DNA of 64,000 bases from Deferrisomatales bacterium (GTDB taxonomy: Bacteria > Desulfobacterota > Deferrisomatia > Deferrisomatales > Deferrisomataceae), in the NCBI GenBank assembly GCA_024277875.1, contig JAJRUI010000001.1, forward strand, positions 1-64,000, read 5' to 3'. The position numbers and the translations under genes are program-made. Below are positions 1 to 64,000 of this stretch, piece after piece. The notes beneath the pieces were generated by a model. It searched no databases and had not been told where the DNA came from. It saw only the letters and a program-made list of their open reading frames with translations. Positions within the stretch are counted from its first letter, which is position 1, and each line of letters starts with the position of its first letter.

Positions 1-30
1 AGCCGCGCCCGGCGCTCCGCCGGGCCCCCC
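1..30 (-). repeat. Edge-truncated copy of the ~230-bp intergenic element
   Basis: On the minus strand this stretch carries the element's diagnostic hairpin CCCGGCGGAGCGCCGGG followed by CGCGGCT, the same start as the copy at about 52-240. It continues beyond the left edge of the window, so only the first part is visible. It sits in tandem, same orientation, about 205 bp after the next copy. Confidence 0.55.
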
Positions 31-51
31 GGCGCCCGTGGCAAGGGGTGC

Positions 52-240
52 CCGGGGCAAGGGGGACCCGCCTCCGGCCGGGCGCGATGGGGGCACCTGT
101 TCCGCTGCGCAGCCGTAGGGCGCGGGGCGCGGGCGCCTGGAGCCCGTGGCGGGCAGCGCCGGTGGTCGCATGGGGCTGTAGCGGGCTGCGCAGCGGGCCG
201 GGGAGCCGCGCCCGGCGCTCCGCCGGGCCCCGTACGTTGG
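52..240 (-). repeat. Degenerate copy of the ~230-bp intergenic element
   Basis: Read on the minus strand this copy starts with AACGTACGGGG, then the hairpin CCCGGCGGAGCGCCGGG, a variable middle, and ends with a GCGCCCGGCCGGAGGCGGG block like the GCACCCGGCCGGAACCGGG block of better copies at 16221, 23103 and 53974. The hairpin has C-G where other copies have a T-G wobble. It fills most of the 291-bp space before thiI. No gene is evident in 1-291. Confidence 0.6.
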
Positions 241-291
241 GTTCCGGGGCGCCGGGGATCGGAACCATCCAACTTCCTGGGGAGACGAGCG

Positions 292-1449
292 GTGACCGAC
301 CGGATCGTGATCCACTACAGCGAGATCGGAATCAAGGGCCGGAACCGCCGGTACTTCGAGCGCGCCCTGGTCCGCAACGTGCGCGCAGCCCTGGGCCCGG
401 CCGCCGAGGTGCGGCACCAGCCTGGCCGGCTCGTGGTCAAGCCCGGGCCCGGCGCCGACCCGGCCGAGGTCCGGGAGGCCCTGGGCCGCGTCCCGGGCAT
501 CGCGTACTTCAGCCCGGCCGTGGTCGCGCCGGCCGACCCCGACGCGATCGCCGAGCGGGCCGTGGCCGTGCTGTCCGACCTCGCGTTCGATACCTTCGGC
601 GTGGCCGCCCGCCGGTCGGACAAGGGGTTTCCGTTCACCTCGCCCGAACTCAACGCCCACGTGGGCGCGGCCGTGGTCGCCCGCCTGGGCAAAAAGGTCG
701 ACCTCACCGAACCGGACGTGCTGCTGCGGATCGAGGTCACCCGCCAGGGCGCGTACCTGTACGCCGAGAAGGTGCCGGGCCCGGGCGGGCTGCCCGTGGG
801 CACCAGCGGCACGGTGGCCGCGTCCCTGTCCGGGGGCATCGACAGCCCGGTGGCCGCGTACCTGATGATGAAGCGCGGGTGCCGGGTGGTGTTCGTGCAC
901 GTGCGCAACGAGACCCAGTTCGCCGGCGGGGTGGACGACAAGATCCGCGACCTGGTGGCCGAACTCACCCGGTACCAGGTCCGGTCCCGGCTGTGGGTGC
1001 TACCGTTCGGCGACCTCCAGCGCCGGATCATCGCGTTCGTGCCGGCCGAGTTGCGGATGATCGTGTACCGCCGGTTCATGATGCGCCTGCTCGACCGGGT
1101 GGCCGACCGGGAGGACGCCCAGGCCCTGGTGACTGGCGACTCGGTGGGCCAGGTGGCGTCCCAGACCCTGGAGAACCTGGCGTGCATCCAGGCCGCGGCA
1201 CGCAGGCCCGTGCTCTCGCCCCTGGTGGGCCTGAACAAGGAGGAGATCACCGATCTCGCCCGCCGGATCGGCACCTTCCCCCACTCCATCGCGCCGTACC
1301 CCGACTGCTGTTCGTTCATGATCGCGCCCCACCCCGAGACCCGCGCCGACCCGGCCGTGGTGGCCCGGTCCGAGGCCGCCGTGGCCGCCGCCGACCAGTA
1401 CCTGGCCGCGTGCCTGGAAGCGGCCCAGGTGGAGACGTTCGAGGCGTAG
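292..1449 (+). CDS. thiI: tRNA 4-thiouridine synthetase ThiI (short form)
   Basis: This protein of 385 residues is the ATP-dependent sulfurtransferase that adenylates U8 of tRNA and installs 4-thiouridine; in some bacteria it also feeds thiamin thiazole synthesis. A THUMP RNA-binding domain occupies roughly residues 55-165. The PP-loop SGGIDSPVAA lies near residue 180. The conserved DCCSFMIAPHP block is close to the C-terminus. The C-terminal rhodanese domain of the E. coli enzyme (482 aa) is absent, as in Bacillus-type ThiI, so a separate sulfur donor is needed; the tandem rhodanese at 4639 is one nearby candidate, by inference only. GTG start at 292 follows a GGGGAG ribosome binding site with good spacing. 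Family assignment is secure. Confidence 0.95.
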   Translation: MTDRIVIHYSEIGIKGRNRRYFERALVRNVRAALGPAAEVRHQPGRLVVKPGPGADPAEVREALGRVPGIAYFSPAVVAPADPDAIAERAVAVLSDLAFDTFGVAARRSDKGFPFTSPELNAHVGAAVVARLGKKVDLTEPDVLLRIEVTRQGAYLYAEKVPGPGGLPVGTSGTVAASLSGGIDSPVAAYLMMKRGCRVVFVHVRNETQFAGGVDDKIRDLVAELTRYQVRSRLWVLPFGDLQRRIIAFVPAELRMIVYRRFMMRLLDRVADREDAQALVTGDSVGQVASQTLENLACIQAAARRPVLSPLVGLNKEEITDLARRIGTFPHSIAPYPDCCSFMIAPHPETRADPAVVARSEAAVAAADQYLAACLEAAQVETFEA

Positions 1450-1532
1450 CCCGCCGTCCGGTCACACCAGGAGCACGGAGCGGACGGGGGCGGGGGCCCA
1501 GGTCGAACGCGTAGGTTTCGGCTGACCACATA

Positions 1533-1557
1533 GCAGGTTGCGGAAAAAGCAACCTGC
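1533..1557. other. Perfect 9-bp stem-loop after thiI
   Basis: GCAGGTTGC and GCAACCTGC flank the loop GGAAAAA. It lies between thiI and the next hairpin and lacks a T tract. It may help stop thiI transcription or protect its mRNA end. Nothing else is evident in 1450-1532. Confidence 0.45.
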
Positions 1558-1563
1558 GGCGCG

Positions 1564-1582
1564 CCCCACGGATGGGGTTTTT
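1564..1582 (+). terminator. Rho-independent terminator of thiI
   Basis: CCCCA and TGGGG pair around the loop CGGA and are followed directly by five T. Together with the stem-loop just upstream it should end thiI transcription. Because an ATG at 1572 sits inside this structure, I place the start of the next gene downstream. Confidence 0.6.
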
Positions 1583-1643
1583 CAGCATCCTGATAGGGGA
1601 CACCGCCGAGGAGATCCAGTGTTTATACGAGTTCGTAACTGTC

Positions 1644-2880
1644 ATGGATAATCTCCATGCGGACATGAAGGCAGACATCTCGGCGTCGGTGGACCGCGGT
1701 GAGAGCACCGGCTTGATGGAGCCGTTCCTCGTCGGCCAAGGCTCCCGCCACCGGAGCGGCCTCACCGACCTGGCCGTCGAACTCGCGTCCGCGGCCGCCG
1801 GCCTTCGTGGGAGCTTGCCGCGGGGGGGTGCGCACGGCCCTGGCCGACCTGGCCCGGGCCATGAACTGTTGCTACAGCAAACTGATCGAAGGCCATGACA
1901 CCCACCCGGTGGATATCGAACGGGCGCTCAGGGAGGATTACAGCACCGATCCGGGCAAACGCGATCTCCAACTCGAAGCCCGGGCCCACATTGCCGTGCA
2001 GCGCTGGATCGACGCGGGCGGTCTCTCGGGCCGGGCCGTCACGGTGGGAGGGATCCGCGAGGTCCACCGGCGTTTCTTCGAACTGTTGCCGGAAGGCCTG
2101 CTGTGGGCGGAGGACCCGGACACCGGCGAACGCCTGAAAGTCGTCCCCGGCGAACTCAGGCCCCGCGACGTGAAAATTGGCCAGTACGTCGCGGTCGGCC
2201 CCGGCGCCATACCCCGGTTCCTCGCCCGTTTCGAGCGCGCCTGCAGCCGCCTCGGCAAGACGGACGCGATCCTGGCGGCCGCGGCGGCCCGCCACCGGCT
2301 GTTGTGGATCCACCCGTTCCTCGGCGGCGACGGCCGTGTGGCACGCCTGATGTCTCACGCCATGCTGTTCGAGACGCTCGATACCGGCGGCATCTGGTCC
2401 GTTGCTCGGGGCCTTGCGCGCGCTGTTACGGACTACAAGGGGCATCTGGCGCGCTGCGATCCGCCTCGCCGTAACGATCTCGACGGCCGTGGCGCGTTGA
2501 GCGAAGGGGCGTTGGCCGGCTTCACCCGCTTTTTTCTGGAAGCGTGCATCGACCAGGTGCGTTTCATGGAGGACCGGGTCCAACCCGGCCGTCTGCGTAC
2601 GCGCATCCTGTTGTGGGCGGAAGAGGAGATGCGTTTTGGCCGGCTGCCTCCCAGGGCGGGCAACCTCCTCGAAGCGGTCCTGTACCGCGGTGAGATGCCG
2701 CGGGGCGACGCAGTTGGTGTGCTCGGCGACACGGCGCGGCACGCCCGCCGTGTCGTCGCCTCACTGGTGGACTGCGGCGTACTCACATCGGGAAGCCCGC
2801 GTGCGCCGTTGCGGCTCGCCTTTCCCGCGGCGCTGGCACCGCGCTGGATGCCGGGGCTGTTCCCGGAGAGGGTGGGATAG
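1644..2880 (+). pseudogene. Fic family protein (AMPylase-like), frameshifted at a G7 tract
   Basis: Two overlapping frames together make one Fic protein of about 411 residues if one base is removed. Frame 1 (1644 to about 1822) encodes the N-terminus; frame 2 (from about 1825 to 2880) encodes the Fic core. They join at a run of seven G (1822-1828). Frame 2 has an inhibitory-type motif SKLIEG before the core (class II arrangement) and the active-site loop HPFLGGDGRVAR at 2311-2346. Canonical Fic loops read HxFx(D/E)GNGRxxR; here the metal-binding acidic residue is Gly and Asn is Asp, so the catalytic state is uncertain. The C-terminal part resembles a winged helix. Start at 1644 is tentative, with no clear ribosome binding site. 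Could be a pseudogene, a slippage-regulated gene or an assembly error. Confidence 0.75.
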
Positions 2881-2937
2881 GCGTCGCCTCGGCCTGGGGC
2901 TGCAACTCGCGGGGCAAAGCCGGGAGACGGAGGATCC

Positions 2938-3156
2938 ATGCCCATCGAGATCCGAGCCGGCGGCTGCACCCTCGCCGCCGACCAGGTGGTCGCGTGCACC
3001 CCGGACCTGCTGGGGGACGCGGCGGACAAACTGGGCGCGGTACGGGTGCTCGGGACGGGGGGGGCTCGCACGGCCCGCACGGTCTCGTTCGTCCGCCGCA
3101 AGCCCCGGTCCCGGGGTGGCCGCCGGGTCCGTGTTTCAGTTTCGGACGCCAGCTGA
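2938..3156 (+). CDS. Small hypothetical protein
   Basis: Unrecognised reading frame of 72 residues. Support for translation is a good ribosome binding site (GGAGACGGAGG, four bases before the ATG) in the short space after the Fic gene. The C-terminal third is rich in Arg and Ser. Its 3' end overlaps the 3' end of the minus-strand nucleotidyltransferase gene by about 20 bp. It could be chance, as long frames are common at this G+C. Confidence 0.35.
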   Translation: MPIEIRAGGCTLAADQVVACTPDLLGDAADKLGAVRVLGTGGARTARTVSFVRRKPRSRGGRRVRVSVSDAS

Positions 3157-3516
3157 GCGGCGGAGGAACGCGGACTCGTCCTCTGCCTCCCGGGCCACCA
3201 GGGAGACGTACGCAGCGGTCCGGCCGGGATCCCGGCACAGCAGCCGGCGGCCCGAGACCGCTTCCATGGCCAGCAGGGGCGAACGGCACGGCAGCACGGT
3301 CAGGTCGATCTCCTCGACACCCAGCGCCCGTTGCAGCGCGGCCCTGAGGTCCGCCTGCTTCTCCAGTGTGGGGGGAGCGTCGAACAGGACCCCGAGGTCC
3401 AGGTCGCTGCCGGGGCCGAGCACGCCCCGGACCGCCGACCCGAACACCCAAGCGGCCACCACCCCGGGGAACCGCTCCAGCGTCGCCGTCGCCGTTTGCC
3501 AGTCAACCGCGGACAT
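3136..3516 (-). CDS. MntA-like minimal nucleotidyltransferase (antitoxin)
   Basis: A protein of 126 residues with the minimal nucleotidyltransferase signature: GSAVRGVLGPGSDLDLGVLF supplies the GS helix and the DxD metal pair, and a third acidic residue lies in VEEIDLTVL. Enzymes of this type (MntA) AMPylate a Tyr of the partner HEPN RNase and so neutralise it. The start ATG at 3516 lies inside the end of the upstream HepT-like gene (14-bp overlap), the usual coupled layout. An upstream extension in the same frame has composition unlike the family and was not used. Together they form a toxin-antitoxin type module. Confidence 0.85.
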   Translation of the reverse strand: MSAVDWQTATATLERFPGVVAAWVFGSAVRGVLGPGSDLDLGVLFDAPPTLEKQADLRAALQRALGVEEIDLTVLPCRSPLLAMEAVSGRRLLCRDPGRTAAYVSLVAREAEDESAFLRRSAGVRN

Positions 3517-3913
3517 GGGACAGGATCTCCGCGCGGAACCGGTCGAAATCGTCCAGGCGCCGGGTGACGATGTCCGCCAGGATCTCCACGTCGATGTGTT
3601 CGTACCGGTATACGACCAGGTTGCGGAACTGGACCATCCGCTCGTACCCGTGGCCGGAGGCCACGACTCCGAGGTCCGCGCAGCGGCGAACTGCATCGGC
3701 GCTGGTGGGAGCGGGGCTGTGTCCTTTGAGTGAGAGGATCCGTTGGCACACGTCGACCACCACCTCGACCAGGATCTGGAGGTCCCGCTCCACTGCCCGG
3801 TGGGTCCTCCAGTCCTTTGCCAGTTGGGCGGCGGTGACAGGTCCGAGTGAACGCAGTTCCCCCAGGACCTCGTCCATCGTCTGGAGTTTGCCGATGATGG
3901 GGCCGTTGATCAT
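3503..3913 (-). CDS. HepT-like HEPN protein (toxin) with Tyr in place of the motif His
   Basis: A helical DUF86/HepT-family protein of 136 residues, first gene of the pair with the nucleotidyltransferase at 3136-3516. HEPN RNases use an Rx4-6H motif, normally RNxxVHxY. Here the motif reads RNLVVYRY, with Tyr at the His position, while the second HepT-like protein in this window (63030-63446) has RNRLVHLY. The Tyr that is normally AMPylated is retained. The protein may be catalytically dead or belong to a Tyr-bearing subgroup. The 114-bp spacer to YjbQ (3914-4027) shows no further feature. Confidence 0.8.
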   Translation of the reverse strand: MINGPIIGKLQTMDEVLGELRSLGPVTAAQLAKDWRTHRAVERDLQILVEVVVDVCQRILSLKGHSPAPTSADAVRRCADLGVVASGHGYERMVQFRNLVVYRYEHIDVEILADIVTRRLDDFDRFRAEILSHVRG

Positions 3914-4027
3914 GTGGGAGCCTCCGTAGACCCTTTCGGCAAAAAGTGTACGCCGCTGTCTACGGGGGGTAAAGCTCCGGGCAGGAAGGTGGCTTTGGCG
4001 CGGTGTCTCCGGCCCTTCCCCTGCGTT

Positions 4028-4447
4028 TTACTCCCCGATGATCTTCACCAGCACGCGCTTGCGGCGGCGGCCGTCGAACTCGCCGTAGAAGATCGCCTCC
4101 CACGGCCCGAAGTCGAGCCGCCCGCCTGTCACGGCCACCACCACCTCCCGGCCCATGACCTGGCGTTTGAGGTGGGCGTCGCCGTTGTCCTCGCCGGTGC
4201 GGTTGTGCTCGTAGCGGTTCAGGGGTTCGTGGGGCGCCAGGTCCTCGAGCCACCGCTCGTAGTCCTGGTGGAGCCCGCCCTCGTTGTCGTTGATGAACAC
4301 GGACGCGGTGATGTGCATCGCGTTCACGAGGCAGAGGCCCTCCCGGATGCCGCTCTCCCGCAGGCATGCCTTCACCTGGGGCGTGATGTGGATGAACGCC
4401 CTCCGGGTTGGCACGTCGAACCACAACTCTTTCCGGTAGCTTTTCAT
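4028..4447 (-). CDS. YjbQ family protein (UPF0047)
   Basis: A protein of 139 residues, full length for the YjbQ/UPF0047 family, which has weak thiamin phosphate synthase activity and an uncertain main role. Conserved blocks are [18 protein letters not shown] and, later, [20 protein letters not shown], whose His and acidic residues line the metal-binding pocket of the trimer. The ATG at 4447 follows GGAGGG at good spacing; an in-frame extension to 4510 lacks a ribosome site and similarity. Divergent from the rhodanese gene at 4639. Confidence 0.9.
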
Positions 4448-4638
4448 GGCGTCTCCCTCCGGTGTCCCCGATCCGCTGGATTGTACGCACGGGGGCCGCA
4501 GACCGTCCACGGGTTTTCCTGGGCTCTTCCGGACAGGGCCCGTGTTGTCACTTCCGGAGCCTGCCGAGCATCCAACGGTGGCAAACGGGGTTTTCAGTGG
4601 TATGGTCCCAAAAACCCCGAGAAACGGAGGGAGAAGCC

Positions 4639-5709
4639 ATGGGTGGAGGGCGTGTGTTCCGGTATGCGGTGATCGCGGCCGTCCTGGCCGCGGGTGTGGG
4701 GTGGTCGGTGGCGTCCGTGCCGGCGGGGGGCGGGTATCCCGGGCGCGACATCCTGGCCACGGCCGGGTGGCTCGAGGTCCACCGCGACGACCCCGGCGTG
4801 GTGGTGGTGGACGTCCGCACGGACAAGCACTTCGACGGCCGGGTTATCCCGGGCGCGGTCCGGCTGCCGTGGAAGCGGTTCCAGCACAGCGACCCGGTCC
4901 GCGGGGTGGGCGGCCTGTTCGTCGGGGTGGAACGGGCCCAGGAGATCCTCGGCCGCCACGGGATCTCCCGGGAGAGCACGGTGGTCCTGTACGACTCGGT
5001 GGATCGCGATGCCGGGGCCACGTCGTCGTACGTGTTCTGGGTCCTCGACCTGCTGGGACACCCCAGGGTCAAGGTGTTGCCCCGGGGCATCGACGCGTGG
5101 GTCGCGGCCGGGGGCGCGGTGGCCTCCGAACCGGCCGTGCCGGAACCGGTGACCTACCAGGCCCCGTCCGGCGAGGTGCGCCTGCGGCGGTGGGCCACCG
5201 GCGCGTTCATCCGCGACCGGCTGGGAGACCCGGTCTACCAGATCGTGGACGTCCGGAGCCGCGCCGAGTACCTGGGCGACAAGCTCAACAAGGCCCTGTC
5301 CGGCGGCCCCCTCAAGGCGGGCCACATCCCGACCGCGTACAACGTGGAGTACAAACGCAACTGGGCGGACAAGGAGACCAAGGCGCTGAAACCGATGCAG
5401 GATCTGCTGGAGCTGTACCGGGGGCTCGATCCCAACCGGCCGGTGATCCTGTACTGCCACTCGGGCCGGCGGGGCTCGTTCAGCTACTTCGTGCTGCGGC
5501 TGATGGGATTCCAGGACGTGATGCTGTACGACGCGAGCTGGCACGAGTGGGGCAACCCGGACCTGTTTTTCCCCGTCGCACAGAGCGAGCGCGAACTGGC
5601 CGGCGACCTGCCCGGCCCGGTGCGCAAGGCGTCCCTGTCCGCGCCCGCCCGGGGGGCCGGCGGCCGGAAGGCCGCGGCCAAGGGCGGCTACGTGTCGTGC
5701 GGCGGGTAG
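4639..5709 (+). CDS. Exported tandem-rhodanese sulfurtransferase
   Basis: A protein of 356 residues starting with a hydrophobic signal segment (about residues 6-28). Two rhodanese domains follow: an inactive N-terminal one with the [17 protein letters not shown] block and a C-terminal one whose active-site loop CHSGRRGS has the catalytic Cys near residue 273. It should move sulfane sulfur (thiosulfate or 3-mercaptopyruvate type substrates) in the periplasm. The genes for two YeeE/YedE half-transporters follow 11 bp downstream, so the likely role is to handle sulfur linked to import. ATG chosen from the strong GGAGGGAGAAGCC ribosome site. Confidence 0.9.
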
Positions 5710-5720
5710 GGGGAAGGCCG

Positions 5721-6248
5721 ATGGCTACGAGACGCTCACCCTACTGGTCGTGGTCGGCCTCGGCGTTCGCCCTGGCCGGGATCGTGGTGTTCATCTTCGC
5801 GACGTTCGGCCCGCCCGCGTCGTCCAGCGGGTTCGTGACCACCCTGAAGGGGCTGCTGGCGCCGGTGGCGCCCGAGTACGTCGCGTCCAAGGCCCACTAC
5901 CGGGCCATGCCCGGCCCGGGCTCCTGGCTCATGACCTTCGTACTCGGGATGGCCATCGGCGGGTTCCTCGCCGGCCTGACTAGCCGGTCCCCGGTGCGGG
6001 ACGTGCCCGAGATCTGGGAGCGGCGGTTCGGGCCCGGCCGGGCCAAGCGCTACCTGGCAACCTTTGTCGGCGGGTTCCTCCTGCTGTTCGGGGCGCGGCT
6101 CGCCGGGGGGTGCACCCTGGGGCTGTTCATCTCGGGTTCGACCCAGCTCGCGGTGAGCGGCCTGTACTTCGGGGCCGTGATCTTTACCGTGGCCATGCTC
6201 ACCGCCCGGATCGTGTACGGGCGGGCGCTGGAGGAGGGGGACCGATGA
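5721..6248 (+). CDS. YeeE/YedE family transporter, first half
   Basis: A membrane protein of 175 residues with about four hydrophobic segments and the motif GARLAGGCTLGLFISG, whose Cys corresponds to the relay cysteines of thiosulfate importer TsuA (YeeE). Full TsuA has two such halves in one chain; here the second half is the next gene. Related YedE proteins are linked to selenium metabolism. The family is known for thiosulfate or sulfur-compound uptake; the actual substrate here is inferred. Stop overlaps the next start (ATGA). Confidence 0.88.
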   Translation: MATRRSPYWSWSASAFALAGIVVFIFATFGPPASSSGFVTTLKGLLAPVAPEYVASKAHYRAMPGPGSWLMTFVLGMAIGGFLAGLTSRSPVRDVPEIWERRFGPGRAKRYLATFVGGFLLLFGARLAGGCTLGLFISGSTQLAVSGLYFGAVIFTVAMLTARIVYGRALEEGDR

Positions 6249-6775
6249 CCGAGATCTGGCTGGGACTGTTCTCCGGGATCGCGTTCGGGATCGTGGTGCA
6301 GCGGGCCGGGGCCACCAACGGCGACGAGATGGCCCGGGCCCACCTGATGCTCGACGGCCGGATCCCTCGGTTCATGGTGTCGGCGGTGGCCCTGGCCGCC
6401 CTGGGGCTCGTGGGCCTCCAGGCCGTGGGGGTGGGCCGGACCATGGTGCTGCCCACGAGCCTGGTGGCCACCGGGGTGGGCGGCGTGATCTTCGGCGTGG
6501 GCTGGGGCCTGAGCGGCTACTGCCCGGGCACCTGCTGGGCCGCGGCCGGGGAGGGGCGGCTGGACGCGGTGTTCGCCCTGCTGGGAGGGCTGGCCGGGGC
6601 GGCCGCGTTCGCCCAGTGGCACGAGGTGCTCGTCCCGGCGCTGTACCTGCCCACCAACCTGGGACCGATCACCCTGGCCCGGTGGACCGGCAGCCCGGTG
6701 GCGGCCGCGGCAGCCCTGGCCGCGGTATTCGGCGCGGCCGGGTGGGTGATGGGACGGGCGTGGGGCAGCGACTGA
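6245..6775 (+). CDS. YeeE/YedE family transporter, second half
   Basis: A membrane protein of 176 residues that complements the preceding gene. It begins with a short helix and the motif RAGATNGDEMARAH, and carries GYCPGTCWAAAGEGRLDA, the conserved Cys-containing signature of the second YeeE half. The ATG at 6245 overlaps the upstream stop, so translation is coupled and the two halves are made in equal amounts. The pair probably forms a single channel that accepts sulfur from the exported rhodanese encoded upstream. Confidence 0.88.
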   Translation: MTEIWLGLFSGIAFGIVVQRAGATNGDEMARAHLMLDGRIPRFMVSAVALAALGLVGLQAVGVGRTMVLPTSLVATGVGGVIFGVGWGLSGYCPGTCWAAAGEGRLDAVFALLGGLAGAAAFAQWHEVLVPALYLPTNLGPITLARWTGSPVAAAAALAAVFGAAGWVMGRAWGSD

Positions 6776-7365
6776 CGTCCCTGGTCGCGGCGGGCCTGGC
6801 CGCGCTCGCGCTCGGTTGCGACGCCGGGCCGGGCCGCGTGCCCCTGGCCGTGCCCCCCGGGTACCAGAGCCGCCTGGAGTTCGTCCACGACGGCGTGCTC
6901 CTCGGGTTCGGCCAGTTCGTGGGGTACTACTTCAGGGCGGACGACCCCCGGGACCCGGTGCGGGTAAAGTTGGTGTGCTTCAACGAGCAGGGGTTCTACG
7001 CCTCGAACGCCCCGGTGAACGCCCTCCTCTACGAGGGGGAGGCGGTGCGCACCCGGCTGCCCGGCGCCGGCAAGGTCCCCCCCGGCCCCGACCGGATCCG
7101 GCCCGTGTTCTTCCCGGACGCCCCGGCCCCGTGGCTGGCCACCCGCCCGGAGCCGCGGGACGCGTTCGTCCACTTCCACTCGTGCTATGCCCGCGCCGGC
7201 CCGGTGCGCCTCGGTTTCTGGATCCGCCACCGGGCCGTGCGGGCGTTCACCTACGACATGGGGGGCCGGGTGGGCCCGGGCAGCCCCCTGTACCACCGGG
7301 TCGCGCCCGGGACGGACCTGGGGTTCGCCCGAATCGTGGAGTTCGACGCCGGCCCGGGGCGGTGA
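6760..7365 (+). CDS. Lipoprotein of unknown function
   Basis: Starting from the GTG at 6760 the protein has 201 residues with a lipoprotein signal ending in LALGC (Cys20). The rest is soluble and contains no domain I recognise; it is rich in aromatic residues, with a FHSCYARAGPVRLGFWIRH stretch. The start lies within the end of the YeeE gene (16-bp overlap), so it belongs to the same operon as rhodanese and YeeE/YedE and may be a periplasmic partner. An alternative GTG is at 6742. It ends 4 bp before the convergent protease gene. Confidence 0.7.
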   Translation: MGQRLTSLVAAGLAALALGCDAGPGRVPLAVPPGYQSRLEFVHDGVLLGFGQFVGYYFRADDPRDPVRVKLVCFNEQGFYASNAPVNALLYEGEAVRTRLPGAGKVPPGPDRIRPVFFPDAPAPWLATRPEPRDAFVHFHSCYARAGPVRLGFWIRHRAVRAFTYDMGGRVGPGSPLYHRVAPGTDLGFARIVEFDAGPGR

Positions 7366-7373
7366 CGGTCACC

Positions 7374-8035
7374 GCCGCAGGAAGATCGTGCCCGCCCAGG
7401 AATGCACCTGGCCGTCGGCGCAGCACCCGTCTCCCGCGGGGCAGACGGGGTTTCGAAACGCCAGTTCGTTCTCTCCTTCCACCGACGGGAGTTCGACCTG
7501 CTCCGAGTCGGCCCCGGGCGAGACCTCCAGGGTGGTGACGACGGCGCCGTTCACGACCACGTCGAACGTAACCCGGGTGCACCACTCGGGTCCCGGGCGC
7601 AGCGACAGGTCGACCGGCGTCGCGTTTGCGGTAAACGACGTGCCGAAGTCCAGGTCCTGCGCCTGTTTCTCGAACCAGACGGCTTCGACCGGTTCCCTCG
7701 GCGGGAAGCACAGGTCGCCGGCCCACGACAGCACCTGCCCGTCCTCGCAGCTGCCCACCCCGGGCGGGCACGTGGGGTTCCGGAGCGCGATCTCGTTGCC
7801 GTCGTCCGACAACAGGTTCCCGGGCAGCGGGACCGGGTCGCTCGCCCCCCCGGGGGGCACGTCCTCGATCGTGTCGATGTGCACGCCGTTCAGGTACAGG
7901 TCGAACGACACGTCGGTCGAGTGTTCGGGGCCGGGCGTGTACTCGAACGCGATGTACGGATCGCTCGGGGTGAACCCGGCGACCACGTCCAGGTCGGGCT
8001 GCGCGCGCACGAACCCGACACACCCCTCTCCAGGC
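7374..8035 (-). repeat. Duplicated ~110-residue C-terminal module inside the subtilase gene
   Basis: Two consecutive modules share V(G/W)F, a DLD turn, PGPE, FDxxxNG and a final NPxCP, DGQVxSWAG pattern with paired Cys. They occupy about 7700-8035 and 7374-7690. I know no family name for them. They may be a cell-surface binding or sorting unit. Confidence 0.6.
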
Positions 8036-8935
8036 GCGGTCCGGCCTCCGCCTACGCACCGGACCCAGCCTGCCCACGCGTGATCACCTTCTTTTACCGC
8101 ACCGGACGACGCGTCCAGGAGAGATCCAAACCACACCGCCCAAGCGTACACCGGGTTCGATGGATTGGTGGTGGACGTGAGGTAGAAATCCGTTTCTCCG
8201 AAGTGGACTCCAGGGAAATGGTTCAAAGAGATCTGCGGGGCGTCCAGCGTTGTGTCCACGAGCGTCACCAACTCTTTCACGTTGGGCAGACGCCAGTCGT
8301 CCCGCTCGCCCAAGACTAGGGTCTCGCAGTATGTCAGGGCGGTTCCCCAGATGACTGGTGAGTCGACTTCGCCCTGCTGCCACACCAAGCCGGTCCGGGG
8401 GTCCGTGACCGTGCCGTCCCCGTTGTCCACCAATTTCTCTGGAATTTGGGAGGGTTCTCCCCGTACACATCGTACGGCAGGCCCAGACCCTTCCGTTATG
8501 GATCCATAGTAGAAATGGATCAGTACGCCTGTGCGGTCGTTTGTGCTGGAATCGAAGGATGTCGTCGAGGTCATGAAATACTGTCCTGGTGGGTCCGCAC
8601 CGAAAAAGCAGTCGTTATCGATCGCCGGATCGTATCGACCGTAGTCGACGATCCCTACCATTTCCATTAGGGACGGTACCCGCCAGTCGCTGTGACCTGC
8701 GAGGTCCAGGTCGTCGCAGAATTGAACGGCGGCGTCGAGACCGTAACCGGCAAAACCGTCCCCGTCCTGCTGCCACATGAGCCCGGTCACGTCGTCCGTG
8801 ACCGTGCCGTCGCCGTTGTCCGTGCACGAGGGAGGGTTGATCTCGTAGTCCGAGTCCTCCCCGAACAGGGCCGTGTAGGACGCCGTCTGCCCGGTGTCGG
8901 GAAGGAGGCGTACGCCGGCCGGGGGCGCGGCTCGG

Positions 8936-9640
8936 GTCACGGTCACGGTGACCGTGTCGGTGGCGGTGCCGCCGGCGCCGGTGGCGGTGAGGGTGTAGGT
9001 GGTGGTCTCCGCCGGCGAGACGACGACCGAACCCGCGGCCTCCACGGCACCCGGGCCGGGCTCGATGGTCACGCTGTCGGCGCCGGAGGTGGACCAACTC
9101 AGGGTGGCGGAGCCGCCCTCGGTGATCGCCGCCGGTGAGGCGCTGATGGAGGCCGTTGGCGCCGGTGTGGCAGGGGCCACGGTCAGGGTGACCCAGTCGG
9201 AGGCCACCCCGCCCGGGCTCCCCGCGGTGATGGTATAGGTCGTCGTCTCCGCCGGACCGACGGTGACCGAGCCGGTGAGGTCCACCATGCCGAAGCCCGG
9301 CGCCAGGGCGACCTCAACCGCGTTGGTGCTGGTCCAACTCACCACGGCGGACTCGCCGGCCGCGATGGTCGCCGGCTCAACCGTGATCGCGATCGTGGGC
9401 GCCGGGTAGGCCGAGACGGTCACGGTGACCGAGTCGGTAGCCGTGCCTCCCGTGCCGGTGGCTGTGAGGGTGTAGGTGGTGGTCTCGGCCGGGAAGACCA
9501 CGGCCGAGCCTGTGGGCTCCACGGCGCCCGGGCCGGGCTCGATGGTCACGGTGTCGGCGCCGGAGGTGGACCAGGCCAGGGTCGAGGCGTGTTCTTCATA
9601 GATGCTCTCCGGGTCGGCGGTGATCGAGGCCGTGGGGGCG
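8936..9640 (-). repeat. Three Ig-like tandem repeats in the subtilase gene
   Basis: Each repeat encodes SxSGADxVTIEPGPGAVE, then ETTTYTLTATGxGGTATDxV. The first and third units (about 8940-9170 and 9415-9640) are nearly identical in DNA over more than 100 bp; the middle one is more divergent. Recent duplication or recombination between units is likely. Confidence 0.75.
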
Positions 9641-12600
9641 CCGAGCCCCGGGACCTGGACCTGGACCGACGCGCTCTGGCCGCTGTTGACCGCCGTGACC
9701 GTGGCCGTGCCGCTGGACACTGCGGTCACCACGCCGTCGGCCGAGACGGTGGCCACGCCGTCGTCGGACGACGCGTACACCGTGCCCGAGGCCCCGGCGG
9801 TGAGGTCGTACGCGGCCCCGTCCGAAAAATGGCCCACCACCTCGAGCGGTTCGGTGTCACCGGCGGCCGAAAATGCGATGTCTCCGGTGGTGATCTCGAG
9901 GGACTCGAGCGTGACGTCGGGCCCGAGGACGGTCACCGTTCGGGTGTCCGGAGTCGGATCGCGGCCCCCTTCGTCGTCGGTCACGGCGAACCCGACGGTG
10001 AAAATGCCCGGTTCGGGGAACGCCACGGCACCGGCATCGACGCCCGACCGGTTGGGGACCACGCCCCCGAAGGTCCACAGGGCCAGGGACACGGTGCCGT
10101 CCGGGTCCGACGCCTCCCCGGAGAACGAGACCCGCTCTCCTTCGTGAACCGTCACGTCACGCAGGGGAGCGACGATGATCCCTTCGGGAGGCCGGTTGCC
10201 CGGTGTGACCACCACGGGCACGGTGGCCGAGAACGGTCCGTTCCGGACCGTGACCGTGGCCGTCCCCGGAGAGATCCCGGTCACCAGCCCGGACAGGGGG
10301 TCCACCGACGCCACTTCCGGAAGGCTCGACGTGAACGTGTTGCCGGAACCGGGGCTCTGGACGCCCAAATCCTCTCCGCCCAGGGTGAACCGCACGGAGG
10401 GTGCCCGGGTTTCCCCCACCCGCAGCGCCAACTGTTCCTCGCGGATCGAGACGCCCTCCAGGAGGATCGGAGCGTCGCCGCCCACCACCACCTCCACACT
10501 GTCCGAGAACGGACCGTTGCGTGCCGTCAGGGTGGCCGTGCCGGCGTGGAGGAAGACGAGGGTGTTCGGGGTCTGGATGGGTCCGGGTAGCAAGACCTGC
10601 TTGTTGTTGCTCGCGTAAGTGGTCCCCCAGACCGAGTTCGAGAGCCACCGGGTGGAACCGTCGGCGAAGAACGCGGCCACGTACACGGAAACGGGCGCCT
10701 GTCCTTCGGGGACCCCGAAGTCGCCCGTGTCCACCCATCCACCCTCCGGGTCGAACGTGCCGGTCGCGTCCACCGGGTGGCAGATCGCGATCCGCTCGAG
10801 CCCGACGTACACGAAGGCGGTGCTCTGGATCGAGCCGGCGGTGATCTCCACCCGGGCGACGCCCGGGGCCGTCGCGGTCACCACGCCGTCTTCTGTGACC
10901 GTTGCCACGGCCTCGTCCAGGGAACGGAACGACAGGCTGTCGTTGTCCAGCCGTTCGCCCGTTTCGAGCAGGGTCGTGTCCGAGTCCCTGCCGAACACCT
11001 CCAGGGCCCCGGAGTCTCCGGCCCGGTCCAGGAAAAGGTTGTCCGCAGTGAGGAACACGATCTCGGGGGGGGGCGACCGGGCCGACCCGGGGAGGGAGTT
11101 GGACCACGTCCACGGGATCTGCGAAAGCGTCGGTGCGGAACGGGGTGACCTGGGAGATCCCGTTGACCGGATCCCAGCCCAGGTGGACCAGGACGGCTTC
11201 GGGGGCGCCGTTGTCTGCGATCCACAGGGCGTTTGCGAACGAGAGGCCGACTCCCTGGAATCCCCCCGTGGATCCGGGAACCCTGATTTCCCCAGACCTC
11301 GGGACGGTCCAGTTCGTGAGCGACAGCAAGAACCCTCCGCCGTCGTCCGTTTCGAGGGGGCTGATCGCCAACAGATGAAGGCCACTCATAAAGTTGGCGG
11401 CAATATCGGTGTAGTCTACGTTAGTTGCCGCCATGGACGCGACCGACAGGTCCCCCTCGTAGAACCGGCAGATCGAGCCTGGCTGGGTGTTTGAGCCTTC
11501 GTCTGTCAGGTAGTAATAACCGGCATACTTCGCGTCGTCGATCCCGGTGGGTGCCACGAGGGGCTCGCCCGTGTACAGGACGTGGACGTCGCCGTGCGGG
11601 GTCACCCGAACGATCTGGGCGGTGCCGGCGTCCACGGCAACCGCGTCGCCGTCCCGGTTCACCGTGAGCCCTTCGGGCCGTTCGAACGGCGCTCCGGCAG
11701 CCACCGGGTCGACGGTGCCGTCCCTGTTCACCCGGTACACCCCCGGCCCGAACCCGCCCACCGCGGTGACGTACAGGTTGCCCGAAGCGTCGGTCGCCAC
11801 CGAGGTGGCCCGGTCCCACGGCACCGGTTCGGTGTTCAGGGGTGTGGCCTGAACCTCCCGGGTGTCGGGGTCGAGCGCCAGCCCGAACACGTCGGCCCCG
11901 GGCGAACCGCTGATCACGGCCAGTTGGCAGCTGGAACCCAGAACCCCGGCCGGGTCGGCGCGGGCGGCCAGGGCCGCCTCCACGGCTGCCCGGGCGTCCA
12001 CGAGCCCGCTGCCGTACCGGGGGTCTTTGCCCGGCGCCCCGAGGTCCACGGCCGTGCCCTCCAGGATCGTCTGCACCTCGCACGGCGTCAGTTCCGGGTT
12101 GGCCTCGAGCACCAGGGCGGCCACGCCGGCCACGTGGGGCGCGGCCATGGACGTGCCCTGGATCGACCGGTACCCGGTGTGGTCCCCGAGGGCCCGCGGC
12201 CACGCGCTCCAGATGGCCTTGCCAGGGGCGGCCACGTCCACGTACGGCCGCAGGTTCGAAAAGTCGGTCACCTCCCGGCCGCTATCCACCGCGGCAACCG
12301 CGATCACGTTGGGCAGCATGGCCGGGATCCCGTACGGGCTGCCCCGCTGCTGGTCGTTGCCCGCCGAGGCCACCACCACCACGCCGGCCCGCACCGCAGC
12401 GTCCACGGCCGGTCGGAAGAAGGCCTGGGTCAGGATGCCGCTGTCGGGAGTCTGGAGACCGACCCCCAGGCTCATGTTCATCACCCGCGCGCCTTGCGCC
12501 ACGGCGAAGTCCATCGCGTCGACGATGTCGTAGGCAGTGTGTGCCGCTTTGGAAGACGACTGAGCGATAATCAGACGGGCGTCCGGCGCGACGCCCACCA

Positions 12601-13736
12601 CCCCGGCCCCGTTGTCCGCCCGCGCCGCGATGGTGCCGGCCACGTGGGTGCCGTGCCCGTTGAAGTCCGTGACGTCGTCGGTTTGCTCCACCGCGTTGTA
12701 CGTGGCCACCACCTGGCTGTCGAACTCCTCGTGACCCAGGTCCAGGCCCGAGTCGATCACCGCCACCCGGACGCCCGCGCCGGTGGCCAGGTCGTGGGCT
12801 TCATCGGCCCGGATCAGGTACAGCCCGTACTGGCCGTCGGGCGCGTCATAGGCCAGGGGGTCGTCGTAGGTTCGCTCGGAGCGCAGCACCACGTTTTTGC
12901 TGGCCTGCTGAACGTCCGGGTCGGCCAGCAGGTCCTCCACCACCCGGTCCAGGGCGCGGCCGGACGGCACCTTGAACCGCGCGATGGTGAACCCGAGGGA
13001 TGACAGGGTTCTCTCCCCCAGGACTTCGAGGTCGTGGTTCTGGGCCACGGTCTGGGCCGTGGCGCCCGCCGCCATCACGGCGACGACTTCTCCCGGCACA
13101 TAGCCGAGGGCCTGCGCAGCGTCCCGGCCGGCGGTGTCGGAGACCTCGACCCCCACGGTCACGGACTTCCCCGCGTGGTGTACGGCAAGAACGCAGGAAC
13201 CCGCGGCCACTGCCGTCAACAGCCCGTCCTGCGACACCGCTGCCACTTCTGGTTCGGAGAGCGCGTAGGCGGTCCCCGTGGCCGCCGCCGTGAGGTCCTG
13301 GATAGTGCCGTCCGTGTACCGTCCCGTCACGACGAGTTGCAGGGACGAACCGGCCCCCTGGAGCAGGACCAGGTCCGGCTGGACCGAGAGCGACTCCAGG
13401 GAGCGCGCCGCTGGGGCATCCCCGGTCCCGCCCCCGCCGCCGCAACCGGCCAGAGCCAGGGAGAAGGCCACGAAGAGCAGGATGGCTGGACGCACAACGG
13501 TCGTACGGGCGCGGGTCGGGGTGGTCATGGTAAGGTCCTCCTGCGGATCGGACAGCGAGCTTGGAGCCAGAGGGTCCCGAACGGGAACGGGAAAGGCAGG
13601 CGCGCCGGGTGGCGGAGTCGGGAACGGGGGGCGATGGCGCAGGGCAGGGGGGCGGGACGCTTCGGCCTGTGGTTGGCACGGGCAGGGGAGTGGGCCGCGT
13701 CACCAGGGTCTGGGGCCCGCCGAAAGGGCATCGTCT

Positions 13737-13754
13737 CCTCCTTCGAGCAGGAGG
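13737..13754. other. Hairpin in the subtilase leader
   Basis: CCTCCT and AGGAGG enclose a 6-nt loop. On the subtilase mRNA the left arm also resembles an anti-Shine-Dalgarno and the right arm a Shine-Dalgarno sequence, about 210 nt before the start codon, so it could pair with the true AGGAGG site. Speculative. Confidence 0.3.
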
Positions 13755-13973
13755 GGCGTGAGGGCGGCGCGGCAGGTGGGCTGGTGCAGCGGGGAAGGGC
13801 GGTGCGGGGCTATCGGTTCGGAGGAACCCGTTGCCCGGCGGAACCCGTTTCCCGGGGAGATCCCAACCGGATGCCGGTCGCTGGCGAAGCCTTCGGCCCG
13901 GGGAGGTGCCCGGCGGTGACCAGCGGAACGGGCAGTGCCGTCCCGGGCCAGGCAGCGCAGATCATTGTCCCGA

Positions 13974-14001
13974 ATAATAGGCGGATATCGAAATAAATCA
14001 A
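13974..14001 (-). promoter_or_regulatory. Sigma70-like promoter for the subtilase gene
   Basis: On the minus strand TTGATT is followed by a 16-bp spacer and TATTAT, inside the only AT-rich patch of this region. Transcription would start near 13966 and give a leader of about 440 nt. Confidence 0.5.
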
Positions 14002-14065
14002 TGGTTTCGTGGAAACTTTCGGAGATATCCGGGTCTTCGCAGCCGGGCCCGGAGTCGGGCGGCCG

Positions 14066-14533
14066 TCACCCGCCCCGGCGCACGGCCTGGATCACCTGGT
14101 CCAGGGCTTGGAGGAACCGGGACCGGGCGCGCTTGTCGAACGGCCGGGGCCCGCCGGTCTGCATACCCATCTGCCGCAGCTGGTCCATCAGTTCCCGGGT
14201 GGCCAGGGCTTCGCCGATGTTGTCGTCGGTGAACGGGTCGCCCTTGGGGCCGATCACCCGGGCTCCCCGCTCCAGGCACCGGGCCGCCAGGGGGATGTCC
14301 GCGGTGATCACCACGTCGCCCGGTCCGGCCCGCTCCGCGATCCAGTCGTCGGCCGCGTCGAACGCGCCGCCCACCACCACGGGCCGGATGGTGTCGTCGG
14401 GCGGGGTCCGCTGGTGGCGGTTGGCCACCACGTAGACCGTGAGGCCGTACCGGCGGGCCACCCGGTACACCTCGTCCTTCACCGGGCACCCGTCCGCGTC
14501 CACGTAGATCTCGGTCCGTGGCGCGTCGCTCAT
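14066..14533 (-). CDS. YaiI/YqxD family protein (UPF0178)
   Basis: A protein of 155 residues, normal length for the YaiI/YqxD family. It starts with YVDADGCPVK, the conserved acidic/Cys motif, and contains DVVITADIPLAARCLERGA and GDPFTDDNI, which place it in the PIN-like NYN/YaiI superfamily. A nuclease-type role is suspected for the family but not shown. The start overlaps the stop of the upstream gene (ATGA at 14530-14533). Confidence 0.92.
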   Translation of the reverse strand: MSDAPRTEIYVDADGCPVKDEVYRVARRYGLTVYVVANRHQRTPPDDTIRPVVVGGAFDAADDWIAERAGPGDVVITADIPLAARCLERGARVIGPKGDPFTDDNIGEALATRELMDQLRQMGMQTGGPRPFDKRARSRFLQALDQVIQAVRRGG

Positions 14534-15057
14534 CGGGCCCCCTTCTGCCCCACGAACTGGTCCCTGCGATCGCCGAACAGCACGTTGAACGTGGTCAGGG
14601 AGCCATACGCCCGGGTGATGTACTGCTGGAGCCCTACCTTGTCCTGGTCGGACAGGCCCTTGTGGCCGTTGATCTGCTGCTCCAGCACCCGGAGCCGGTC
14701 CCGTACCATCACGATCTTGTGGAAGAACGTCTCGATCGGCACCTTCTTCGGCGCCAGGTCGGGGTCGGCCGGCTGGAGCACCAGTTCACCGCCCTGGAAC
14801 CGCTCGGCCAGGGCCACCGCCGGGGACTCCTCGGCGCGCAGGTCCTGCACGGCCAGCTTCACCAGGTCGTACGCGTCGGCCTCGGACGGGGTGAGGGCCG
14901 ACAGGCTGGCGCGGGCGATCACGGTCTCCCGGTCGGCGCGCGGAAAGTACACGGCGCACTTCTGGCCCTCGCCGAACCCGGTGGTCTCCACCACCCGGCC
15001 GATGCCGTGGGTGTCGTGGCGGACGAGGTCTCCGGGGAACAGGTCTCCGGTCATCAT
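14530..15057 (-). CDS. Hypothetical protein with N-terminal SH3-like (DUF3553/CarD-like) domain
   Basis: A protein of 175 residues. The first 50 or so residues (GDLVRHDTHGIGRVVETT, then VYFPRADRETV) look like the small beta-barrel of DUF3553 or CarD-type domains, which bind nucleic acid or RNA polymerase. The rest is helical, with a basic and Gln-rich segment. ATGATG at 15057/15054 follows AGGAG; I use the first. It is translationally coupled to YaiI and divergent from the MBL hydrolase gene at 15218. Role unknown. Confidence 0.7.
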   Translation of the reverse strand: MMTGDLFPGDLVRHDTHGIGRVVETTGFGEGQKCAVYFPRADRETVIARASLSALTPSEADAYDLVKLAVQDLRAEESPAVALAERFQGGELVLQPADPDLAPKKVPIETFFHKIVMVRDRLRVLEQQINGHKGLSDQDKVGLQQYITRAYGSLTTFNVLFGDRRDQFVGQKGAR

Positions 15058-15174
15058 GGGGTCTCCTGGTGGGGTTGGGGGTGGAGCGCGAAAGGTACCA
15101 CGGCCGCGGCCGCAGATCGAGGCGGGGTTCCGGCCCACGGGCCGATCGCCGGCCCCCTGGCCGGGTTTTTGGGG

Positions 15175-15180
15175 TATCAT
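15175..15180 (+). promoter_or_regulatory. Candidate -10 box for the MBL hydrolase gene
   Basis: TATCAT lies 38 bp before the GTG start, after a T6 run in an otherwise G+C-rich divergent spacer. No good -35 box is visible. Confidence 0.3.
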
Positions 15181-15217
15181 TCCCTGTTTTCCGACCCGTT
15201 CCGAGGAAAGGAGCGCC

Positions 15218-16192
15218 GTGCGCATTCACCGCATCCCGGTCCCCACGCCGTTCTACGTGGGGGACGTGAACGCCTACCTGCTGGAGGGGCCGCCCCTGAC
15301 CCTGGTGGACACCGGCCCCCTGACCGACGAGGCGTGGGCCGCTCTCGAAGGGGGAATCCGGTCCGCCGGGTTCCCGGTGGACGCGGTGGGCCGGCTCGTG
15401 CTCACCCATCCCCACCACGACCACTCCGGTCTGGCCCGCCGGGTGCGGCGGGCGGCCGGCTGCCCCGTGTACGCCCATCCGGTGGACCACGACCGGCTCC
15501 TGGACCGGCCTGGCGAGTGGAACGCGATCGCCGGCTTTCTGGGCGAGACGTGCCGCCGCGCCGGGGCGCCCGGCTGGGCGGCCGAAGCGGTGCTCGCCGG
15601 GCTCGAGGTGCTCAGCGGCTACACCGAACCCCTGGACGCGGTGCAGCCCCTGGACGAGGGGGCGGTGGTGGCGGTGGACGCGACCCGGCTCCGGGTACTC
15701 CACACCCCGGGCCACGCCCGGGGCGCCCTGTGTTTCTGGGAGCCGGACACCGGCACGCTGTTGTCCGGGGACACCCTGCTGCCCACGATCTCGTCGAACG
15801 CGATCCTGGAGCCCGGCCGGCACGGGCGGTTCCGGGAGCGGACCCTGGTGGCGTACCTGGCCACCCTGGAACGCCTCCGGTCGCTGGCGCCCCGCCGGCT
15901 CCTGCCCGGCCACGGTGAGGTCCTGGACGGCGGGGAAGACCTGGACCGGCTGGTGGCCGGCCGGCTCGCGTTCCACCGGGCCCGTGCCGACGAGATCATG
16001 GGGCTCGTGCGGGCCGGCGCCCGCACCCCGTGGGAGATCTCGCAGCACCTGTTCCCCGATCCGGATCCCGCGTTCCTGTTCCTGGTGGTGAGCGAGGTGG
16101 TGGGCCACCTGGACCTCCTGGCGGACCGGGGAGCGGTGGCGTTCGGAGGCCAGGACGGGCCGTGGATCGTGGCACCGGCCGGCGGGGTTTGA
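15218..16192 (+). CDS. MBL-fold hydrolase (glyoxalase II/LACTB2-like)
   Basis: A protein of 324 residues with metal ligands in THPHHDHSGL, a His in LHTPGHARGALCFW, the Asp of LSGDTLL and a final His in LLPGHGEV, the full set for a binuclear zinc site. The C-terminal ~90 residues form a helical domain typical of LACTB2-like proteins. Likely acts on a thioester, ester or RNA; the exact substrate cannot be read from sequence. GTG start follows AGGAAAGGAG. The gene is followed by a copy of the intergenic repeat element rather than by the TRAP operon directly. Confidence 0.88.
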   Translation: MRIHRIPVPTPFYVGDVNAYLLEGPPLTLVDTGPLTDEAWAALEGGIRSAGFPVDAVGRLVLTHPHHDHSGLARRVRRAAGCPVYAHPVDHDRLLDRPGEWNAIAGFLGETCRRAGAPGWAAEAVLAGLEVLSGYTEPLDAVQPLDEGAVVAVDATRLRVLHTPGHARGALCFWEPDTGTLLSGDTLLPTISSNAILEPGRHGRFRERTLVAYLATLERLRSLAPRRLLPGHGEVLDGGEDLDRLVAGRLAFHRARADEIMGLVRAGARTPWEISQHLFPDPDPAFLFLVVSEVVGHLDLLADRGAVAFGGQDGPWIVAPAGGV

Positions 16193-16495
16193 CGGCCCCC
16201 GGGCTGCGGGTTATAGAGATCAACGAAAGTAGTGCCGGATTCTCCCTTTTCTCTTTGGGCAGTTCGGGGTGGGGCCCGGTGGAGCGCCGGGTGCGGCCCC
16301 TTGGCTCGCCGCGCACCAGGACGCCCGGTGCGCCTCCAGGGTTCGGCACACCGCCTTCGCAAGGCCTGCGGGCGTGTCAGCCAGCTGACCTCGCGCGGCG
16401 ATCGGGTGCCGCTCCCCGCACCCGGCCGGAACCGGGCGCCGCCCCGGGGCCGTGTGGCGATCCGCTACTCCCACCCGCCCTGGACGGGGAGGACC
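16193..16495. other. Spacer filled by the intergenic element
   Basis: This 303-bp spacer between the MBL hydrolase gene and the TRAP operon holds the element at 16221-16455 and the ribosome binding site GGGGAGG of the next gene. No promoter is obvious, so the TRAP promoter may lie within the element. Confidence 0.5.
16221..16455 (+). repeat. ~230-bp structured intergenic element, copy A
   Basis: Starts with CAACGAAAGT, then a TGCCGG block, the hairpin CCCGGTGGAGCGCCGGG, a CTCGCCGCGCAC block, a variable middle, CGCGGCGATCGGGTGCCGC and a terminal hairpin CCCGG-CCGGAA-CCGGG. Copies B (53974, same strand) and C (23103, minus strand) align end to end. It is in front of the TatT gene. Confidence 0.8.
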
Positions 16496-17398
16496 ATGAC
16501 ACGCGTTTCGGTTCCGGGGGAAAGCGCGACCTTGCCTGCCCTGCGACGGGCGGGCCGGGCCGGGCTGGCCCTGGCCCTGGCCGCCGGGCTGGCCGGGTGC
16601 GCCGGCCTGATGGGCTCGGCCACCTCGCGCATGGCGGGCACCGTGTCGGCCGCGATCCTGGCCCAGGACGACCCGGCCACGGTGCGCGACGGCGCGCCCG
16701 CGTACCTCCTGCTGATCGACGGCCTGATCCGGGACGACCCGGACAACCCCGACCTGCTGGCGTCCGGCGCCCGGCTGTACGGCGCGTACGCGGGCGCGTT
16801 CGTGGACGACCCGGCCCGGGCGGCCCGGCTCTCGGAACGCGCACTGGGATACGCCCGCCGCGCCCTGTGCCTGGACGCACCAGAGCTGTGCCGGGCTGCG
16901 GCCGGCCCGTACGACGGGTTCGTGGACGCCTTGGCCCGGGCCGGCCACGGCCAGGTGGACGCGCTGTACGGGTTCGCGGCGGCATGGGCCGGGTGGGTGC
17001 AGAGCCGGGCCGGCGACCTGGTCGCGGTGGCCGACCTGCCCAAGATCGAGGCGGCGTTCCAGCGGGTGGTGGCCCTGGACGACGGGCACGACCGGGGGCG
17101 GGCGCACCTGTACCTCGGGGTGCTCTACACCCTGCGGCCGGCAGCCCTGGGCGGCCGTCCCGACGAGGGGCGCCGCCAGTTCGAACGGGCGATCGCGCTG
17201 TCCGGGGGGCGCGACCTGATGGCCCGGGTGCTGCTGGCGGAGCACTACGCGCGCCTGGTATTCGACCGGGAACTCCACGACCGGCTGTTGAACGGGGTGC
17301 TCTCGGCCGATACGCAGGCTGGGGACCTCACCCTGAGCAACGTGCTGGCCCAGGAGCGGGCCCGGGCCCTGCTGGCCAGCGCCGAAGACTACTTCTGA
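16496..17398 (+). CDS. TRAP transporter TatT component lipoprotein
   Basis: A protein of 300 residues with a lipoprotein signal ending in LAGC. The body is helical with TPR-like repeats (YLLLIDGLIRDDPDNPDLL, ARLYGAYAGAF, FQRVVALDDGHDRGRAHLYL), matching TatT (TP0956-type), the periplasmic trimer that docks with the substrate receptor TatP of tripartite transporters. ATG follows GGGGAGG. The next three genes supply receptor, small and large membrane subunits, so this is a complete TPAT-type TRAP system. Confidence 0.88.
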   Translation: MTRVSVPGESATLPALRRAGRAGLALALAAGLAGCAGLMGSATSRMAGTVSAAILAQDDPATVRDGAPAYLLLIDGLIRDDPDNPDLLASGARLYGAYAGAFVDDPARAARLSERALGYARRALCLDAPELCRAAAGPYDGFVDALARAGHGQVDALYGFAAAWAGWVQSRAGDLVAVADLPKIEAAFQRVVALDDGHDRGRAHLYLGVLYTLRPAALGGRPDEGRRQFERAIALSGGRDLMARVLLAEHYARLVFDRELHDRLLNGVLSADTQAGDLTLSNVLAQERARALLASAEDYF

Positions 17399-17432
17399 CC
17401 CGCGTCGCGAGCCTTCCCGGCAGGAACTTCCG

Positions 17433-18452
17433 ATGACCGCTAGAAAATCCCCGTTGCCGTGGCTGATCGCCGTCGTGCTCCTGTGCGCGGCGCCGGCCCC
17501 GGCCCACACCCTGAAGCTCGCCACCCTGGCGCCGGACGGCACCACCTGGATGAAGGAGATGCGGGCGGGCGCGCAGGAGGTGGCCGCCCGGCCCCAAGGC
17601 CGGGTGAAGTTCAAGTTCTACCCCGGCGGGGTGATGGGCAACGACAGGACCGTGCTCCGGAAGATCCGGGCGCGCCAGCTCCACGGCGGCGCGTTCTCCG
17701 GCGGGGGTCTCCGCCAGGTGTACCCCGGGGTGGACCTGTACTCGATGCCGTTCCTGTTCCGGTCCCTGGACGAGGTCGACGTCGTCCGCCGCCGGCTGGA
17801 CCGCGCGATCAGCCGGGAGCTGGAGGCCCGGGGAATGGTGGTCCTGGGTATCTCCGAGGGCGGGTTCGGCTACCTGATGTCCGACGCGCCGCTGCGCACC
17901 CTGGACGACGTCCAGCGCAAGAAGGTGTGGATCCCCGAGGGGGACCCGATCAGCCAGACCGCGCTCAAGGCGGCCGGCATCCCGTCGGTGCCCCTGTCGA
18001 TCGCCGACGTGTACACCGCGCTCCAGACCGGGCTGGTGGACACGGTGGTGGCCACCCCGGCCGCTGCGATCGCGTTCCAGTGGCACACCCGGATCCGGTA
18101 TCTCACCGACCTGCCCCTGTCGTACCTGGTGGGGATCGTGGTCGTGGACAAGGGCGCGTTCGAGCGGCTGTCGGCCGGCGACCAGGCCGTGGTCCGGCAG
18201 GTGATGGGCGCCGTATTGGAGCGGCTCGGCCGCAAGAACCGGCGGGACAACGAGCGGGCCCTGGCCGCCCTCCGGGCGCAGGGCGTGGAGGTCGTCCGGC
18301 CCGAGCCCGGGCCCCAACTGGACCGGTGGCGGCGGGCCGGGGACGAGACGATCCAGCGGCTCCGGGCCGGCGGCGCGTACGCGAAAGAGCTGTTCGACGC
18401 CGTGCTCGGCGACCTGGAAGCGTACCGGGCCGGGACGGGGCAGGGTGGCTGA
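17433..18452 (+). CDS. TRAP transporter substrate-binding protein (DctP/TatP)
   Basis: A protein of 339 residues with an N-terminal signal peptide ending near AHA. Conserved DctP features: KLATLAPDGTTWMKEM at the mature start, the YPGGVMGNDR loop, and the YTALQTGLVDTVVATP block with the Arg/Gln pocket region. TatP receptors work with TatT, unlike ordinary DctP. The carboxylate-binding Arg typical of C4-dicarboxylate receptors is not obvious, so the ligand is open; lipids or hydrophobic acids are possible for TatT-linked systems. It lies 34 bp after TatT and overlaps the next gene by 8 bp. Confidence 0.9.
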   Translation: MTARKSPLPWLIAVVLLCAAPAPAHTLKLATLAPDGTTWMKEMRAGAQEVAARPQGRVKFKFYPGGVMGNDRTVLRKIRARQLHGGAFSGGGLRQVYPGVDLYSMPFLFRSLDEVDVVRRRLDRAISRELEARGMVVLGISEGGFGYLMSDAPLRTLDDVQRKKVWIPEGDPISQTALKAAGIPSVPLSIADVYTALQTGLVDTVVATPAAAIAFQWHTRIRYLTDLPLSYLVGIVVVDKGAFERLSAGDQAVVRQVMGAVLERLGRKNRRDNERALAALRAQGVEVVRPEPGPQLDRWRRAGDETIQRLRAGGAYAKELFDAVLGDLEAYRAGTGQGG

Positions 18453-18948
18453 CGGGCCGGTCCGCGACTGGGTGCGGGTGCTCCACCGGGTGGAGGACGC
18501 ACTCCTGGTCGCCGGGCTCGGCGGCATGATCCTCCTGGCGTCTGCCCAGATCGTGCTCCGCAACCTGTTCCAGTCCGGGATCTCCTGGGGCGACCCGGTG
18601 CTCCGGGTGCTCGTCCTGTGGCTCGCCCTGCTGGGGGCGCTGGCCGCCGGTCGGGACGACCGGCACATCACCATCGACTTCCTGCCCCGCGCCCTGCCTC
18701 CCCGGGTCCGTGTCGCGGTCCGGGGGCTGACCCACGGGTTCACCGCAGCCGTGTCCGGGGTGGTGGCGTTCCACGCCGGCCGGCTCGTGCTCGAAGACTT
18801 GGGCGCCGGCATCCCGGGCATCGGGGCGGTGCCGGCGTGGGCGCTCGAGGCGATCCTGCCCGTGGGGTTCGCCGTGCTGGCCGTGCGCTACGCGGTGCGG
18901 GCCGCCGGGTGCCTGCGGGCGGCAGCGGCGTACGGGGACCGCCGGTGA
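18445..18948 (+). CDS. TRAP transporter small permease (DctQ)
   Basis: A membrane protein of 167 residues with four hydrophobic segments and the DctQ signature ISWGDPVLRVLVLWLALLG followed by GRDDRHITID. It bridges the receptor and the large permease. The start lies within the end of the receptor gene and the stop overlaps the start of the large subunit, so all are co-translated. Confidence 0.93.
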   Translation: MADGPVRDWVRVLHRVEDALLVAGLGGMILLASAQIVLRNLFQSGISWGDPVLRVLVLWLALLGALAAGRDDRHITIDFLPRALPPRVRVAVRGLTHGFTAAVSGVVAFHAGRLVLEDLGAGIPGIGAVPAWALEAILPVGFAVLAVRYAVRAAGCLRAAAAYGDRR

Positions 18949-20219
18949 TCGCGTCGGGCCTGCTCGCGGCGGCCGCCCTGCTCGGAGCACCCCTGTTTGC
19001 GGTGATCGCGGCCAGCGCCCTGCTGGGGTTCCTGTCCGAGGGCGTGGACCTGTCGGTGGTGGCCATCGAGTTCTACCGGCTGGCCGAGATGCCGGTGCTG
19101 GTGGCGATCCCCCTGTTCACGTTCGCTGGGTATCTGCTGGGCGAGAGCCGGGCTCCGGCCCGGCTCGTGCGCCTCACCAACGCCCTGCTCGGGTGGCTGC
19201 CGGGCGGGCTCGCCCTGGTGGCCCTGACCGCGTGCGCCCTGTTCACCGCGTTCACCGGCGCGTCCGGCGTGACCATCGTCGCCCTGGGCGCCCTGCTGGT
19301 GCCCGCCCTGCGCCAGGCCGGGTATCCCGAGCGGTTCACCCTGGGCCTGGTGACCACCTCCGGGAGCCTTGGGCTGCTGTTCGCGCCGTCCCTGCCCCTG
19401 ATCCTGTACGCCGTGGTGGCCCAGCAACTGTCGGTGGGGGTGCCCGTGGGAGTGGGCGACCTGTTCCGGGGCGGCGCGCTGCCCGGCCTGCTCATGCTCG
19501 CGATTCTGTCGGGCTGGAGCCTGTGGCAGGGCCGCCGGCTGCCCCGGACGGGCCAGGGTTTCTCGTGGGCCGAGGCCGCGGCAGCGGTCCGGGAGTCGGC
19601 GTGGGAGCTGCCCCTGCCGTTCGCGGTGCTCGGCGGCATCTACACCGGCGCGTTCGCCGTGTCCGAGGCGGCTGCGGTCACCGCGCTGTACGTGCTGGTG
19701 GTGGAGGTGGGGATCCGGCGGGAGATCACGTGGGCCCGGCTGCCCGGGGTGATGCGCGAGTCCATGGTCCTGGTCGGGGGGATCCTGCTCATCCTGGGCG
19801 CGTCGCTCGCGTCCACCAACTACCTGATCGACACCGAGGTGCCCACCCGGCTGTTCGCGTGGATCCGGGCCCATGTGTCCGACCGGCTCACGTTCCTGGT
19901 GCTCCTCAACGCGTTCCTGCTCGTTCTGGGCACCATGCTCGACGTGTTCTCCGCCCTGGTGATCGTGATCCCGATCATCCTGCCCGTGGCCGTGGGCTAC
20001 GGGATCCACCCCGTGCACCTGGGCATCGTGTTCCTGGCCAACATGCAGATCGGGTACTTCACCCCGCCGGTGGGCATGAACCTGTTCATCGCCAGCTACC
20101 GGTTCGACCGCCCGATCCTCGAGCTGTACAGGGCCACCCTGCCGTTCTTCTTCCTCCTGCTCGCCGCGGTGCTGGTGATCACCTACTGGCCGGCCCTGAC
20201 CCTGTGCCTGGTCGGTTGA
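18945..20219 (+). CDS. TRAP transporter large permease (DctM)
   Basis: A protein of 424 residues with about 12 hydrophobic segments; it is the sodium-coupled transport channel of the TRAP system. Conserved blocks include IPLFTFAGYLLGESRAP, TGASGVTIVALG, and the C-terminal NMQIGYFTPPVGMNLF. GTG start at 18945 overlaps the DctQ stop (GTGA). The operon ends here, 6 bp before a convergent lipoprotein gene; no terminator hairpin is obvious. Confidence 0.94.
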   Translation: MIASGLLAAAALLGAPLFAVIAASALLGFLSEGVDLSVVAIEFYRLAEMPVLVAIPLFTFAGYLLGESRAPARLVRLTNALLGWLPGGLALVALTACALFTAFTGASGVTIVALGALLVPALRQAGYPERFTLGLVTTSGSLGLLFAPSLPLILYAVVAQQLSVGVPVGVGDLFRGGALPGLLMLAILSGWSLWQGRRLPRTGQGFSWAEAAAAVRESAWELPLPFAVLGGIYTGAFAVSEAAAVTALYVLVVEVGIRREITWARLPGVMRESMVLVGGILLILGASLASTNYLIDTEVPTRLFAWIRAHVSDRLTFLVLLNAFLLVLGTMLDVFSALVIVIPIILPVAVGYGIHPVHLGIVFLANMQIGYFTPPVGMNLFIASYRFDRPILELYRATLPFFFLLLAAVLVITYWPALTLCLVG

Positions 20220-20225
20220 TCCGGC

Positions 20226-20696
20226 CTACGGGCCCTTGGGTGCGGGCAGGATCCGGGCCGCGCCGCTCAGACCGCCGGCCCCGTGCCCCGGCGCGGAGCA
20301 GGTCAACGGGTAGGTGCCCGGCCGCACGGCCACGAACGCCAGGTCCACGGTCTGCCCCGGCGCGATCTCGATCGCGGTGAACCGGAGCGCCGTGAAACCG
20401 GCCACGCCGGGAACCCGGGCGTCCCGGGTGGTCACGGCCTTCAAGAACTGCTCGGCCGCCAGCTCGTGGGTCCGGGTTCCCCGGTTCGTGATCTCCAGCA
20501 CGTACGGCCGGTCCTCCTGGAAGGTGAGCACCTGGGGGGCCAGCGCGGTCTCGGTGATCTCCACCTGCACGCGCGCGGCCTCTTCCCACCGGGCCTCGGC
20601 CAGCCACGGGGCCGGATCCTTGACGTACCCCTCGGGGATGCAGGCCGAGACGGACAGCAGGACGAGGCAGGCGGCGAGCGGTTTCCAGAGCGACAT
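20226..20696 (-). CDS. Cupredoxin-like lipoprotein
   Basis: A protein of 156 residues with a lipoprotein signal ending in SVSAC. The mature part has the cupredoxin fold pattern: a His in TRTHELAAEQF and a late TCSAPGHG loop that supplies Cys and His, three of the type 1 copper ligands; no axial Met is evident. It may be a periplasmic copper electron carrier or a copper chaperone. ATG at 20696 follows GGGAGG. Upstream is a heptad repeat array, so regulation is unclear. Confidence 0.75.
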   Translation of the reverse strand: MSLWKPLAACLVLLSVSACIPEGYVKDPAPWLAEARWEEAARVQVEITETALAPQVLTFQEDRPYVLEITNRGTRTHELAAEQFLKAVTTRDARVPGVAGFTALRFTAIEIAPGQTVDLAFVAVRPGTYPLTCSAPGHGAGGLSGAARILPAPKGP

Positions 20697-20754
20697 GGGT
20701 CCTCCCTCGGGTGGTCGGTAAGCGGGCAGCGGCATTGTAGCTTGCGGGGACGGG

Positions 20755-20803
20755 AGACAGAAGTCAGAAGGCACAAGGTGCAAGGTGCAAGGCGCAAGGC
20801 GTT
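20755..20803. repeat. Heptad array 1 (seven 7-bp words)
   Basis: Seven consecutive 7-bp words, all beginning AG: from AGACAGA and AGTCAGA through AGGTGCA (twice) to AGGCGCA. Words drift but the period of 7 is kept exactly. It lies upstream of the cupredoxin-like gene and after the end of YyaL, in lower-G+C sequence than its surroundings. Confidence 0.8.
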
Positions 20804-20811
20804 GGCCCCCG

Positions 20812-22965
20812 CTACGACCCCGGGCGGCCGGCCGGCGTTCCCGATTCCTGTCCTCTGAATTCTGAATTCTGATCCCCGTCCGGGGGTGGGGTGGCCAGGG
20901 CGGCCGCCAGTGCGCCGGGTTCCACCAGGGGCGCCTGGCACGTGGCGTTCTGGCACAGGTACGCGGCGGCCTGCCCGCCCACGGGGGTCATGCCGGCGAC
21001 GAACGGCGCAAGGTCCCGGATCGCGCCGCCGGCCTCCCCGGGCGGCGCGAGCACGGCCGCGGCCTCCGGGGCGTAGACCCTGCGGACCGCCGCGACCAGG
21101 GCCCCGGTGTCGTCGTGGCCCGGCTGTCCCGCGATCACCACCTCCCGGGTGGGCTCAACCAGCACGGCCAGCCCCGTGAGGTACGCGGTGAACCCGGCCG
21201 GGTACGACCGGACCCGGCCGGCGAACGCCCGGGCCGTGGCCCACGCCCGGTCGGTCCACACGGGGTCGCCGGTGAGCAGCCCGAGTCGTGCCAGCGCCTC
21301 CACGGCCACCGAGTTGGCCGACGGCATGGCCCCGTCGTACACCTCCCGGGGCCGCCACACCAGCTCGTCGCCGTCGTGGGCCGTGTCGAACAGGCCGCCG
21401 TCCGCGCCGTCCCAGAACCGGTCCACCAGCTCGCCCGCCACGTCCACGGCTGCGGCGAGGCGGGAGGGGTCGAAGGTCGCGGCGTACAGGTCGAGGAGCG
21501 CGCGCACGAGGAACGCGGCGTCCTCGGCTGCCGCCGGGATCGTGGCCCGTCCGGCCCGGTACCGGCGCAGCAGCCGCCCCTCCGGCCGGAGCCGGGCCAG
21601 CACGAAGTCCGCGGCCCGGCCGGCAGCGGCCACGTACCCGGGCTCCCCAAGCACCGCGCCCGTCCGGGCTAGGGCCGAGATCATCAGGCCGTTCCACCCG
21701 GCGAGCACCTTGTCGTCCCGGAGGGGCCGGACCCGCCGGGTGCGGGCCGAGTAGAGGCGCTCCCGGTCCCGGGCCAGCACCTCTTCGAGTTCGGCGGTCC
21801 CGGCGCCCATCTCCCGGGCCCACGCGTCCAGCGGCCGGGCCAGGTGGAGCACGTTGGCGCCGGTGCGGCGCCGGGCGGCCTCGTCCAGGAAGTTGCCGTC
21901 GGCGGCCACGCCGTACACCCGGCAGAACCGGTCGCCGTCGCCGGGCCCCAGCACCTCCAGGATCTCGTCCCGGGTCCACACGTAGTACCGGCCCTCCTCC
22001 CCCTCGGAGTCTGCGTCCTCGGCCGAGTGGAACCCGCCGGCCGGGTCGGCCAGGTCCCGGAGCACGTAGCCGGCCACGTCCCGGGCCGTGGCGGCCAGGT
22101 CCGGTGCCCGGACCAACCCGTACGCCTCGGTGTACGCGGCCAGCAGGCCGGCCTGGTCGTAGAGCATCTTCTCGAAGTGGGGCAGCAGCCACTCCGGGTC
22201 CGTGGCGTACCGGTGGAACCCGCCCCCAAGGTGGTCGTGGATCCCGCCCCGGGCCATCGCCCTGAGGGTGCCGACGGCCATCCGGGCGGGCGCGGGGTCG
22301 CCGGTGCGGCGGGTGCGGCGCAGCAGGAACACCAGGTTGTGGGGGGTGGGGAACTTGGGTGCGGGGCCGAAACCGCCGTGGACCGGGTCGAACCGGGCGG
22401 CGAGTTCGTCCGTTGCCGCGGTGAGCAGGTCCGGGTCGGGCTCGCCCGGGTCGGCCGATCCTGCGCCGGCCCGCCGGAGGTTGGCCACCACGTCCCCGGC
22501 TGACCGGCGCACCCGGTCCGGATCCTCGGCCCACAGGGCCGCGGCGCGCTGCACCAACTCGATCACCCCGACCCGGCCGCCCCGGCTGCGTTTGGGCAGG
22601 TAGGTGCCCGCGAAAAACGGCAGCCGGTCCGGGGTCAGCAGGATCGTCAGGGGCCAACCGCCGCTCCCGGTCAGGGCCTGGCACACGGCCATGTACACCT
22701 GGTCCACGTCGGGCCGCTCCTCCCGGTCCACCTTGACCGGCACGGTGAGCCGGTTGAGCACGTCTGCCACCTCCCGGTCCTCGAAACTCTCCCGCTCCAT
22801 CACGTGGCACCAGTGGCAGGTGGCGTACCCGATCGACAGGAACACAATTTTTCGTTCCCGGCGGGCCCGGGCGAACGCCTCGTCCCCCCACGGGTACCAG
22901 TCCACCGGGTTGTCGGCGTGCTGCAGCAGGTACGGGCTGCTCTCGCGGCCCAGGCGGTTGGCCAT
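20812..22965 (-). CDS. Thioredoxin-domain protein YyaL (DUF255, spermatogenesis-associated protein 20 family)
   Basis: A protein of 717 residues. The N-terminal thioredoxin-like domain has [20 protein letters not shown] and the active-site pair in [12 protein letters not shown] near residue 49. A long (alpha/alpha)6 glycosidase-like region follows ([50 protein letters not shown]). The family's biochemical role is unknown; redox or sugar epimerase-like activity has been suggested. The last ~20 residues are encoded by heptad array 2, so the original stop was lost. ATG at 22965 follows CCGGAG. The gene is probably monocistronic. Confidence 0.92.
20843..20877. repeat. Heptad array 2 inside the 3' end of the YyaL gene
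   Basis: Five 7-bp words: GATTCCT, GTCCTCT, GAATTCT twice, GATCCCC. On the minus strand they are translated as part of the YyaL C-terminus ([11 protein letters not shown]). Separated from array 1 by only 39 bp. Confidence 0.8.
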
Positions 22966-23102
22966 GTCGGTCTCCGGGGCTGTCGGTTGTCTTGCCAGTC
23001 TACCGCAGCCGGCCGGGACCAACAGGGCGGCATTCCCCAAGCCTGGATTGGATACCGGAGTCGAGCTTTTCCCGGTGTTCCCCGGGGGTGAGGACGAGGA
23101 AC

Positions 23103-23335
23103 GGGGTGGGCGCCCGGTTCTGGCCGGGTGCCAGTAGCGACACCCGATCGCCGCGCCTTGCGATGCCGCTGTTTGCCGGTTGGTCCGGGCCTCGACAGCG
23201 GAACCCTTGGCGTTCGGAGACGATCCGGACGTTCGAACGGCGCGGCGCGTCAAGGGGCCGCGCCCGGCGCTCCACCAGTCCCCCACCCCGCACTACCCAA
23301 GGGGAAGGGTAAGGATCTGGCAATACTTTCGTTGG
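23103..23335 (-). repeat. ~230-bp structured intergenic element, copy C
   Basis: On the minus strand it begins CCAACGAAAGTATTGCC, carries CTGGTGGAGCGCCGGG, a GCCGCGCC block, GGCGCGGCGATCGGGTG and ends CACCCGGCCAGAACCGGGCG. The ends and both hairpins match copies A and B; the middle differs. It is the only strong copy on the minus strand, upstream of yyaL. Confidence 0.8.
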
Positions 23336-23372
23336 GTTTAGCAAAAGAAATTCTTGCTACCGGGCGGAGTCT

Positions 23373-23400
23373 TTGCAGGCCCGCGCCGTTCGTCTAGACT
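23373..23400 (+). promoter_or_regulatory. Candidate sigma70 promoter of the plsY-selA operon
   Basis: TTGCAG, 16-bp spacer, TAGACT. It lies about 165 bp before plsY, in the less G+C-rich part of the spacer. Confidence 0.4.
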
Positions 23401-23563
23401 GGCGGCGTTGTCTGGGGCTGCGCTGTCCGGCAGCGGACGGCTCGCGCACCGCTGGGGTTCGGCCCCGAATCGCCGGGGGGCGCGGTTTCATGGGAGCTGG
23501 AGACCCGGGGCTTTCGGACGGCTCGCGTGGCCGGCCGGGTCCGGCCGGGAGGAGTGGGTGTAG

Positions 23564-24166
23564 ATGAAGTGGTTGTTGCTGGTGGCGTTCGCGTACCTGC
23601 TGGGGTCGGTGCCGTTCGGCGTGGTGGTCGCCCGGCTGGCCGGGGGGCAGGATCCCCGCAGCGCCGGGTCGGGAAACATCGGCGCCACCAACGTGGGCCG
23701 TGTGCTCGGGCGCAAGTGGGGGGCGGTGACCCTGGCGGCGGACGCGCTCAAGGGCTTTGTGCCCACGGCGTGGGCCGTCTCGACCCTGCACGGCCCGTGG
23801 GCCGTGGCGCTCGTGGGGCTGGCCGCGTACCTGGGCCACCTGTATCCGGTGTTCCTGGGGGGGCGGGGCGGCAAGGGCGTGGCCACGGGTCTGGGGGTGT
23901 TCCTGGCCCTGGCGCCGGGCAGCGTGCTGTGGGCCGCCGTGGTGTTCGGGGTGGTGTTCTGGCTCGGCCGGATGGTGAGCCTGGCCAGCCTGGCTGCCGC
24001 GGCAGCCCTGCCGTTGATCGCCGCGTTTTTCGGCAGCCCGCTGGCCGTGGTGGCCCTGGCCGTGACGGTGGTCGGTTTTACCGTGGCCCGACACCAGGCG
24101 AACATCGACCGGATCCTGGACGGCGTGGAACCCCGGGCCGGGTTCTCGGTCCGGCAGGGGAGCTAG
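23564..24166 (+). CDS. plsY: Acyl-phosphate:glycerol-3-phosphate acyltransferase PlsY
   Basis: A membrane protein of 200 residues with five to seven hydrophobic segments. It makes lysophosphatidic acid from acyl-phosphate and glycerol-3-phosphate, the first step of phospholipid synthesis. The three family motifs are present: SVPFGVVVARLAG, GSGNIGATNVGRVLG, and GHLYPVFLGGRGGKGVAT. The gene is followed without spacing by selA, so both are on one transcript. Ribosome site GGGAGGAG precedes the ATG. Confidence 0.96.
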   Translation: MKWLLLVAFAYLLGSVPFGVVVARLAGGQDPRSAGSGNIGATNVGRVLGRKWGAVTLAADALKGFVPTAWAVSTLHGPWAVALVGLAAYLGHLYPVFLGGRGGKGVATGLGVFLALAPGSVLWAAVVFGVVFWLGRMVSLASLAAAAALPLIAAFFGSPLAVVALAVTVVGFTVARHQANIDRILDGVEPRAGFSVRQGS

Positions 24167-25594
24167 ATGGACCATAGAGACGCGTTGCAGCGGATCCCGG
24201 CCGTGGAGCGCGTTCTCCAGGAACCGGCGTTGCTCGAACCGGTAGAGCAGGGTCGCGTGCCCCGGCCCGCGGCCGTGGACGCGGTCCGGGCGGTGCTCGC
24301 CGACCTCCGGGACCGGGTACGGGCCGGGGAGGAGCCCGACCTCGGTCCGGCCGCAGTCGCGGCCGCGGCCCTCGTGCGCCTGGACGCGGCCCTGGAGCCC
24401 CGGCTCGTGCCGGTGATCAACGCCACGGGGGTGGTGCTCCACACGAACCTCGGCCGGGCGCCCCTTGCGCCCGAGGCGGTGGCTGCGGCCGCCCGGGCTG
24501 CGGGGTACTGTACCCTGGAGTACGATCTGGCCACCGGCCGGCGGGGGCTGCGCCACGACCTGGTGGCCGGCCTGCTGCGGGAGATCACCGGCGCCGAGGC
24601 GGCCCTGGTGGTCAACAACAACGCCGCGGCCGTGCTCCTGGGGCTCACGGCCCTGGCCCGGGGCCGCGAGGTGGTGGTGAGCCGGGGCGAGTTGGTGGAG
24701 ATCGGCGGGTCGTTCCGGGTGCCCGAGGTGATGGCCCAGAGCGGGGCGATCCTCCGGGAGGTGGGTGCCACCAACAAGACCCACCTCCACGACTACGAGC
24801 AGGCCGTGGGCCCGGACACGGCACTTTTGCTGAAGGTCCACACCTCCAACTACCGGGTCGTGGGGTTCACCGCCTCGGTGGCCGCGGCCGACCTGGTGGC
24901 CGTGGCCCGGCGGACGGGTCTGGCGGTGATGGAGGACCTGGGCAGCGGGTGCCTCGTGGACCTGGGCCGCCACGGCCTGGAGCCCGAACCCACGGTGCAG
25001 GACGCCGTGGCCGCCGGCGTTGACCTGGTGACGTTCTCGGGCGACAAGCTGCTGGGCGGCCCACAGGCCGGCATCCTGGTGGGCCGGGCCGCCGCGGTGG
25101 ACGCGTGCGCCCGCCACCCCCTGATGCGGGCCCTGCGGCCCGACAAGGTGACCCTGGCCGCGCTGGAGGCCACCCTGGCCCTGTACCGGGATCCGGCTGC
25201 GGCCGCGGCCCGGGTGCCCGCCCTGGCCATGCTCACGGCCGGGGCCGGGGCCCTGGAGGGACGGGCCCGGTCCCTGGCCCGGGACCTGGCGGCCGTCGCG
25301 GGGGATCGGGCGGTCGTGGCCGTGGTGGCCGACACCTCCCGAACCGGCGGGGGCGCCCTGCCGTTGCTCGAACTGCCCACCTTCGCGGTGGAGGTCCGGC
25401 CGGCCGGGGGGGGCGCCGGCCGCCTGGAGGCGCGGCTCCGGGCCGGCCGGCCGCCGGTCGTGGCCCGGGTCCGGGAAGACGCGTTGGTGCTGGACCCGAG
25501 GACGTTCGGCCCCGAGCACGACGCCACGGTGGCGGCGGCCGTCGGCCGGGCACTGGAACGGGGACAACAGGAACAGGAGAGGGAAGCCCGATGA
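24167..25594 (+). CDS. selA: L-seryl-tRNA(Sec) selenium transferase SelA
   Basis: A PLP enzyme of 475 residues, full length, that converts Ser-tRNA(Sec) to Sec-tRNA(Sec) with selenophosphate. Signatures: VINATGVVLHTNLGRAPL, LVVNNNAAAVLLGL, NKTHLHDY, and the PLP lysine in TFSGDKLLGGPQAG near residue 293. It implies that this organism makes selenoproteins. selB and selC are not next to it, and selD is not in the window. It starts directly after plsY and overlaps lemA by ATGA. Confidence 0.97.
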   Translation: MDHRDALQRIPAVERVLQEPALLEPVEQGRVPRPAAVDAVRAVLADLRDRVRAGEEPDLGPAAVAAAALVRLDAALEPRLVPVINATGVVLHTNLGRAPLAPEAVAAAARAAGYCTLEYDLATGRRGLRHDLVAGLLREITGAEAALVVNNNAAAVLLGLTALARGREVVVSRGELVEIGGSFRVPEVMAQSGAILREVGATNKTHLHDYEQAVGPDTALLLKVHTSNYRVVGFTASVAAADLVAVARRTGLAVMEDLGSGCLVDLGRHGLEPEPTVQDAVAAGVDLVTFSGDKLLGGPQAGILVGRAAAVDACARHPLMRALRPDKVTLAALEATLALYRDPAAAAARVPALAMLTAGAGALEGRARSLARDLAAVAGDRAVVAVVADTSRTGGGALPLLELPTFAVEVRPAGGGAGRLEARLRAGRPPVVARVREDALVLDPRTFGPEHDATVAAAVGRALERGQQEQEREAR

Positions 25595-26181
25595 AAAAGG
25601 GGTGGATCGTTCTCGGGGTCGTGGTGCTCGGCGTGCTGCTCGCGTACGGCTGGGTCAAGGGCACTTACAACGGCCTGGTGGCTGCCGAGGAACAGGTTTC
25701 CAAGGCGTGGGCCGACGTGGAGAGCACGTACCAGCGCCGCGCCGATCTGATCCCGAACCTGGTCGAGACGGTCAAGGGGTACGCGTCCCACGAGAAAGAG
25801 GTGCTGACCGGGGTCACCGAGGCCCGGGCCCGGGTGGGGCAGATCACGGTGCGGGCCGACCAGCTCACCCCCGAGGCGATCCGCCGGTTCCAGGACGCCC
25901 AGCAGGGCCTGTCCGGTGCCCTGTCCCGGCTGCTGGCCGTGGCCGAGCGGTACCCGGACCTGAAGGCGAGCCAGAATTTCCTGGGGCTCCAGACCCAGCT
26001 CGAGGGCACCGAGAACCGGATCAACGTGGCGCGCAACCGGTTCAACGAGGCGGCCCGGGCGTACAACACCCGGATCCGGTCGTTCCCGGCCAACTTCTTC
26101 GCCCGGGCGTTCGGGTTCGGGCCGAAGCCGTACTTCGAAGCGGACAAGGGCGCCGAGCAGGCCCCCAGGGTGAAGTTCTGA
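25591..26181 (+). CDS. lemA: LemA family protein
   Basis: A protein of 196 residues with one N-terminal membrane helix (about 5-22) and a four-helix bundle. Conserved stretches: EEQVSKAWADVESTYQRRADLIPNL (start), LKASQNFLGLQTQLEGTENRI, ARNRFNEAARAYN. LemA proteins are small membrane-anchored proteins usually encoded next to TPM-domain proteins, as here, and are thought to act in envelope quality control; the exact role is unknown. Confidence 0.93.
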   Translation: MKKGWIVLGVVVLGVLLAYGWVKGTYNGLVAAEEQVSKAWADVESTYQRRADLIPNLVETVKGYASHEKEVLTGVTEARARVGQITVRADQLTPEAIRRFQDAQQGLSGALSRLLAVAERYPDLKASQNFLGLQTQLEGTENRINVARNRFNEAARAYNTRIRSFPANFFARAFGFGPKPYFEADKGAEQAPRVKF

Positions 26182-26206
26182 ACCGGCCGGCAGGGGAGGG
26201 CTCGTG

Positions 26207-26971
26207 ATGCTCGGGATGCGCGGCGGGATCGTGGCCGGGGTCGTCGGGGTCCTGTTGGTGGTCGCCGCGGCAGCCGCCCTGGACGTGCCCCCGGCGCCCC
26301 AGGGGCGGGTCAGCGACTACGCCGGCCTCCTGTCGCCGGGCGACCGGGCCCGGCTAGAAGCCCGCCTGGCCGAGATCGAGCGCGCCACGTCGAACCAGTT
26401 CGTGGTGGCGATCTTCCGGAGCCTGGAGGGGGGCAGCCTCGAAGACTTCTCGATCCGGCTCGCCGAGGCGTGGAAGGTGGGCCGCAAGGGCCGGGACAAC
26501 GGCCTGATCCTCCTCGTGTTCGCCGAGGACCGGAAGATCCGGGTCGAGGTGGGCTACGGGCTCGAGGGCGCGATCCCCGACATCCTGGCCGGCCAGGTGA
26601 TCCGCCAGGTCCTCGCGCCCCGGTTCCGCCAGGGAGACTATGCCGGCGGGCTCCTGGCCGCGGTGGACGCCCTGGACCAGGCCAGCCGCGGGGAGTTCGA
26701 GCCTGTGCCCGGGGAGAGGCCGGGCCGCGCCCCGGCGCCCCTGGTGGGGTTGTTGCCGCTGCTCGCGTTCGTGGCCCTGGGGGTCCTGGCCGCCCGGCGA
26801 CGGTCGAGCGTGATGGGCGGGCGCCGTCGCGGGGCAGGGGGTCTCTGGTGGATCGGCCCGTGGGGCGGGTTCGGCGGCGGGGGCGGATTCGGGGGTGGCG
26901 GCTTCGGCGGCGGCGGATTTTCCGGGGGCGGTGGCGGGTTCGGCGGCGGCGGCGCGAGCGGAGGGTGGTGA
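26207..26971 (+). CDS. TPM-domain membrane protein (YgcG family)
   Basis: A protein of 254 residues: signal segment, TPM domain (about 30-160: VSDYAGLLSPGDRARLEARL, RDNGLILLVFAEDRKIRVEVGYGLEG), one membrane helix near 185-200, and a Gly-rich tail ending GGGGASGGW. TPM domains can have phosphatase-like activity; with LemA they form a common envelope pair. ATG at 26207 has better spacing to GGGGAGGG than the GTG at 26204. Confidence 0.9.
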   Translation: MLGMRGGIVAGVVGVLLVVAAAAALDVPPAPQGRVSDYAGLLSPGDRARLEARLAEIERATSNQFVVAIFRSLEGGSLEDFSIRLAEAWKVGRKGRDNGLILLVFAEDRKIRVEVGYGLEGAIPDILAGQVIRQVLAPRFRQGDYAGGLLAAVDALDQASRGEFEPVPGERPGRAPAPLVGLLPLLAFVALGVLAARRRSSVMGGRRRGAGGLWWIGPWGGFGGGGGFGGGGFGGGGFSGGGGGFGGGGASGGW

Positions 26972-26973
26972 CC

Positions 26974-27435
26974 ATGGCGCGAGATCCCACGGACCGGCCC
27001 GGCCGGCCCACGGCGTTCCTGCCCGCCGACGAGAAGCGCCGGGTCGAGGCGGCGATCCGGGGGGCCGAACGCCGGACGTCGGCCGAGATCCGGGTGGTTG
27101 TGTCCCGCAAGGTCAAGGGCGATCCCCTGGACGCGGCGCGCCGGCTGTTCGCCCGGCTCAAGATGCACGAGACCCGGGAGCGCAACGGGGTGTTGATCCT
27201 GCTGGCCGTGGCCGAGCGCCGGTTCGCGATCTACGGGGACGAGGGGATTCACCAGCACCTGGGGCAGGACGGGTGGGAGCGGGTACGCGACGGCATGGCC
27301 GACCGGTTCCGGCGCGGGGAGTTCGCCGACGGGCTGGTGTACGCGGTGGAGGCGGTGGGCCGGGTGCTGGCCGAAGCGTTCCCGTGGCAGGAGGGCGACG
27401 AGAACGAACTGCCCGACGCGGTGGTCGAGGAGTGA
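26974..27435 (+). CDS. Soluble TPM-domain protein
   Basis: A protein of 153 residues made of a single TPM domain without signal peptide or membrane helix. RRTSAEIRVVVSRKVKG and RNGVLILLAVAERRFAIYGD match the core of the neighbouring YgcG-like protein. LemA plus two TPM proteins in a row is a frequent arrangement. The ATG lies 2 bp after the previous stop and its own stop overlaps the mobA start (GTGA). Confidence 0.88.
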   Translation: MARDPTDRPGRPTAFLPADEKRRVEAAIRGAERRTSAEIRVVVSRKVKGDPLDAARRLFARLKMHETRERNGVLILLAVAERRFAIYGDEGIHQHLGQDGWERVRDGMADRFRRGEFADGLVYAVEAVGRVLAEAFPWQEGDENELPDAVVEE

Positions 27436-28124
27436 GCGCTCCGGCCCGTCCGATCCCCCTGGCCGCGGTGCTGGCCGGCGGCCGGGCACGGCGGATGGGC
27501 ACGGACAAGGCCCGGCTCCCCCTGGCCGGCCGGTCCCTCCTGGACCGGGTGTGCGACCGGGTCGGCCGGGTCGCCCGGCGGGTGGTCGTGGTGGGGGGCA
27601 GCGCCCGGCCGGAGGACGCCGGGATCCCCGTGGTGACCGACCGGTACCCGGGCGCCGACGCCAAGGGCGGCATCGCCACGGCCCTGGCCTACGGGGCCGG
27701 CGTTCTCGGCCCCCGGGGCTGGGTTGCGGTGGTGGCGTGCGACATGCCGTTCGTGGAGCCGGCGTTGCTCGAGCGGCTGTGGGCGGCCCGGGGGGACGCC
27801 CGGGTCGTGGTGCCCCGGGGCGCCGCCGGGTACGAGCCCCTGTGCGCCCTGTACCGGTGCGACATGCTGCCGGAGTTCGAGGCCGGGATCGCCGCCGGCG
27901 ACCTGCGCATGCGAACCGCGTTCCCCCCGGGGGCGACCCGGGAGGTCGCCGCGGCGTCCCTGCGGCCGGTCGACCCCGACCTCCGGTCGTTCCTCAACGT
28001 CAACCGGCCGGCCGACCTGGAGCGGGCCCGCCGCATCCTGGAGGGCGCACCGCAGGAGCGCCCTCCAGGGCCAGGAGAACGGCCTTCACGTCCCGCACCA
28101 GGCCGGTCTCCCACTCTCCGCTGA
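27432..28124 (+). CDS. mobA: Molybdenum cofactor guanylyltransferase MobA
   Basis: A protein of 230 residues that attaches GMP to molybdopterin to make the MGD cofactor used by DMSO-reductase-type enzymes. Motifs: LAGGRARRMGTDKARLPL (nucleotide loop), VVACDMPFVEP (metal-binding Asp), YEPLCALYR, FLNVNRPADL. GTG start at 27432 overlaps the preceding stop. The last ~30 residues extend beyond the usual family end, contain a 12-bp inverted repeat and overlap ogt on the other strand by 125 bp. Confidence 0.93.
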   Translation: MSAPARPIPLAAVLAGGRARRMGTDKARLPLAGRSLLDRVCDRVGRVARRVVVVGGSARPEDAGIPVVTDRYPGADAKGGIATALAYGAGVLGPRGWVAVVACDMPFVEPALLERLWAARGDARVVVPRGAAGYEPLCALYRCDMLPEFEAGIAAGDLRMRTAFPPGATREVAAASLRPVDPDLRSFLNVNRPADLERARRILEGAPQERPPGPGERPSRPAPGRSPTLR

Positions 28125-28521
28125 ACCCGCCGAGCCCGGCCCGGGCCACCACCCGGTGGCACGGCACCACCAGGGGCAGGGGGTTCCGGCGGCACGCGCC
28201 GCCCACGGCCCGGGCGCTGGTGCCCAGGGCTGCGGCCAACTCGCCGTAGGTGCGCACCTCGCCGTACGGGATCTCCCCCAGGGCTGCCCACACCCGCCGC
28301 TGGAACGCCGTTGCGTCCGCCGGGTCGGCCAGGGGCAGGTCGAACACGCGGCGGTCGCCGGCCAGGTACTCGGCCAGCTGCCGGGCCGTCTCCGCGAGGA
28401 CGCCCCCGGCTGGCGCGGGGCCGGCCGCCTCCCCCCGCAACCGGATCGCGGCGAGCTTGCCGCCCCTTTCCACCAGGGTGAGGGGCCCGATCCCGGTGTG
28501 GAGCACTGCGGTTCGTTCCAT
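28000..28521 (-). CDS. ogt: Methylated-DNA--protein-cysteine methyltransferase (Ogt-like)
   Basis: A suicide repair protein of 173 residues that moves methyl groups from O6-methylguanine to its Cys. The active-site block PLVVPCHRVV lies near residue 120, with the upstream VRTYGELAAALGTSARAVGGA helix-turn-helix that flips the base. An N-terminal domain of about 70 residues precedes it. The C-terminal ~40 residues are Pro/Gly-rich and antisense to the mobA 3' end, so they are probably read-through. ATG at 28521 is divergent from the cupin promoter. Confidence 0.93.
   Translation of the reverse strand: MERTAVLHTGIGPLTLVERGGKLAAIRLRGEAAGPAPAGGVLAETARQLAEYLAGDRRVFDLPLADPADATAFQRRVWAALGEIPYGEVRTYGELAAALGTSARAVGGACRRNPLPLVVPCHRVVARAGLGGFSGEWETGLVRDVKAVLLALEGAPAVRPPGCGGPAPGRPAG
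28037..28069. terminator. 12-bp perfect inverted repeat between convergent mobA and ogt
   Basis: CCTGGAGGGCGC and GCGCCCTCCAGG flank a 9-nt loop. It lies in the overlap of the convergent 3' ends and could stop RNA polymerase from both sides, although there is no T tract. Confidence 0.5.
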
Positions 28522-28542
28522 GGCGCCTCGCCTCCCGTGGTG

Positions 28543-28570
28543 TTGCGGGTCCCGGCCTGGCCGGTACAAT
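28543..28570 (+). promoter_or_regulatory. Sigma70-like promoter of the cupin gene
   Basis: TTGCGG, 16-bp spacer, TACAAT; 63 bp before the cupin ATG. Confidence 0.5.
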
Positions 28571-28632
28571 GGGGTGGAATCCGCTTTCCGTGTACCACAA
28601 CCGAGCCCCTGACCCCAAAGCCCGGAGGCCCC

Positions 28633-28962
28633 ATGCCCACCCCTGCCGCCCCCAAGGGCCAGCCGATCCCGCTGGCCGACCACGTGGACTACGCAGACGG
28701 TTCGATCGTGAGCCGCACCCTGCTCGACAGCAAGGCCGGCACCCTCACCCTGTTCGCGTTCGACGCCGGCCAGGGGCTGAGCGAACACACCGCGCCGTTC
28801 GACGCGGTGGTCCAGGTGCTCGACGGCCAGGCCGTGCTCGTGATCGACGGCCGGGCCGTGACCGCGCAGCCCGGCGATATGGTGATCATGCCCGCCCACG
28901 TGCCCCACTCGGTGCGGGCGGACCAGCGGTTCAAGATGCTGCTGACCATGATCCGGTCGTGA
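28633..28962 (+). CDS. Cupin-domain protein
   Basis: A protein of 109 residues forming one cupin barrel. Motif 1 is seen as SEHTAPFDAVVQVLDGQA and motif 2 as QPGDMVIMPAHVPHSV, giving a His/Asp/His metal site. Single-domain cupins of this sort are common small oxygen- or stress-related proteins of unknown substrate. It has its own promoter-like pair upstream, and the next gene has another, so it is probably monocistronic. Confidence 0.88.
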   Translation: MPTPAAPKGQPIPLADHVDYADGSIVSRTLLDSKAGTLTLFAFDAGQGLSEHTAPFDAVVQVLDGQAVLVIDGRAVTAQPGDMVIMPAHVPHSVRADQRFKMLLTMIRS

Positions 28963-28969
28963 GCCCGGG

Positions 28970-28998
28970 TTGACAGGCGTCCCCGGGCTCTGTTAGCA
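28970..28998 (+). promoter_or_regulatory. Sigma70-like promoter before the REC/GGDEF-like gene
   Basis: A consensus TTGACA, 17-bp spacer and TTAGCA, 36 bp before the ATG at 29035. Confidence 0.55.
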
Positions 28999-29034
28999 GG
29001 TTCGGACCCCCGCTTACCCGCGCCCGGGACGCCC

Positions 29035-30318
29035 ATGGCCGACGCGACCACCCCGAACCAGCCCGACCCCGGCCCCGCAGGGGTGTTGTCGGACGACGAG
29101 ATCCATGCGCTGTTGGGCCCGGGCCCGGCCCTGGGTGCCGACCCGGTGCTGGTTCTCACCCCCGACCCGGCCGAGGTCGCGTTGCTCGAAGACCGGCTTC
29201 GCGCCGCGAACCGGCCGGTGGTGACGGCCGCGGACCGGTACGAGGCCCTGGACCTGTTCCGGGCCCGGCCGTACGCCGGCGTGGTGGCGGCGGCCGAAGT
29301 GCTGCCCCCGGACCCCGGCTGGTACCTGGACCGGTTCCGGGAAGTGGACCCGGCGGTGCGCATCGCCGTGCTGCACGACCCCGGCGCAGAGCCCCCGGCC
29401 GGCGTTGCCGTGGCCGTGAGCCGGCCCCTGACCCGGGACAAGGCGGACCTGCTGGTCCCGCCGCCGGCCGGTTCGCCCCATCCCCCGCCCGTACCCGAGG
29501 ATCCCGCCGTCCCGCCGTGTCCCGCGTCCCCCGGCCGGCCTCCCGGGCTGGTCCAGGCCCTCCTGGAGGCCCGGGTGCGCGGGGAAGGGGTGGCCGAGGC
29601 GCTGCGCCGCTGGGCGGACACCGCCCCGGAAGTGCTCGGTTGGGCCGAGATGGAGAACGGCGGCGGCGAGTGGCGTGTGCGGGCCCGGGCCGGCGGGCAG
29701 CACCCCCGGCAGCTGGTGCTGCTGCTCCTGCAGGCGCTCGAGGAACACGGCGGGGCGCTCGAAGGGCCGCTGGCCGCCGGCCCGTTCGGGCTGTTTCCCG
29801 AAGACGGCCCGGGCCGGCGGTACCTGGCGGTACGGCTCGCGGACGCGGAGGCGAGCCGTGCCCTGGTGGCCGGAGTCGGGCCGCTCCTGCCCCTGCTCGG
29901 CCGGCTGGCGCCGGCGTCCCCGCGCCTGGGCGAGGCCGACGCCCGGGAGCGGTTCGTCGCCCTGCTGGGGTCCCGGATGCGGGGGGTGCAGCGGCGGCGG
30001 GGACGGCTGGCCGTGCTGGTCGTGGCGGTGCCTGCCGGGGACGAGCCCGGCCGGGTGTGCTCCCTGTTGCGGTCGGTGTTGCGCGGGGCCGACTGGACCG
30101 AGCCGGTGGGCGGCCGGGTGTACACCATCCTGGACGAGCCGGACGAGCGGGTGTTCGCCGCCCTGGGCGCCCGGCTGCGTACCCTGCCCGGGATCGAACG
30201 GTTCCGGGTCGCTGCCCTGGGGTGGTCGCCGGCGGACGGGGGCAAGGCCGCAGATCTCCTCGCCCGGGCCGACCGCATGCTGGCCTCGGGCACGGGGGTC
30301 CCGGGGCTGGCCGGCTGA
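29035..30318 (+). CDS. Signalling protein with FliM-like N-peptide, pseudo-receiver and degenerate GGDEF-like domain
   Basis: A protein of 427 residues. Residues 18-28 read LSDDEIHALLG, close to the LSQDEIDALL peptide by which FliM binds CheY-P. Residues about 36-125 look like a receiver fold but the phosphate-accepting Asp is missing. After a Pro-rich linker and a middle segment, residues ~300-425 have the length and helix pattern of a GGDEF domain (DARERFVALLGSRMRGVQ at the start, ADLLARADRMLASG at the end), but the GGDEF loop reads TEPVGGRVYTIL, so no cyclase activity is expected. Possibly a c-di-GMP or chemotaxis adaptor. It lies next to an uncharacterised operon on the other strand. Confidence 0.65.
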   Translation: MADATTPNQPDPGPAGVLSDDEIHALLGPGPALGADPVLVLTPDPAEVALLEDRLRAANRPVVTAADRYEALDLFRARPYAGVVAAAEVLPPDPGWYLDRFREVDPAVRIAVLHDPGAEPPAGVAVAVSRPLTRDKADLLVPPPAGSPHPPPVPEDPAVPPCPASPGRPPGLVQALLEARVRGEGVAEALRRWADTAPEVLGWAEMENGGGEWRVRARAGGQHPRQLVLLLLQALEEHGGALEGPLAAGPFGLFPEDGPGRRYLAVRLADAEASRALVAGVGPLLPLLGRLAPASPRLGEADARERFVALLGSRMRGVQRRRGRLAVLVVAVPAGDEPGRVCSLLRSVLRGADWTEPVGGRVYTILDEPDERVFAALGARLRTLPGIERFRVAALGWSPADGGKAADLLARADRMLASGTGVPGLAG

Positions 30319-30339
30319 ACCGGCGGCCTGCCGCCCGGG

Positions 30340-31083
30340 TCAGTGGGGCCGGTACGGGCCCACCTGGTACCCGAGACCGTGCTCCCGGAGTACGGTCTCC
30401 CCCAGGTGGCGGGCGGGCAGGTCCAGGGCGTGCAGGGCAACCAGGCAGCCCGCGCGCACCACCGGGAACAACCGGCCCGGGTGGCCGGTGGCCGCCGCTT
30501 CCAGGGCGGCCCGGGCGTGGGGGTCCTGGGCGCCGGGCACCGGTGCCAGGGACAGTTCGTGCACCTCGGCCGGCCGGGCGTCCCGGCCGACCCCCACCGC
30601 TTCCAGGTACGGGGTGGTCGCGTTCAGCACGGCGGTCCAGCCGGGGGGTGGGCGCAGCAGGCCCAGGAGGTCCACGAACCGCTCCTGGACGTGGAGGCTC
30701 GTCTGGCGCGCGGCCGCGTCGAACGGCGCGGTGGGGTCCCCGGGCTGCCAGAACGGCCGCACGAACAGCACCGGCGGCCGCGGCAGCCACAGCGCCTGCA
30801 GGAAGCTCCGGTACGGGGTGGATCCCCACCCCTCGGCGACCCGGGCCGGATGGGCCTGGAGGCCGGCCATCAGGAACTCCCGGGTCCCCGGGTTCCAGTA
30901 CAGCCGCCGCACGGGGTGGCTGCCGGCGTCCTTGGGCTGCCACGCGGGCGGGAACACAGCGTCGGCGTCGTACGCCTCGAACACGTCCCGGGGCACGGCG
31001 AGGAGAACCTCGTCCCCCCGGACGACCCGGTAGTGCCCGCCCTGGAGCGCGATCACCACCGTTTCGGACCGGCGCCCGCTCAC
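30340..31083 (-). CDS. Hypothetical protein, last gene of an envelope operon
   Basis: A soluble-looking protein of 247 residues without signal peptide. I do not recognise the family. It is rich in Trp, Pro and aromatic residues (AVFPPAWQPKDAGSHPVRRLYW, in part) and has no membrane segments. GTG start at 31083 overlaps the stop of the upstream gene (GTGA), so it is made with the membrane protein encoded there. Confidence 0.7.
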   Translation of the reverse strand: MSGRRSETVVIALQGGHYRVVRGDEVLLAVPRDVFEAYDADAVFPPAWQPKDAGSHPVRRLYWNPGTREFLMAGLQAHPARVAEGWGSTPYRSFLQALWLPRPPVLFVRPFWQPGDPTAPFDAAARQTSLHVQERFVDLLGLLRPPPGWTAVLNATTPYLEAVGVGRDARPAEVHELSLAPVPGAQDPHARAALEAAATGHPGRLFPVVRAGCLVALHALDLPARHLGETVLREHGLGYQVGPYRPH

Positions 31084-31718
31084 GGTTCCAACACCACGTC
31101 CTGGAACTGTTTCCACCAGTGCACGAGGAACCAGATCGCCACCAGGCTGCCCACGAACACCCCGGCGGCCGTGAGCCGGGCGCCCCGGGCCAGCCGGGCC
31201 GCCCGCAGGTTCAGGGCGCGGATCTCGTCGTCTGCCCGCCCGGCCAGGGCCGACGCCCGTTGCGCAACGTCCGCGCCCAGGCGGACGGCCGTGGCGCTGT
31301 ACTCCCGCAGCCGCTCCCAGTCGCGGATCCCGGCGGCAGGCCCGGCGAGCAGCCCCAGCACCTTGCGGTAGCGCCGGACGCTGCGGTCGATCTCGTCGAG
31401 TTCGTCCAGCGCCCACCCGGAGCCGGCCAGCTGGCGCATCTGGCGCACGTGCCGGTCCAGCCGGTCCAGGTGCGCCAGCACCCCCGAGGTGTCCGGCGCG
31501 AACTCGGCCAGGTGCCGGAACAGCTCTTTCTGCGCCCGGAGGATCTCGGTCTGGACCGCGTGGGCGTGGCCGGCCACGGGCTGCGCCCGTTCGGTCACCG
31601 CGGTCACCGACTGCGACACCACCCAGCTTCCCCCCAGCAGCAGCCCGTCCACGGCCAGGAGCAGCCCGGCCAGCAGGAAGAACCACCGGCGGATCTGGGT
31701 TCCCACGGGCCTGGTCAC
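31080..31718 (-). CDS. Two-helix membrane protein with periplasmic four-helix-bundle-like domain
   Basis: A protein of 212 residues. A membrane helix near 13-33 and another near 182-200 enclose about 145 mostly helical residues with many Arg, His and Glu. That is the layout of the sensor half of chemoreceptors (4HB_MCP), but there is only a stub of about 10 residues after the second helix, with no HAMP or signalling domain. GTG start overlaps the upstream stop. It might sense or relay a signal for the co-encoded heme-domain protein. Confidence 0.65.
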   Translation of the reverse strand: MTRPVGTQIRRWFFLLAGLLLAVDGLLLGGSWVVSQSVTAVTERAQPVAGHAHAVQTEILRAQKELFRHLAEFAPDTSGVLAHLDRLDRHVRQMRQLAGSGWALDELDEIDRSVRRYRKVLGLLAGPAAGIRDWERLREYSATAVRLGADVAQRASALAGRADDEIRALNLRAARLARGARLTAAGVFVGSLVAIWFLVHWWKQFQDVVLEP

Positions 31719-33835
31719 CGCCGCCCCTTCCCGGCCTCGAGCGCGAGCCGGACGAGCCCGGTCACCGCGTGCCGCGCCTTGTCCGCCCGATCGAACGCCG
31801 CGAACGACACCGCCCGGTCCTGGCCCGGAACCAGGGCCACGTCGTCTTCGTGCCCGGTGTTCAGGGCGCGCGAGAACTCCACGGTCCACGCGCCGCCGGC
31901 CCACCGGCCCACGGCCTGGACGTCGGCGCGGCTGCCCGTGGCCGGCGCGGACCGGTACGCGTCGACCACCGGTTTTCGGAACTCCACCGGGATGAAGAAC
32001 GACCACCCGGAAGTGCCCCGGTCGGGGAGTTCCCGGATCCACACCTGTCCCGAGCCGTCCCGGGCCGGGTACGGGTTGGAGCGGGGCAGGCGGCTGCGGC
32101 TGACCTGGAGGCGCCCGTCCCGGGCGAGCCCCGACAGGCGGGACCACTCGGCCCGCCACAGCCACAGGTCCGCGTCCACCGGGCCGCCGGCCTGCATGCA
32201 CGACCGGCCGGGACCGGCACCGGGGTGGATCGCCACGGCAAACCCGTCGTCCAGGGTCTCGCTCTGCCGGTACGTGCCGGCCCCCTCGTCCCAGACCCAC
32301 GGCCGGTGCCGGACGTCCCGGGTGGGGTCTGCCCACCGGACGGCCAGGAACACCTCCCGGTCCGTGTGCACGGCCCACACCTGCAAGGGGTTCGCATCCC
32401 CGCCCCCCTCCATGGACACGCTCACCGGTTCGGCCCGTTTCCACGCGGGGTCGTCCAGTTGGCCGTCCAGGACGGGCGCGGCCGGCACGGCCGCCGCCGC
32501 GAGCACCGGGCCGTCCACGTCCGCGGCCGCGTGGCTCGGCGGCCGGGTGTCGTCCAGGGCGCCCAGGGCGGCCCGGACCTCTTTCGCCCGGGGGCCGTCC
32601 GGCCACGCCGCGAGGAACGCCTCCAGCGCGTCCCGGGTGCCGGCCCGCCGGGCCGCGGAGAACGCGGCCTCCATCCGGATGCGCCGCAGGCGCTGGATCT
32701 CGGTCCGCGCCTGCCGGGCGTGGCGTCCGCCGGGACGGGTGGCCAGGTACGCCTGGAGCGCCTCCTCGCTGCCCCGAGCCGCCCGGAACGCGTCGTCGTC
32801 CGCCTCGAGCGCGGCCAGCCGTTTCCGGGCCCGGCGGGCCTCGGGGGTGTCCGGGTAGGTGGCCAGGAACACCCGGTACGCGTCTGGCGTGTCCAGGTCC
32901 CGGGCCTTGTCGTACGCGCTGCGGCGCCTTGCGGCCGCCGCCTCGCCGGCCCGGCGTTCGGCCTCGGCCCGCCGACGCCGCTCTTCGGCCGCCCGGAGCC
33001 GGCCCTCGATCTCCACCCGGTGGGCCGAGCCGGGAAACTGCTCCAGGAACGCCCGGTACACCGCGGCGTCGTCTTCGCTCCTGGCCCGCCGGTACGCCCG
33101 GTCTTCCCGCAGCGCCGCGGCCCGCTCCCGGGCCTCGGGCGCCTGTGGCGCGTCCGGGTACCGGTCCAGGAACCGGGCGTACGCCTTCAGGGTGTCGTCC
33201 GCCCGGGCGCGCTCCCACGCTGCCCGGGCCCCGTCCGGCCGGACCGGCGCGGGCAGCCGTCCGTCCGCCGGCGGAGCGGTGGTCCGGCTCTCCACCACAA
33301 CGACCGGTGCGGCCCGGGATCCTTCCGCCGCGCCCGCGCCCACCTCGGCCTCGACCCCGGGGGGCGCGCCGGCGGCGGGAACCGGGGGCCCGGCCGGCCG
33401 GGCCGCGGTGCTGGAGCGCTGGCGTTCCGGGGAACCGGCGCCCGGTCCGGCGCCCGGAAACCGGACCCGGAACACGAACGGGTTCCCGTCGCCCTCCACC
33501 CCGCCGGCCTCGATGTTCGGGTCGGCCCGGCACAGGCGGTCGAAGGTCTCCCCTACCCGGACGCCCATGGACAGCCGGTAGAAGTCGTGTTTGGTGCCGA
33601 TCCAGCGAAAGGTCCCGGTGTCATTGGAGAACACCAGGGTCACCTCGTCCCCGTCGCGTTGGATCCGGAAGTCCGTGGTACCGGGGTTGGCCTCGAGGAC
33701 CGCGTCCCGGATCCGGTCCGCCTTCCGGTTCAGGGAGTCGGACGCGATGTCGTACAGGAGATCGCGGGTGAGGCGGACGGCGGGATCGGCGGCCGCGGCG
33801 CCCCTGGGGGCGGCGACGAGCAGCGCGAGGATCAG
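31715..33835 (-). CDS. Exported repeat protein with C-terminal ethylbenzene-dehydrogenase-type heme-binding domain
   Basis: A protein of about 706 residues. After a hydrophobic signal-like start comes an N-terminal domain, a Pro/Ala-rich linker, five to six helical repeats of about 45 residues (AYARFLDRYPDAPQAPEARE, AYRVFLATYPDTPEARRARK and similar), and a C-terminal domain of about 220 residues with LDGQLDDPAWKRAEPVSV and ADLWLWRAEW, the EB_dh/DOMON-like periplasmic heme b fold. No ATG, GTG or TTG fits before the signal segment; a CTG at 33835 that overlaps the upstream stop (CTGA) is the best candidate. Start is uncertain. It is the largest member of a four-gene coupled operon. Confidence 0.7.
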   Translation of the reverse strand: MILALLVAAPRGAAAADPAVRLTRDLLYDIASDSLNRKADRIRDAVLEANPGTTDFRIQRDGDEVTLVFSNDTGTFRWIGTKHDFYRLSMGVRVGETFDRLCRADPNIEAGGVEGDGNPFVFRVRFPGAGPGAGSPERQRSSTAARPAGPPVPAAGAPPGVEAEVGAGAAEGSRAAPVVVVESRTTAPPADGRLPAPVRPDGARAAWERARADDTLKAYARFLDRYPDAPQAPEARERAAALREDRAYRRARSEDDAAVYRAFLEQFPGSAHRVEIEGRLRAAEERRRRAEAERRAGEAAAARRRSAYDKARDLDTPDAYRVFLATYPDTPEARRARKRLAALEADDDAFRAARGSEEALQAYLATRPGGRHARQARTEIQRLRRIRMEAAFSAARRAGTRDALEAFLAAWPDGPRAKEVRAALGALDDTRPPSHAAADVDGPVLAAAAVPAAPVLDGQLDDPAWKRAEPVSVSMEGGGDANPLQVWAVHTDREVFLAVRWADPTRDVRHRPWVWDEGAGTYRQSETLDDGFAVAIHPGAGPGRSCMQAGGPVDADLWLWRAEWSRLSGLARDGRLQVSRSRLPRSNPYPARDGSGQVWIRELPDRGTSGWSFFIPVEFRKPVVDAYRSAPATGSRADVQAVGRWAGGAWTVEFSRALNTGHEDDVALVPGQDRAVSFAAFDRADKARHAVTGLVRLALEAGKGRR

Positions 33836-34443
33836 GAGCCCGGAGACGAGCCGGACAGGAGGGCGCGGATCTCGGCGGCGACCTGCTGGGCCACCCTGGC
33901 GTCCAGGAACACCCGGACGTACTTCTCGATCCGGCCGACCAGTTCCTCCAGGGCCTCCAACGTGTCTTCGCATCGGTCCACCGCTTGGAGCAGGCGTCGG
34001 GCCTTGCGCCCGAAGCGTTCGTTCAGGAGTTTCTTGATCTCGTCCTTGACCTGGGCCGGGTCCGGCGCACCCTCGTCCAGGTCGAACCAGTCGTCTCCCC
34101 CGTCGGGAATCGGGGGGGCGGCCTCGCCGTCGCGGTTGGCCTCGTCCAGCAACCGCGCCGCCTCCATCACCAGGTTGGTGGAGTCCATGGTGATCGTCCG
34201 CTTCGGGGTCGGCACCCCGGTCTCGAAGCTGAACTCCCCGGACTCGACCCGGAACAGGGCGTACACCGCCTTCTCGCCCGACAGGCCCGGGAACTCGGCG
34301 TGGACCACGTCGCCGGTCTCGAAGTACAGCGCCGACCCGCCCCCGTTGTGCGACACCCGCAGGGCTCCGGTCTTGCGGCCGAAAGCCACCAGCTGGATGA
34401 TGTCGGGAAGGCTGAAGTCCTTCAGATTCCCCCGAAGTTCCAA
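33832..34443 (-). CDS. DUF4388-domain regulator
   Basis: A protein of 203 residues. The N-terminal ~105 residues (GNLKDFSLPDIIQLVAFG, TGALRV, YFETGDVVHAEF, GEFSFETG) form a DUF4388/PATAN-like domain, found in two-component and c-di-GMP related proteins of delta-proteobacteria. The C-terminal half is acidic then helical. TTG start at 34443 follows AAAGGAAGGG. It is the first gene of the operon that runs to 30340 and may set its regulation. Confidence 0.8.
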   Translation of the reverse strand: MELRGNLKDFSLPDIIQLVAFGRKTGALRVSHNGGGSALYFETGDVVHAEFPGLSGEKAVYALFRVESGEFSFETGVPTPKRTITMDSTNLVMEAARLLDEANRDGEAAPPIPDGGDDWFDLDEGAPDPAQVKDEIKKLLNERFGRKARRLLQAVDRCEDTLEALEELVGRIEKYVRVFLDARVAQQVAAEIRALLSGSSPGS

Positions 34444-34535
34444 GAGCCCTTCCTTTCCCCCGGTCCGGTCTCCCCTCCTTCATCGGAACCTGAACCGTGA
34501 AAGATGAGGGGGTGCCGGCAAGGCGGGGAAGCGGC

Positions 34536-34742
34536 CTAGCCGGGCAGCCGTTCCCGGGCTCGCTCGAGCGCGTCGTTGGCCCGTTGGATGCTTTCGATCG
34601 CGGCGTCCAGTTCCTCGGCCACTGCGTCCAGGCCGTCCCGGCGGGCGCGGTCGGCCCACTTCCGGTAGCCGTCCAGGTGGGCGTCGTTGTGCTCCACCCA
34701 GTGGGGGAGCAGGTGGGCGAGCTTGGCCTCGGTCTCGGACAT
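34536..34742 (-). CDS. Small helical hypothetical protein
   Basis: A protein of 68 residues beginning MSETEAKLAHLLPHWVEHN, a pattern I have seen in small uncharacterised bacterial proteins with a conserved HWxEHN motif and an Ala/Glu helical tail. The ATG at 34742 follows GAGG with good spacing; an in-frame ATG at 34787 is possible. It stands alone, before the operon starting at 34443. Confidence 0.65.
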   Translation of the reverse strand: MSETEAKLAHLLPHWVEHNDAHLDGYRKWADRARRDGLDAVAEELDAAIESIQRANDALERARERLPG

Positions 34743-34832
34743 GGGGACCTCGAGCGGGAGACGGGACAGGAGGGATCGGTCGGCCATTGTCTTCGGCAGC
34801 CGGGGACCCTGTCAAGAAGGATGAAAATGAAG

Positions 34833-34861
34833 TTGTAAATCCTGGTGGGTGGCAATACCCT
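34833..34861 (+). promoter_or_regulatory. Candidate promoter of engB
   Basis: TTGTAA, 17-bp spacer, TACCCT; 28 bp before the engB start, in locally AT-richer sequence. Confidence 0.4.
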
Positions 34862-34889
34862 GGGGGGCCCTGCGGACCCGAGGAGGACG

Positions 34890-35756
34890 ATGAACGACCG
34901 ATGCGGCCCGGTCCGGGTCCGGTTCTGGAAGGGCTCGCCCCGGTGGTCGGACCTGCGGCACCTGGGCCTGCCCGCCGTGGCGGTGGGCGGCCGGTCCAAC
35001 GTGGGCAAGTCCAGCCTGATCAACGCGCTGGTGGGCCGGCGGCGCCTGGCCCGGACGTCGTCCACCCCGGGCCGGACCCAGATGGTCAACCTGTTCGTCC
35101 TGGACGAGCGGCTGGTGCTGGCCGACCTGCCCGGCCACGGGTATGCCAAGGCGCCCAGGGATCTGGTGCGGCGGTGGACCGAGAACACCCGCCGGTTCCT
35201 GGAGGGGTGCGAGGATCTGCGGGGCGCGGTGCTCCTTGTGGACGCACGGCGGGACCCCACGGCCGACGACCTCGCGTTCGTCCGGGCGGTGCACCGTGCG
35301 GGACTGCCCCTGGTCGTGGCGGCCACCAAGGTGGACAAGGTGGCCCGCGGCTCGCGGCGCGGACGGCTCGACGCGATCGGCCGGGCCCTGCAGGTGGATC
35401 CGGCCGGGCTCGTCGCCACCTCGGCCCGGACCGGAGAGGGACGGGACGCCCTGTGGCAGGCCGTGCTGGCCCTGGTGAACGGGGAGGAGACGGGCGGATT
35501 ACGGTGCAGGTCGTTGCGGTGGACGGCCCGTCCGGGGCGGGCAAGAGCACGGTGGCGCGCCGCCTGGCCGAGCGGCTCGGGTGGCGGTACGTGGATACCG
35601 GCGCCATGTACCGGTCGGTGGGGCTCGCGGCCGACCGGCTGGGGATCGCCCTGGACGACGACCCGGCCCTGGACGCCCTGTGCCGCCGGCTCCGGATCGG
35701 ACTGGAGCCCGACGGGGCGGGCGGGCTCCGGGTGCTGCTGGACGGCGAGGACGTGA
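34890..35756 (+). CDS. engB: Ribosome biogenesis GTPase EngB (YihA/YsxC), C-terminally extended
   Basis: A GTPase needed for large-subunit assembly. G1 GGRSNVGKSSLIN, G2 TSSTPGRTQ, G3 DLPGHGYA, G4 TKVDK and the GLVATSARTGEG region are all present within the first ~205 residues, which is the normal family length. The frame then continues for about 84 unusual Arg/Trp/Pro-rich residues through the first 253 bp of cmk before a stop at 35756. The tail is probably not functional; a lost stop or an indel near 35490 could explain it. ATG follows AGGAGG. Confidence 0.9.
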   Translation: MNDRCGPVRVRFWKGSPRWSDLRHLGLPAVAVGGRSNVGKSSLINALVGRRRLARTSSTPGRTQMVNLFVLDERLVLADLPGHGYAKAPRDLVRRWTENTRRFLEGCEDLRGAVLLVDARRDPTADDLAFVRAVHRAGLPLVVAATKVDKVARGSRRGRLDAIGRALQVDPAGLVATSARTGEGRDALWQAVLALVNGEETGGLRCRSLRWTARPGRARARWRAAWPSGSGGGTWIPAPCTGRWGSRPTGWGSPWTTTRPWTPCAAGSGSDWSPTGRAGSGCCWTART

Positions 35757-36181
35757 CCGGCGCGATCCGGCAGCACCGGGTGAGCGAGCTGGCATCCCGG
35801 GTGTCGGCCCGCAAGCCCGTGCGCGACGCCATGGGCCGGTTCCAGCGGACCCTGGGCGAGGCGCGTCCCTCGGTGCTGGAGGGCCGGGACATCGGCACCG
35901 TGATCTTCCCCGACGCCCTGCTCAAGGTGTTCCTCACCGCGTCCGACGAAGAGCGGGCCCGGCGCCGGGCCGACGAACTGCGCCGCCGGGGAGAGCCGGT
36001 GTCGTTCGACGCGGTGCTCCGGGACATCCGCGACCGGGACCGGGCCGACAGTAGCCGGGACCACGCGCCGTTGAAGGCCGCTCCGGACGCCGTGCGCCTG
36101 GACACGACCGGCCTCACCGTGGACCAGGTGGTGGAACGGATCGCCGGCTGGGTGGCCGAGCGCCTCGAACACCAAGGGTAG
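35504..36181 (+). CDS. cmk: Cytidylate kinase
   Basis: A kinase of 225 residues that phosphorylates CMP and dCMP. P-loop VDGPSGAGKSTVARRLA at the N-terminus, YVDTGAMYRSVGL, LEGRDIGTVIFPDA and the lid region RARRRADELRRRG are all visible. GTG start at 35504; an ATT two codons earlier is closer to the GGGGAGGAG ribosome site and cannot be excluded. The cmk-rpsA order is widely conserved. Confidence 0.94.
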   Translation: MQVVAVDGPSGAGKSTVARRLAERLGWRYVDTGAMYRSVGLAADRLGIALDDDPALDALCRRLRIGLEPDGAGGLRVLLDGEDVTGAIRQHRVSELASRVSARKPVRDAMGRFQRTLGEARPSVLEGRDIGTVIFPDALLKVFLTASDEERARRRADELRRRGEPVSFDAVLRDIRDRDRADSSRDHAPLKAAPDAVRLDTTGLTVDQVVERIAGWVAERLEHQG

Positions 36182-36196
36182 CGAAGGGTTTTCCCG

Positions 36197-36226
36197 TTGT
36201 CTTCCACGGCGCAGCTGTGCTACCCT
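36197..36226 (+). promoter_or_regulatory. Extended -10 promoter of rpsA
   Basis: TTGTCT, 18-bp spacer, TACCCT preceded by TGTGC (extended -10 like). It gives an rpsA leader of about 80 nt. Confidence 0.45.
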
Positions 36227-36253
36227 CCGCCCTTCGCGGAAGCGAGCAGTGAC

Positions 36254-36281
36254 GAAAAGGGGCGCGGTTGCGGCCCTTTTT
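36254..36281 (+). terminator. Terminator-like hairpin in the rpsA leader
   Basis: AAAAGGG and CCCTTTT pair (one bulged G) around a short G+C-rich loop, ending in five T, 33 bp before the rpsA ATG. It may end cmk transcripts or act as an attenuator for rpsA. Confidence 0.45.
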
Positions 36282-36313
36282 GAATACAAACCCCAAGGAG
36301 GCACGAAACCGCA

Positions 36314-38050
36314 ATGACCACCGAACCCACAACCGACACCTTCACCGAAGAAACGATGGAAGATTTCGGCCAACTCCTGGACGAGAGTCTGGGCGGCCCT
36401 GAAGAGGGGAGCGTCACCAAGGGCCGGGTGATCCGGATCTCCAACGATTTCGCGGTGGTGGACATCGGGTACAAATCGGAGGGGCTGGTGCCCCTGTCCG
36501 AGTTCCGCACGGCGGACGGCGCTGCCACGGTCGAGGTCGGCGACGAGGTCGAGGTGCTCGTGGAGCGCCTGGAGGACGAGGACGGCATGGTCGTCCTGTC
36601 CAAGGACAAGGCCGACAAGATCCGCGTGTGGGACGAGATCAGCAAGGCCGCCGAGGACGACGGCGTGGTCGAGGGCAAGATCGTGGCCCGGATCAAGGGC
36701 GGCCTGAGCGTCGACATCGGCGTGCGCGCGTTCCTGCCCGGCAGCCAGGTCGCGCTCCGGCCGGTGCGCCAGCTCGAAAAGCTCATCGGCGAGACGTTCC
36801 AGTTCAAGATCATCAAGTTCAACCGGCGTCGCGGCAACATCGTGCTGTCCCGGCGGGTGCTGCTCGAGCAGGAACGGGCCACCCTGCGCAAGGAGACCCT
36901 CAAGAAGCTGGAGGCCGGGGTCGTGATGACCGGCGTGGTCAAGAATATCACCGACTACGGCGCGTTCATCGACCTCGGGGGCATCGACGGCCTGCTGCAC
37001 GTGACCGACATGAGCTGGGGCCGGGTGGGGCACCCGTCCCAGATGTTCGACATCGGCGACGAGGTCGAGGTGAAGATCCTGTCGTTCGACCCGGAGCGGG
37101 AGCGGGTGAGCCTGGGCGTCAAGCAGCTCCAGCCCGACCCGTGGGAAGCGGTGGAGGACAACTTCCCGATCGGGTCCAAGGTCAAGGGCAAGGTGGTCTC
37201 GATCACCGACTACGGCGCGTTCGTCGAACTCCAGCCCGGCATCGAGGGGCTGGTGCACATCTCCGAGATGAGCTGGACCAAGCGGGTCAACCACCCCAGC
37301 GAGAAGGTGTCCATCGGCGACGAGGTCGAGGTGATGGTGCTCAACGTGGACACCAACCGCCGCCGGATCTCCCTGGGCATGAAGCAGTGCCAGCCCAACC
37401 CGTGGGACCTGCTGGAAGAGCGCTACCCGGTGGGCACCGTGGTGCGCGGCGCGATCCGCAACATCACCGACTTCGGGGTGTTCCTCGGCGTGGAGGACGG
37501 CATCGACGGCCTGATCCACGTGAGCGACCTGTCGTGGACCAAGCGGGTGAGCCACCCGGCCAGCCTGTACCAGGTGGGCGACGAGGTGGAGGCCGTGGTC
37601 CTCAACATCGACAAGGAGGCCGAGCGGTTCAGCCTGGGCATCAAGCAGCTCACCCCGGACCCGTGGGCCGGCATCGGCGCCCGGTACCGGGTGGGCTCGA
37701 TCGTGACCGGCAAGGTGACCAACCTCACCGACTTCGGCGTGTTCGTGGAACTGGAGCCGGGCATCGAGGGCCTGGTGCACGTGAGCGAGGTCTCCAGCGA
37801 CAAGGTCGAGGACCTGTCCTCTGTGGTCCAGCCCGGCCAGGAGATCCAGGCCGAGGTGCTCAACATCGACCAGGACGAGCGCAAGATCTCCCTGTCGATG
37901 AAGGCGATCGAGGACGCCGAGGTTCTCGCCGAAAAACAGGCGCTCGACGCGATGAACCGCGAGATGGCCAGCCAGTCCGCGGCCACCCTGGGCGAGAAGA
38001 TCCTCCTGGCCCAGCAGGCCAAGGAGAACGGCGACGGGGAGGGGGAGTGA
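36314..38050 (+). CDS. rpsA: 30S ribosomal protein S1
   Basis: A protein of 578 residues with six S1 RNA-binding domains; the last four show the typical repeats (DYGAFIDLGGIDGLLHVTDM, DYGAFVELQPGIEGLVHISE, DFGVFLGVEDGIDGLIHVSD, DFGVFVELEPGIEGLVHVSE). It holds mRNA on the 30S subunit during initiation. Length and domain number match S1 of Gram-negative bacteria. AAGGAGG precedes the ATG by 11 bp. It is followed by a strong terminator. Confidence 0.97.
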   Translation: MTTEPTTDTFTEETMEDFGQLLDESLGGPEEGSVTKGRVIRISNDFAVVDIGYKSEGLVPLSEFRTADGAATVEVGDEVEVLVERLEDEDGMVVLSKDKADKIRVWDEISKAAEDDGVVEGKIVARIKGGLSVDIGVRAFLPGSQVALRPVRQLEKLIGETFQFKIIKFNRRRGNIVLSRRVLLEQERATLRKETLKKLEAGVVMTGVVKNITDYGAFIDLGGIDGLLHVTDMSWGRVGHPSQMFDIGDEVEVKILSFDPERERVSLGVKQLQPDPWEAVEDNFPIGSKVKGKVVSITDYGAFVELQPGIEGLVHISEMSWTKRVNHPSEKVSIGDEVEVMVLNVDTNRRRISLGMKQCQPNPWDLLEERYPVGTVVRGAIRNITDFGVFLGVEDGIDGLIHVSDLSWTKRVSHPASLYQVGDEVEAVVLNIDKEAERFSLGIKQLTPDPWAGIGARYRVGSIVTGKVTNLTDFGVFVELEPGIEGLVHVSEVSSDKVEDLSSVVQPGQEIQAEVLNIDQDERKISLSMKAIEDAEVLAEKQALDAMNREMASQSAATLGEKILLAQQAKENGDGEGE

Positions 38051-38076
38051 CCTCCCGCGCCCTGATGCGCAGCACG

Positions 38077-38107
38077 ACGGGGCTCTTCGGGGCCCCGTTT
38101 TTTTTTT
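38077..38107 (+). terminator. Rho-independent terminator of rpsA
   Basis: ACGGGGC and GCCCCGT with an 8-nt loop, followed by a run of ten T. A heptad array starts at the next base. Confidence 0.9.
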
Positions 38108-38156
38108 GGTGACCGGTGATCGGGAACCTCGAACATTGAACATTGAGCCTTCCCTG
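38108..38156. repeat. Heptad array 3
   Basis: Seven 7-bp words in register: GGTGACC, GGTGATC, GGGAACC, TCGAACA, TTGAACA, TTGAGCC, TTCCCTG. It abuts the rpsA terminator and forms the apparent N-terminal codons of the next gene. Confidence 0.85.
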
Positions 38157-39074
38157 AACCGCACCGACGGGTTCTACCGGGGTGACGCGCCCAGCCTCTT
38201 CTGGGAACTCACCGTGTGCCAGAGCCTGGGTGCGGCCGACAGCCCGTACCGGCACGCGCTGGAGCGGCCGGCGCCGTACGGCGCCCTGGTGGCCCGGTTC
38301 CTGGCGGACCGGCTCGGCACCCGCTCGTTCGGCACGGTGGTCGAGGTGGGGGGCGGCTACGGCACTCTGATGGCCGCGTTCCTGGACGCGGCCCGGGCGG
38401 ACCGGGTGGTCCAGGTGGACCTGAGCCCGCGGTTCCTGGACGAGCAGCGCAAGGCCCTGGCCGGCCGGCCAGGCGTCCGGTTCGTCGAGGCGGACGGCGC
38501 CGCGTTCTTCCGGGACCTGGACCGGACCGTGGACCTGGTGATCGCCAACGAGAACCTGGGGGACCTGCCCACCGTGGTGGGCCTGCGGCCGGAGCAGTTG
38601 TCTGCGGGCGGCGCCGGGCTGGCCGGCCGGGTGGCAGCGGTGGCGGCCCGGTACGGCCTGGATCTCGCCGGCGCCCCCGACCCGTTCGCGTTCAACCTGG
38701 GCGCGGTGGCGTTCCTGGAGGCCGTGGCCGGCAAGGCCCGGGTCGTGCTCGTGACCGAACACAGCTGCGACCCGGTGCTCGGCCCGCCGTACGCGTTCCT
38801 GCCCCGCCCGCCGGGGGGCGGGTGGCCCCGGCGGGTGGCCCTCAAGGACCACGACGAGTACACGGTCCGGTTTGACCACCTGGAGCGGGTGGCGCGGGCG
38901 CTGGGATTCCGGGCCGAGCGGTTCCCCCTGGCCGAGCTGGTCGGCCTGCGCCACGACGACGCGATCCGGTCCGTGGTGCGCAGCCGGGGCCTGGGCGCGG
39001 AACGGGCCGAACTGACCTGCGAGCTGTGCGAGCACATCGCGGAGTACCAGGGGTTGTTGTTGACAGTTCGGTGA
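38109..39074 (+). CDS. Putative class I SAM-dependent methyltransferase
   Basis: A protein of up to 321 residues. The SAM-binding motif TVVEVGGGYGTLMAAF, a following VVQVDLSPRF acidic strand end and the ANENLGDLPT block, which recalls MidA-type NE(x)xDxxP motifs, support a methyltransferase. Substrate unknown. The N-terminal ~16 residues are encoded by heptad array 3, so the true start is unclear (GTG 38109, TTG 38136 or later); no ribosome site is convincing. The family core begins near FYRGDAPSLFWEL. Confidence 0.75.
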   Translation: MTGDREPRTLNIEPSLNRTDGFYRGDAPSLFWELTVCQSLGAADSPYRHALERPAPYGALVARFLADRLGTRSFGTVVEVGGGYGTLMAAFLDAARADRVVQVDLSPRFLDEQRKALAGRPGVRFVEADGAAFFRDLDRTVDLVIANENLGDLPTVVGLRPEQLSAGGAGLAGRVAAVAARYGLDLAGAPDPFAFNLGAVAFLEAVAGKARVVLVTEHSCDPVLGPPYAFLPRPPGGGWPRRVALKDHDEYTVRFDHLERVARALGFRAERFPLAELVGLRHDDAIRSVVRSRGLGAERAELTCELCEHIAEYQGLLLTVR

Positions 39075-39134
39075 TCAGTGAACGGGAACCTCGAATCTCG
39101 AATCTAGAACATTGAACATTGCACCTGTTGAACG
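39065..39134. repeat. Heptad array 4
   Basis: Nine to ten 7-bp words in register, among them TGATCAG, TGAACGG, GAATCTC, GAACATT (twice) and GCACCTG. It shares the GAACATT word with array 3 at the other end of the methyltransferase gene, so the gene is bracketed by related arrays; the last 10 bp of the gene lie in it. Confidence 0.85.
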
Positions 39135-39158
39135 AGTTTGCATCAGTGGAGATATCGG

Positions 39159-39692
39159 ATGTTGCTGAATAGTGAAGACACGGCCCTTTTTGTGATCGAC
39201 GTGCAGGAGAAGCTCGTGCCCCACATCGCGGACGGCGACCGGGTGGTGGACCGGCTGGTGCGGCTCGTGCGCGCGGCCCGGATCCTCGGCCTGCCGGTGG
39301 TGTGGGCCGAGCAGGAAAAGCTCGGGCCCACGGTCGCGCCCGTGCGGGAGGTGCTCCACGGGCTCGAGCCCGTGGTCAAGACCTCTTTCGGGTGTTTCGG
39401 GTGCGACGCGCTGGCCGGGGCCGTCGCGTCGTCCGGGCGGGGTGCCCTGCTCTTGGCCGGGATCGAGGCCCACATCTGCGTCGCCCAGACAGCGCTCCAA
39501 GCCGTGGAGCGCTACCAGGTGCACGTGGCGGCCGATGCGGTGGGCTCCCGAAACCCGGCCGACCGGGACGTGGCCCTCGGGCGGCTGGGCCGGGCGGGCG
39601 TGGTGGTCACCACGTTCGAGATGGCCGTGTACGAGCTGCTCGGCCGGGCCGGCACCGGCGCGTTCCGCCAGGTCCTGCCCCTGGTGAAGTGA
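39159..39692 (+). CDS. Isochorismatase-family cysteine hydrolase
   Basis: A protein of 177 residues with the catalytic triad of the family: Asp in FVIDVQEKL, Lys in AEQEKLGP and Cys in AGIEAHICVAQTAL. Members hydrolyse isochorismate, nicotinamide or related amides; this YcaC/nicotinamidase-like form has no clear specificity marker. ATG at 39159 follows GGAG at 9 bp; the in-frame ATG at 39138 lies near the repeat array and was not used. Confidence 0.9.
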   Translation: MLLNSEDTALFVIDVQEKLVPHIADGDRVVDRLVRLVRAARILGLPVVWAEQEKLGPTVAPVREVLHGLEPVVKTSFGCFGCDALAGAVASSGRGALLLAGIEAHICVAQTALQAVERYQVHVAADAVGSRNPADRDVALGRLGRAGVVVTTFEMAVYELLGRAGTGAFRQVLPLVK

Positions 39693-39713
39693 CCCGCCCG
39701 GTCCGGGGCGTCG

Positions 39714-39920
39714 TCACCCGCCGCCGGCCCCGCCCCTTCCCGGCCGGGGCGGCCTGGGCTCGTACCGCAGGCACTCGGTGCCCGACACGTTGCGCACGAC
39801 CACTTCGGGCAGCTCCCGGCACCGGAACCCCATGGCCCGGCACCCCCGGGGCCTGCGCGCGTCCCAGGTCACGAAGAAGTGGCGGCACCCGAAGCACCGG
39901 GCCCGGGGCGTGCGGGCCAC
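39714..39920 (-). CDS. Small Cys-rich protein of the CxxCxHFxVTWD type
   Basis: A protein of 68 residues with CFGCRHFFVTWDARRPRGC, FRCRELP and SGTECLRY, a conserved small family in delta-proteobacteria and relatives, often mis-annotated as uracil-DNA glycosylase. The spaced Cys and His suggest a zinc site. Function unknown. Lies 4 bp after the upstream lipoprotein gene on the same strand. Confidence 0.75.
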   Translation of the reverse strand: MARTPRARCFGCRHFFVTWDARRPRGCRAMGFRCRELPEVVVRNVSGTECLRYEPRPPRPGRGGAGGG

Positions 39921-39924
39921 CGGG

Positions 39925-40554
39925 TCACCCGCCGCCTGCCGCCCGGGCCACCAGGGCGTCCACGCGCCCGACCAGGTCCGCCACGACCCGGTCGAGCACC
40001 GGCCGGTAGTCGTACTCGGACCCGTCGTACTCCTCCCACCGGAGCACCTCGGTGCGCTCCACGGTCACGGTCTGGTCCACGGCGTCGCGGCCCGGGGCCG
40101 CGATCCGCACCGCAGCCGTCAGAACGGCCGTCTTGTGGATCTCGTCGGGGAGCGACTGCTGCCCCCCTTCCCACGCCATGAACCCCAGGGGGCCCCGGCC
40201 GAGCATGGCCACCTGGACCGGTTCGGGCCGGGGCCCCCGGGCGCCGAGCTGGTCGTAGCGGGTCTCGAGGCCGGTCAGGCGGACCGCCAGCTCCAGGGTC
40301 TGGCGGGCGTCCGGCGCCGACTTGGCCGCTGCGTACGCCTGCAGGGCGCTCCGGGCCCGGTCGTTGAACCGGACGCGGCGGTAGGAGGAGATCGGGCCCG
40401 CGGTCACCGGGAACGGGTCCGGCAGCTCGGACTCGAACGCCAGCTGTACCCGGTACGGGATCGGGGAAACCGTCTTCTTCTGCGGGGCCGAGGCGCACCC
40501 GGCCACGGCGAGGGCGGCCACCGCCCAGCCGATCGTTGCGGTACGGACGTGCAT
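39925..40554 (-). CDS. Lipoprotein of unknown function
   Basis: A protein of 209 residues with a lipoprotein signal ending in VAGC. The mature protein is mixed alpha/beta with no domain I recognise. The conserved-looking blocks are ISSYRRVRFNDRARSALQAY and RWEEYDGSEYDYRPVLDRVV. ATG at 40554 chosen to give a proper signal; the frame extends further upstream without support. Probably co-transcribed with the small Cys-rich gene downstream. Confidence 0.7.
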   Translation of the reverse strand: MHVRTATIGWAVAALAVAGCASAPQKKTVSPIPYRVQLAFESELPDPFPVTAGPISSYRRVRFNDRARSALQAYAAAKSAPDARQTLELAVRLTGLETRYDQLGARGPRPEPVQVAMLGRGPLGFMAWEGGQQSLPDEIHKTAVLTAAVRIAAPGRDAVDQTVTVERTEVLRWEEYDGSEYDYRPVLDRVVADLVGRVDALVARAAGGG

Positions 40555-40668
40555 GGGGACTCCGTCAAGGATCGTTCGAGGTTTCGGGTCGTCGCTTCTC
40601 CGGCGCAAGTCTTGTCCCAGCCGGCCGGGGGCGCAAGCCGGCGGGCCGATCCCGCCGTCGCCCGTGTC

Positions 40669-41343
40669 CTACCCCTGGCCCTCGACGGCCCGATCCTCGT
40701 CCGGTGTGGCCCGTGATGGTCCACCGCGGCCGGCCGGGCGCCGCCGGCGCCACCGCCACACGTACACGAGGCACAGCAGCGCGAGGGCCGGGGCCAGGTA
40801 CAGGAACGAGCGGTGGGAGTACCGGGCGATCAGCTCCTGGTTGTTGCCCACCAGGTACCCGATGAGTGCGAGGATCACGACCCAGATCCCGGCGCCCAGG
40901 CAGGTGTACACGGCGAACGGGACGAGGGGCATGCGAGCCAGGCCCGCCGGGAACGAGATGTACTGGCGCACCCCCGGCACGAGGCGGCCCACGAAAGTGC
41001 TGATCTCCCCGTGGGACCGGAAAAACGCCTCGACCCGGTCGAACGCCCCGGGGGTGAGCCCCACGTACCGGCCGTAGCGCAGGAGCACCGGCCGGCCCAG
41101 CCTCACGGCCAGCCAGTAGTTGAACAGGGCCCCCAGGAGGCTCCCGCCGATCCCGGCCGCGATCACCAGGGCCAGGTGCATCTCCCCCCGGCTGGCCAGG
41201 TACCCGGCCGGCGGGATCACCACTTCGCTCGGAAACGGGAAGAACGAGCTCTCCAGGAACATCATCGCCACGATCCCCGTGTAGCCGAGCTTTCCCACCA
41301 CGGCCACGATCCACGCGACGACCTGGTTCAGGATCCGGCTCAC
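40669..41343 (-). CDS. DedA family membrane protein
   Basis: A protein of 224 residues with the DedA pattern: FPFPSEVVIPPAGYLA (acidic residue in the re-entrant loop), GALFNYWLAVRLGRPVLLRYG, and FVGRLVPGVRQYISFPAGLARM with the conserved Arg. DedA proteins flip undecaprenyl phosphate or phospholipids across the membrane. The next genes upstream encode a PAP2 phosphatase and polyprenyl-phosphate sugar enzymes, consistent with lipid-carrier recycling. Confidence 0.92.
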   Translation of the reverse strand: MSRILNQVVAWIVAVVGKLGYTGIVAMMFLESSFFPFPSEVVIPPAGYLASRGEMHLALVIAAGIGGSLLGALFNYWLAVRLGRPVLLRYGRYVGLTPGAFDRVEAFFRSHGEISTFVGRLVPGVRQYISFPAGLARMPLVPFAVYTCLGAGIWVVILALIGYLVGNNQELIARYSHRSFLYLAPALALLCLVYVWRWRRRRPAGRGGPSRATPDEDRAVEGQG

Positions 41344-41388
41344 CCTCGGTCCTCCCGGTCAACGGGTTTCACGGCGCGCCCCATCGTC

Positions 41389-42189
41389 TCAGAATCGGCC
41401 CCGGACCGCCACGCCCCCGCCGCCGGGCGCGACCCACGGCAGCCACGTCACCGCGGACCGTTCGCCGGGCCCGGGCCGCCGGCCCACCCACAGCCCCGTG
41501 GCCGTTCCCAGGAGCGCGCCGGCCACCACGTCGCTCAGCCAGTGCTCGTCGTCGTGCAGGCGCGACCATCCCACCGCCGTTGCCAAGGGGAACCCCGCCC
41601 ACCCGGAGCCCGGCACCCGCACCGCGAGCACCGCGGCCACCGAGAACGCGAACCCGGTGTGCTGGGACGGCAGCGAGCCGCGGTCTCCCGTGAGGGAGCC
41701 CCCGAACCAGCGAAACGACGCGTGGCCCTCGCCCACGTCCGGCCGGGCCCGGCCGAAGACCCCCTTGGCCGCGGCCGACACCGCTGCGGTCAGCAGCCCT
41801 GCCTCGGCCATCCGGAACCCCGTCTCCCGGAGCCGGTCCCGGCCGCCGAGCCACCCGGCCAGGTAGGTGGCGGCCACGGCCGCGCCCCCGAGGCCCAGGG
41901 GATCGCCCAGGGTCTCGGCGGCCGACGCGAGCCGGTCGGCCCCGGCTCCCCTGCGCCCCGCAGCCCGGTCCCGGGCCGCGTCGTCCAGGAGATACGCGCC
42001 GGCCACGGCGATACCGGCAGCGGCAGCCCCGGCCCATCCCCGGGCGTCCCATCCTGCGGGTGCCGTGGCGTACGCGGGCAGGTCGGTCCGGAGGAGCCGG
42101 GCCGCGTCGTCCCCGGGCCCGGCACGGACGGCCCCGGCCGCGAGAACCGCCAGGCCCGCGGCGAGGGCCGCGAGGCAGCGCCGGCTCAC
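41389..42189 (-). CDS. PAP2-family phosphatase
   Basis: A protein of 266 residues with a signal segment and several hydrophobic helices. The three PAP2 motifs are KGVFGRARP, PSQHT (usual PSGH, so Gln replaces Gly) and SRLHDDEHWLSD. Such enzymes dephosphorylate undecaprenyl pyrophosphate, phosphatidate or lipid A. GTG start at 42189 overlaps the stop of the glycosyltransferase gene upstream, supporting a joint role with the lipid-linked sugar pathway. Confidence 0.88.
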   Translation of the reverse strand: MSRRCLAALAAGLAVLAAGAVRAGPGDDAARLLRTDLPAYATAPAGWDARGWAGAAAAGIAVAGAYLLDDAARDRAAGRRGAGADRLASAAETLGDPLGLGGAAVAATYLAGWLGGRDRLRETGFRMAEAGLLTAAVSAAAKGVFGRARPDVGEGHASFRWFGGSLTGDRGSLPSQHTGFAFSVAAVLAVRVPGSGWAGFPLATAVGWSRLHDDEHWLSDVVAGALLGTATGLWVGRRPGPGERSAVTWLPWVAPGGGGVAVRGRF

Positions 42190-43790
42190 CGGTTGGCCAC
42201 CAGCACGTACCCGCCGCCCCGGGCCAGTTCGGTGCCGCCCGGGATCCCTCCCCGGTGCTTTGGCCGGGTGACCGCGAGCACCCGGCGGGGTCCGGTCCAC
42301 AGCGCCCGGAACGCGTCCATGGACAGCAGCCTCTCGACGGTCCGGGGCTCGAACCGGGTCTCCCGCCGGATCCCCGCGAGCAACGGCATCCGGCCCGCGT
42401 AGAACGGCAGGCCCGCGGCAAGGTCCCGGTACTCCACGAGCACGTCCCCGTCGCGCAGCTGTCCGGCAGCGGCCAGGCCCACGGTCCGGGCCGACCGGAC
42501 GGGAAGGGCGTCGCCCCGGCTGAATGCCCACGCCGGCGCGAACGCCAGGGCCCCGGCCAGGGCCAGCACGGCCGCCGGCACCGGCCCCCGGGGCGACGCG
42601 GTCCACGCCAGGGCCAGGGCCCCGGCCACGCCAACGGCTCCGGCCAGGGGCAGCAGCAGGGCAGCGGCCTGGTCCGGTGTCAGCCCTGCCAGGTCCCCCC
42701 CCCGGACCGGCACCGCGCCGAGACCCACCACCCCGAGCGCGAGGGCCAGGACCACGAATCCCGCGCCGATCCACCGGACCTCCCGGCGGGGTGCCTCGTC
42801 CGGATCTCCCAGGGCGGCTGCTGCCAGCAGGGCCACGGCCGGGTAGGCCGGCAGCACGTACAGGGGCAGCTTGGTGGCGGGCAGGGAAAACAAGACCGGC
42901 GGTACCACGGCCCACAGGGCCAGGAAGCCGGCCGCCGTGCGCTCGCGCCCTCCCAGGGCGCGAGCGCCCCGGGGCGCGAGAACGAGCCACGGCAGGCCCA
43001 GGGCCGGGAACACCGCCAGGTAGTAAGTCCACGGGTGGGGGTGGCCCATCCCGCCCGCCCGCAGGCGGCCCGCCAGCTGGCTGTTCAGGAAGTAGTCGAG
43101 CAGTCCCGGCGTCTTCCACAGCACCACCGCGTACCACGGCACGGCCACGGCCAGCACCAGCGGGATCCCCCACGCGAGACCCCACGGGACCCGCCGCTTG
43201 CCCTGGCCCCTGTTGAGCGCGGAGAACGCGAGCACCACCGCCCCCGGCACCAGCCACGCCACCGGTCCCTTGGCCAGGAACCCGGCACCCAGCGCCAGGT
43301 ACAGCGCGACCCGGCTCCCGCGGCCCCCGGTGCCGGACCACAGGTCGAACCACGTGGTCAGGGCCACGACCTGGCACAGGGCCACCAGGAGGTCCGTGGT
43401 CAGCATCCGGGACGCGCCCACCACGGCCGGGGTGGTGACCAGCAAGAGCACGGCCCACGGCGCGCACCCTGGCCCCAGGTGGCGCCGGGCGAACCGGTAA
43501 ACCACCCAGGCCAGTCCCGCGGCCAGCGCCGCCAGGCACAGCCGGGCGCCCCACTCGCTGGGGCCCAGCAGGGTGTAGCCCGCCGCAGACAGCCAGTAGA
43601 TCAGGGGAGGCTTGTGGAAGTGGAGGATGCCCAGCAGCCGGGGGAATACCCAGTCCCCGGCCACCCACATCTCCCGGGCGATCTCCGCGTACCGGGCGTC
43701 GCTGGGCTCCACCAGGCCGTACGCGCCGAGGCCGGTGCACACGGCCACGGCGGCCACGGCCCAGGCAGCGGCGTCAAGCGGCCGCTTCAC
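42186..43790 (-). CDS. ArnT-like/GT39-family membrane glycosyltransferase
   Basis: A protein of 534 residues with about 11 membrane segments and PSDARYAEIAREMWVAGDWVFP-like N-terminal loop (acidic catalytic residue after helix 1), then HFHKPPLIYWL, both typical of GT39/GT83 enzymes such as ArnT. It should take a sugar from a polyprenyl phosphate donor in the periplasm and add it to lipid A or another acceptor. The GT2 enzyme and the LAB_N-domain protein encoded upstream fit as donor synthase and partner. Overlaps both neighbours. Confidence 0.88.
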   Translation of the reverse strand: MKRPLDAAAWAVAAVAVCTGLGAYGLVEPSDARYAEIAREMWVAGDWVFPRLLGILHFHKPPLIYWLSAAGYTLLGPSEWGARLCLAALAAGLAWVVYRFARRHLGPGCAPWAVLLLVTTPAVVGASRMLTTDLLVALCQVVALTTWFDLWSGTGGRGSRVALYLALGAGFLAKGPVAWLVPGAVVLAFSALNRGQGKRRVPWGLAWGIPLVLAVAVPWYAVVLWKTPGLLDYFLNSQLAGRLRAGGMGHPHPWTYYLAVFPALGLPWLVLAPRGARALGGRERTAAGFLALWAVVPPVLFSLPATKLPLYVLPAYPAVALLAAAALGDPDEAPRREVRWIGAGFVVLALALGVVGLGAVPVRGGDLAGLTPDQAAALLLPLAGAVGVAGALALAWTASPRGPVPAAVLALAGALAFAPAWAFSRGDALPVRSARTVGLAAAGQLRDGDVLVEYRDLAAGLPFYAGRMPLLAGIRRETRFEPRTVERLLSMDAFRALWTGPRRVLAVTRPKHRGGIPGGTELARGGGYVLVANR

Positions 43791-44049
43791 GGCCGGGCTC
43801 GCCCTTCCACAGCATCAGGTTGCGCACGTACACCACCGCCCCGAACGACTGGCCCAGGATGAACACCGGGTCGCGCCGGTGGACCGCGTACACCAGCAGC
43901 AGGGCGCTGCCGGCCAGGGACAGGTACCAGAACGCCTTGGGGATCGTGCTGCGGTGCCGGCGCTCGGTCACGATCCACTGCACCAGGAACCGGGCCGAAA
44001 ACAGGCCCTGGGCCCCGAAGCCGAGGACCATCCACGGATCCAGCCTCAT
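43774..44049 (-). CDS. Lipid A biosynthesis N-terminal (LAB_N) domain membrane protein
   Basis: A protein of 91 residues with three membrane helices and the LAB_N signature FGAQGLFSARFLVQWIVTER followed by STIPKAFWYLSLAGS. These small proteins, often encoded beside polyprenyl-sugar glycosyltransferases, are thought to assist transfer or flipping of the lipid-linked sugar. ATG overlaps the stop of the GT2 gene, and its end overlaps the GT39 start by 17 bp. Confidence 0.9.
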   Translation of the reverse strand: MRLDPWMVLGFGAQGLFSARFLVQWIVTERRHRSTIPKAFWYLSLAGSALLLVYAVHRRDPVFILGQSFGAVVYVRNLMLWKGEPGREAAA

Positions 44050-44768
44050 GGGATCTCCTCCCAGCGGTACCCCAGGTGGCGCTTCTGCATCCACCGGACC
44101 GCGAACAGGTCGAGCAGGGGGCCCACGAGCCGGTTCCACAGGTGGTACTTGGCCCGGCCGTGGACTCGTGGACGGTGGTTCACCGGCACCTGGACCACCC
44201 GGGCCCCCTCCAGCCGGAGCAGGGTGGGCAGGAACCGGTGCAGGCCGGTGAACAGCTTGACCCGGTCCAGGTACGCCTTGCGGTACACCTTGAGGGAGCA
44301 CCCGGTGTCCACGATGTCCTCCCCGGTGGCCCGGTTCCGGACGGCGTTGGCGATCTTCGAGCTCACGCGCTTGACCAGCGGGTCCCGGCGGTTCACCCGG
44401 ATCCCGATCACCACGTCGGCCCGGCCCAGTTCGGCCAGGAGCCGGGGCAGGTCGGCCGGGTCGTTTTGCAGGTCCGTGTCCAGGGTGGCCACCACGTCCC
44501 CCCGGGCCGCCCGGAACCCCGCGTCCATGGCCGCGGTGAGGCCCCAGTTGCGGTCCAGGGCCACGAGCCGGATGCCGAGCTGCGGGTACGCGTCCCGGGC
44601 GCGGAGGATCTCGTCCCGGGTGCGGTCGGTGGACCCGTCGTCCACGAACACGCACTCCACCTCCCATCGGTCCCGGAGGGCCGGGAGCACGGCGGCCAGC
44701 TCCCCGGCGAGCGGGGCGATGTTGTCCTGCTCTTCGAACGCGGGCAGCACGATCGAGAGTCTGTCCAC
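44046..44768 (-). CDS. Polyprenyl-phosphate glycosyltransferase (GT2, dolichol-phosphate mannosyltransferase-like)
   Basis: A soluble GT2 enzyme of 240 residues. IVLPAFEEQDNIAPL, VFVDDGSTDRTRDE, LDRNWGLTAAMDAG and DTDLQNDPADLP are the nucleotide-sugar and metal-binding motifs. It lacks the C-terminal membrane helices of ArnC or GtrB. It makes the polyprenyl-P-sugar used by the GT39 protein encoded downstream. GTG at 44768 chosen because similarity starts there; the frame extends to 44981 but that part is Pro-rich spacer sequence. Confidence 0.9.
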   Translation of the reverse strand: MDRLSIVLPAFEEQDNIAPLAGELAAVLPALRDRWEVECVFVDDGSTDRTRDEILRARDAYPQLGIRLVALDRNWGLTAAMDAGFRAARGDVVATLDTDLQNDPADLPRLLAELGRADVVIGIRVNRRDPLVKRVSSKIANAVRNRATGEDIVDTGCSLKVYRKAYLDRVKLFTGLHRFLPTLLRLEGARVVQVPVNHRPRVHGRAKYHLWNRLVGPLLDLFAVRWMQKRHLGYRWEEIP

Positions 44769-44934
44769 TCCGCAGTTCCGGGCAGGGGGTGAGGGGGCGG
44801 TGGCGCCCCAGGGCTCCACCGGCGGCCAGGCGGCCGGCGCGACCCCGACACTATAGCAGCCCGGCAAAACCCCCGTCCACGCCGCCCGGGATACCGCCCC
44901 CCCCCCCGGGCGCGGGAGCGGATGTGGAACGGTC

Positions 44935-44963
44935 TTGACTTCCCTCCCGAGTTCGATTATCTC
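44935..44963 (+). promoter_or_regulatory. Sigma70 promoter of the orphan TRAP receptor
   Basis: TTGACT, exactly 17 bp, TATCTC; 50 bp before the ATG, with strong ribosome site AAAGGAGGT downstream. One of the best promoter matches in the window. An 11-C run lies just upstream (about 44897-44907). Confidence 0.65.
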
Positions 44964-45013
44964 AAAACGGTGTTTCGGCATTGTTCCCTCGAACCTGCAA
45001 AAAGGAGGTCCAC

Positions 45014-46096
45014 ATGGAACGGCGCAGTTTCCTCAAGAAGGCGGGGGTGGCCGCGGCGGCCGGGGCGGTGACGTTCGGCAAGGCGCCCGCGGTGCTGGCG
45101 GCCAAGAAGTACAAATGGAAGATGGTCACCACCTGGCCGCCCCACTTCCCGGTCCTCGGCGAGGGTGCCGACTACCTGGCGCAGTGGATCGAGGAGATGA
45201 GCGACGGCCGGATCAAGATCCACGTGTACGGCGGCGGCGAGCTGGTGCCGCCCCTGGGGGTGTTCGACGCGGTGAGCCAGGGCACGGTCGAGATGGGCCA
45301 CGGCGCGGCCTACTACTGGGCCGGCAAGATGCCCGCGTCCCAGTTCTTCGCAGCGGTGCCGTTCGGGTTCAACGCCCAGCAGATGAACGCGTGGCTGTAC
45401 GGCGGCGGTGGGTGGGACCTGTGGAAGGAGCTGTACGCGGACTTCGGCGTGGTGCCGTTCCCGGCCGGGAACACCGGCGTCCAGATGGGCGGGTGGTTCA
45501 ACAAGGAGATCAAGTCCCTGGACGACTACAAGGGCCTGAAGATGCGGATCCCGGGGCTCGGGGGCAAGGTGGTGGCCAAGGCGGGCGGCAACGCGGTGCT
45601 CGTGGCCGGCGGCGAGATCTACACCAACCTGGATCGGGGCGTCATCGATGCCACCGAGTGGGTGGGCCCGTATCACGATCTCAAGATGGGGTTCTACAAG
45701 GCGGCCAAGTACTACTACTACCCGGGGTGGCACGAGCCGGGCACCGTGCTCGAGTGCATCGTGAGCAAGAAGGCGTGGGACAGCCTGCCCAAGGACCTCC
45801 AGGCCGTGATCGAGACCGCGTGCTGGCGGTCCAACCTCTGGATGCTCTCGGAGTTCGACGCCAAGAACAACGACTCCCTGCGCGAGTTGGTGGACAAGCA
45901 CGGCGTGCAGCTCCGGAAGTTCCCGGACGACGTGCTCCGGGGGCTCCACAAGCTGGCCAACGAGGTGGTCGCCGATCTCGCGGCGTCCGACCCGGCGAGC
46001 AAGAAGGTGTACGCGTCCTACCAGGCGTTCCGCGAGAAGATCGACCCGTGGACCGACATCTCCGAGCGGACGTACATGGAGGCCCTGCGACTGTAG
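45014..46096 (+). CDS. Tat-exported TRAP substrate-binding protein (DctP family), orphan
   Basis: A protein of 360 residues with a twin-arginine signal (ERRSFLKK and a following hydrophobic stretch). The mature protein resembles TakP/dimeric TRAP receptors: WKMVTTWPPHFPVLGEGAD, MRIPGLGGKVVAKAGGN, TEWVGPYHDLKMGFYKAAKYYY (in part). TakP-like receptors bind 2-oxo acids or similar organic acids. No membrane subunits are adjacent; it has its own promoter and terminator, so it must use DctQM encoded elsewhere, or those at 18445-20219. Confidence 0.9.
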   Translation: MERRSFLKKAGVAAAAGAVTFGKAPAVLAAKKYKWKMVTTWPPHFPVLGEGADYLAQWIEEMSDGRIKIHVYGGGELVPPLGVFDAVSQGTVEMGHGAAYYWAGKMPASQFFAAVPFGFNAQQMNAWLYGGGGWDLWKELYADFGVVPFPAGNTGVQMGGWFNKEIKSLDDYKGLKMRIPGLGGKVVAKAGGNAVLVAGGEIYTNLDRGVIDATEWVGPYHDLKMGFYKAAKYYYYPGWHEPGTVLECIVSKKAWDSLPKDLQAVIETACWRSNLWMLSEFDAKNNDSLRELVDKHGVQLRKFPDDVLRGLHKLANEVVADLAASDPASKKVYASYQAFREKIDPWTDISERTYMEALRL

Positions 46097-46120
46097 TCCC
46101 AGTCCCGGGACGAGAGAACA

Positions 46121-46161
46121 CGGCGGGCGGCCGCGCCACGAGCGGGCCGCCCGCCGTTTTT
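46121..46161 (+). terminator. Rho-independent terminator of the TRAP receptor
   Basis: A 12-bp perfect stem CGGCGGGCGGCC / GGCCGCCCGCCG with a 12-nt loop and five T. Confidence 0.92.
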
Positions 46162-46171
46162 CGTCCCCGGA

Positions 46172-46966
46172 TCAGCCGTCCGGCCGGGGCAGCCACTCCC
46201 CGATCCACCGGGCGATCCACCGGCCCGCCCGGCGGGCGTGCCCGGGCCGGGACAGCAGGTGGTCGGCCCCGGCCAGGGGCACGAACGCCTTGGGCTGGCG
46301 GGCCCGGGCGAACAGCTGCTCCCCCTCGGCAACCGGCGCGATCCGGTCCCCGGGCGCGTGGAGCACCAGGAGCGGCCGGCCGAGCTCGTCCAGGACCCGG
46401 CCGAGGTCGGCGCGTCGCAAAGACCCCAGGAGCCCGGGCGACAGCCGAAAGCGGCGGCCCAGCACCGTGACCGGCACCGGCCGGCCCGCGGCCTCGGCCT
46501 CGGCCATCTGGGGGAACGACCCGGCCACGTGCACGGCGTCGGCCGGGGCCGCGATGGTGACCACCCCGGCCACCTCTGCCGTGGCCCGGGCCGCCAGGAG
46601 CGCGGCCGCGCCCCCCAGGCTGTGGCCCACCAGGAACACGGGGGCCTCCCCCCGGCGGCCCCGCAGGAACGCCAGGGCCGCCCCGAGGTCGGCCGCCTGG
46701 GTGCCGAGGTCGGCCTCCTCGAACGCGCCCCCGCTCTCCCCGAGCCCGGTGAGGTCCACGCGCAGCGCAGCCACCCCCCGGCGGGCCAGCTCGCCGGCCA
46801 GGTGGTACAGGCCGGTCAGGTCCTTGGTGCAGGTGAAGCACGGCGCCACCACGGCCCACGCCCGGGGCGCGCCCCTGGCCGGCCGGTCGAGCCGGCCGGC
46901 CAGGGAGATCCCCCGGTCGTTCGGGAACCGGACCGCCTCCCGGACCACCCCGGGAGCCGGGGTCAC
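46172..46966 (-). CDS. Alpha/beta hydrolase
   Basis: A protein of 264 residues with nucleophile elbow GHSLGGAAAL, Asp in LHAPGDRIAP and His in GADHLLSRPG, a complete triad. It belongs to the serine aminopeptidase-like hydrolases that are often fused N-terminally to an OsmC domain; here the two are separate genes with the OsmC gene first and a GTGA overlap. Substrate unknown; a role with thiol or peroxide stress is inferred from the partner. Confidence 0.88.
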   Translation of the reverse strand: MTPAPGVVREAVRFPNDRGISLAGRLDRPARGAPRAWAVVAPCFTCTKDLTGLYHLAGELARRGVAALRVDLTGLGESGGAFEEADLGTQAADLGAALAFLRGRRGEAPVFLVGHSLGGAAALLAARATAEVAGVVTIAAPADAVHVAGSFPQMAEAEAAGRPVPVTVLGRRFRLSPGLLGSLRRADLGRVLDELGRPLLVLHAPGDRIAPVAEGEQLFARARQPKAFVPLAGADHLLSRPGHARRAGRWIARWIGEWLPRPDG

Positions 46967-47352
46967 ACCGCGACCAGTTCGAACGCCGGCGGCTCCACGA
47001 TGTGCCGTTTCACCGCGCACTGGTCCATCGCCCGCAGGATCGCCTTGCGGTACTTGTCGGGGAACCCGGCGGGCAGGTGGGCCTCGATCCGGATCCTGGC
47101 GATCCCGTGGCCGTCCTCGGCCCGCTCGGTGTCCAGGGTGACCCGCAGGTCCCGGGTGTCGATGCCGCGCTCCTGGCAGAACCGCAGGGCGAAGAACCCG
47201 GCGCAGGTGCCGATGGACGCGAGGAACAGATCGAACGGCGCCGGGGCGGTGCCGCCCCCGCCGGCCCGCTCGGGCTGGTCGGTCCGGATCGTGTGGCCCC
47301 GGTACTCGGCGTTCACGGCCACGCCGCCGGGAAAGGTGATCTCCATGGCCAT
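46963..47352 (-). CDS. OsmC-family peroxiredoxin-like protein
   Basis: A protein of 129 residues with the paired reactive cysteines of OsmC/YhfA proteins: Cys50 in ASIGTCAGFFALRFCQERG and Cys59 in the same helix. It should reduce organic hydroperoxides or bind thiol-reactive compounds. Coupled to the downstream hydrolase gene. ATG at 47352 or 47346; AGGAG lies just upstream. Confidence 0.9.
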   Translation of the reverse strand: MAMEITFPGGVAVNAEYRGHTIRTDQPERAGGGGTAPAPFDLFLASIGTCAGFFALRFCQERGIDTRDLRVTLDTERAEDGHGIARIRIEAHLPAGFPDKYRKAILRAMDQCAVKRHIVEPPAFELVAV

Positions 47353-47368
47353 GGGGGCTCCTCTTTTC

Positions 47369-47424
47369 GGGTTCCAGGTTCCGGGTCACCGATCACTGAT
47401 CACGGCAGTTCCCACCGATCACTG
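47369..47424. repeat. Heptad array 5
   Basis: Words GGGTTCC, AGGTTCC, GGGTCAC, CGATCAC, TGATCAC, GGCAGTT in period 7, in the spacer between the HD-GYP gene and OsmC. TGATCAC and GGTTCC words recur in arrays 3, 4, 7 and 8. Confidence 0.8.
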
Positions 47425-47468
47425 CCCCCAAAGTACCGCCGGGGACGGGGGTCGTCCAGGTGGTCGGG

Positions 47469-48812
47469 TCAGTGGACGACGGCGGTCAGGGGGGTGTTGG
47501 TCACGGCGTGGGTCGGCCGGCTGAGAACCGCTTCCGGGTCAAACCCCGCGGCCGACGGGTCCTGCACCCGGTCCACGGAGCGGGGGTACGCGGTGTCGTC
47601 CCCGGGCTCGGTGGCCGACAGGTCCACGTCCACGGGCGACGGCAGCCGGCGGCCGTCCGGGGTGGTCACCAGCCGGACCCACGGCCGCAGGAGGTGGTTG
47701 CGGTTCTGGCGGACCACCACCCCGAGTTCCCCGGTGTCCAGGACGACCACGGTGCCGATCGGGTGCACCCCCATGCACTGGATGAACCGCTGGACGTACA
47801 GGGGGTGGAACAGGGCGCCCGCCCACTCGAACAGCCTGCGCAGGGCCTGGGCCGGCGCAAGGGCGGCCTGGTACGGCCGGCGGGTCGTCATGGCGTCGTA
47901 CACGTCGGCCACGGCCCCCACCAGCCCGAACTTGCCGATGGACGCCCGCTCCAGCCCCCGCGGGTACCCGGAACCGTCCCACCGTTCGTGGTGGTTCAGG
48001 GCCACGGCCGCGCTGGCGTCGTGCACGTCGTGGGCCTCGAGCAGCTGGCGGGCGCCCCGGGCCGCGTGGGACCGCATCACCTCGTACTCGTCGGGGCTCA
48101 GGGGCCCCTCCCGCTTCACCAGCTCCGGCGGGATCTCCAGCTTGCCCACGTCGTGCAGCAGCGCGCCCACCCCGAGCCGCTTGAGTTCCTCGTCCAGGAT
48201 GCCCAGGGACGCGCCCAGGTTCAGGGACAGCACGGCCACGTTGATGCTGTGCTCGTAGGTGTACTCGTCGTAGTTCTTGATGCGCGACAGGCTGATCAGG
48301 GCGTCCCGGTTCCGGAAGATCGACCCCACCATGTCCTCGACCACCGCGTGGGCCCGCGCCCCGTCCACGGGTTCGCCCCGGGCCACCCCGTCGAACAGGG
48401 CCCGCACCACCCGTTTGGCCTCGTCGTACAGGGCCCTGGCCCGTTCGAGTTCCACGTCGAACGGGTCGGTGGCGGCCGGCTCGTCCCCCCCTGGCGCAGC
48501 CGTTTCAGCGGGTTCCCCGGCCTCGGGTTCCGGGCCCCGGGCGGGGCGCTCGAGGGATGCCTCGGCCTCCTCCCGGAGCCGGCGGTCCAGGTCCTGGTCG
48601 TACTCGTGGGCCGCGGCGGCGTGGACGCTGTCCAGGCCCCTGGACGTGTCGATGTACACGTGGGAGATGCCGTGGTCGATGATCTTCTGCACGTCCCGGA
48701 CCGACCGGACCTTGCGCCGGCTGGTCAGGAACGGGTGGTTGAACCACGGCGTGTTGAAATCCGTCACGTACATGCCCGGGACGAGCTTGTCGGACGGGAT
48801 CTTCTTGATCAT
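47469..48812 (-). CDS. HD-GYP domain c-di-GMP phosphodiesterase with N-terminal DUF3391
   Basis: A protein of 447 residues. Residues ~1-130 match DUF3391 (KIPSDKLVPGMYVTDFNTPW, then VQKIIDHGISHVYIDTSRGL). The HD-GYP domain (about 160-370) keeps the metal ligands: HDVGKLEIP near 219 and HHERWDGSGYPRGL. It should degrade c-di-GMP to GMP. Cytosolic. Monocistronic between repeat array 5 and the carboxyltransferase gene. Confidence 0.93.
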   Translation of the reverse strand: MIKKIPSDKLVPGMYVTDFNTPWFNHPFLTSRRKVRSVRDVQKIIDHGISHVYIDTSRGLDSVHAAAAHEYDQDLDRRLREEAEASLERPARGPEPEAGEPAETAAPGGDEPAATDPFDVELERARALYDEAKRVVRALFDGVARGEPVDGARAHAVVEDMVGSIFRNRDALISLSRIKNYDEYTYEHSINVAVLSLNLGASLGILDEELKRLGVGALLHDVGKLEIPPELVKREGPLSPDEYEVMRSHAARGARQLLEAHDVHDASAAVALNHHERWDGSGYPRGLERASIGKFGLVGAVADVYDAMTTRRPYQAALAPAQALRRLFEWAGALFHPLYVQRFIQCMGVHPIGTVVVLDTGELGVVVRQNRNHLLRPWVRLVTTPDGRRLPSPVDVDLSATEPGDDTAYPRSVDRVQDPSAAGFDPEAVLSRPTHAVTNTPLTAVVH

Positions 48813-48910
48813 CGGACCCCCCGGGGCCGGCCGGAGGTGAGGGAGCGTCCCGGCCCCGTCGGAGCCGGATCGGCCGGAGCGGCCTGGAACTTTACCGGAG
48901 CGGCGGACGC

Positions 48911-48945
48911 GCGACGGCCCGGCGGAACGTCCGCCGGGCCGTCGC
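48911..48945. terminator. 16-bp perfect hairpin downstream of the carboxyltransferase gene
   Basis: GCGACGGCCCGGCGGA and its exact complement with a 3-nt loop, 27 bp after the stop of the carboxyltransferase gene and before the HD-GYP gene start region. No T tract on either side. It is likely a transcription stop or an mRNA 3'-end stabiliser. Confidence 0.6.
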
Positions 48946-48971
48946 AGGCAGCGCGCTTCGTTCCAGGCCGG

Positions 48972-50705
48972 TCAGCCCTTGATCAGCCGGGGCAGGATCA
49001 TCTGGTGCTGGGCGCAGATCGACTTGGGGTTCTGGTAGGCCGCTCCGGCGAACGCCTTCAGGTACTGGCGGATCGCCGGGAAGTCCACCACCTCGTCCAC
49101 GTACCCGTGCTGGGCGCAGTACAGGGGCCGGGACCGGTCGTAGTACTTCTTGACCAGCGCGTTCATCTTCTCGATCGTGTCGTCCAGGGCCTTGCCCGCG
49201 TCCTGGTCTTTGACCAGCCGGCGCGCGTAAGACGCGGCCGCCGCGGTCTCCCCGTGCATCACGTACACCTCGGTGGTGGGGGTGCCCAGGGTGAACGCGT
49301 TGTGGTTGTTGGCCGTGGGGCCGCCCATCACGTAGTGGGCCGCGGCCGTGGCCTTGCGGAGCACCACCAGCATCTGGGGCACGTCGGTCTGTTCGATCGA
49401 GTAGATCAGGGACTGCCCGAGGCCCAGCAGTTCGGCCTTCTCCGCAATGTCGCCCACGTCGATGCCCGTGGTGTCCTGGAACCACACGATCGGCACCCGG
49501 TCCCGGCCGCACAGGGTCACGAACTCGTTCATCTTGATCAGGCCCTGGCGGTACAGCTTGCCGCCGATGCCCGGGTAGTCGGCGTACTCGGGGTAGCCCG
49601 GCGGCAGGAACCCCTGCTGGTTGCCGATCACCCCGCACAGGAACCCGTCGATCTTCACCAGGCCGCAGTAGATCTCCGGCCCGTACCCGGGGCGGAACTC
49701 CATGTGTTCGCTGCCGTCCACCAGCCGGGCCAGCACGTCCATGAACGAGTACGTGCGCTTCTGGTTGTACGGGACGATCTGGCTGATCTCCTCGGGCGCG
49801 TACTTGGGCTCCTTGGGCTCGGCCACCCGGAAGAACTTGGGCGCGTAGGCCGGCATCTCGGCCATATACTCCTTGATCCCGGTGAGCACGGCCTCCTCGG
49901 TGTCGTACACGTACCGGAAAAACCCGGTGGCGTCGTGGTGGATCTCCACCCGGCCCGGGGCCACCGCCTTGAACTTGCGGGTGGCCTCGATCAGGCTCAG
50001 GCAGCCCTCCTCGTCGAAGTAGCCCTTGGGCTGCATGCCGCTCACGATGCCGCCGCCGCCCACGGCCATGTTCGCGTCCTTGTGGGCGAACATCACGGTG
50101 GGGCTGATCGCCTGGTACCCGCCGCCGGCCGGGTTGGTGCCGTAGATCGCGGCCAGGATCGGGATCCCCATCTTCTGGAGTTCTGCGTGGCGGAAGAACG
50201 TGGCGCCGCCGCCCCGCCGGTCCGGGTACACCTGCTCCTGGTTGGGCAGGTCCACGCCGCTGCAGTTCACCAGCCACACCAGGGGCACGTTGAGCCGCTT
50301 GGCCAGGTCGGTGACCCGCAGGATGTTCTCGGACTGGCCGGCGATCCACGCACCGGCCATCACCTTGTTGTTGAACCCGATGATCACGGCCCACTTGCCC
50401 GAGATCCGGCCGATGCCGTCCATCACGCCCGTGGTGCCGAACGCGTTCTCCTTGGGGTCGTACAGGGTGTGCAGGGGGCACCAGGTACCCGGGTCCACCA
50501 GGTACTGGATCCGCTCCCACACGGTGAGCTGGCCGCGCTTGTGCACGCGCTCGTCGGGGATGCCCTCGTTGCGGATCCGCTCCTGCTCGGCCTCGAGCGC
50601 GTCCAGGACCTTGCGGATCTCCTCCAGGCTCTCCTTGGCCGCCTGGGCCTGGCGATCGGTCAGGGGTTGGCCGAAGTCGGCCATCTTCTCGAAGTAGGGC
50701 CTCAT
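48972..50705 (-). CDS. Acyl-CoA carboxyltransferase, glutaconyl-CoA decarboxylase alpha subunit-like (GcdA)
   Basis: A protein of 577 residues. LVDPGTWCPLHTLYDPKENA at the N-terminal half, YGTNPAGGGYQAISPTVMF and DTTGIDVGDIAEKAELLG (in the C-terminal half) mark the two crotonase-like carboxyltransferase halves; length and the GcdA-type inserts match glutaconyl-CoA decarboxylase alpha more than propionyl-CoA carboxylase beta. It transfers CO2 between an acyl-CoA and biotin. Biotin carrier and membrane subunits are not adjacent. Start ATG at 50705 follows GGGAGG. Confidence 0.88.
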   Translation of the reverse strand: MRPYFEKMADFGQPLTDRQAQAAKESLEEIRKVLDALEAEQERIRNEGIPDERVHKRGQLTVWERIQYLVDPGTWCPLHTLYDPKENAFGTTGVMDGIGRISGKWAVIIGFNNKVMAGAWIAGQSENILRVTDLAKRLNVPLVWLVNCSGVDLPNQEQVYPDRRGGGATFFRHAELQKMGIPILAAIYGTNPAGGGYQAISPTVMFAHKDANMAVGGGGIVSGMQPKGYFDEEGCLSLIEATRKFKAVAPGRVEIHHDATGFFRYVYDTEEAVLTGIKEYMAEMPAYAPKFFRVAEPKEPKYAPEEISQIVPYNQKRTYSFMDVLARLVDGSEHMEFRPGYGPEIYCGLVKIDGFLCGVIGNQQGFLPPGYPEYADYPGIGGKLYRQGLIKMNEFVTLCGRDRVPIVWFQDTTGIDVGDIAEKAELLGLGQSLIYSIEQTDVPQMLVVLRKATAAAHYVMGGPTANNHNAFTLGTPTTEVYVMHGETAAAASYARRLVKDQDAGKALDDTIEKMNALVKKYYDRSRPLYCAQHGYVDEVVDFPAIRQYLKAFAGAAYQNPKSICAQHQMILPRLIKG

Positions 50706-50847
50706 CCCAGAATCCTCCCTTTTCTAGATGAACGGACGCGGTCAGAGTATCGGCGAACCTGCCTGCGGGATGCAAGAACCGGCCCAGCCCCTGCCGGGCC
50801 GGGCGGGGCGATCGGCCGGGGGCCGGGGGCGGTCCTGCGGTGAAATG

Positions 50848-51660
50848 TCAACGCTCGGAGGCGAAAACTGCTCCGGCCCGGCCTTGCCCGGCCAGCCCGT
50901 GGCGGCGGTGCCGGTTCTCCGGGTCCAGCAGGTATCCGTGGCGCACCCGTCCCAGGCTCGACAGCATGCTCGCCTTGATCCCCGGGTGTTCGGCTTCCAG
51001 CCGGCCGAGCAGCGCCTTGACCTGCTTGCGCTTCTGCTGGGTGCCGCACACCGGGCACCCGCAGCACACCACCGGGAACCCGCGGGCCGCCGCGAACGCG
51101 CGGATGTCGGTCTCGAACACCCGGCACAGGGGCCGGATCACCACGTTCTCGCCGTCCTCGGCCTGGAGCACCGGCGGGATGCTCTTGATCTCCCCGGTGA
51201 AGAACTGGCTGAGCAGCAGGGTCTCGATCAGGTCGTCGGCGTGGTGGCCGAGGGCGATCTTGTCGCACCCCTCCCGCCGGGCCACCCCGTACAGCACCCC
51301 CCGCCGGAGCCGGGCGCAGAACGAGCAGTAGCTCGACGCCGGGTCCCGCCTGGCCTCCACGATCTCGTAGATCCGGGACGGCTCCGTGAAGTGCGCGTAC
51401 CCCCTGGCCCGGCAGTAGGCCTCGATCGGGCCGGTGTCGAACCCGGGAAAGCCCGGCTGCACCGTCACCGCGACCACCTCGAACCGCACCGGCGCCCGGC
51501 GGCGCAGGGCGTGGAGGCAGTGGAGCAGGGTCCACGAGTCCTTGCCCCCGGACAGGGCCACCAGCACCCGGTCCCCGTCCTCGATCATGCCGTAGCGCAC
51601 CACGGCCTGGCCGGCCCTGCGCAGGATCCGGCGTTCCAGGTTGGTGCTGCCGGCGCTCAT
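50848..51660 (-). CDS. TtcA-like tRNA 2-thiolation/ATP pyrophosphatase protein
   Basis: A protein of 270 residues with PP-loop ALSGGKDSWTLL and the TtcA-type cysteines SSYCSFCARLRRG and CCGCPVCGTQQKRKQ, which in TtcA hold an iron-sulfur cluster for 2-thiocytidine formation at tRNA position 32. The Cys-rich CCGCPVC insertion supports the TtcA/TtuA superfamily; exact tRNA target unproved. ATG overlaps the stop of the dehydratase-like gene upstream. Confidence 0.88.
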   Translation of the reverse strand: MSAGSTNLERRILRRAGQAVVRYGMIEDGDRVLVALSGGKDSWTLLHCLHALRRRAPVRFEVVAVTVQPGFPGFDTGPIEAYCRARGYAHFTEPSRIYEIVEARRDPASSYCSFCARLRRGVLYGVARREGCDKIALGHHADDLIETLLLSQFFTGEIKSIPPVLQAEDGENVVIRPLCRVFETDIRAFAAARGFPVVCCGCPVCGTQQKRKQVKALLGRLEAEHPGIKASMLSSLGRVRHGYLLDPENRHRRHGLAGQGRAGAVFASER

Positions 51661-52652
51661 CCCACCCCCTGGAGCATCTCGACGAAGCTCTCGAGCCGGG
51701 TGCGGGTGCGGGCGTCCACCGCCATCGGCCGGTCCCCCTCCAGGGTGAGCACTGGCACCCCGACGGTCTTCCGGAGGATCATGTCCTCCATCTGCCGGAA
51801 GCAGAACGCCTGCACGTAGTGCACGATCCCGTGGATCCGGCGCCGGGCGATCTCCCGCCGGATGTCCTCGACCCGGCCGAACACGTCGTACGGGTAGGTG
51901 TACCGGCGGTAGGCCTCGTCCAGGGGCAGGTCCGGGTACGGCAGGCAGAACTGGCGCTGGGTCTCGTTGAACACTACCCGGGCGCCCAGGGACTCCAGGA
52001 ACCCGTACAACCCCTCCACGATCGGCGGCACCCCCACGTACCCCAGGCGCACCGGCCCGGCCAGCGCCGGCCGGGTCCGTGCCTCGTCCAGGAACGCGTC
52101 CAGGCGGGCCGCGTACGCGTCCGGGTCCCCCTCGAAGTCGCTGGCCGACACCAGCCACAGGTGGTTCTCGGCGCCAGTGACCCGGTCTTCCTCCCAGGTG
52201 AGCCGGTCCACCTCCAGAGCCCGGGCCCGCACCGCGTCGAGCCGCGCCTTCTGCGCTTCTGCCTCGGCCCGGGTCGTTCCCAGGCGCTCGCACAGCCGGT
52301 CGATCTCGGCCGACAGGGCGGCGCGGTCGCGGTCGTACGGGTACGCGAACGGGATCGTGGCAAGCCCCTAGTACTGCCAGATCTCCACCAGGGCCTGGGT
52401 GTTGGAGCAGTCCCCCGACATCACCCCGACCACGGCCTCCACCCCGGCCCGGTGGGCCGCAGAGTAGATCCCCTTGATCCAGCCGCAGGTGCTGGCCGGG
52501 AACCCCGCGGTCTCCGCCTGCTCCACCAGGGCCCGCCGGTCCGGGGCGGTGATGAACGCGTTGTTCAGGTCCACCGGCACCCGCCCGGCCGCGAAGACCG
52601 CCTCCACCGGGATCGTGGTGGTGAGGCCGACCCGGCCCGCCGCGTCACTCAT
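51657..52652 (-). pseudogene. 2-Hydroxyacyl-CoA dehydratase/benzoyl-CoA reductase D-subunit-like protein, interrupted by an in-frame TAG
   Basis: The frame of 331 codons resembles HgdB/BcrC-type subunits. Conserved Cys lie in PASTCGWIKGIYSA, MSGDCSNTQ and VQAFCFRQMEDMILRK, the ligand set for the iron-sulfur cluster. A TAG at 52368-52370 interrupts the frame after WQY, and similarity resumes immediately with GLATIPFAYPYDRDR in the same frame, so nothing else is missing. In relatives a Lys, Arg, Gln or Glu is likely at this place. It may be a point mutation, sequencing error or readthrough codon. Upstream is a small membrane protein gene, downstream ttcA (ATGA overlap). Confidence 0.8.
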
Positions 52653-52965
52653 CGCGGATGAACAGCCAGTAGATCAGGAACGCGCCCACCACCACCGCGC
52701 CCCCGCTCAGCAGGAGGATGTTCTTGTTCGGGCCCGACTGGGGGCCGGCCACGGTGGACCGGACCACGAAGCTCAGGGCCAGGGCGCCGGCGAGAACCGC
52801 GAACGTCACCCGCCACTTGAGCACGAGGGACACCACCAGCAATGCGCCCAGGCCCGCCATGCCGTACGGGTGGGTGAACAGGGCGATCAGCTTGTCGTTG
52901 GTCACGTTGGCGAACAGGGCGTTCCAGTCCACCGACGCCAACCACTCCCGGACGGTGTCGAACAT
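52645..52965 (-). CDS. Small membrane protein
   Basis: A protein of 106 residues with three hydrophobic segments (about 33-50, 52-70 and 83-102) and a polar N-terminal part. No family recognised; similar small proteins occur beside HgdB/BcrC-like genes. It starts the three-gene minus-strand operon (this gene, dehydratase-like gene, ttcA) and overlaps the second gene by 8 bp. ATG at 52965 follows GGAGG. Confidence 0.75.
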   Translation of the reverse strand: MFDTVREWLASVDWNALFANVTNDKLIALFTHPYGMAGLGALLVVSLVLKWRVTFAVLAGALALSFVVRSTVAGPQSGPNKNILLLSGGAVVVGAFLIYWLFIRDE

Positions 52966-53131
52966 GGGCGTCCTCCGGTCGGGGCCACGGGCGTGCGCGG
53001 GCCGAGTCTAGCAGAGGCGGCCGGGCCGCACCAACCGCCGCGGCTTGACGCGGGGCCGCCGGATCGGCGACAAAGGAAGAACCGCCCCGGCGCGTCCGGC
53101 CCGGGGCCACTCCCCGTTCCCGGAGGCGCCC

Positions 53132-53875
53132 GTGGGCTCGTACCTGGTACTGTTCGGCGCCGGCCTGGTGGCCGGCACCCTCAACGTGATCGCCGGCGGC
53201 GGCTCGTTCCTGACCCTGCCGATCCTGATCTTCCTGGGCTTGCCGCCCACCGTGGCCAACGGCACCAACCGGGTCGGCATCTTCCTGCAGAACGTGGCCG
53301 CGGTGTGGGGGTTCAACCGCCACCGGGTGCTCGACTGGCGGTACGTGGTGTGGGCCGCCGTGCCCGCCACCTTCGGCGCGGCCCTGGGCACCTGGGCTGC
53401 CGTGCGTATCGGCGAGGACGCGTTTCGCAACGTGCTCGCGCTGCTCATGATCGGGGTCACCCTGTGGACCCTGTGGGATCCGCTCAAGAAGGGCCGCCGC
53501 CTGCTGGAGGCGGGAGAGCGGCCCCGGGTGGCGCCCCTGGCCGCGGGGTTCTTCCTGGTGGGGATCTACGGCGGGTTCGTCCAGGCCGGGGTGAGGTTCC
53601 TGATCCTGGCCACCACCACCCTGGCCGGCCTGGACCTGGTGCGGGGCAACGCGGTCAAGGTGCTGAGCGTGCTGATCTACACCGCCCTGTCCCTGGCCAT
53701 CTTCGCGTGGCAGGACAAGGTGGTGTGGGACCTGGGCCTGGCCCTGGCCGCGGGCACCGTGGCCGGCAGCCAGCTCGGGGTGCGCCTGACCGTGCTCAAG
53801 GGCCACCGGTGGGTCAAGGCCGTGGTCACCGCCGCCGTCATCGCGTTCGCGGTCAAGCTGTTGGTGATGGGATGA
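53132..53875 (+). CDS. TauE/SafE family sulfite/organosulfur exporter
   Basis: A membrane protein of 247 residues with about eight hydrophobic helices. AGTLNVIAGGGSFLTLPIL and TVANGTNRVGIFLQN (helix 1-2) plus the repeat GIYGGFVQAGVRFLILA mark the family, which exports sulfite, taurine or other anions. The substrate is not apparent. GTG at 53132 follows CGGAGG. An in-frame ATG at 53045 lacks support. Confidence 0.9.
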   Translation: MGSYLVLFGAGLVAGTLNVIAGGGSFLTLPILIFLGLPPTVANGTNRVGIFLQNVAAVWGFNRHRVLDWRYVVWAAVPATFGAALGTWAAVRIGEDAFRNVLALLMIGVTLWTLWDPLKKGRRLLEAGERPRVAPLAAGFFLVGIYGGFVQAGVRFLILATTTLAGLDLVRGNAVKVLSVLIYTALSLAIFAWQDKVVWDLGLALAAGTVAGSQLGVRLTVLKGHRWVKAVVTAAVIAFAVKLLVMG

Positions 53876-53879
53876 AGCC

Positions 53880-53977
53880 GGTTCGAGGTTCGAGGTAACC
53901 GGTGATCGGTGACCGGTAACCCACGACTCAAAACGCAGAACCTGCATCGCCTGACCGCTGACAGCTGACAGCTGAAC
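53880..53977. repeat. Heptad array 6 (14 words)
   Basis: The longest array: 14 words in exact register from GGTTCGA (twice) through GGTGATC, GGTGACC and GGTAACC (twice) to GCTGACA (twice) and GCTGAAC. It ends on the first bases of element copy B. Words change stepwise, so neighbouring words are most alike. Confidence 0.9.
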
Positions 53978-54204
53978 GAAAGTTTTGCCGGTTTCTCTCT
54001 TTTTTGGGGCTGTTCGGGGTGGGGCCCGGTGGAGCGCCGGGTGCGGCCCCTCGGCTCGCCGCGCACCGGGACGTCTGGCGCGCCGCCAGGGCTCGACACA
54101 CCGCCTTCCAGGGCCTACGGCGTTGCTGCCGGGCACCCTCGCGCGGCGATCGGGTGCTGCCATCGCACCCGGCCGGAACCGGGCGCCGCCCTGGGGGCGT
54201 GCGG
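53974..54204 (+). repeat. ~230-bp structured intergenic element, copy B
   Basis: Begins GAACGAAAGTTTTGCCGG; has CCCGGTGGAGCGCCGGG, GGCTCGCCGCGCACC, then GCGCGGCGATCGGGTG and a final CACCCGGCCGGAACCGGG hairpin. Over 45 bp around the first hairpin it is identical to copy A except for one or two bases. Downstream is TTTTGAAGG. Confidence 0.8.
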
Positions 54205-54239
54205 TAATACTTTTGAAGGTCCCTATAACAGCTGACAGC

Positions 54240-54267
54240 AACGGCCGAGGCGAACGCCTCGGCCGTT
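54240..54267. terminator. 12-bp inverted repeat next to rpmB
   Basis: AACGGCCGAGGC and GCCTCGGCCGTT flank GAAC, followed by TT and G on the plus strand. It can act as a terminator for both the plus-strand TauE transcript and minus-strand rpmB. Confidence 0.6.
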
Positions 54268-54294
54268 TTGGTCGGGGGGGGTGACGGGCGGCGC

Positions 54295-54486
54295 CTACGC
54301 CGCCTTCTCCACCTTATTGGAACGCAGGCAGCGGGTGCACACCTTGATCCGCTTGTTGCCGCCCCCCACCCGGGCCCGCACCGTGTGCAGGTTGGGGTAG
54401 AGCACGCGCTTGTTGCGGTTGTGGGCGTGGCTCACGTGCATGCCCCGCACGGGGCCCTTGCCGCAGATCTCGCATTTCCTGGCCAT
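54295..54486 (-). CDS. rpmB: 50S ribosomal protein L28
   Basis: A protein of 63 residues, normal length. [19 protein letters not shown] and [10 protein letters not shown] hold the four zinc-binding Cys of the C+ form. ATG at 54486 follows CGGAGG. Monocistronic. Confidence 0.97.
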
Positions 54487-54565
54487 ATCGGTTCCTCCGG
54501 GAGGGCGTTCGCACGAAAAGAGGGGTCTTCTACCACGCCGGCTCCCAAACCTCAAGGGTTTTTGG

Positions 54566-55264
54566 TCACGGGAACGGCTTCCACCACGGCTTGCGGTCGC
54601 CGGACAGCCGGTAGGTGCGGCCCCGGCTCTTGATCTCGTGGAGCTCGTCCTCGAGTTCGATGATCCGCTTGTCCCGCTCCCGGACCTGGGCCCGCAGGGC
54701 CTCGGCCTGTTCCTTGAGCTTCCGGATCACCGTGTCCCGGGGGTCCGGGCCGCTCGTGGCGGGCCGGGCCGGGGCCGGGGGTTCGGCCGCGTCCGGCGGG
54801 GGCTCCGGGGCTGGTGCCTCCGCCGGACGGTTCCACCGCATCGAGAACGCCTTGAGCTGCAGGAGGGCGCTCGGGGGCAGCCGGTACGTCTGCGCCGGGC
54901 CCACCGTCCACCCGCCGTCCCCGGCCGCGCACGGGTGCACCCGGAACTGGGCCGTGTCCAGGAACGCCTGCAGGAACCGGAGGTCCCCGGGGTCGGCCGG
55001 GTCGAACACGAGGTCGTACCCCACTGGCTCGGAAGGGATGTCGTACAGCAGCAGGGCCAGCGCCACCGAGCCGCCGTCCCGCAGTTCCACCTCGATCCCC
55101 AGTTCGGCGTCCCGGGCCCGCTCCAGGTCGGGCACCGGCACCAGGAAGTTGGGCTGGCCCGCCCGGTCGATATCCCGGGCCACCTCGCCCGTGGCCAGCA
55201 GGCGGGCCGCCTCCGGGTCGATCGCGATCTTCCTGTGGCTGGCCTTGGGAGCGGTGGGATCCAT
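54566..55264 (-). CDS. Hypothetical protein with C-terminal coiled coil
   Basis: A protein of 232 residues. The N-terminal ~145 residues are a globular part I do not recognise (GVEV-type strands, [20 protein letters not shown]). A Pro/Ala-rich linker (about 148-172) is followed by a coiled coil (residues ~178-212, [20 protein letters not shown]) and a basic tail. No signal or membrane segment. It is likely a cytosolic structural or regulatory protein. Confidence 0.7.
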
Positions 55265-55408
55265 GCCGGGTCGTGTCCGTCTGGAAACGGGCGCCGAGCG
55301 CGCCCAGGAGGAAGCGGGGCCGGGGCCGGCTGCCGCGTTCCGGCGGCCGCCCCGGTGCCTACCTTACCCCGAACGCCGCAGGCCGGGCAACCGCGGATCC
55401 GCCGGCTG

Positions 55409-56098
55409 CTACGCGAACTCCCGGGTCTCGCCGAACCCGAGCACCGCCACCTCCACGCCCCGGTCCGCGGCCAGGGCCGCGAAGCCGGACGGGTCCTGCA
55501 CCAGCACGTCGAACGTGGCGTAGTGCATCGGCACCGCGACCCGCGGCCGGAGCAGTTCGGCCGCCCGGGCCGCGTCCTCCGGGCCCATGGTGAAGTTGTC
55601 CCCGATCGGCAGGAACGCCACGTCGATCGGGGCGTCCTCGCCGATCAGCTTCATGTCGTAGAACAGGCCCGTGTCCCCGGCGTGGTAGAACCGCTTGCCG
55701 CCCAGGTCCACCAGGAACCCGCACGGGTTCCCCGTGTACTCGGTGGTCTTGTCCACGAACGCCGACCCGTGGTGGGCGATCGTCAGTTTCACCCGGCCGA
55801 ACTCGAACCCGTGCCCGCCCCCGATGTGCATCGGGTGCACGCTGGCCCCCCGCCGCTGGCAGAACATGGCCAGTTCGAACGGCGCCACGATCGGCGCGCC
55901 CGTGCGTTTCGAGATCTCCACCGCGTCCCCCACGTGGTCCGGGTGGCCGTGGGTCACGAGCACGGCGCCGAGGTCGTCGAACGCGTCTGGCCCGACCCGG
56001 GCGTTCGGGTTGCCGGTCAGGAACGGGTCGATCAGCACCCGGTGGGTGCCCGAGTCCAGCAGAAAACACGCGTGGCCGTGATAGGTGATCTTGACCAT
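55409..56098 (-). CDS. UPF0173 metal-dependent hydrolase (MBL fold)
   Basis: A protein of 229 residues of the UPF0173/UlaG-like group. It begins MVKITYHGHACFLL and has THGHPDHVGD, YHAGDTGLFYDM and the C-terminal MHYATFDVL, the family set for metal binding. Substrate unknown. ATG at 56098 follows GGAGAGCGAGG. Lies next to the DnaA-box-like cluster, reading away from it. Confidence 0.93.
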   Translation of the reverse strand: MVKITYHGHACFLLDSGTHRVLIDPFLTGNPNARVGPDAFDDLGAVLVTHGHPDHVGDAVEISKRTGAPIVAPFELAMFCQRRGASVHPMHIGGGHGFEFGRVKLTIAHHGSAFVDKTTEYTGNPCGFLVDLGGKRFYHAGDTGLFYDMKLIGEDAPIDVAFLPIGDNFTMGPEDAARAAELLRPRVAVPMHYATFDVLVQDPSGFAALAADRGVEVAVLGFGETREFA

Positions 56099-56269
56099 CC
56101 TCGCTCTCCTTTTTTCAGCGCGCCCGGGGCGCAACGGCGCGTCCCTGCGGGGGATGCGCGCGATCGGCGGCTGTTGATAGACGGACGGTCCGGTCCCGGC
56201 CGTCGGCGCAGATGCCCGGAATTACGGTGTTTTAGTGTAAGTATGTGATATCATGGATGTTTTGTGCCA

Positions 56270-56286
56270 TGCACAATCGTTGTGCA
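56270..56286. promoter_or_regulatory. Palindrome TGCACAA-TCG-TTGTGCA
   Basis: A perfect 7-bp inverted repeat with a 3-bp centre, in AT-rich sequence next to the DnaA-box-like cluster. It has the size of a repressor operator. Confidence 0.45.
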
Positions 56287-56325
56287 AAGACGGCTCCGGG
56301 CCGGACCCGCTGGGGGAAACCGGCC

Positions 56326-56371
56326 GTGTCCACAGCCCGGTCCACAAGTTGTCCACAGGTTGTTGTGGAAC
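56326..56371. promoter_or_regulatory. Cluster of DnaA-box-like sites
   Basis: GTGTCCACA, GGTCCACAA, TTGTCCACA and the reverse site TTGTGGAAC (GTTCCACAA) within 46 bp. TTGTCCACA is the high-G+C form of the DnaA box. It could be an origin or a DnaA-titration site. Confidence 0.45.
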
Positions 56372-56432
56372 GCCGGGCCGTGGTGCGTTCTTAGCGCAAC
56401 GGGTGGCCGGGCGCAAGCGGTCCGGGCCGCTT

Positions 56433-59400
56433 TCACCCGGCGGACGGCTCGGGGTCCCGGGGCTGCGGGGGGACGGACGGGCCGTGGGTCGGGCGCAGGC
56501 CGGACACGCGTTTCAGGTCCTCCAGGGCCAGGTACAGGGCCGGGATCAGCACGAGGGTGATCCCGGTGGCGAACAGGATGCCGAACGCCAGGCTGATCGC
56601 CATCGGGATCAGGAACTGGGCCTGTACGCTCGTCTCCAGGATCATTGGCGTCAGCCCGAAGAACGTGGTCAGCGACGTGAGCAGGATCGGCCGGAACCGG
56701 CGCACGGCCGCCTCCACCACGGCCTGGGCCGGCGGCAGGCCGTCCCTCAGCGCGGTGTTGGCCCGGTCGATCAGCAGCAGGGAGTCGTTCACCACCACTC
56801 CGGCCAGGGCCACCACCCCGAACAGGCTCAGGATGCTCAGGTCATAGCCCATGATCACGTGGCCGAGCACCGCGCCCACCACCCCGAACGGGATCGCGGC
56901 CATGATCAAGAGCGGCTGGCTGTAGCTCCGGAACGACACCGCGAGCAGGGCGAAGATGCCCACCAGGGCGAGCACGAACCCGTCCTTCATGCTGGCCAGG
57001 GACTCGCGCCGCTCCTTCTCCTCGCCCTCCAGGGAGTAGGTGAGCCCGGGGAAGTCCCGGGTGAGCCTCGCCAGGATCCCGCCCTTGAGGTCGGCCAGGA
57101 TCTCCTGGGCGTTGGCCCTGTTCTCGTCCACGTCCGCGGTGATGTCCACCACCCGCTTGCGGTCGGTGCGCCGGATCTCGCTGAACCCCCGGCCCCGGAG
57201 GATCTCGGCGGCGTCGGCCAGGGGCAGCTCGCCCCCGTCCGGGGTGCGGATGCGCAGGTTCTCCAGGTCGGCCAGGCTCCGGCGGTCGGCCTCGGGGTAG
57301 CGCACCATCACCCGCACCTCGTTGCGGCCCCGTTGCAGGCGCAGGGCCTCGGCGCCGTAGAACGCGGCGCGCACCTGCCGGCCCAGGTCCTCCTCGGTGA
57401 CCCCCAGCGCCCGGGCCGCGGGTTTGAGGCGCAGCTTCAGCTCCCGCTTGCCCTGGGTGTACGAGTCGGTGATGTCCCCCACCCCCGGGTACCGGGCCAG
57501 GGCCGCCTTGAGGGCGTCGGACGCCCGGGCCAGCACCCCGAACTCCTCGTGGGCCAGCTGCACGTCGATGTTCGCACCCAGGCGCATCAGGCTCGACTTG
57601 AACGTCAGGGCCTCGGCCCCGGCGATCTCGCCCACGGCGGCGCGCCACCGGTTGGCCACCTCGGTGGACGAGATGCCCCGGTGTTCGCTGCCCACCAGGA
57701 ACACCGCCGTGTCCGCGAGGTTCGACGCCGAACTGGTCACCGACACCGGACCGCCCCCGGCCAGGGTGCCCCCGGCCAGGGCGTAGATGTTGCGCAGCAC
57801 CGACGGCTTGCCGGGCCGCGCCCGGTCGATCTCGGCCACCACCTCCTGGGCCTTCTCCACGAGGCGTTGCTGGATGCGCGCGGTCTCCTCCACCGGCGTG
57901 CCCTCGGGCATCCGGAGCACCGCGGTCACCACGTCGCCGTCCACCTTGGGCAGGAACACGAACCGCACCACGCCGCCCTTCACCAGGCCCACCGTCAGGA
58001 GCAGGGCAGCCACCCCCGCGGCCAGGGTGGTGTACCGGTTGCGCAGGCACGCGGACAGAAACCACCGGTACGGCCTGCCGATGAACCAGGCGAGGCCCCG
58101 GCCGAACCCGCTCCGGACCCACTCGATCGCGCCCAGCAGCCCCCGGGGCTTCTTGCGGGGCCGGCCCCCGGCCAGGTGGGCCGGCAGCACGAACAGGGAC
58201 TCCACCAGGGACACCAGCAGCAGCGAGATCACCACCAGGGGGATCACCCGGATGAACTTGCCCATCATCCCGGTCACGAACACCAGGGGCAGGAACGCCA
58301 CCACCGTGGTCAGCACCGAGAACACCACGGGCACGGCCACGTCCAGGGCGCCGTCCACCGCTGCCTCGGGAAGCGACTTGCCCCGCTCCCGGTGGGCGTA
58401 GATGCTCTCGCCCACCACGATCGCGTCGTCCACCAGGATGCCCAGGGCCAGGATGAACGCGAACAGCGAGATCATGTTGATCGACACGCCGAGCACGGGC
58501 ATCACGAACAGGGCGCCGAGCACCGAGATCGGGATGCCCAGCATCACCCACAGGGCCAGCCGGATCTCCAGGAACAGCCCCAGGGTCAGGAGTACCAGCA
58601 CCAGCCCGATCCGCGCGTTCCGGAGCAGCAGGTCCAGCCGGCTCCGGAACAGCTCCGACCGGTCGTACCAGGTGGCCAGGTGCAGGGAGGGGGGCAGGCC
58701 CGCCTCGTGTTCGGCCACGTATCCCTTGACCAGGTCGGAGATCTCGAGCGGCTTCTGGTCGCCCACCCGGTACACCCGGACCATGGCCGCGGGCAGGCCG
58801 TCGAACCGGGCCGAGGTGTCGGTCTCCCGGAACGTGTCCCGGACCCGGGCGATGTCCCCCAGGCGCACCCGGGTGCCGTCCGGGGCCGTCAGGAGCGCCA
58901 GGTCCGCGTACTCCTGCCCCCAGTACCGGCGCTCCTTGGTGCGGAGCAGGATCTGGCCGCCCCGGGTCTTGATGGTGCCACCGGGCAGGTCCAGGGACGC
59001 CCGGCGCAGCCGGGCCGCCACCCCCTCCAGGGTCAGGCCGTACCGCCGCAGGTTCTCCTCGGGGATCTCCACCGAGATCTCGTACGGCCGCACCCCGCTC
59101 AGGCTCACCTGGGTGATCTGGGGCAGGGCGAGCAGGTCGTCCCGGATCGCCTCGGCCCGTTCGCGCAGGGCCCGTTCGGGCACGTCGCCGTACACCGCCA
59201 CCGAGATCACCTCGCGCCGGTTCAGGAGCTTGGCGATCACGGGCTTCTCGGCGTCCTCGGGGAACGTGGTGATCCGGTCCACCTCGCTCTTGATGTCCTG
59301 GAGCACCCGGTCCGGGTCGGCGCCGGTCTCGAGTTCGGCCGTGACCGTGCCCAGGCCCTCCACCGCCACCGCCTGGAGGGTCTCGATCCCGTCCACGCCG

Positions 59401-59618
59401 GTGAGGTTCTCCTCGATCTGGAGCAGGATCCCCTCCTCGACCTCGGCCGGCCCCGCCCCGGGGTAGGCCACCGACACCCGAACCCGGTCCAGGGAGATCT
59501 CGGGGAACACCTCCTGCTTGATCGACAGCACCTTGACCGCGCCGCCCACCACCAGCACGAGCATCAGCAGGTTGGCGGCAACGTGGTTGCCCGCCATCCA
59601 CCGGACCGCTCCCCTCAC
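56433..59618 (-). CDS. RND efflux permease (AcrB/HAE1-like)
   Basis: A protein of 1061 residues, full length, with 12 membrane helices and two large periplasmic loops. Recognisable parts are NHVAANLLMLVLVVGGAVKV at helix 1, LALGILVDDAIVVGESIYAH (helix 4 with the proton-relay Asp), and GVVALAGVVVNDSLLLIDRA (helix 10). It exports drugs or other hydrophobic compounds from the periplasm. Last gene of the tetR-tolC-hlyD-acrB operon; overlaps the adaptor gene. Confidence 0.96.
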   Translation of the reverse strand: MRGAVRWMAGNHVAANLLMLVLVVGGAVKVLSIKQEVFPEISLDRVRVSVAYPGAGPAEVEEGILLQIEENLTGVDGIETLQAVAVEGLGTVTAELETGADPDRVLQDIKSEVDRITTFPEDAEKPVIAKLLNRREVISVAVYGDVPERALRERAEAIRDDLLALPQITQVSLSGVRPYEISVEIPEENLRRYGLTLEGVAARLRRASLDLPGGTIKTRGGQILLRTKERRYWGQEYADLALLTAPDGTRVRLGDIARVRDTFRETDTSARFDGLPAAMVRVYRVGDQKPLEISDLVKGYVAEHEAGLPPSLHLATWYDRSELFRSRLDLLLRNARIGLVLVLLTLGLFLEIRLALWVMLGIPISVLGALFVMPVLGVSINMISLFAFILALGILVDDAIVVGESIYAHRERGKSLPEAAVDGALDVAVPVVFSVLTTVVAFLPLVFVTGMMGKFIRVIPLVVISLLLVSLVESLFVLPAHLAGGRPRKKPRGLLGAIEWVRSGFGRGLAWFIGRPYRWFLSACLRNRYTTLAAGVAALLLTVGLVKGGVVRFVFLPKVDGDVVTAVLRMPEGTPVEETARIQQRLVEKAQEVVAEIDRARPGKPSVLRNIYALAGGTLAGGGPVSVTSSASNLADTAVFLVGSEHRGISSTEVANRWRAAVGEIAGAEALTFKSSLMRLGANIDVQLAHEEFGVLARASDALKAALARYPGVGDITDSYTQGKRELKLRLKPAARALGVTEEDLGRQVRAAFYGAEALRLQRGRNEVRVMVRYPEADRRSLADLENLRIRTPDGGELPLADAAEILRGRGFSEIRRTDRKRVVDITADVDENRANAQEILADLKGGILARLTRDFPGLTYSLEGEEKERRESLASMKDGFVLALVGIFALLAVSFRSYSQPLLIMAAIPFGVVGAVLGHVIMGYDLSILSLFGVVALAGVVVNDSLLLIDRANTALRDGLPPAQAVVEAAVRRFRPILLTSLTTFFGLTPMILETSVQAQFLIPMAISLAFGILFATGITLVLIPALYLALEDLKRVSGLRPTHGPSVPPQPRDPEPSAG

Positions 59619-60799
59619 GGCCGGTCCTCTCCGGCCCCTGGGGCCACCCGTACCCGCTGCCCGGCCACCGCTCCGGGCAGGGCCGACACCACCACCCGGC
59701 TGCCCTCGGGCACCCCCGAGCGCACGAACACCTCGTCATCCTGGCGGCGCGCGATCTCGATCCGCCGGACCTCCAGCCGGCCGTCGCCCGACACCGTCCA
59801 CACGGTGTCCCCGTCCCGCACGGCCCGCCGGGGCAGCACCACCACCCGGTCCAGCACCGGTCCGTCCAGGACCACGTCGACGAACGCGCCCAGCTCCAGC
59901 ACGGGCCCGGCGCGCCCGCTCTCCAGGCCGCACGGGTCCGGCACCAGCACCACCACCCGGGTCATCCGGCCCCGGGGGTCCACCTCGCCCAGGGCCCGGA
60001 CCACCCGGCCGGTCCACTCGGCCGGGGCGCCCGCCGCGTCCAGCCGCACCACGGCCCGGGAGCCCTGCCGGCCGCTGCCGGCGCGCGGGACCCGGAGCCA
60101 CCGGAGGTCCTGGGCTGCCAGCGGCACCACCACCTCGGCCGCGTCCGTGCCCACCACCGTGGCCACGGCCTCCCCGGCCCGGACCACCTGGCCCACCTCC
60201 ACCCGCTCCGTGCGCACCAGGCCGTTCAGGGGCGCCCGGATCACGGTGCGCTCCAGGTCCAGTTCGGCCCGCGCCACTGCGGCCTCGGCCGCAGCCACCC
60301 CGGCGCGGGCGTTCTCGAGTTGGGGCTCGTACAGCACCAGGGGGTTGGGCGGGGGGCTGTCCAGACCGAGCCGCTCCCATTCCTCCCGGGCCACCCGGGC
60401 CTGGCTCTCGGTCCGGACCAGCTCGTACCGGGCCTGGACCAGGCCGGCCCGGGCCCGGGCCACGGCCAGCTCGTAGTCCGCGGCCTCGATCGCGAGCAGC
60501 TCCTCCCCCTGCCGGAAGAACCCGCCGGCCACCAGGTTGGGCGACACCCGGACCACCCGCCCCCCGACCTGGAAGGTGAGGCCCAGTTCCCGGCACGGCT
60601 GCACCGTGCCCGTGGCCCGCACCCGGACCCGGCGGCTGCCGGCGCGCGCCGTCACCGCGTCCACCAGGGGGCCCCGGTCCTCCTGGACTACCTTGCGCGG
60701 CGGCGGGCGGCTGGCGGCCAGGTACCGCATCCCCAGCACCCCGGCCGCCACCAGGGCCAGGGGCAGCGTGATCTTCACGAGCAGTCGCAGTGCGCGCAT
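59615..60799 (-). CDS. RND efflux periplasmic adaptor (HlyD/AcrA family)
   Basis: A protein of 394 residues with an N-terminal membrane anchor (about 9-24), a split lipoyl domain (GTVQPCRELGLTFQVGGRVV, VIRAPLNGLVRTERVEVGQVV) around a coiled coil, and beta-barrel and membrane-proximal domains with VVLPRRAVRDGDTVWTV. It joins the permease to the outer membrane channel. Its stop overlaps the permease start (ATGA). Confidence 0.95.
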   Translation of the reverse strand: MRALRLLVKITLPLALVAAGVLGMRYLAASRPPPRKVVQEDRGPLVDAVTARAGSRRVRVRATGTVQPCRELGLTFQVGGRVVRVSPNLVAGGFFRQGEELLAIEAADYELAVARARAGLVQARYELVRTESQARVAREEWERLGLDSPPPNPLVLYEPQLENARAGVAAAEAAVARAELDLERTVIRAPLNGLVRTERVEVGQVVRAGEAVATVVGTDAAEVVVPLAAQDLRWLRVPRAGSGRQGSRAVVRLDAAGAPAEWTGRVVRALGEVDPRGRMTRVVVLVPDPCGLESGRAGPVLELGAFVDVVLDGPVLDRVVVLPRRAVRDGDTVWTVSGDGRLEVRRIEIARRQDDEVFVRSGVPEGSRVVVSALPGAVAGQRVRVAPGAGEDRP

Positions 60800-60805
60800 G
60801 GTCTC

Positions 60806-62233
60806 CTAACGCCTCTCCCGGGCCACTTCCTTCTCGGCCCTGCGGTCCAACTCCTCGGCCATCCAGTCGCCCCCCAGGGCCCGCACCAGGCTGATCCGGT
60901 CGGCCAACAGCTGGCGCCGGGCGGCCAGCAGCTGGCGCCGGGCGTCGAACAGCCGGGCCTGGGCGTTGAGCACCGGCAGGTAGTCCGACAGCCCCTGCTG
61001 GTAGCGCTGGGCCGCCGCGTCCAGGCCGGCCTCGGTGGCCCGGACCACGCGGCCCAGCCGGTCGATCCGGGCCTCGGTGGCCCGGTTCGCCGCGATCGCG
61101 TCCTCCACCTCGCGCACCGCCACGAGCACGGCCTTCCGGTACGCGGCCGCCGCCTCCCGGAACGCGGCCTCGCTGCGCGCCACCTCGGCCTTCCTGCGGC
61201 CCGCGTCGAACACCGGCTGGGTGAGGTTCGCGAGCAGATTCCAGAAGATGCCGCTGACCGTGCCCATCTCGAACGCGGTGCGCAGGGTGCCGTAGGTGCC
61301 CCCGATCCGCAGGGATGGGAACCGGTCGGCCACGGCCGCGGCCACCCGGGCGTCCTGGGCCTCCAGGCGGGCCAGCGCGGCCCGAACGTCCGGCCGGCGG
61401 GTCACCAGCGAGGCCGGGACGCCCACCGGCGGCACCGGGGGCGGGGCGGGCAGGGCGGCCCGGTCGCCGCCCACGGCCGGGTCCGGGAACCGGCCGAGCA
61501 GCACGGCCAGGGCGTGACGGGCCCGAGCCTCGGCCGCCTCCAGGGGCGGCCGCACGGCCCGGGCCGCGGCCAGGTTCTGGCGGGCCTGGTACACGTCCAG
61601 GGCGGGCACCAGGCCGGCCCGGTACCGGCGCTCCACCCGGTCCAGGGCGTCCTCGAACGACGCGATCGTCCGGTCCACCAGGGCCATCTGGGCCCGCTGC
61701 TCCACCAGCAGGTAGTACAGGTCCGCCGTCTCGGCCGACAGGGACAGGTACAGGGCGAGCACCGCCTCCCGGGACGCCAGCACCTCGGCCCGGGCCGCCC
61801 GGGTGCGGGCGTCCAGCTTGCGCCACAGGTCCACCTCGTAACTGGCCGCCACCGACAGCCGGTAGTCGGTGGTCACCGTGTCCTCCACGAGGCCCGGCTG
61901 GCGGGCGCGGCTGGCCTGGCCGTCCACGTCCACCTGGGGCAGCCGGGCCGCGCCCGCGATCCGGGCCACGGCCCGGGCCTGGTCGAGCCGCGCGTACGCC
62001 CGCTCCAGCTCCGGATTGCCTTCGAACGCCTCGGCCAGCAGGCCGTCCAGGGCCGGGTCCCGGAACCGGGTCCACCACCGGTCGGCCGGGGCCGGGGCGG
62101 CCGGGGCTTCGGCCGTCTCGGCGTACCCCTCGGGCACCGCAACAGCCGCGTCGTCCACCCGGGACCGGTGCACCGCGCACCCGGCCACGGCCACGGCCAC
62201 GGCCACGGCCAGCACGCCCGCCCGGCCGTTCAC
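60806..62233 (-). CDS. Outer membrane efflux lipoprotein (NodT/TolC family)
   Basis: A protein of 475 residues with a lipoprotein signal ending in VAVAGC (Cys19) and two TolC-type helical repeats (LDQARAVARIAGAARLPQVDVDG, RRPDVRAALARLEAQDARV and the matching LYYLLVEQRAQMAL helix). NodT-type channels form trimers with RND pumps. GTG at 62233 overlaps the tetR stop, so the channel is co-translated with its regulator. Confidence 0.94.
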   Translation of the reverse strand: MNGRAGVLAVAVAVAVAGCAVHRSRVDDAAVAVPEGYAETAEAPAAPAPADRWWTRFRDPALDGLLAEAFEGNPELERAYARLDQARAVARIAGAARLPQVDVDGQASRARQPGLVEDTVTTDYRLSVAASYEVDLWRKLDARTRAARAEVLASREAVLALYLSLSAETADLYYLLVEQRAQMALVDRTIASFEDALDRVERRYRAGLVPALDVYQARQNLAAARAVRPPLEAAEARARHALAVLLGRFPDPAVGGDRAALPAPPPVPPVGVPASLVTRRPDVRAALARLEAQDARVAAAVADRFPSLRIGGTYGTLRTAFEMGTVSGIFWNLLANLTQPVFDAGRRKAEVARSEAAFREAAAAYRKAVLVAVREVEDAIAANRATEARIDRLGRVVRATEAGLDAAAQRYQQGLSDYLPVLNAQARLFDARRQLLAARRQLLADRISLVRALGGDWMAEELDRRAEKEVARERR

Positions 62234-62880
62234 GGCGCCTCCATCCCGGCCGCGATGAACGCCACGAGCCGGTCGGTCTGGGTCTCGGTGCCGGGCGACG
62301 GGTCCACGCCCGGGGGCAGCGACGATCGGCCGATCTCCGCCCCGAGGCCACCGGTCCACCGCAGGGTGTGGCCCATGGCGCCGAGGGCGGAGTTGACCCG
62401 CCAGAACACCACGCCGGGGTCCAGGTGCGGCAGGGCCTCGCACAGGGCCTGGTACAGGAACCGGAAGGTGGGGGCCACCAGCCGCAGGAACGGGGCGCGC
62501 AGGCTCGGGTCGGGCTCGGCCAGCACCCGGCCCACCAGCACTGCGAAGTTCTGGCCGCCGGGACCCTGCTCCAGCAGCCGGAAAGTGGGCTCCACGAACG
62601 CCCGGAGCACCTCGGCCACCTCGGGCCGGCCGCCGCGCTGCCGGGCGGCCCGGAGCACGGCCTCGATCCGCTCCCGGCGCTCCTCGTTCAGGGGCCCGAG
62701 GCGCCGGGCCAGCACGGCCTCGATCATCCCTTCCTTGGAGCCGAAGTGGTAGTTCACCGCAGCCACGTTGGCCCCGGCCTCGGCCGTGATGTCCCGCAGG
62801 GGGGTCGCGTGGAACCCCTGCCGGGCGAACAGCCGCTCGGCCGCGTCCAGCAGGCGCTGCTTGGTGTCGGGACGGGACAT
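62230..62880 (-). CDS. TetR-family repressor of the efflux operon
   Basis: A protein of 216 residues. The N-terminal helix-turn-helix reads LLDAAERLFARQGFHATPLRDIT then AGANVAAVNYHFGSKEGMIE, with a C-terminal ligand-binding domain of the type that follows RLGPLNEERRERIEAV. It is the first gene of the RND operon. A perfect 26-bp palindrome just upstream of its ATG (62902-62927) is the likely operator, so it should autoregulate and repress the operon. Confidence 0.94.
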   Translation of the reverse strand: MSRPDTKQRLLDAAERLFARQGFHATPLRDITAEAGANVAAVNYHFGSKEGMIEAVLARRLGPLNEERRERIEAVLRAARQRGGRPEVAEVLRAFVEPTFRLLEQGPGGQNFAVLVGRVLAEPDPSLRAPFLRLVAPTFRFLYQALCEALPHLDPGVVFWRVNSALGAMGHTLRWTGGLGAEIGRSSLPPGVDPSPGTETQTDRLVAFIAAGMEAP

Positions 62881-62901
62881 GGGGGCCTCGGAGTCAAAAA
62901 G

Positions 62902-62927
62902 GTGCTTCAATCGCATGATTGAAGCAC
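62902..62927. promoter_or_regulatory. TetR operator
   Basis: GTGCTTCAATC-GCAT-GATTGAAGCAC, an 11-bp perfect inverted repeat 22 bp before the tetR start codon. A third half-site TTTGAATC follows at 62931-62938. AT-rich sequence around it probably contains the promoter. Confidence 0.85.
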
Positions 62928-62955
62928 ATGTTTGAATCGAAGGCAAGACAAGGAC

Positions 62956-63018
62956 GGGGTTCGGGGTTCAAGTGTTCGTCGTTCGACGTCCCCGATCCCC
63001 GATCACGAGTCACGAACC
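62956..63018. repeat. Heptad array 7
   Basis: Nine words in register: GGGGTTC twice, AAGTGTT, CGTCGTT, CGACGTC, CCCGATC twice, ACGAGTC, ACGAACC. Upstream of the TetR operator and before the HepT stop, sharing GTTC and GATC words with arrays 5 and 8. Confidence 0.85.
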
Positions 63019-63029
63019 GCTTGTCGGTG

Positions 63030-63446
63030 TTACAGCCAGTTAGAGGCGGCCGAGGCGTACTCCTCCAGGTCTCGGATCGCCTCGGGTAGAAAGTCGTACA
63101 CCAGCCCGTAGTCGACGTCCCAATACAGGTGAACCAATCGGTTTCGGAACCGGGCCATCAGTGCCAGGCGGTTGGCCAACTCTTTGGACAACAGCCCCCC
63201 CTGTCCGAGCAGGAGAAAACACTGGGCATACTCTTCGGGCACCTGGCCCAAACGTTTGGCGCTGGCGTGGTAGCAGATGTTGAGGGCAGCTTCAATGGCG
63301 GTGAGCAAGCGGGACCGGGCAATGTCTTGGCTGTCCGGGTCTTTCAGGAACGCATCGCGACCAAGCGCGTGGAGCGCCCGCAACCGTTCCACCGACCGGG
63401 CAATGTCCCCGAGTTTTGCGCGGATCCGTTCAGGTTCGAGACTCAC
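63030..63446 (-). CDS. HepT-like HEPN ribonuclease (toxin)
   Basis: A helical protein of 138 residues with the complete motif FRNRLVHLYWDVD (RNxxVHxY), so the RNase is likely active. GTG at 63446 lies inside the end of the MntA gene (17-bp overlap). Here antitoxin is first and toxin second, the reverse of the pair at 3136-3913. Confidence 0.88.
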   Translation of the reverse strand: MSLEPERIRAKLGDIARSVERLRALHALGRDAFLKDPDSQDIARSRLLTAIEAALNICYHASAKRLGQVPEEYAQCFLLLGQGGLLSKELANRLALMARFRNRLVHLYWDVDYGLVYDFLPEAIRDLEEYASAASNWL

Positions 63447-63879
63447 GGCCGAACGCCTCCCGGGCGAAATGGTCGAGGACCGGTTTGATGTCGAAGTATC
63501 GGGACAAGACATAGGCGGTGATCTCGGCTCGAAAGTCCGGATCCCGGTCCAGCAGCAGTTGACCCCGAAGCACATGGAACTGGAACGCGATCGGGGCTTT
63601 GTTGCACACGCGGACGTCCAGCGGGAAACCGGCCTGGAGCGCGGCTTCGAGTTCCTGCTCCGTTCGTAATTCGTACAGGATCACCGGGCAGTCCGGGGTC
63701 CGGTCCAGGTAGAGCCCGATGTCGAGGTCGCGAAACGGGCCTTCCGCGAGGAACGACCCGTGGACCGTGGCGAACACGATCTCTTCGTGCCTGCGGAGGG
63801 CCTCGGAAAGGGCCCGAAGGATCTCCCCTTTTTGCTCCTCTGTTCGCCGGTGTGTCTTGATTCGGTCTGGAATGGCCAT
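63430..63879 (-). CDS. MntA-like minimal nucleotidyltransferase (antitoxin)
   Basis: A protein of 149 residues. VHGSFLAEGPFRDLDIGLYL has the GS and the DxD metal pair, and PLDVRVCN the third acidic residue. A helical C-terminal part follows (AEITAYVLSRYFDIKPVLDHFA). AMPylating antitoxin for the HepT protein encoded downstream. ATG at 63879. Different in sequence from the MntA at 3136, so it was acquired independently. Confidence 0.85.
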   Translation of the reverse strand: MAIPDRIKTHRRTEEQKGEILRALSEALRRHEEIVFATVHGSFLAEGPFRDLDIGLYLDRTPDCPVILYELRTEQELEAALQAGFPLDVRVCNKAPIAFQFHVLRGQLLLDRDPDFRAEITAYVLSRYFDIKPVLDHFAREAFGRESRT

Positions 63880-63952
63880 CAGGGGACTCCCGCACGGGCT
63901 GGGGAGCGTCCATTCTACGGTCGGTCGGGAGGAGGGGCAAGGCGGGGGGAGA

Positions 63953-64000
63953 GGTTCGGGGTTCGGGGTTCCCGGTCACGAGTCACCAGTCACCAGTCAC
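63953..64000. repeat. Heptad array 8, cut by window end
   Basis: GGTTCGG twice, GGTTCCC, GGTCACG, then AGTCACC twice, continuing past the right edge. It lies upstream of the MntA gene. Confidence 0.8.

Follow-up and report, generated by a model that had tools for sequence, protein, structure and literature searches.

What are the short repeats that recur between genes in the window, the 64,000 nucleotides of DNA analysed here? The sequence-only reading took them to be a new family of structured elements of about 230 bp, and offered three roles for them: a non-autonomous mobile element, a REP-type repeat or an ncRNA. The window is contig C55 of a genome (G000) of 2.98 Mb, assembled to 92% completeness in 150 contigs. 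Three copies were compared with one another inside it: A (from 16221, + strand), B (from 53974, + strand) and C (from 23103, - strand). The match between A and B covers 236 bp at 85% identity (251 bits), that between A and C 237 bp at 71% (102 bits), and B and C match at 76% over 94 bp and at 88% over a further 48 bp, against a top score of 40 bits among 30 dinucleotide-shuffled windows. This similarity is far above chance and the copies are real and related, as had been proposed; a left-arm sequence model matches all three at E values of 1e-23 to 7e-28. Two other parts of the original description also held. The middle third of the repeat varies between copies in the alignment, and all three copies (3/3) are intergenic. 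Copy A follows a metallo-beta-lactamase gene, B is flanked by a TauE/SafE gene and rpmB (L28), and C has a DUF255/thioredoxin gene on one side and a glycerol-3-phosphate acyltransferase gene on the other; of the seven flanking genes looked at, six received a Pfam name.

The proposed length of about 230 bp proved too short. When copies were aligned together with their flanks, the complete ones measured 253-274 bp and carried imperfect TIRs of about 26 bp at both ends, starting TA-CTAA or TA-TAGA (TATAGAGACC or TACTAAATCC), with long, imperfectly palindromic arms of about 100 bp. Two subfamilies are distinguished by their ends. Subfamily AB starts with TATAGAGACCAACGAAAGTTTTGCCGG and, at the right end read in reverse, with TATAGAGACCTTCAAAAGTATTGCCGC; subfamily C starts with TACTAAATCCAACGAAAGTATTGCCAG and has the right end TACTAAGGCCTGCAATTGTATTGCCAGG. 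The statement that the copies share both ends is true of complete copies elsewhere, which have two TIRs, but not of the window, where A, B and C are each damaged at one end and keep one good end apiece. Copy A (16212..16457, + strand, subfamily AB) has its left TIR, TATAGAGATCAACGAAAGTAGTGCCGG, at 16212..16238 on the + strand, and its right TIR is decayed. Copy B (53973..54227, + strand, subfamily AB) has about 10 nt replaced at the left end and an intact right end, with the right TIR (reverse complement TATAGGGACCTTCAAAAGTATTACCGC) at 54201..54227 on the + strand. Copy C (23103..23343, - strand, subfamily C) retains the left TIR, TGCTAAACCCAACGAAAGTATTGCCAG, at 23317..23343 on the - strand and lacks the right one.

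A genome search that found only the copies in the window had been named as a possible refutation of the family; the searches found many more. A BLAST-type DNA similarity search located the repeat at 57 places in the window's genome. The left-arm model, which uses sequence only and consists of TIR plus core, gave at least 85 matches there at E<=1e-3 and at least 63 at E<=1e-6; with 150 candidates scored per genome, the counts from this model are lower bounds. The model gave at least 92-114 matches in each of G001-G003, three genomes from a sister genus within the family, whose elements have the same TIRs as the repeats described here, and no match in the other eight genomes of the class that were examined. 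Among 84,980 species, in a collection that may omit records of the window's own genome, just two deposited assemblies contained the exact core 23-mer: JALUTY01, and JAADGT01, which is labelled as a deltaproteobacterial MAG. An Rfam scan of the window returned no match, and the repeats were not met in a limited search of the open-access literature. To that extent it is fair to call the family new, and it is apparently undescribed.

Insertions differ between related genomes, as was seen when the joined flanks of G001 insertions were searched in G002 and G003 and three of the sites were re-aligned. At locus L089, occupied in G001 by an IS, the G003 site is empty and aligns over 300 bp at 99% identity; it carries TA once, the filled site twice. 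At the MITE locus L070 the G003 site is likewise empty: TA occurs once, and the alignment runs over 198 bp with no gap. The G002 site corresponding to the MITE at L068 is also empty, with a junction that reads TG, not TA, in an approximate match. Among the three sites compared, duplication of TA is thus exact for the MITE at L070 and the IS at L089, which answers in the affirmative the earlier suggestion that target-site duplications be sought. TA flanks most MITE copies. Such a TA duplication is what is known to mark transposition of the IS630/Tc1-mariner kind.

The complete genome G001 (4,236,551 bp) contains 42 matches to the TIR pattern, vs 0 for a reversed control, and these include three pairs that are 1.1 kb apart. 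Three near-identical, TIR-bounded IS copies of about 1.1 kb are present in this genome, with the ends TACTAAGACCTTCAAAAGTATTGCC and TACTAATACCTACAAAAGTATTGCC. They encode a 343-aa transposase that scores 279 bits against the NCBIfam IS630 model (cutoff 100) and 1.6e-41 against Pfam DDE_3. Transposase model, size and TA duplication together place the element in the IS630 family of the Tc1/mariner superfamily. Its similarity to the MITEs is confined to the outermost 20-26 bp, where up to 25 nt match at 92%; the interiors are unlike, and the repeats contain no transposase sequence and have only the TIRs in common with the IS. Within the right TIR of copy B, 19/20 bases are those of the IS630 element's TIR.

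In the window's genome, fragments of the IS lie at contig C136; their DNA is 92-93% identical and one end has the same TIR. No intact transposase was found in this assembly, which is 92% complete in 150 contigs, and assembly can lose repeated IS copies; at this level of completeness the assembly may have missed an intact copy. A TIR-pair search of the same genome for an autonomous partner found none, and the single-TIR matches that were inspected are fragments, deleted forms or nested copies. One element end, at C112:40993, was considered as part of a larger element and set aside on inspection, when the reading frames there showed no transposase. The MITE family has probably ceased to be active in the window's genome. 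Since a sister genome has an intact IS and the window's genome fragments only, these genomes offer a clean case in which to study the way MITEs outlive their transposase. The searches add a high-copy MITE family and its likely IS630 partner, met in these searches only in one bacterial family, whose genomes are high in GC.

We are confident that the repeats are MITEs of the IS630/Tc1-mariner type, and they are probably mobilised in trans by a transposase of this kind. They are short and multicopy, with many dispersed copies, no transposase sequence, two TIRs and a TA duplication, and there is an autonomous element with the same TIRs; among the roles first offered, this evidence shows that of the non-autonomous mobile element to be the right one. 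An IS630/Tc1-mariner-type DDE transposase, supplied by the full-length IS with the same TIRs of about 26 bp, would bind the MITE ends, excise the gene-less element and insert it at a TA, duplicating the TA. One half of the element repeats the other in inverted form, so the imperfectly palindromic arms pair with one another and each copy can fold into one long hairpin. REP/BIME-type repeats, which would be spread by a REP-associated tyrosine (Y1) transposase, are likewise numerous, extragenic and palindromic, and a REP-type repeat was among the roles first offered. Against such an origin, to which we give almost no credence, stand the length of 253-274 bp, the two TIRs, the TA duplication and the existence of a DDE partner of the IS630 family that has the same ends. 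REPs, with their RAYT transposases (PMC2817692), are not known to have TIRs or target duplication and depend on another class of enzyme.

The case for RNA was built on the hairpin CCCGGYGGAGCGCCGGG, in which a change between T-G and C-G was read as compensated. The change is one-sided. The variable third base of the hairpin (column 69) has an invariant G as its hairpin partner, two-sided changes occur at 0/7 pairs, and 487/500 shuffles were as good. Column 69 changes instead together with column 237 in the right arm, the two reading T-A in 20 copies and C-G in 11. A structure that pairs arm with arm has two-sided changes at 17 pairs and in 92 cells, whereas shuffles gave 12.4 pairs and 39.9 cells and slid controls no more than 11 pairs and 34 cells, with the proviso that the copies are related and the changes are not independent events. 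These changes join the left and right arms, which are about 165 nt apart, and include the outermost bases of the TIRs. Because they exceed both the shuffles and the slid controls, the pairing that has been kept is between the two inverted arms. Covariation therefore supports paired arms as far as left arm and right arm are concerned, and gives no support to the local hairpin. Coevolution of this kind is expected for inverted repeats that one enzyme recognises, and alone it shows no RNA. The hairpins are the element's inverted arms and are not good evidence for a functional RNA.

These results bear on the explanation that a structured ncRNA or cis-regulatory RNA has multiplied in the genome, with selection on the RNA keeping the stems. 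The two-sided changes in the arms could be cited for it, as could the core, which varies less than the TIRs and the middle do, and folding on one strand that is better than in shuffled sequences (z of -2.85 for copy B and -0.44 for its opposite strand; z of -4.67 for copy L037 on the strand tried). The mismatches between the arms, however, give no clear strand preference and are a weak measure of one: in 35 related, non-independent copies G-U was counted 142 times and A-C 108 times, and several copies fold better on the opposite strand. The hairpin on which the RNA reading relied shows no covariation, the covariation between the arms reaches the TIR ends, as it does in DNA transposons with inverted repeats, Rfam offers no match, and the whole middle is deleted in several copies. 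We therefore regard an RNA origin as very improbable. For annotation, the repeats in these genomes should be marked as mobile elements, not as RNAs.

The MITEs vary in ways that involve their interiors. Seven copies in the window's genome (L194-L200, on contigs C52, C148, C114, C102, C142, C90 and C94) keep the TIRs and have lost the interior, and they lie at different sites. Most of these short forms have the same junction, between two CGGGTGC repeats; the short form may have spread by itself or arisen repeatedly by slippage. Copies L010 and L019 are chimeras of subfamilies AB and C. In L072 (G001:2790960-2791232) the interior has the opposite orientation with respect to its TIRs, as if it had been flipped by recombination between the arms. 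A reversed interior is probably also present in G003, on contigs C27 and C78.

A second family of MITEs has the same palindromic core. In copy B the left arm of this core (GGTGGAGCGCCGGGTGCGGCCCC..GCTCGCCGCGC) occupies 54021..54065 and its right arm, which pairs with the left, 54141..54187, both on the + strand; the left-arm sequence is the part also present in the second family. That family occurs in G001 (for example at L179, L184 and L186), and its members are about 267 bp long, with the TIRs TTAACCCGGCGACAAAATAGGCGCG and the same palindromic core. The core of L184 is identical to that of L070 at 33/34 bp. TIR-like matches to the second family (<=3 mismatches) number 53 in G001 and only 5 in the window's genome, where the family was noted on contigs C105, C136 and C93. 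Its TIRs resemble those of a second IS630-type element of G001 (L132, L133 and L134, at G001:1209386, 3403335 and 4028620), which has a TIR of the form TTATTAACC..GGCG..TAAATAGGCGC and a transposase 39% identical to the first. One copy of this second element is inserted in the right end of a MITE.

That one core occurs in two families whose TIRs differ offers a tangible case of MITEs evolving as modules. It also raises the question of whether the core is kept for a function of the host or the element, such as transcription termination, RNase III processing or insulation, with the TIRs merely spreading it. The presence of the same core, almost unchanged, behind different TIRs is what speaks for such a function, but recombination between neighbouring or nested elements could explain the sharing equally well, and chimeras and tandem junctions do exist. 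A consensus scan around copy B, moreover, gave no promoter-like or terminator-like site. We think a function of this kind unlikely, if less so than an RNA origin. The same doubt attaches to a broader proposal, that the core is a transferable functional module of RNA or DNA structure which at least two different IS630-type systems of this bacterial family captured independently, each between its own TIRs; its conservation would then be due to selection on the core as well as to transposition. This too is unlikely in our judgement.

As IS630-type MITEs, the repeats may operate in a manner comparable to two known bacterial systems, the RUP and Correia/NEMIS elements. Promoters and RNase III cleavage are known from experiment for Correia elements, whereas the repeats described here are known from sequence alone. 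Correia/NEMIS elements, from a different host (Neisseria), are intergenic MITEs with TIRs of about 24 bp, a terminal TA and a long stem-loop (PMC2229807), a likeness to the present repeats that is drawn from described features. Inversion of Correia elements has been reported (PMC10969869) and resembles the flipped interior of L072. RUP, in Streptococcus pneumoniae, is paired with IS630-Spn1 and is likewise a small, intergenic, high-copy repeat with IS630-family-like TIRs and a TA target; the case for RUP was argued from the shared TIR, the TA target and the high copy number (PMC2229807). Compared by description only, RUP is smaller, at 107 bp with 9-bp TIRs, than the present elements of 253-274 bp with TIRs of about 26 bp and palindromic arms of about 100 bp.

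The start of the window had been read as a degenerate fourth copy at 52-240, with another beginning in tandem at 1-30. The region (1..240, - strand) is indeed a degenerate relative, and a 28-bp piece of the core is present twice in it, at 1-28 and at 204-231. It has no recognisable TIR, however, and 52-240 shares just core segments of 44-45 bp with copies of the A/B/C type. These core pieces are common to both MITE families, and the right arm best matches the second family, at 91% over 35 bp. The search turned up a single other close copy, 96% identical, situated at a contig end (C75). The region belongs to a group related to A, B and C and distinct from them. The pieces at 1-28 and 204-231 form an identical direct repeat, and the window starts at a contig end; the repeat probably broke the assembly there.

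Two further repeats were noticed beside the elements. A palindromic repeat, approximately CAGGATGCGGAAAAACCCCATCCGTGGGTTTTTCCGCATCCTG, adjoins the left ends of L002, L009, L031, L034 and L044, which suggests either that the MITEs favour such surroundings for insertion or that this is a further family of repeats. A repeat of about 128 bp that starts with TTATTCATGAGCGTTCGTCGCG occurs dozens of times in G003 (for example L137 and L141) and in G002, and in G001 an IS copy has inserted at the edge of one.

Follow-up and report, generated by a model that had tools for sequence, protein, structure and literature searches.

The window (the whole 64,000-nucleotide stretch that was analysed) comes from an assembly of 150 contigs and 2.98 Mb. 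Its open reading frames include four minus-strand genes, A, B, C and D, spanning positions 30340-34443, and a further small gene, S, with which the unit may begin. The features of the locus are listed in Table 1. A preliminary description, made from the letters of the window, had treated A-D as one unit composed of a DUF4388 protein, an EB_dh protein, a two-helix protein and a soluble protein without a family. All four members were found and the unit was borne out.

Table 1. Genes, domains and candidate sites at the locus (window coordinates)
Feature	Position	Strand	Description or evidence
S	34536..34787	-	83 aa, no family match; 5' of A, same strand
A	33832..34443	-	DUF4388 (PATAN) domain PF14332 and helical C-terminal domain; alignment, start-codon table
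B	31715..33973	-	EB_dh score, AlphaFold model of mature part, start evidence
Proposed B start codon, ATG	33971..33973	-	Inside A; 142-nt A/B overlap, 33832-33973
B N-terminal alpha/beta domain	33458..33787	-	Model residues 1-110, pLDDT about 81-91
B helical-hairpin repeats, TPR-like	32552..33238	-	Model residues 184-412, pLDDT mostly >90
B EB_dh domain	31739..32506	-	Model residues 428-683, loops low-confidence
Invariant Met, candidate axial heme ligand	32195..32197	-	Invariant in 12/12 B proteins
Invariant His, at or beside the site of the Lys ligand in EbdC-type domains	31769..31771	-	12/12 B proteins
C	31080..31718	-	Hydropathy, alignment, junction, weak 4HB_MCP_1/HBM matches
D	30340..31083	-	247 aa, soluble, no family; GTG start
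Degenerate REC/GGDEF-like gene	29035-30318	+	Convergent with the operon

Eleven of the sampled Deferrisomatales genomes have a contig that covers the unit; in every one of them, spanning four families, genes A, B and C are consecutive and in the same order. B and C lie together in 12 of 12 sampled genomes of the order, the additional one being G002, whose contig starts inside B and shows B-C-D. The orthologues of B are full-length or near-full-length in all 12 (tblastn). The unit is divergent from engB wherever engB is on the contig, with cmk and rpsA mostly further out, and the flank 3' of the operon varies among genomes; the A-B-C linkage therefore exceeds general synteny. The gene order persists far beyond close strains, a point on which the preliminary description had made its unit depend. 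The operon is real and not a local arrangement. Relatives of it occur in records named as a Deferrisomatales MAG (C14-16), an unclassified bacterium MAG and Deltaproteobacteria MAGs.

The junctions are tight. B and C (31715-31718), and likewise C and D (31080-31083), overlap by the four nucleotides GTGA, the GTG start of the downstream gene lying on the stop codon of the upstream one. The ATGA-type junctions described earlier were not found, as both of these are GTGA and the end of A reads CTGA and lacks a Shine-Dalgarno sequence. According to a study of four-nucleotide overlaps (PMC10666635), termination-reinitiation at such sites couples translation, and they often join the genes for subunits of complexes. 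S-A-B-C-D is read as a translationally coupled operon. Gene D comes after C in families f1-f3 and is lacking in the five f4 genomes; its orthologues, 51-59% identical, occur solely in f1-f3, where they are highly conserved, and a search of the phylum's other families gave none. D has no family match and no transmembrane helix by hydropathy, in keeping with its earlier description as a soluble protein, and its AlphaFold model is poor (pLDDT 44.7).

The REC/GGDEF-like gene at the 3' side of the operon, to which the preliminary description had extended a signalling link, has no accepted family match. It is convergent with the operon and was not found beside it in other genomes; a clear relative of its product exists only in G005, at a different place (43% identity). 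This gene is a lineage-specific neighbour outside the operon system, and the link is not supported.

S lies 5' of A in the window, and tblastn found its orthologues just 5' of A in G001, G003, G005, G007 and G008, and none in G006, G009, G010 and G011; S has no Pfam or NCBIfam match. The product of A matches DUF4388 (PF14332) with 93.5 bits against a gathering cut-off of 25, and all 11 orthologues match this family. A second conserved helical domain at the C-terminus (about residues 130-195) is shared with the orthologue of G069 (alignment). The protein has no signal peptide and no output domain. PATAN domains of cyanobacterial response regulators bind the pilus motor PilB directly (PMC10519157); by analogy, A may reasonably be expected to bind proteins, and a PATAN protein is plausible as a cytosolic receiver. 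The TTG start of A in the window is preceded by a Shine-Dalgarno sequence. This codon (34441-34443) is TTG or GTG in 11 of 11 orthologues and ATG in none, with no in-frame ATG upstream as an alternative, which suggests selection for weak initiation.

The start of B is most likely the ATG at 33973, as judged from the sequence comparison, which places it inside A and gives a protein of 752 aa. No ATG, GTG or TTG occurs near the signal region of B in the window. In each of the 11 genomes (orthologues L009-L022), an ATG in the B frame lies 44-49 codons ahead of the A stop. It requires an A-ending codon ahead of a conserved Cys of A: the residue at this position varies (Arg, Gln, Lys), and its codon is always CGA, CAA or AAA, which in the six GC-rich genomes of the 11 account for only 2-17% of the usage for the residue. 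Among 20,000 synonymous randomisations of A, none produced an alignment column with a B-frame ATG in all 11 genomes (0/20000), and randomisations with one genome per genus likewise gave no such column. The internal ATG for B is under selection in A. The predicted initiation strength of this codon is not unusual. From the ATG up to the hydrophobic segment, all 11 genomes have an open frame, for which synonymous randomisation gives a probability of 0.07-0.76 per genome; because many genes (24 of 67) have open -1 frames of at least 45 codons, this openness was not counted as proof. Initiation at 33973 provides B with an Arg-rich N-terminal stretch immediately before the hydrophobic segment, the arrangement that an inside-out signal or anchor should have.

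A start of B at the CTG of the CTGA that ends A was also considered. This codon is CTG in 8 of 11 genomes, ATG in G001 and G003 and CTA in G005, mostly lacks a Shine-Dalgarno sequence and was displaced by the internal-ATG test; additional initiation at the A stop, beside the internal ATG, is possible. No obvious slippery heptamer for an A-B fusion by -1 frameshift was seen in the junction sequence. Pairwise synonymous differences in the overlap were only slightly lower or equal, which gave no support to a dual-coding constraint on the Arg-rich segment itself. Gene callers that restrict same-strand overlap would probably miss the B start. Automatic annotation therefore probably truncates or misplaces it across this conserved 142-nt overlap, leaving a wrong N-terminus and topology in databases.

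From its N-terminus, B consists of the Arg-rich segment, one hydrophobic segment, an alpha/beta domain, a disordered linker (model residues 113-183), helical repeats and the EB_dh domain. The AlphaFold model of the exported part has a mean pLDDT of 70.9. The EB_dh domain scores 74.9 bits with Pfam PF09459 (gathering cut-off 33.3) and misses the cut-off of TIGR03477, the gamma subunit of the type II DMSO reductase family (35.1 bits vs 169.85). Its best fold match is NxrC (7b04_C, Z 17.4, rmsd 3.4, 193 aligned), followed by EbdC (2ivf_C, Z 16.8, rmsd 2.8, 170 aligned; VIA-align), with CBM9 carbohydrate-binding modules close behind (Z 15.2 vs 16.8 for EbdC). As modelled, the domain has the NxrC/EbdC fold. 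Such EB_dh matches fill the fold-search list for B, which says little on the N-terminal domain.

The repeats are weak in sequence (Pfam TPR_6, E 0.52; weak matches to the TPR domains of BamD and YbgF/CpoB) and form helical hairpins in the model. These matches would also suit an operon for envelope maintenance or assembly, with B as a BamD/CpoB-like scaffold, C as a membrane tether and the EB_dh domain vestigial and non-binding. This explanation is very improbable: EB_dh is the best-conserved part of B, and in the B proteins of family f25, where the N-terminal domain and EB_dh are conserved, a Lys/Glu/Ala-rich stretch takes the place of the repeats, which hence represent the dispensable part of the protein.

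Heme b in EbdC is held by Met and Lys ligands (PMC8840923). By the Met/Lys ligand criterion of type II gamma subunits, B keeps the Met and lacks the Lys. In the joint alignment with gamma-subunit homologues, its invariant Met falls on the M-G motif Met of the type II DMSO-reductase-family gamma subunits, and its invariant His lies opposite the relatives' K-S-F-S / KH region; in a third EB_dh group the Lys position reads K/R-H, with the His alone invariant. B is thus predicted to carry heme b with Met/His ligation. Of the exported TPR-like/EB_dh heme protein proposed in the preliminary description, the EB_dh domain stands above the cut-off and the hairpin repeats appear in the model, and heme binding has the rank of a prediction from the alignment. 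A different role for the domain would follow if the unit were a regulator of the cell surface or motility, in which A targets a motor such as the type IV pilus and EB_dh senses a surface ligand in the manner of CBM9, with no heme. The PilB binding of cyanobacterial PATAN domains (PMC10519157) and the CBM9 Z-score of about 15 agree with this; however, NxrC and EbdC outscore CBM9, Met and His are invariant in 12 of 12 proteins, as ligands should be, and the gene context in f25 is a redox one, which makes such a regulator improbable.

The product of C (212 aa) comprises a transmembrane helix, a helical periplasmic part, a second transmembrane helix and short conserved cytosolic ends. The two hydrophobic helices are present in 11 of 11 orthologues (hydropathy), and both cytosolic ends carry invariant residues (P4 and W12; W202, F205 and L210; alignment). 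Weak 4HB_MCP_1/HBM matches were obtained for 3-4 of the 11 members (best E about 0.001); for 4HB_MCP_1 (PF12729), three of the 11 match, with a best E of 0.0013, and the window protein itself has neither this nor any accepted Pfam match. There is no HAMP or MA cytoplasmic signalling domain, as the protein ends soon after the second helix, and the alignment contains no obvious heme or Fe-S motifs. The earlier picture of a two-helix protein with a chemoreceptor-like periplasmic bundle and no signalling domain agrees with these results, the likeness of the bundle being weak. In a profile search of 383 other genomes of the phylum, full C homologues occur in two, G032 and G069, both of family f25. 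The remaining matches are weak, and the one in G016, when examined, was a full-length chemoreceptor-like protein.

The same two genomes keep the A-B pair, in differing contexts: in G032 a 14-heme cytochrome adjoins it and his genes are nearby, and in G069 it lies next to a signal-peptidase gene. In both, C is located at most 26 nt downstream of a gene for a 31-32-heme cytochrome c, which ties C to extracytoplasmic redox proteins; together with the 14-heme cytochrome beside one A-B pair, this makes the context a redox one. A-B and C are two sub-units, joined in Deferrisomatales and apart elsewhere, both in redox contexts. The 31-32-heme cytochromes 5' of C are about 1345 aa long (L085 3865-7899; L086 8499-12545), and more distant 29-30-heme cytochromes are found in Deferrisomatales at another locus (L102 6927-9887; L101 5198-8341). 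Deferrisoma species reduce Fe(III) (PMC6137239).

Such a context can be explained equally well by a pure electron-transfer role. In this main rival of a sensor, B would carry heme b in the periplasm or serve as a scaffold on which multiheme cytochromes dock, C would be its anchor in the inner membrane or an assembly factor, and A would help to place the complex, with no signalling. Characterised EB_dh proteins are indeed electron-transfer gamma subunits (PMC8840923), C is linked to the 31-32-heme cytochrome in f25 and has no signalling domain. Nevertheless, the unit encodes no quinone-reacting or catalytic subunit, C has no obvious heme or Fe-S motifs and a PATAN protein would be odd beside a simple carrier; we consider an electron-transfer or cytochrome-docking module rather unlikely.

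The cluster probably connects a cytosolic regulator to a heme protein positioned outside the inner membrane. Our preferred reading, held tentatively and at somewhat less than an even chance, is that S-A-B-C-D forms a trans-envelope heme module that serves Deferrisomatales as a signalling relay, either redox-sensing or redox-gated. B would either stay attached to the inner membrane on its outer face or be released from there, its EB_dh domain carrying one b-type heme, probably with Met/His axial ligands, and its repeats and alpha/beta domain docking partners. C would span the inner membrane, touch B with its periplasmic helical bundle and relay the state of B to its own cytosolic ends, to which A would bind through its PATAN and helical domains, and in families f1-f3 also D. 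The heme binding, these physical contacts, the direction of the signal and the output of the module are inferred. The relay reading is favoured by the following: an exported heme domain is combined with a two-helix protein lacking an output domain and with a PATAN adaptor under tight coupling; A-B-C linkage is kept in 11 of 11 genomes despite the changing flank, and the A-B pair in f25; the EB_dh fold ranks above other matches, with invariant Met and His in a redox context; and C weakly resembles sensor bundles. Counting against a sensor are the CBM9 Z-score near that of EbdC, the Lys ligand that is not kept, the edge-level 4HB similarity of C, which has no known signalling domain, and the lack of an output domain in A. 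The preliminary suggestion of a coupled conserved unit stands, and all of the evidence is compatible with its idea of a periplasmic sensor of redox state or of a ligand that would report to the DUF4388 protein. A more specific form, a redox sensor particular to the order in which a Met/His heme-b EB_dh domain signals through the domainless two-helix protein to the PATAN regulator, and in which co-production is obligate owing to the start about 45 codons inside the regulator gene, is unlikely as a whole. If the preferred sensor reading is true, a lineage of Fe(III) reducers has a conserved core envelope system in which a PATAN regulator is linked to a heme domain in the periplasm, and with it a concrete candidate for redox sensing outside the cytoplasm in such bacteria.

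All recognised domains of the unit are known; for the gene set and its order-wide conservation no report was found, and a literature search on the pairing of DUF4388 with EB_dh returned nothing relevant. A shares its PATAN domain (PF14332) with PatA, PixG and related response regulators, but has no REC domain, ends in a short conserved helical domain instead and is coupled to an exported heme-domain protein. C has the topology of 4HB/HBM chemotaxis proteins (a helical periplasmic part between two transmembrane helices) and a weak similarity to them, but only 212 aa and no HAMP or MA domain. B resembles the periplasmic scaffolds BamD and CpoB/YbgF in its helical-hairpin repeats, whereas its matches to them are weak in sequence, the repeats are fused to EB_dh and they are missing in f25. 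With EbdC and NxrC, the heme-b gamma subunits of the type II DMSO-reductase family, B shares the EB_dh fold, the equivalent conserved Met and the exported location. Unlike them, it scores far below the subfamily cut-off, has His at the Lys-ligand position and is fused to repeats and an extra domain, in an operon without a catalytic alpha or a beta subunit.

Paralogues of B with repeats and EB_dh exist outside the operon in G007 and G004 (L015 7915-10845; L016 5-2092; L017 7601-10078). They have no A or C alongside, and the L016 copy is fused to a substrate-binding-like domain. In G008, and in that genome only, a gene resembling those of molybdopterin oxidoreductases, its product bearing a Tat-type signal, lies beyond engB-cmk (L022 3787-6261); an EB_dh protein could have this product as its partner.
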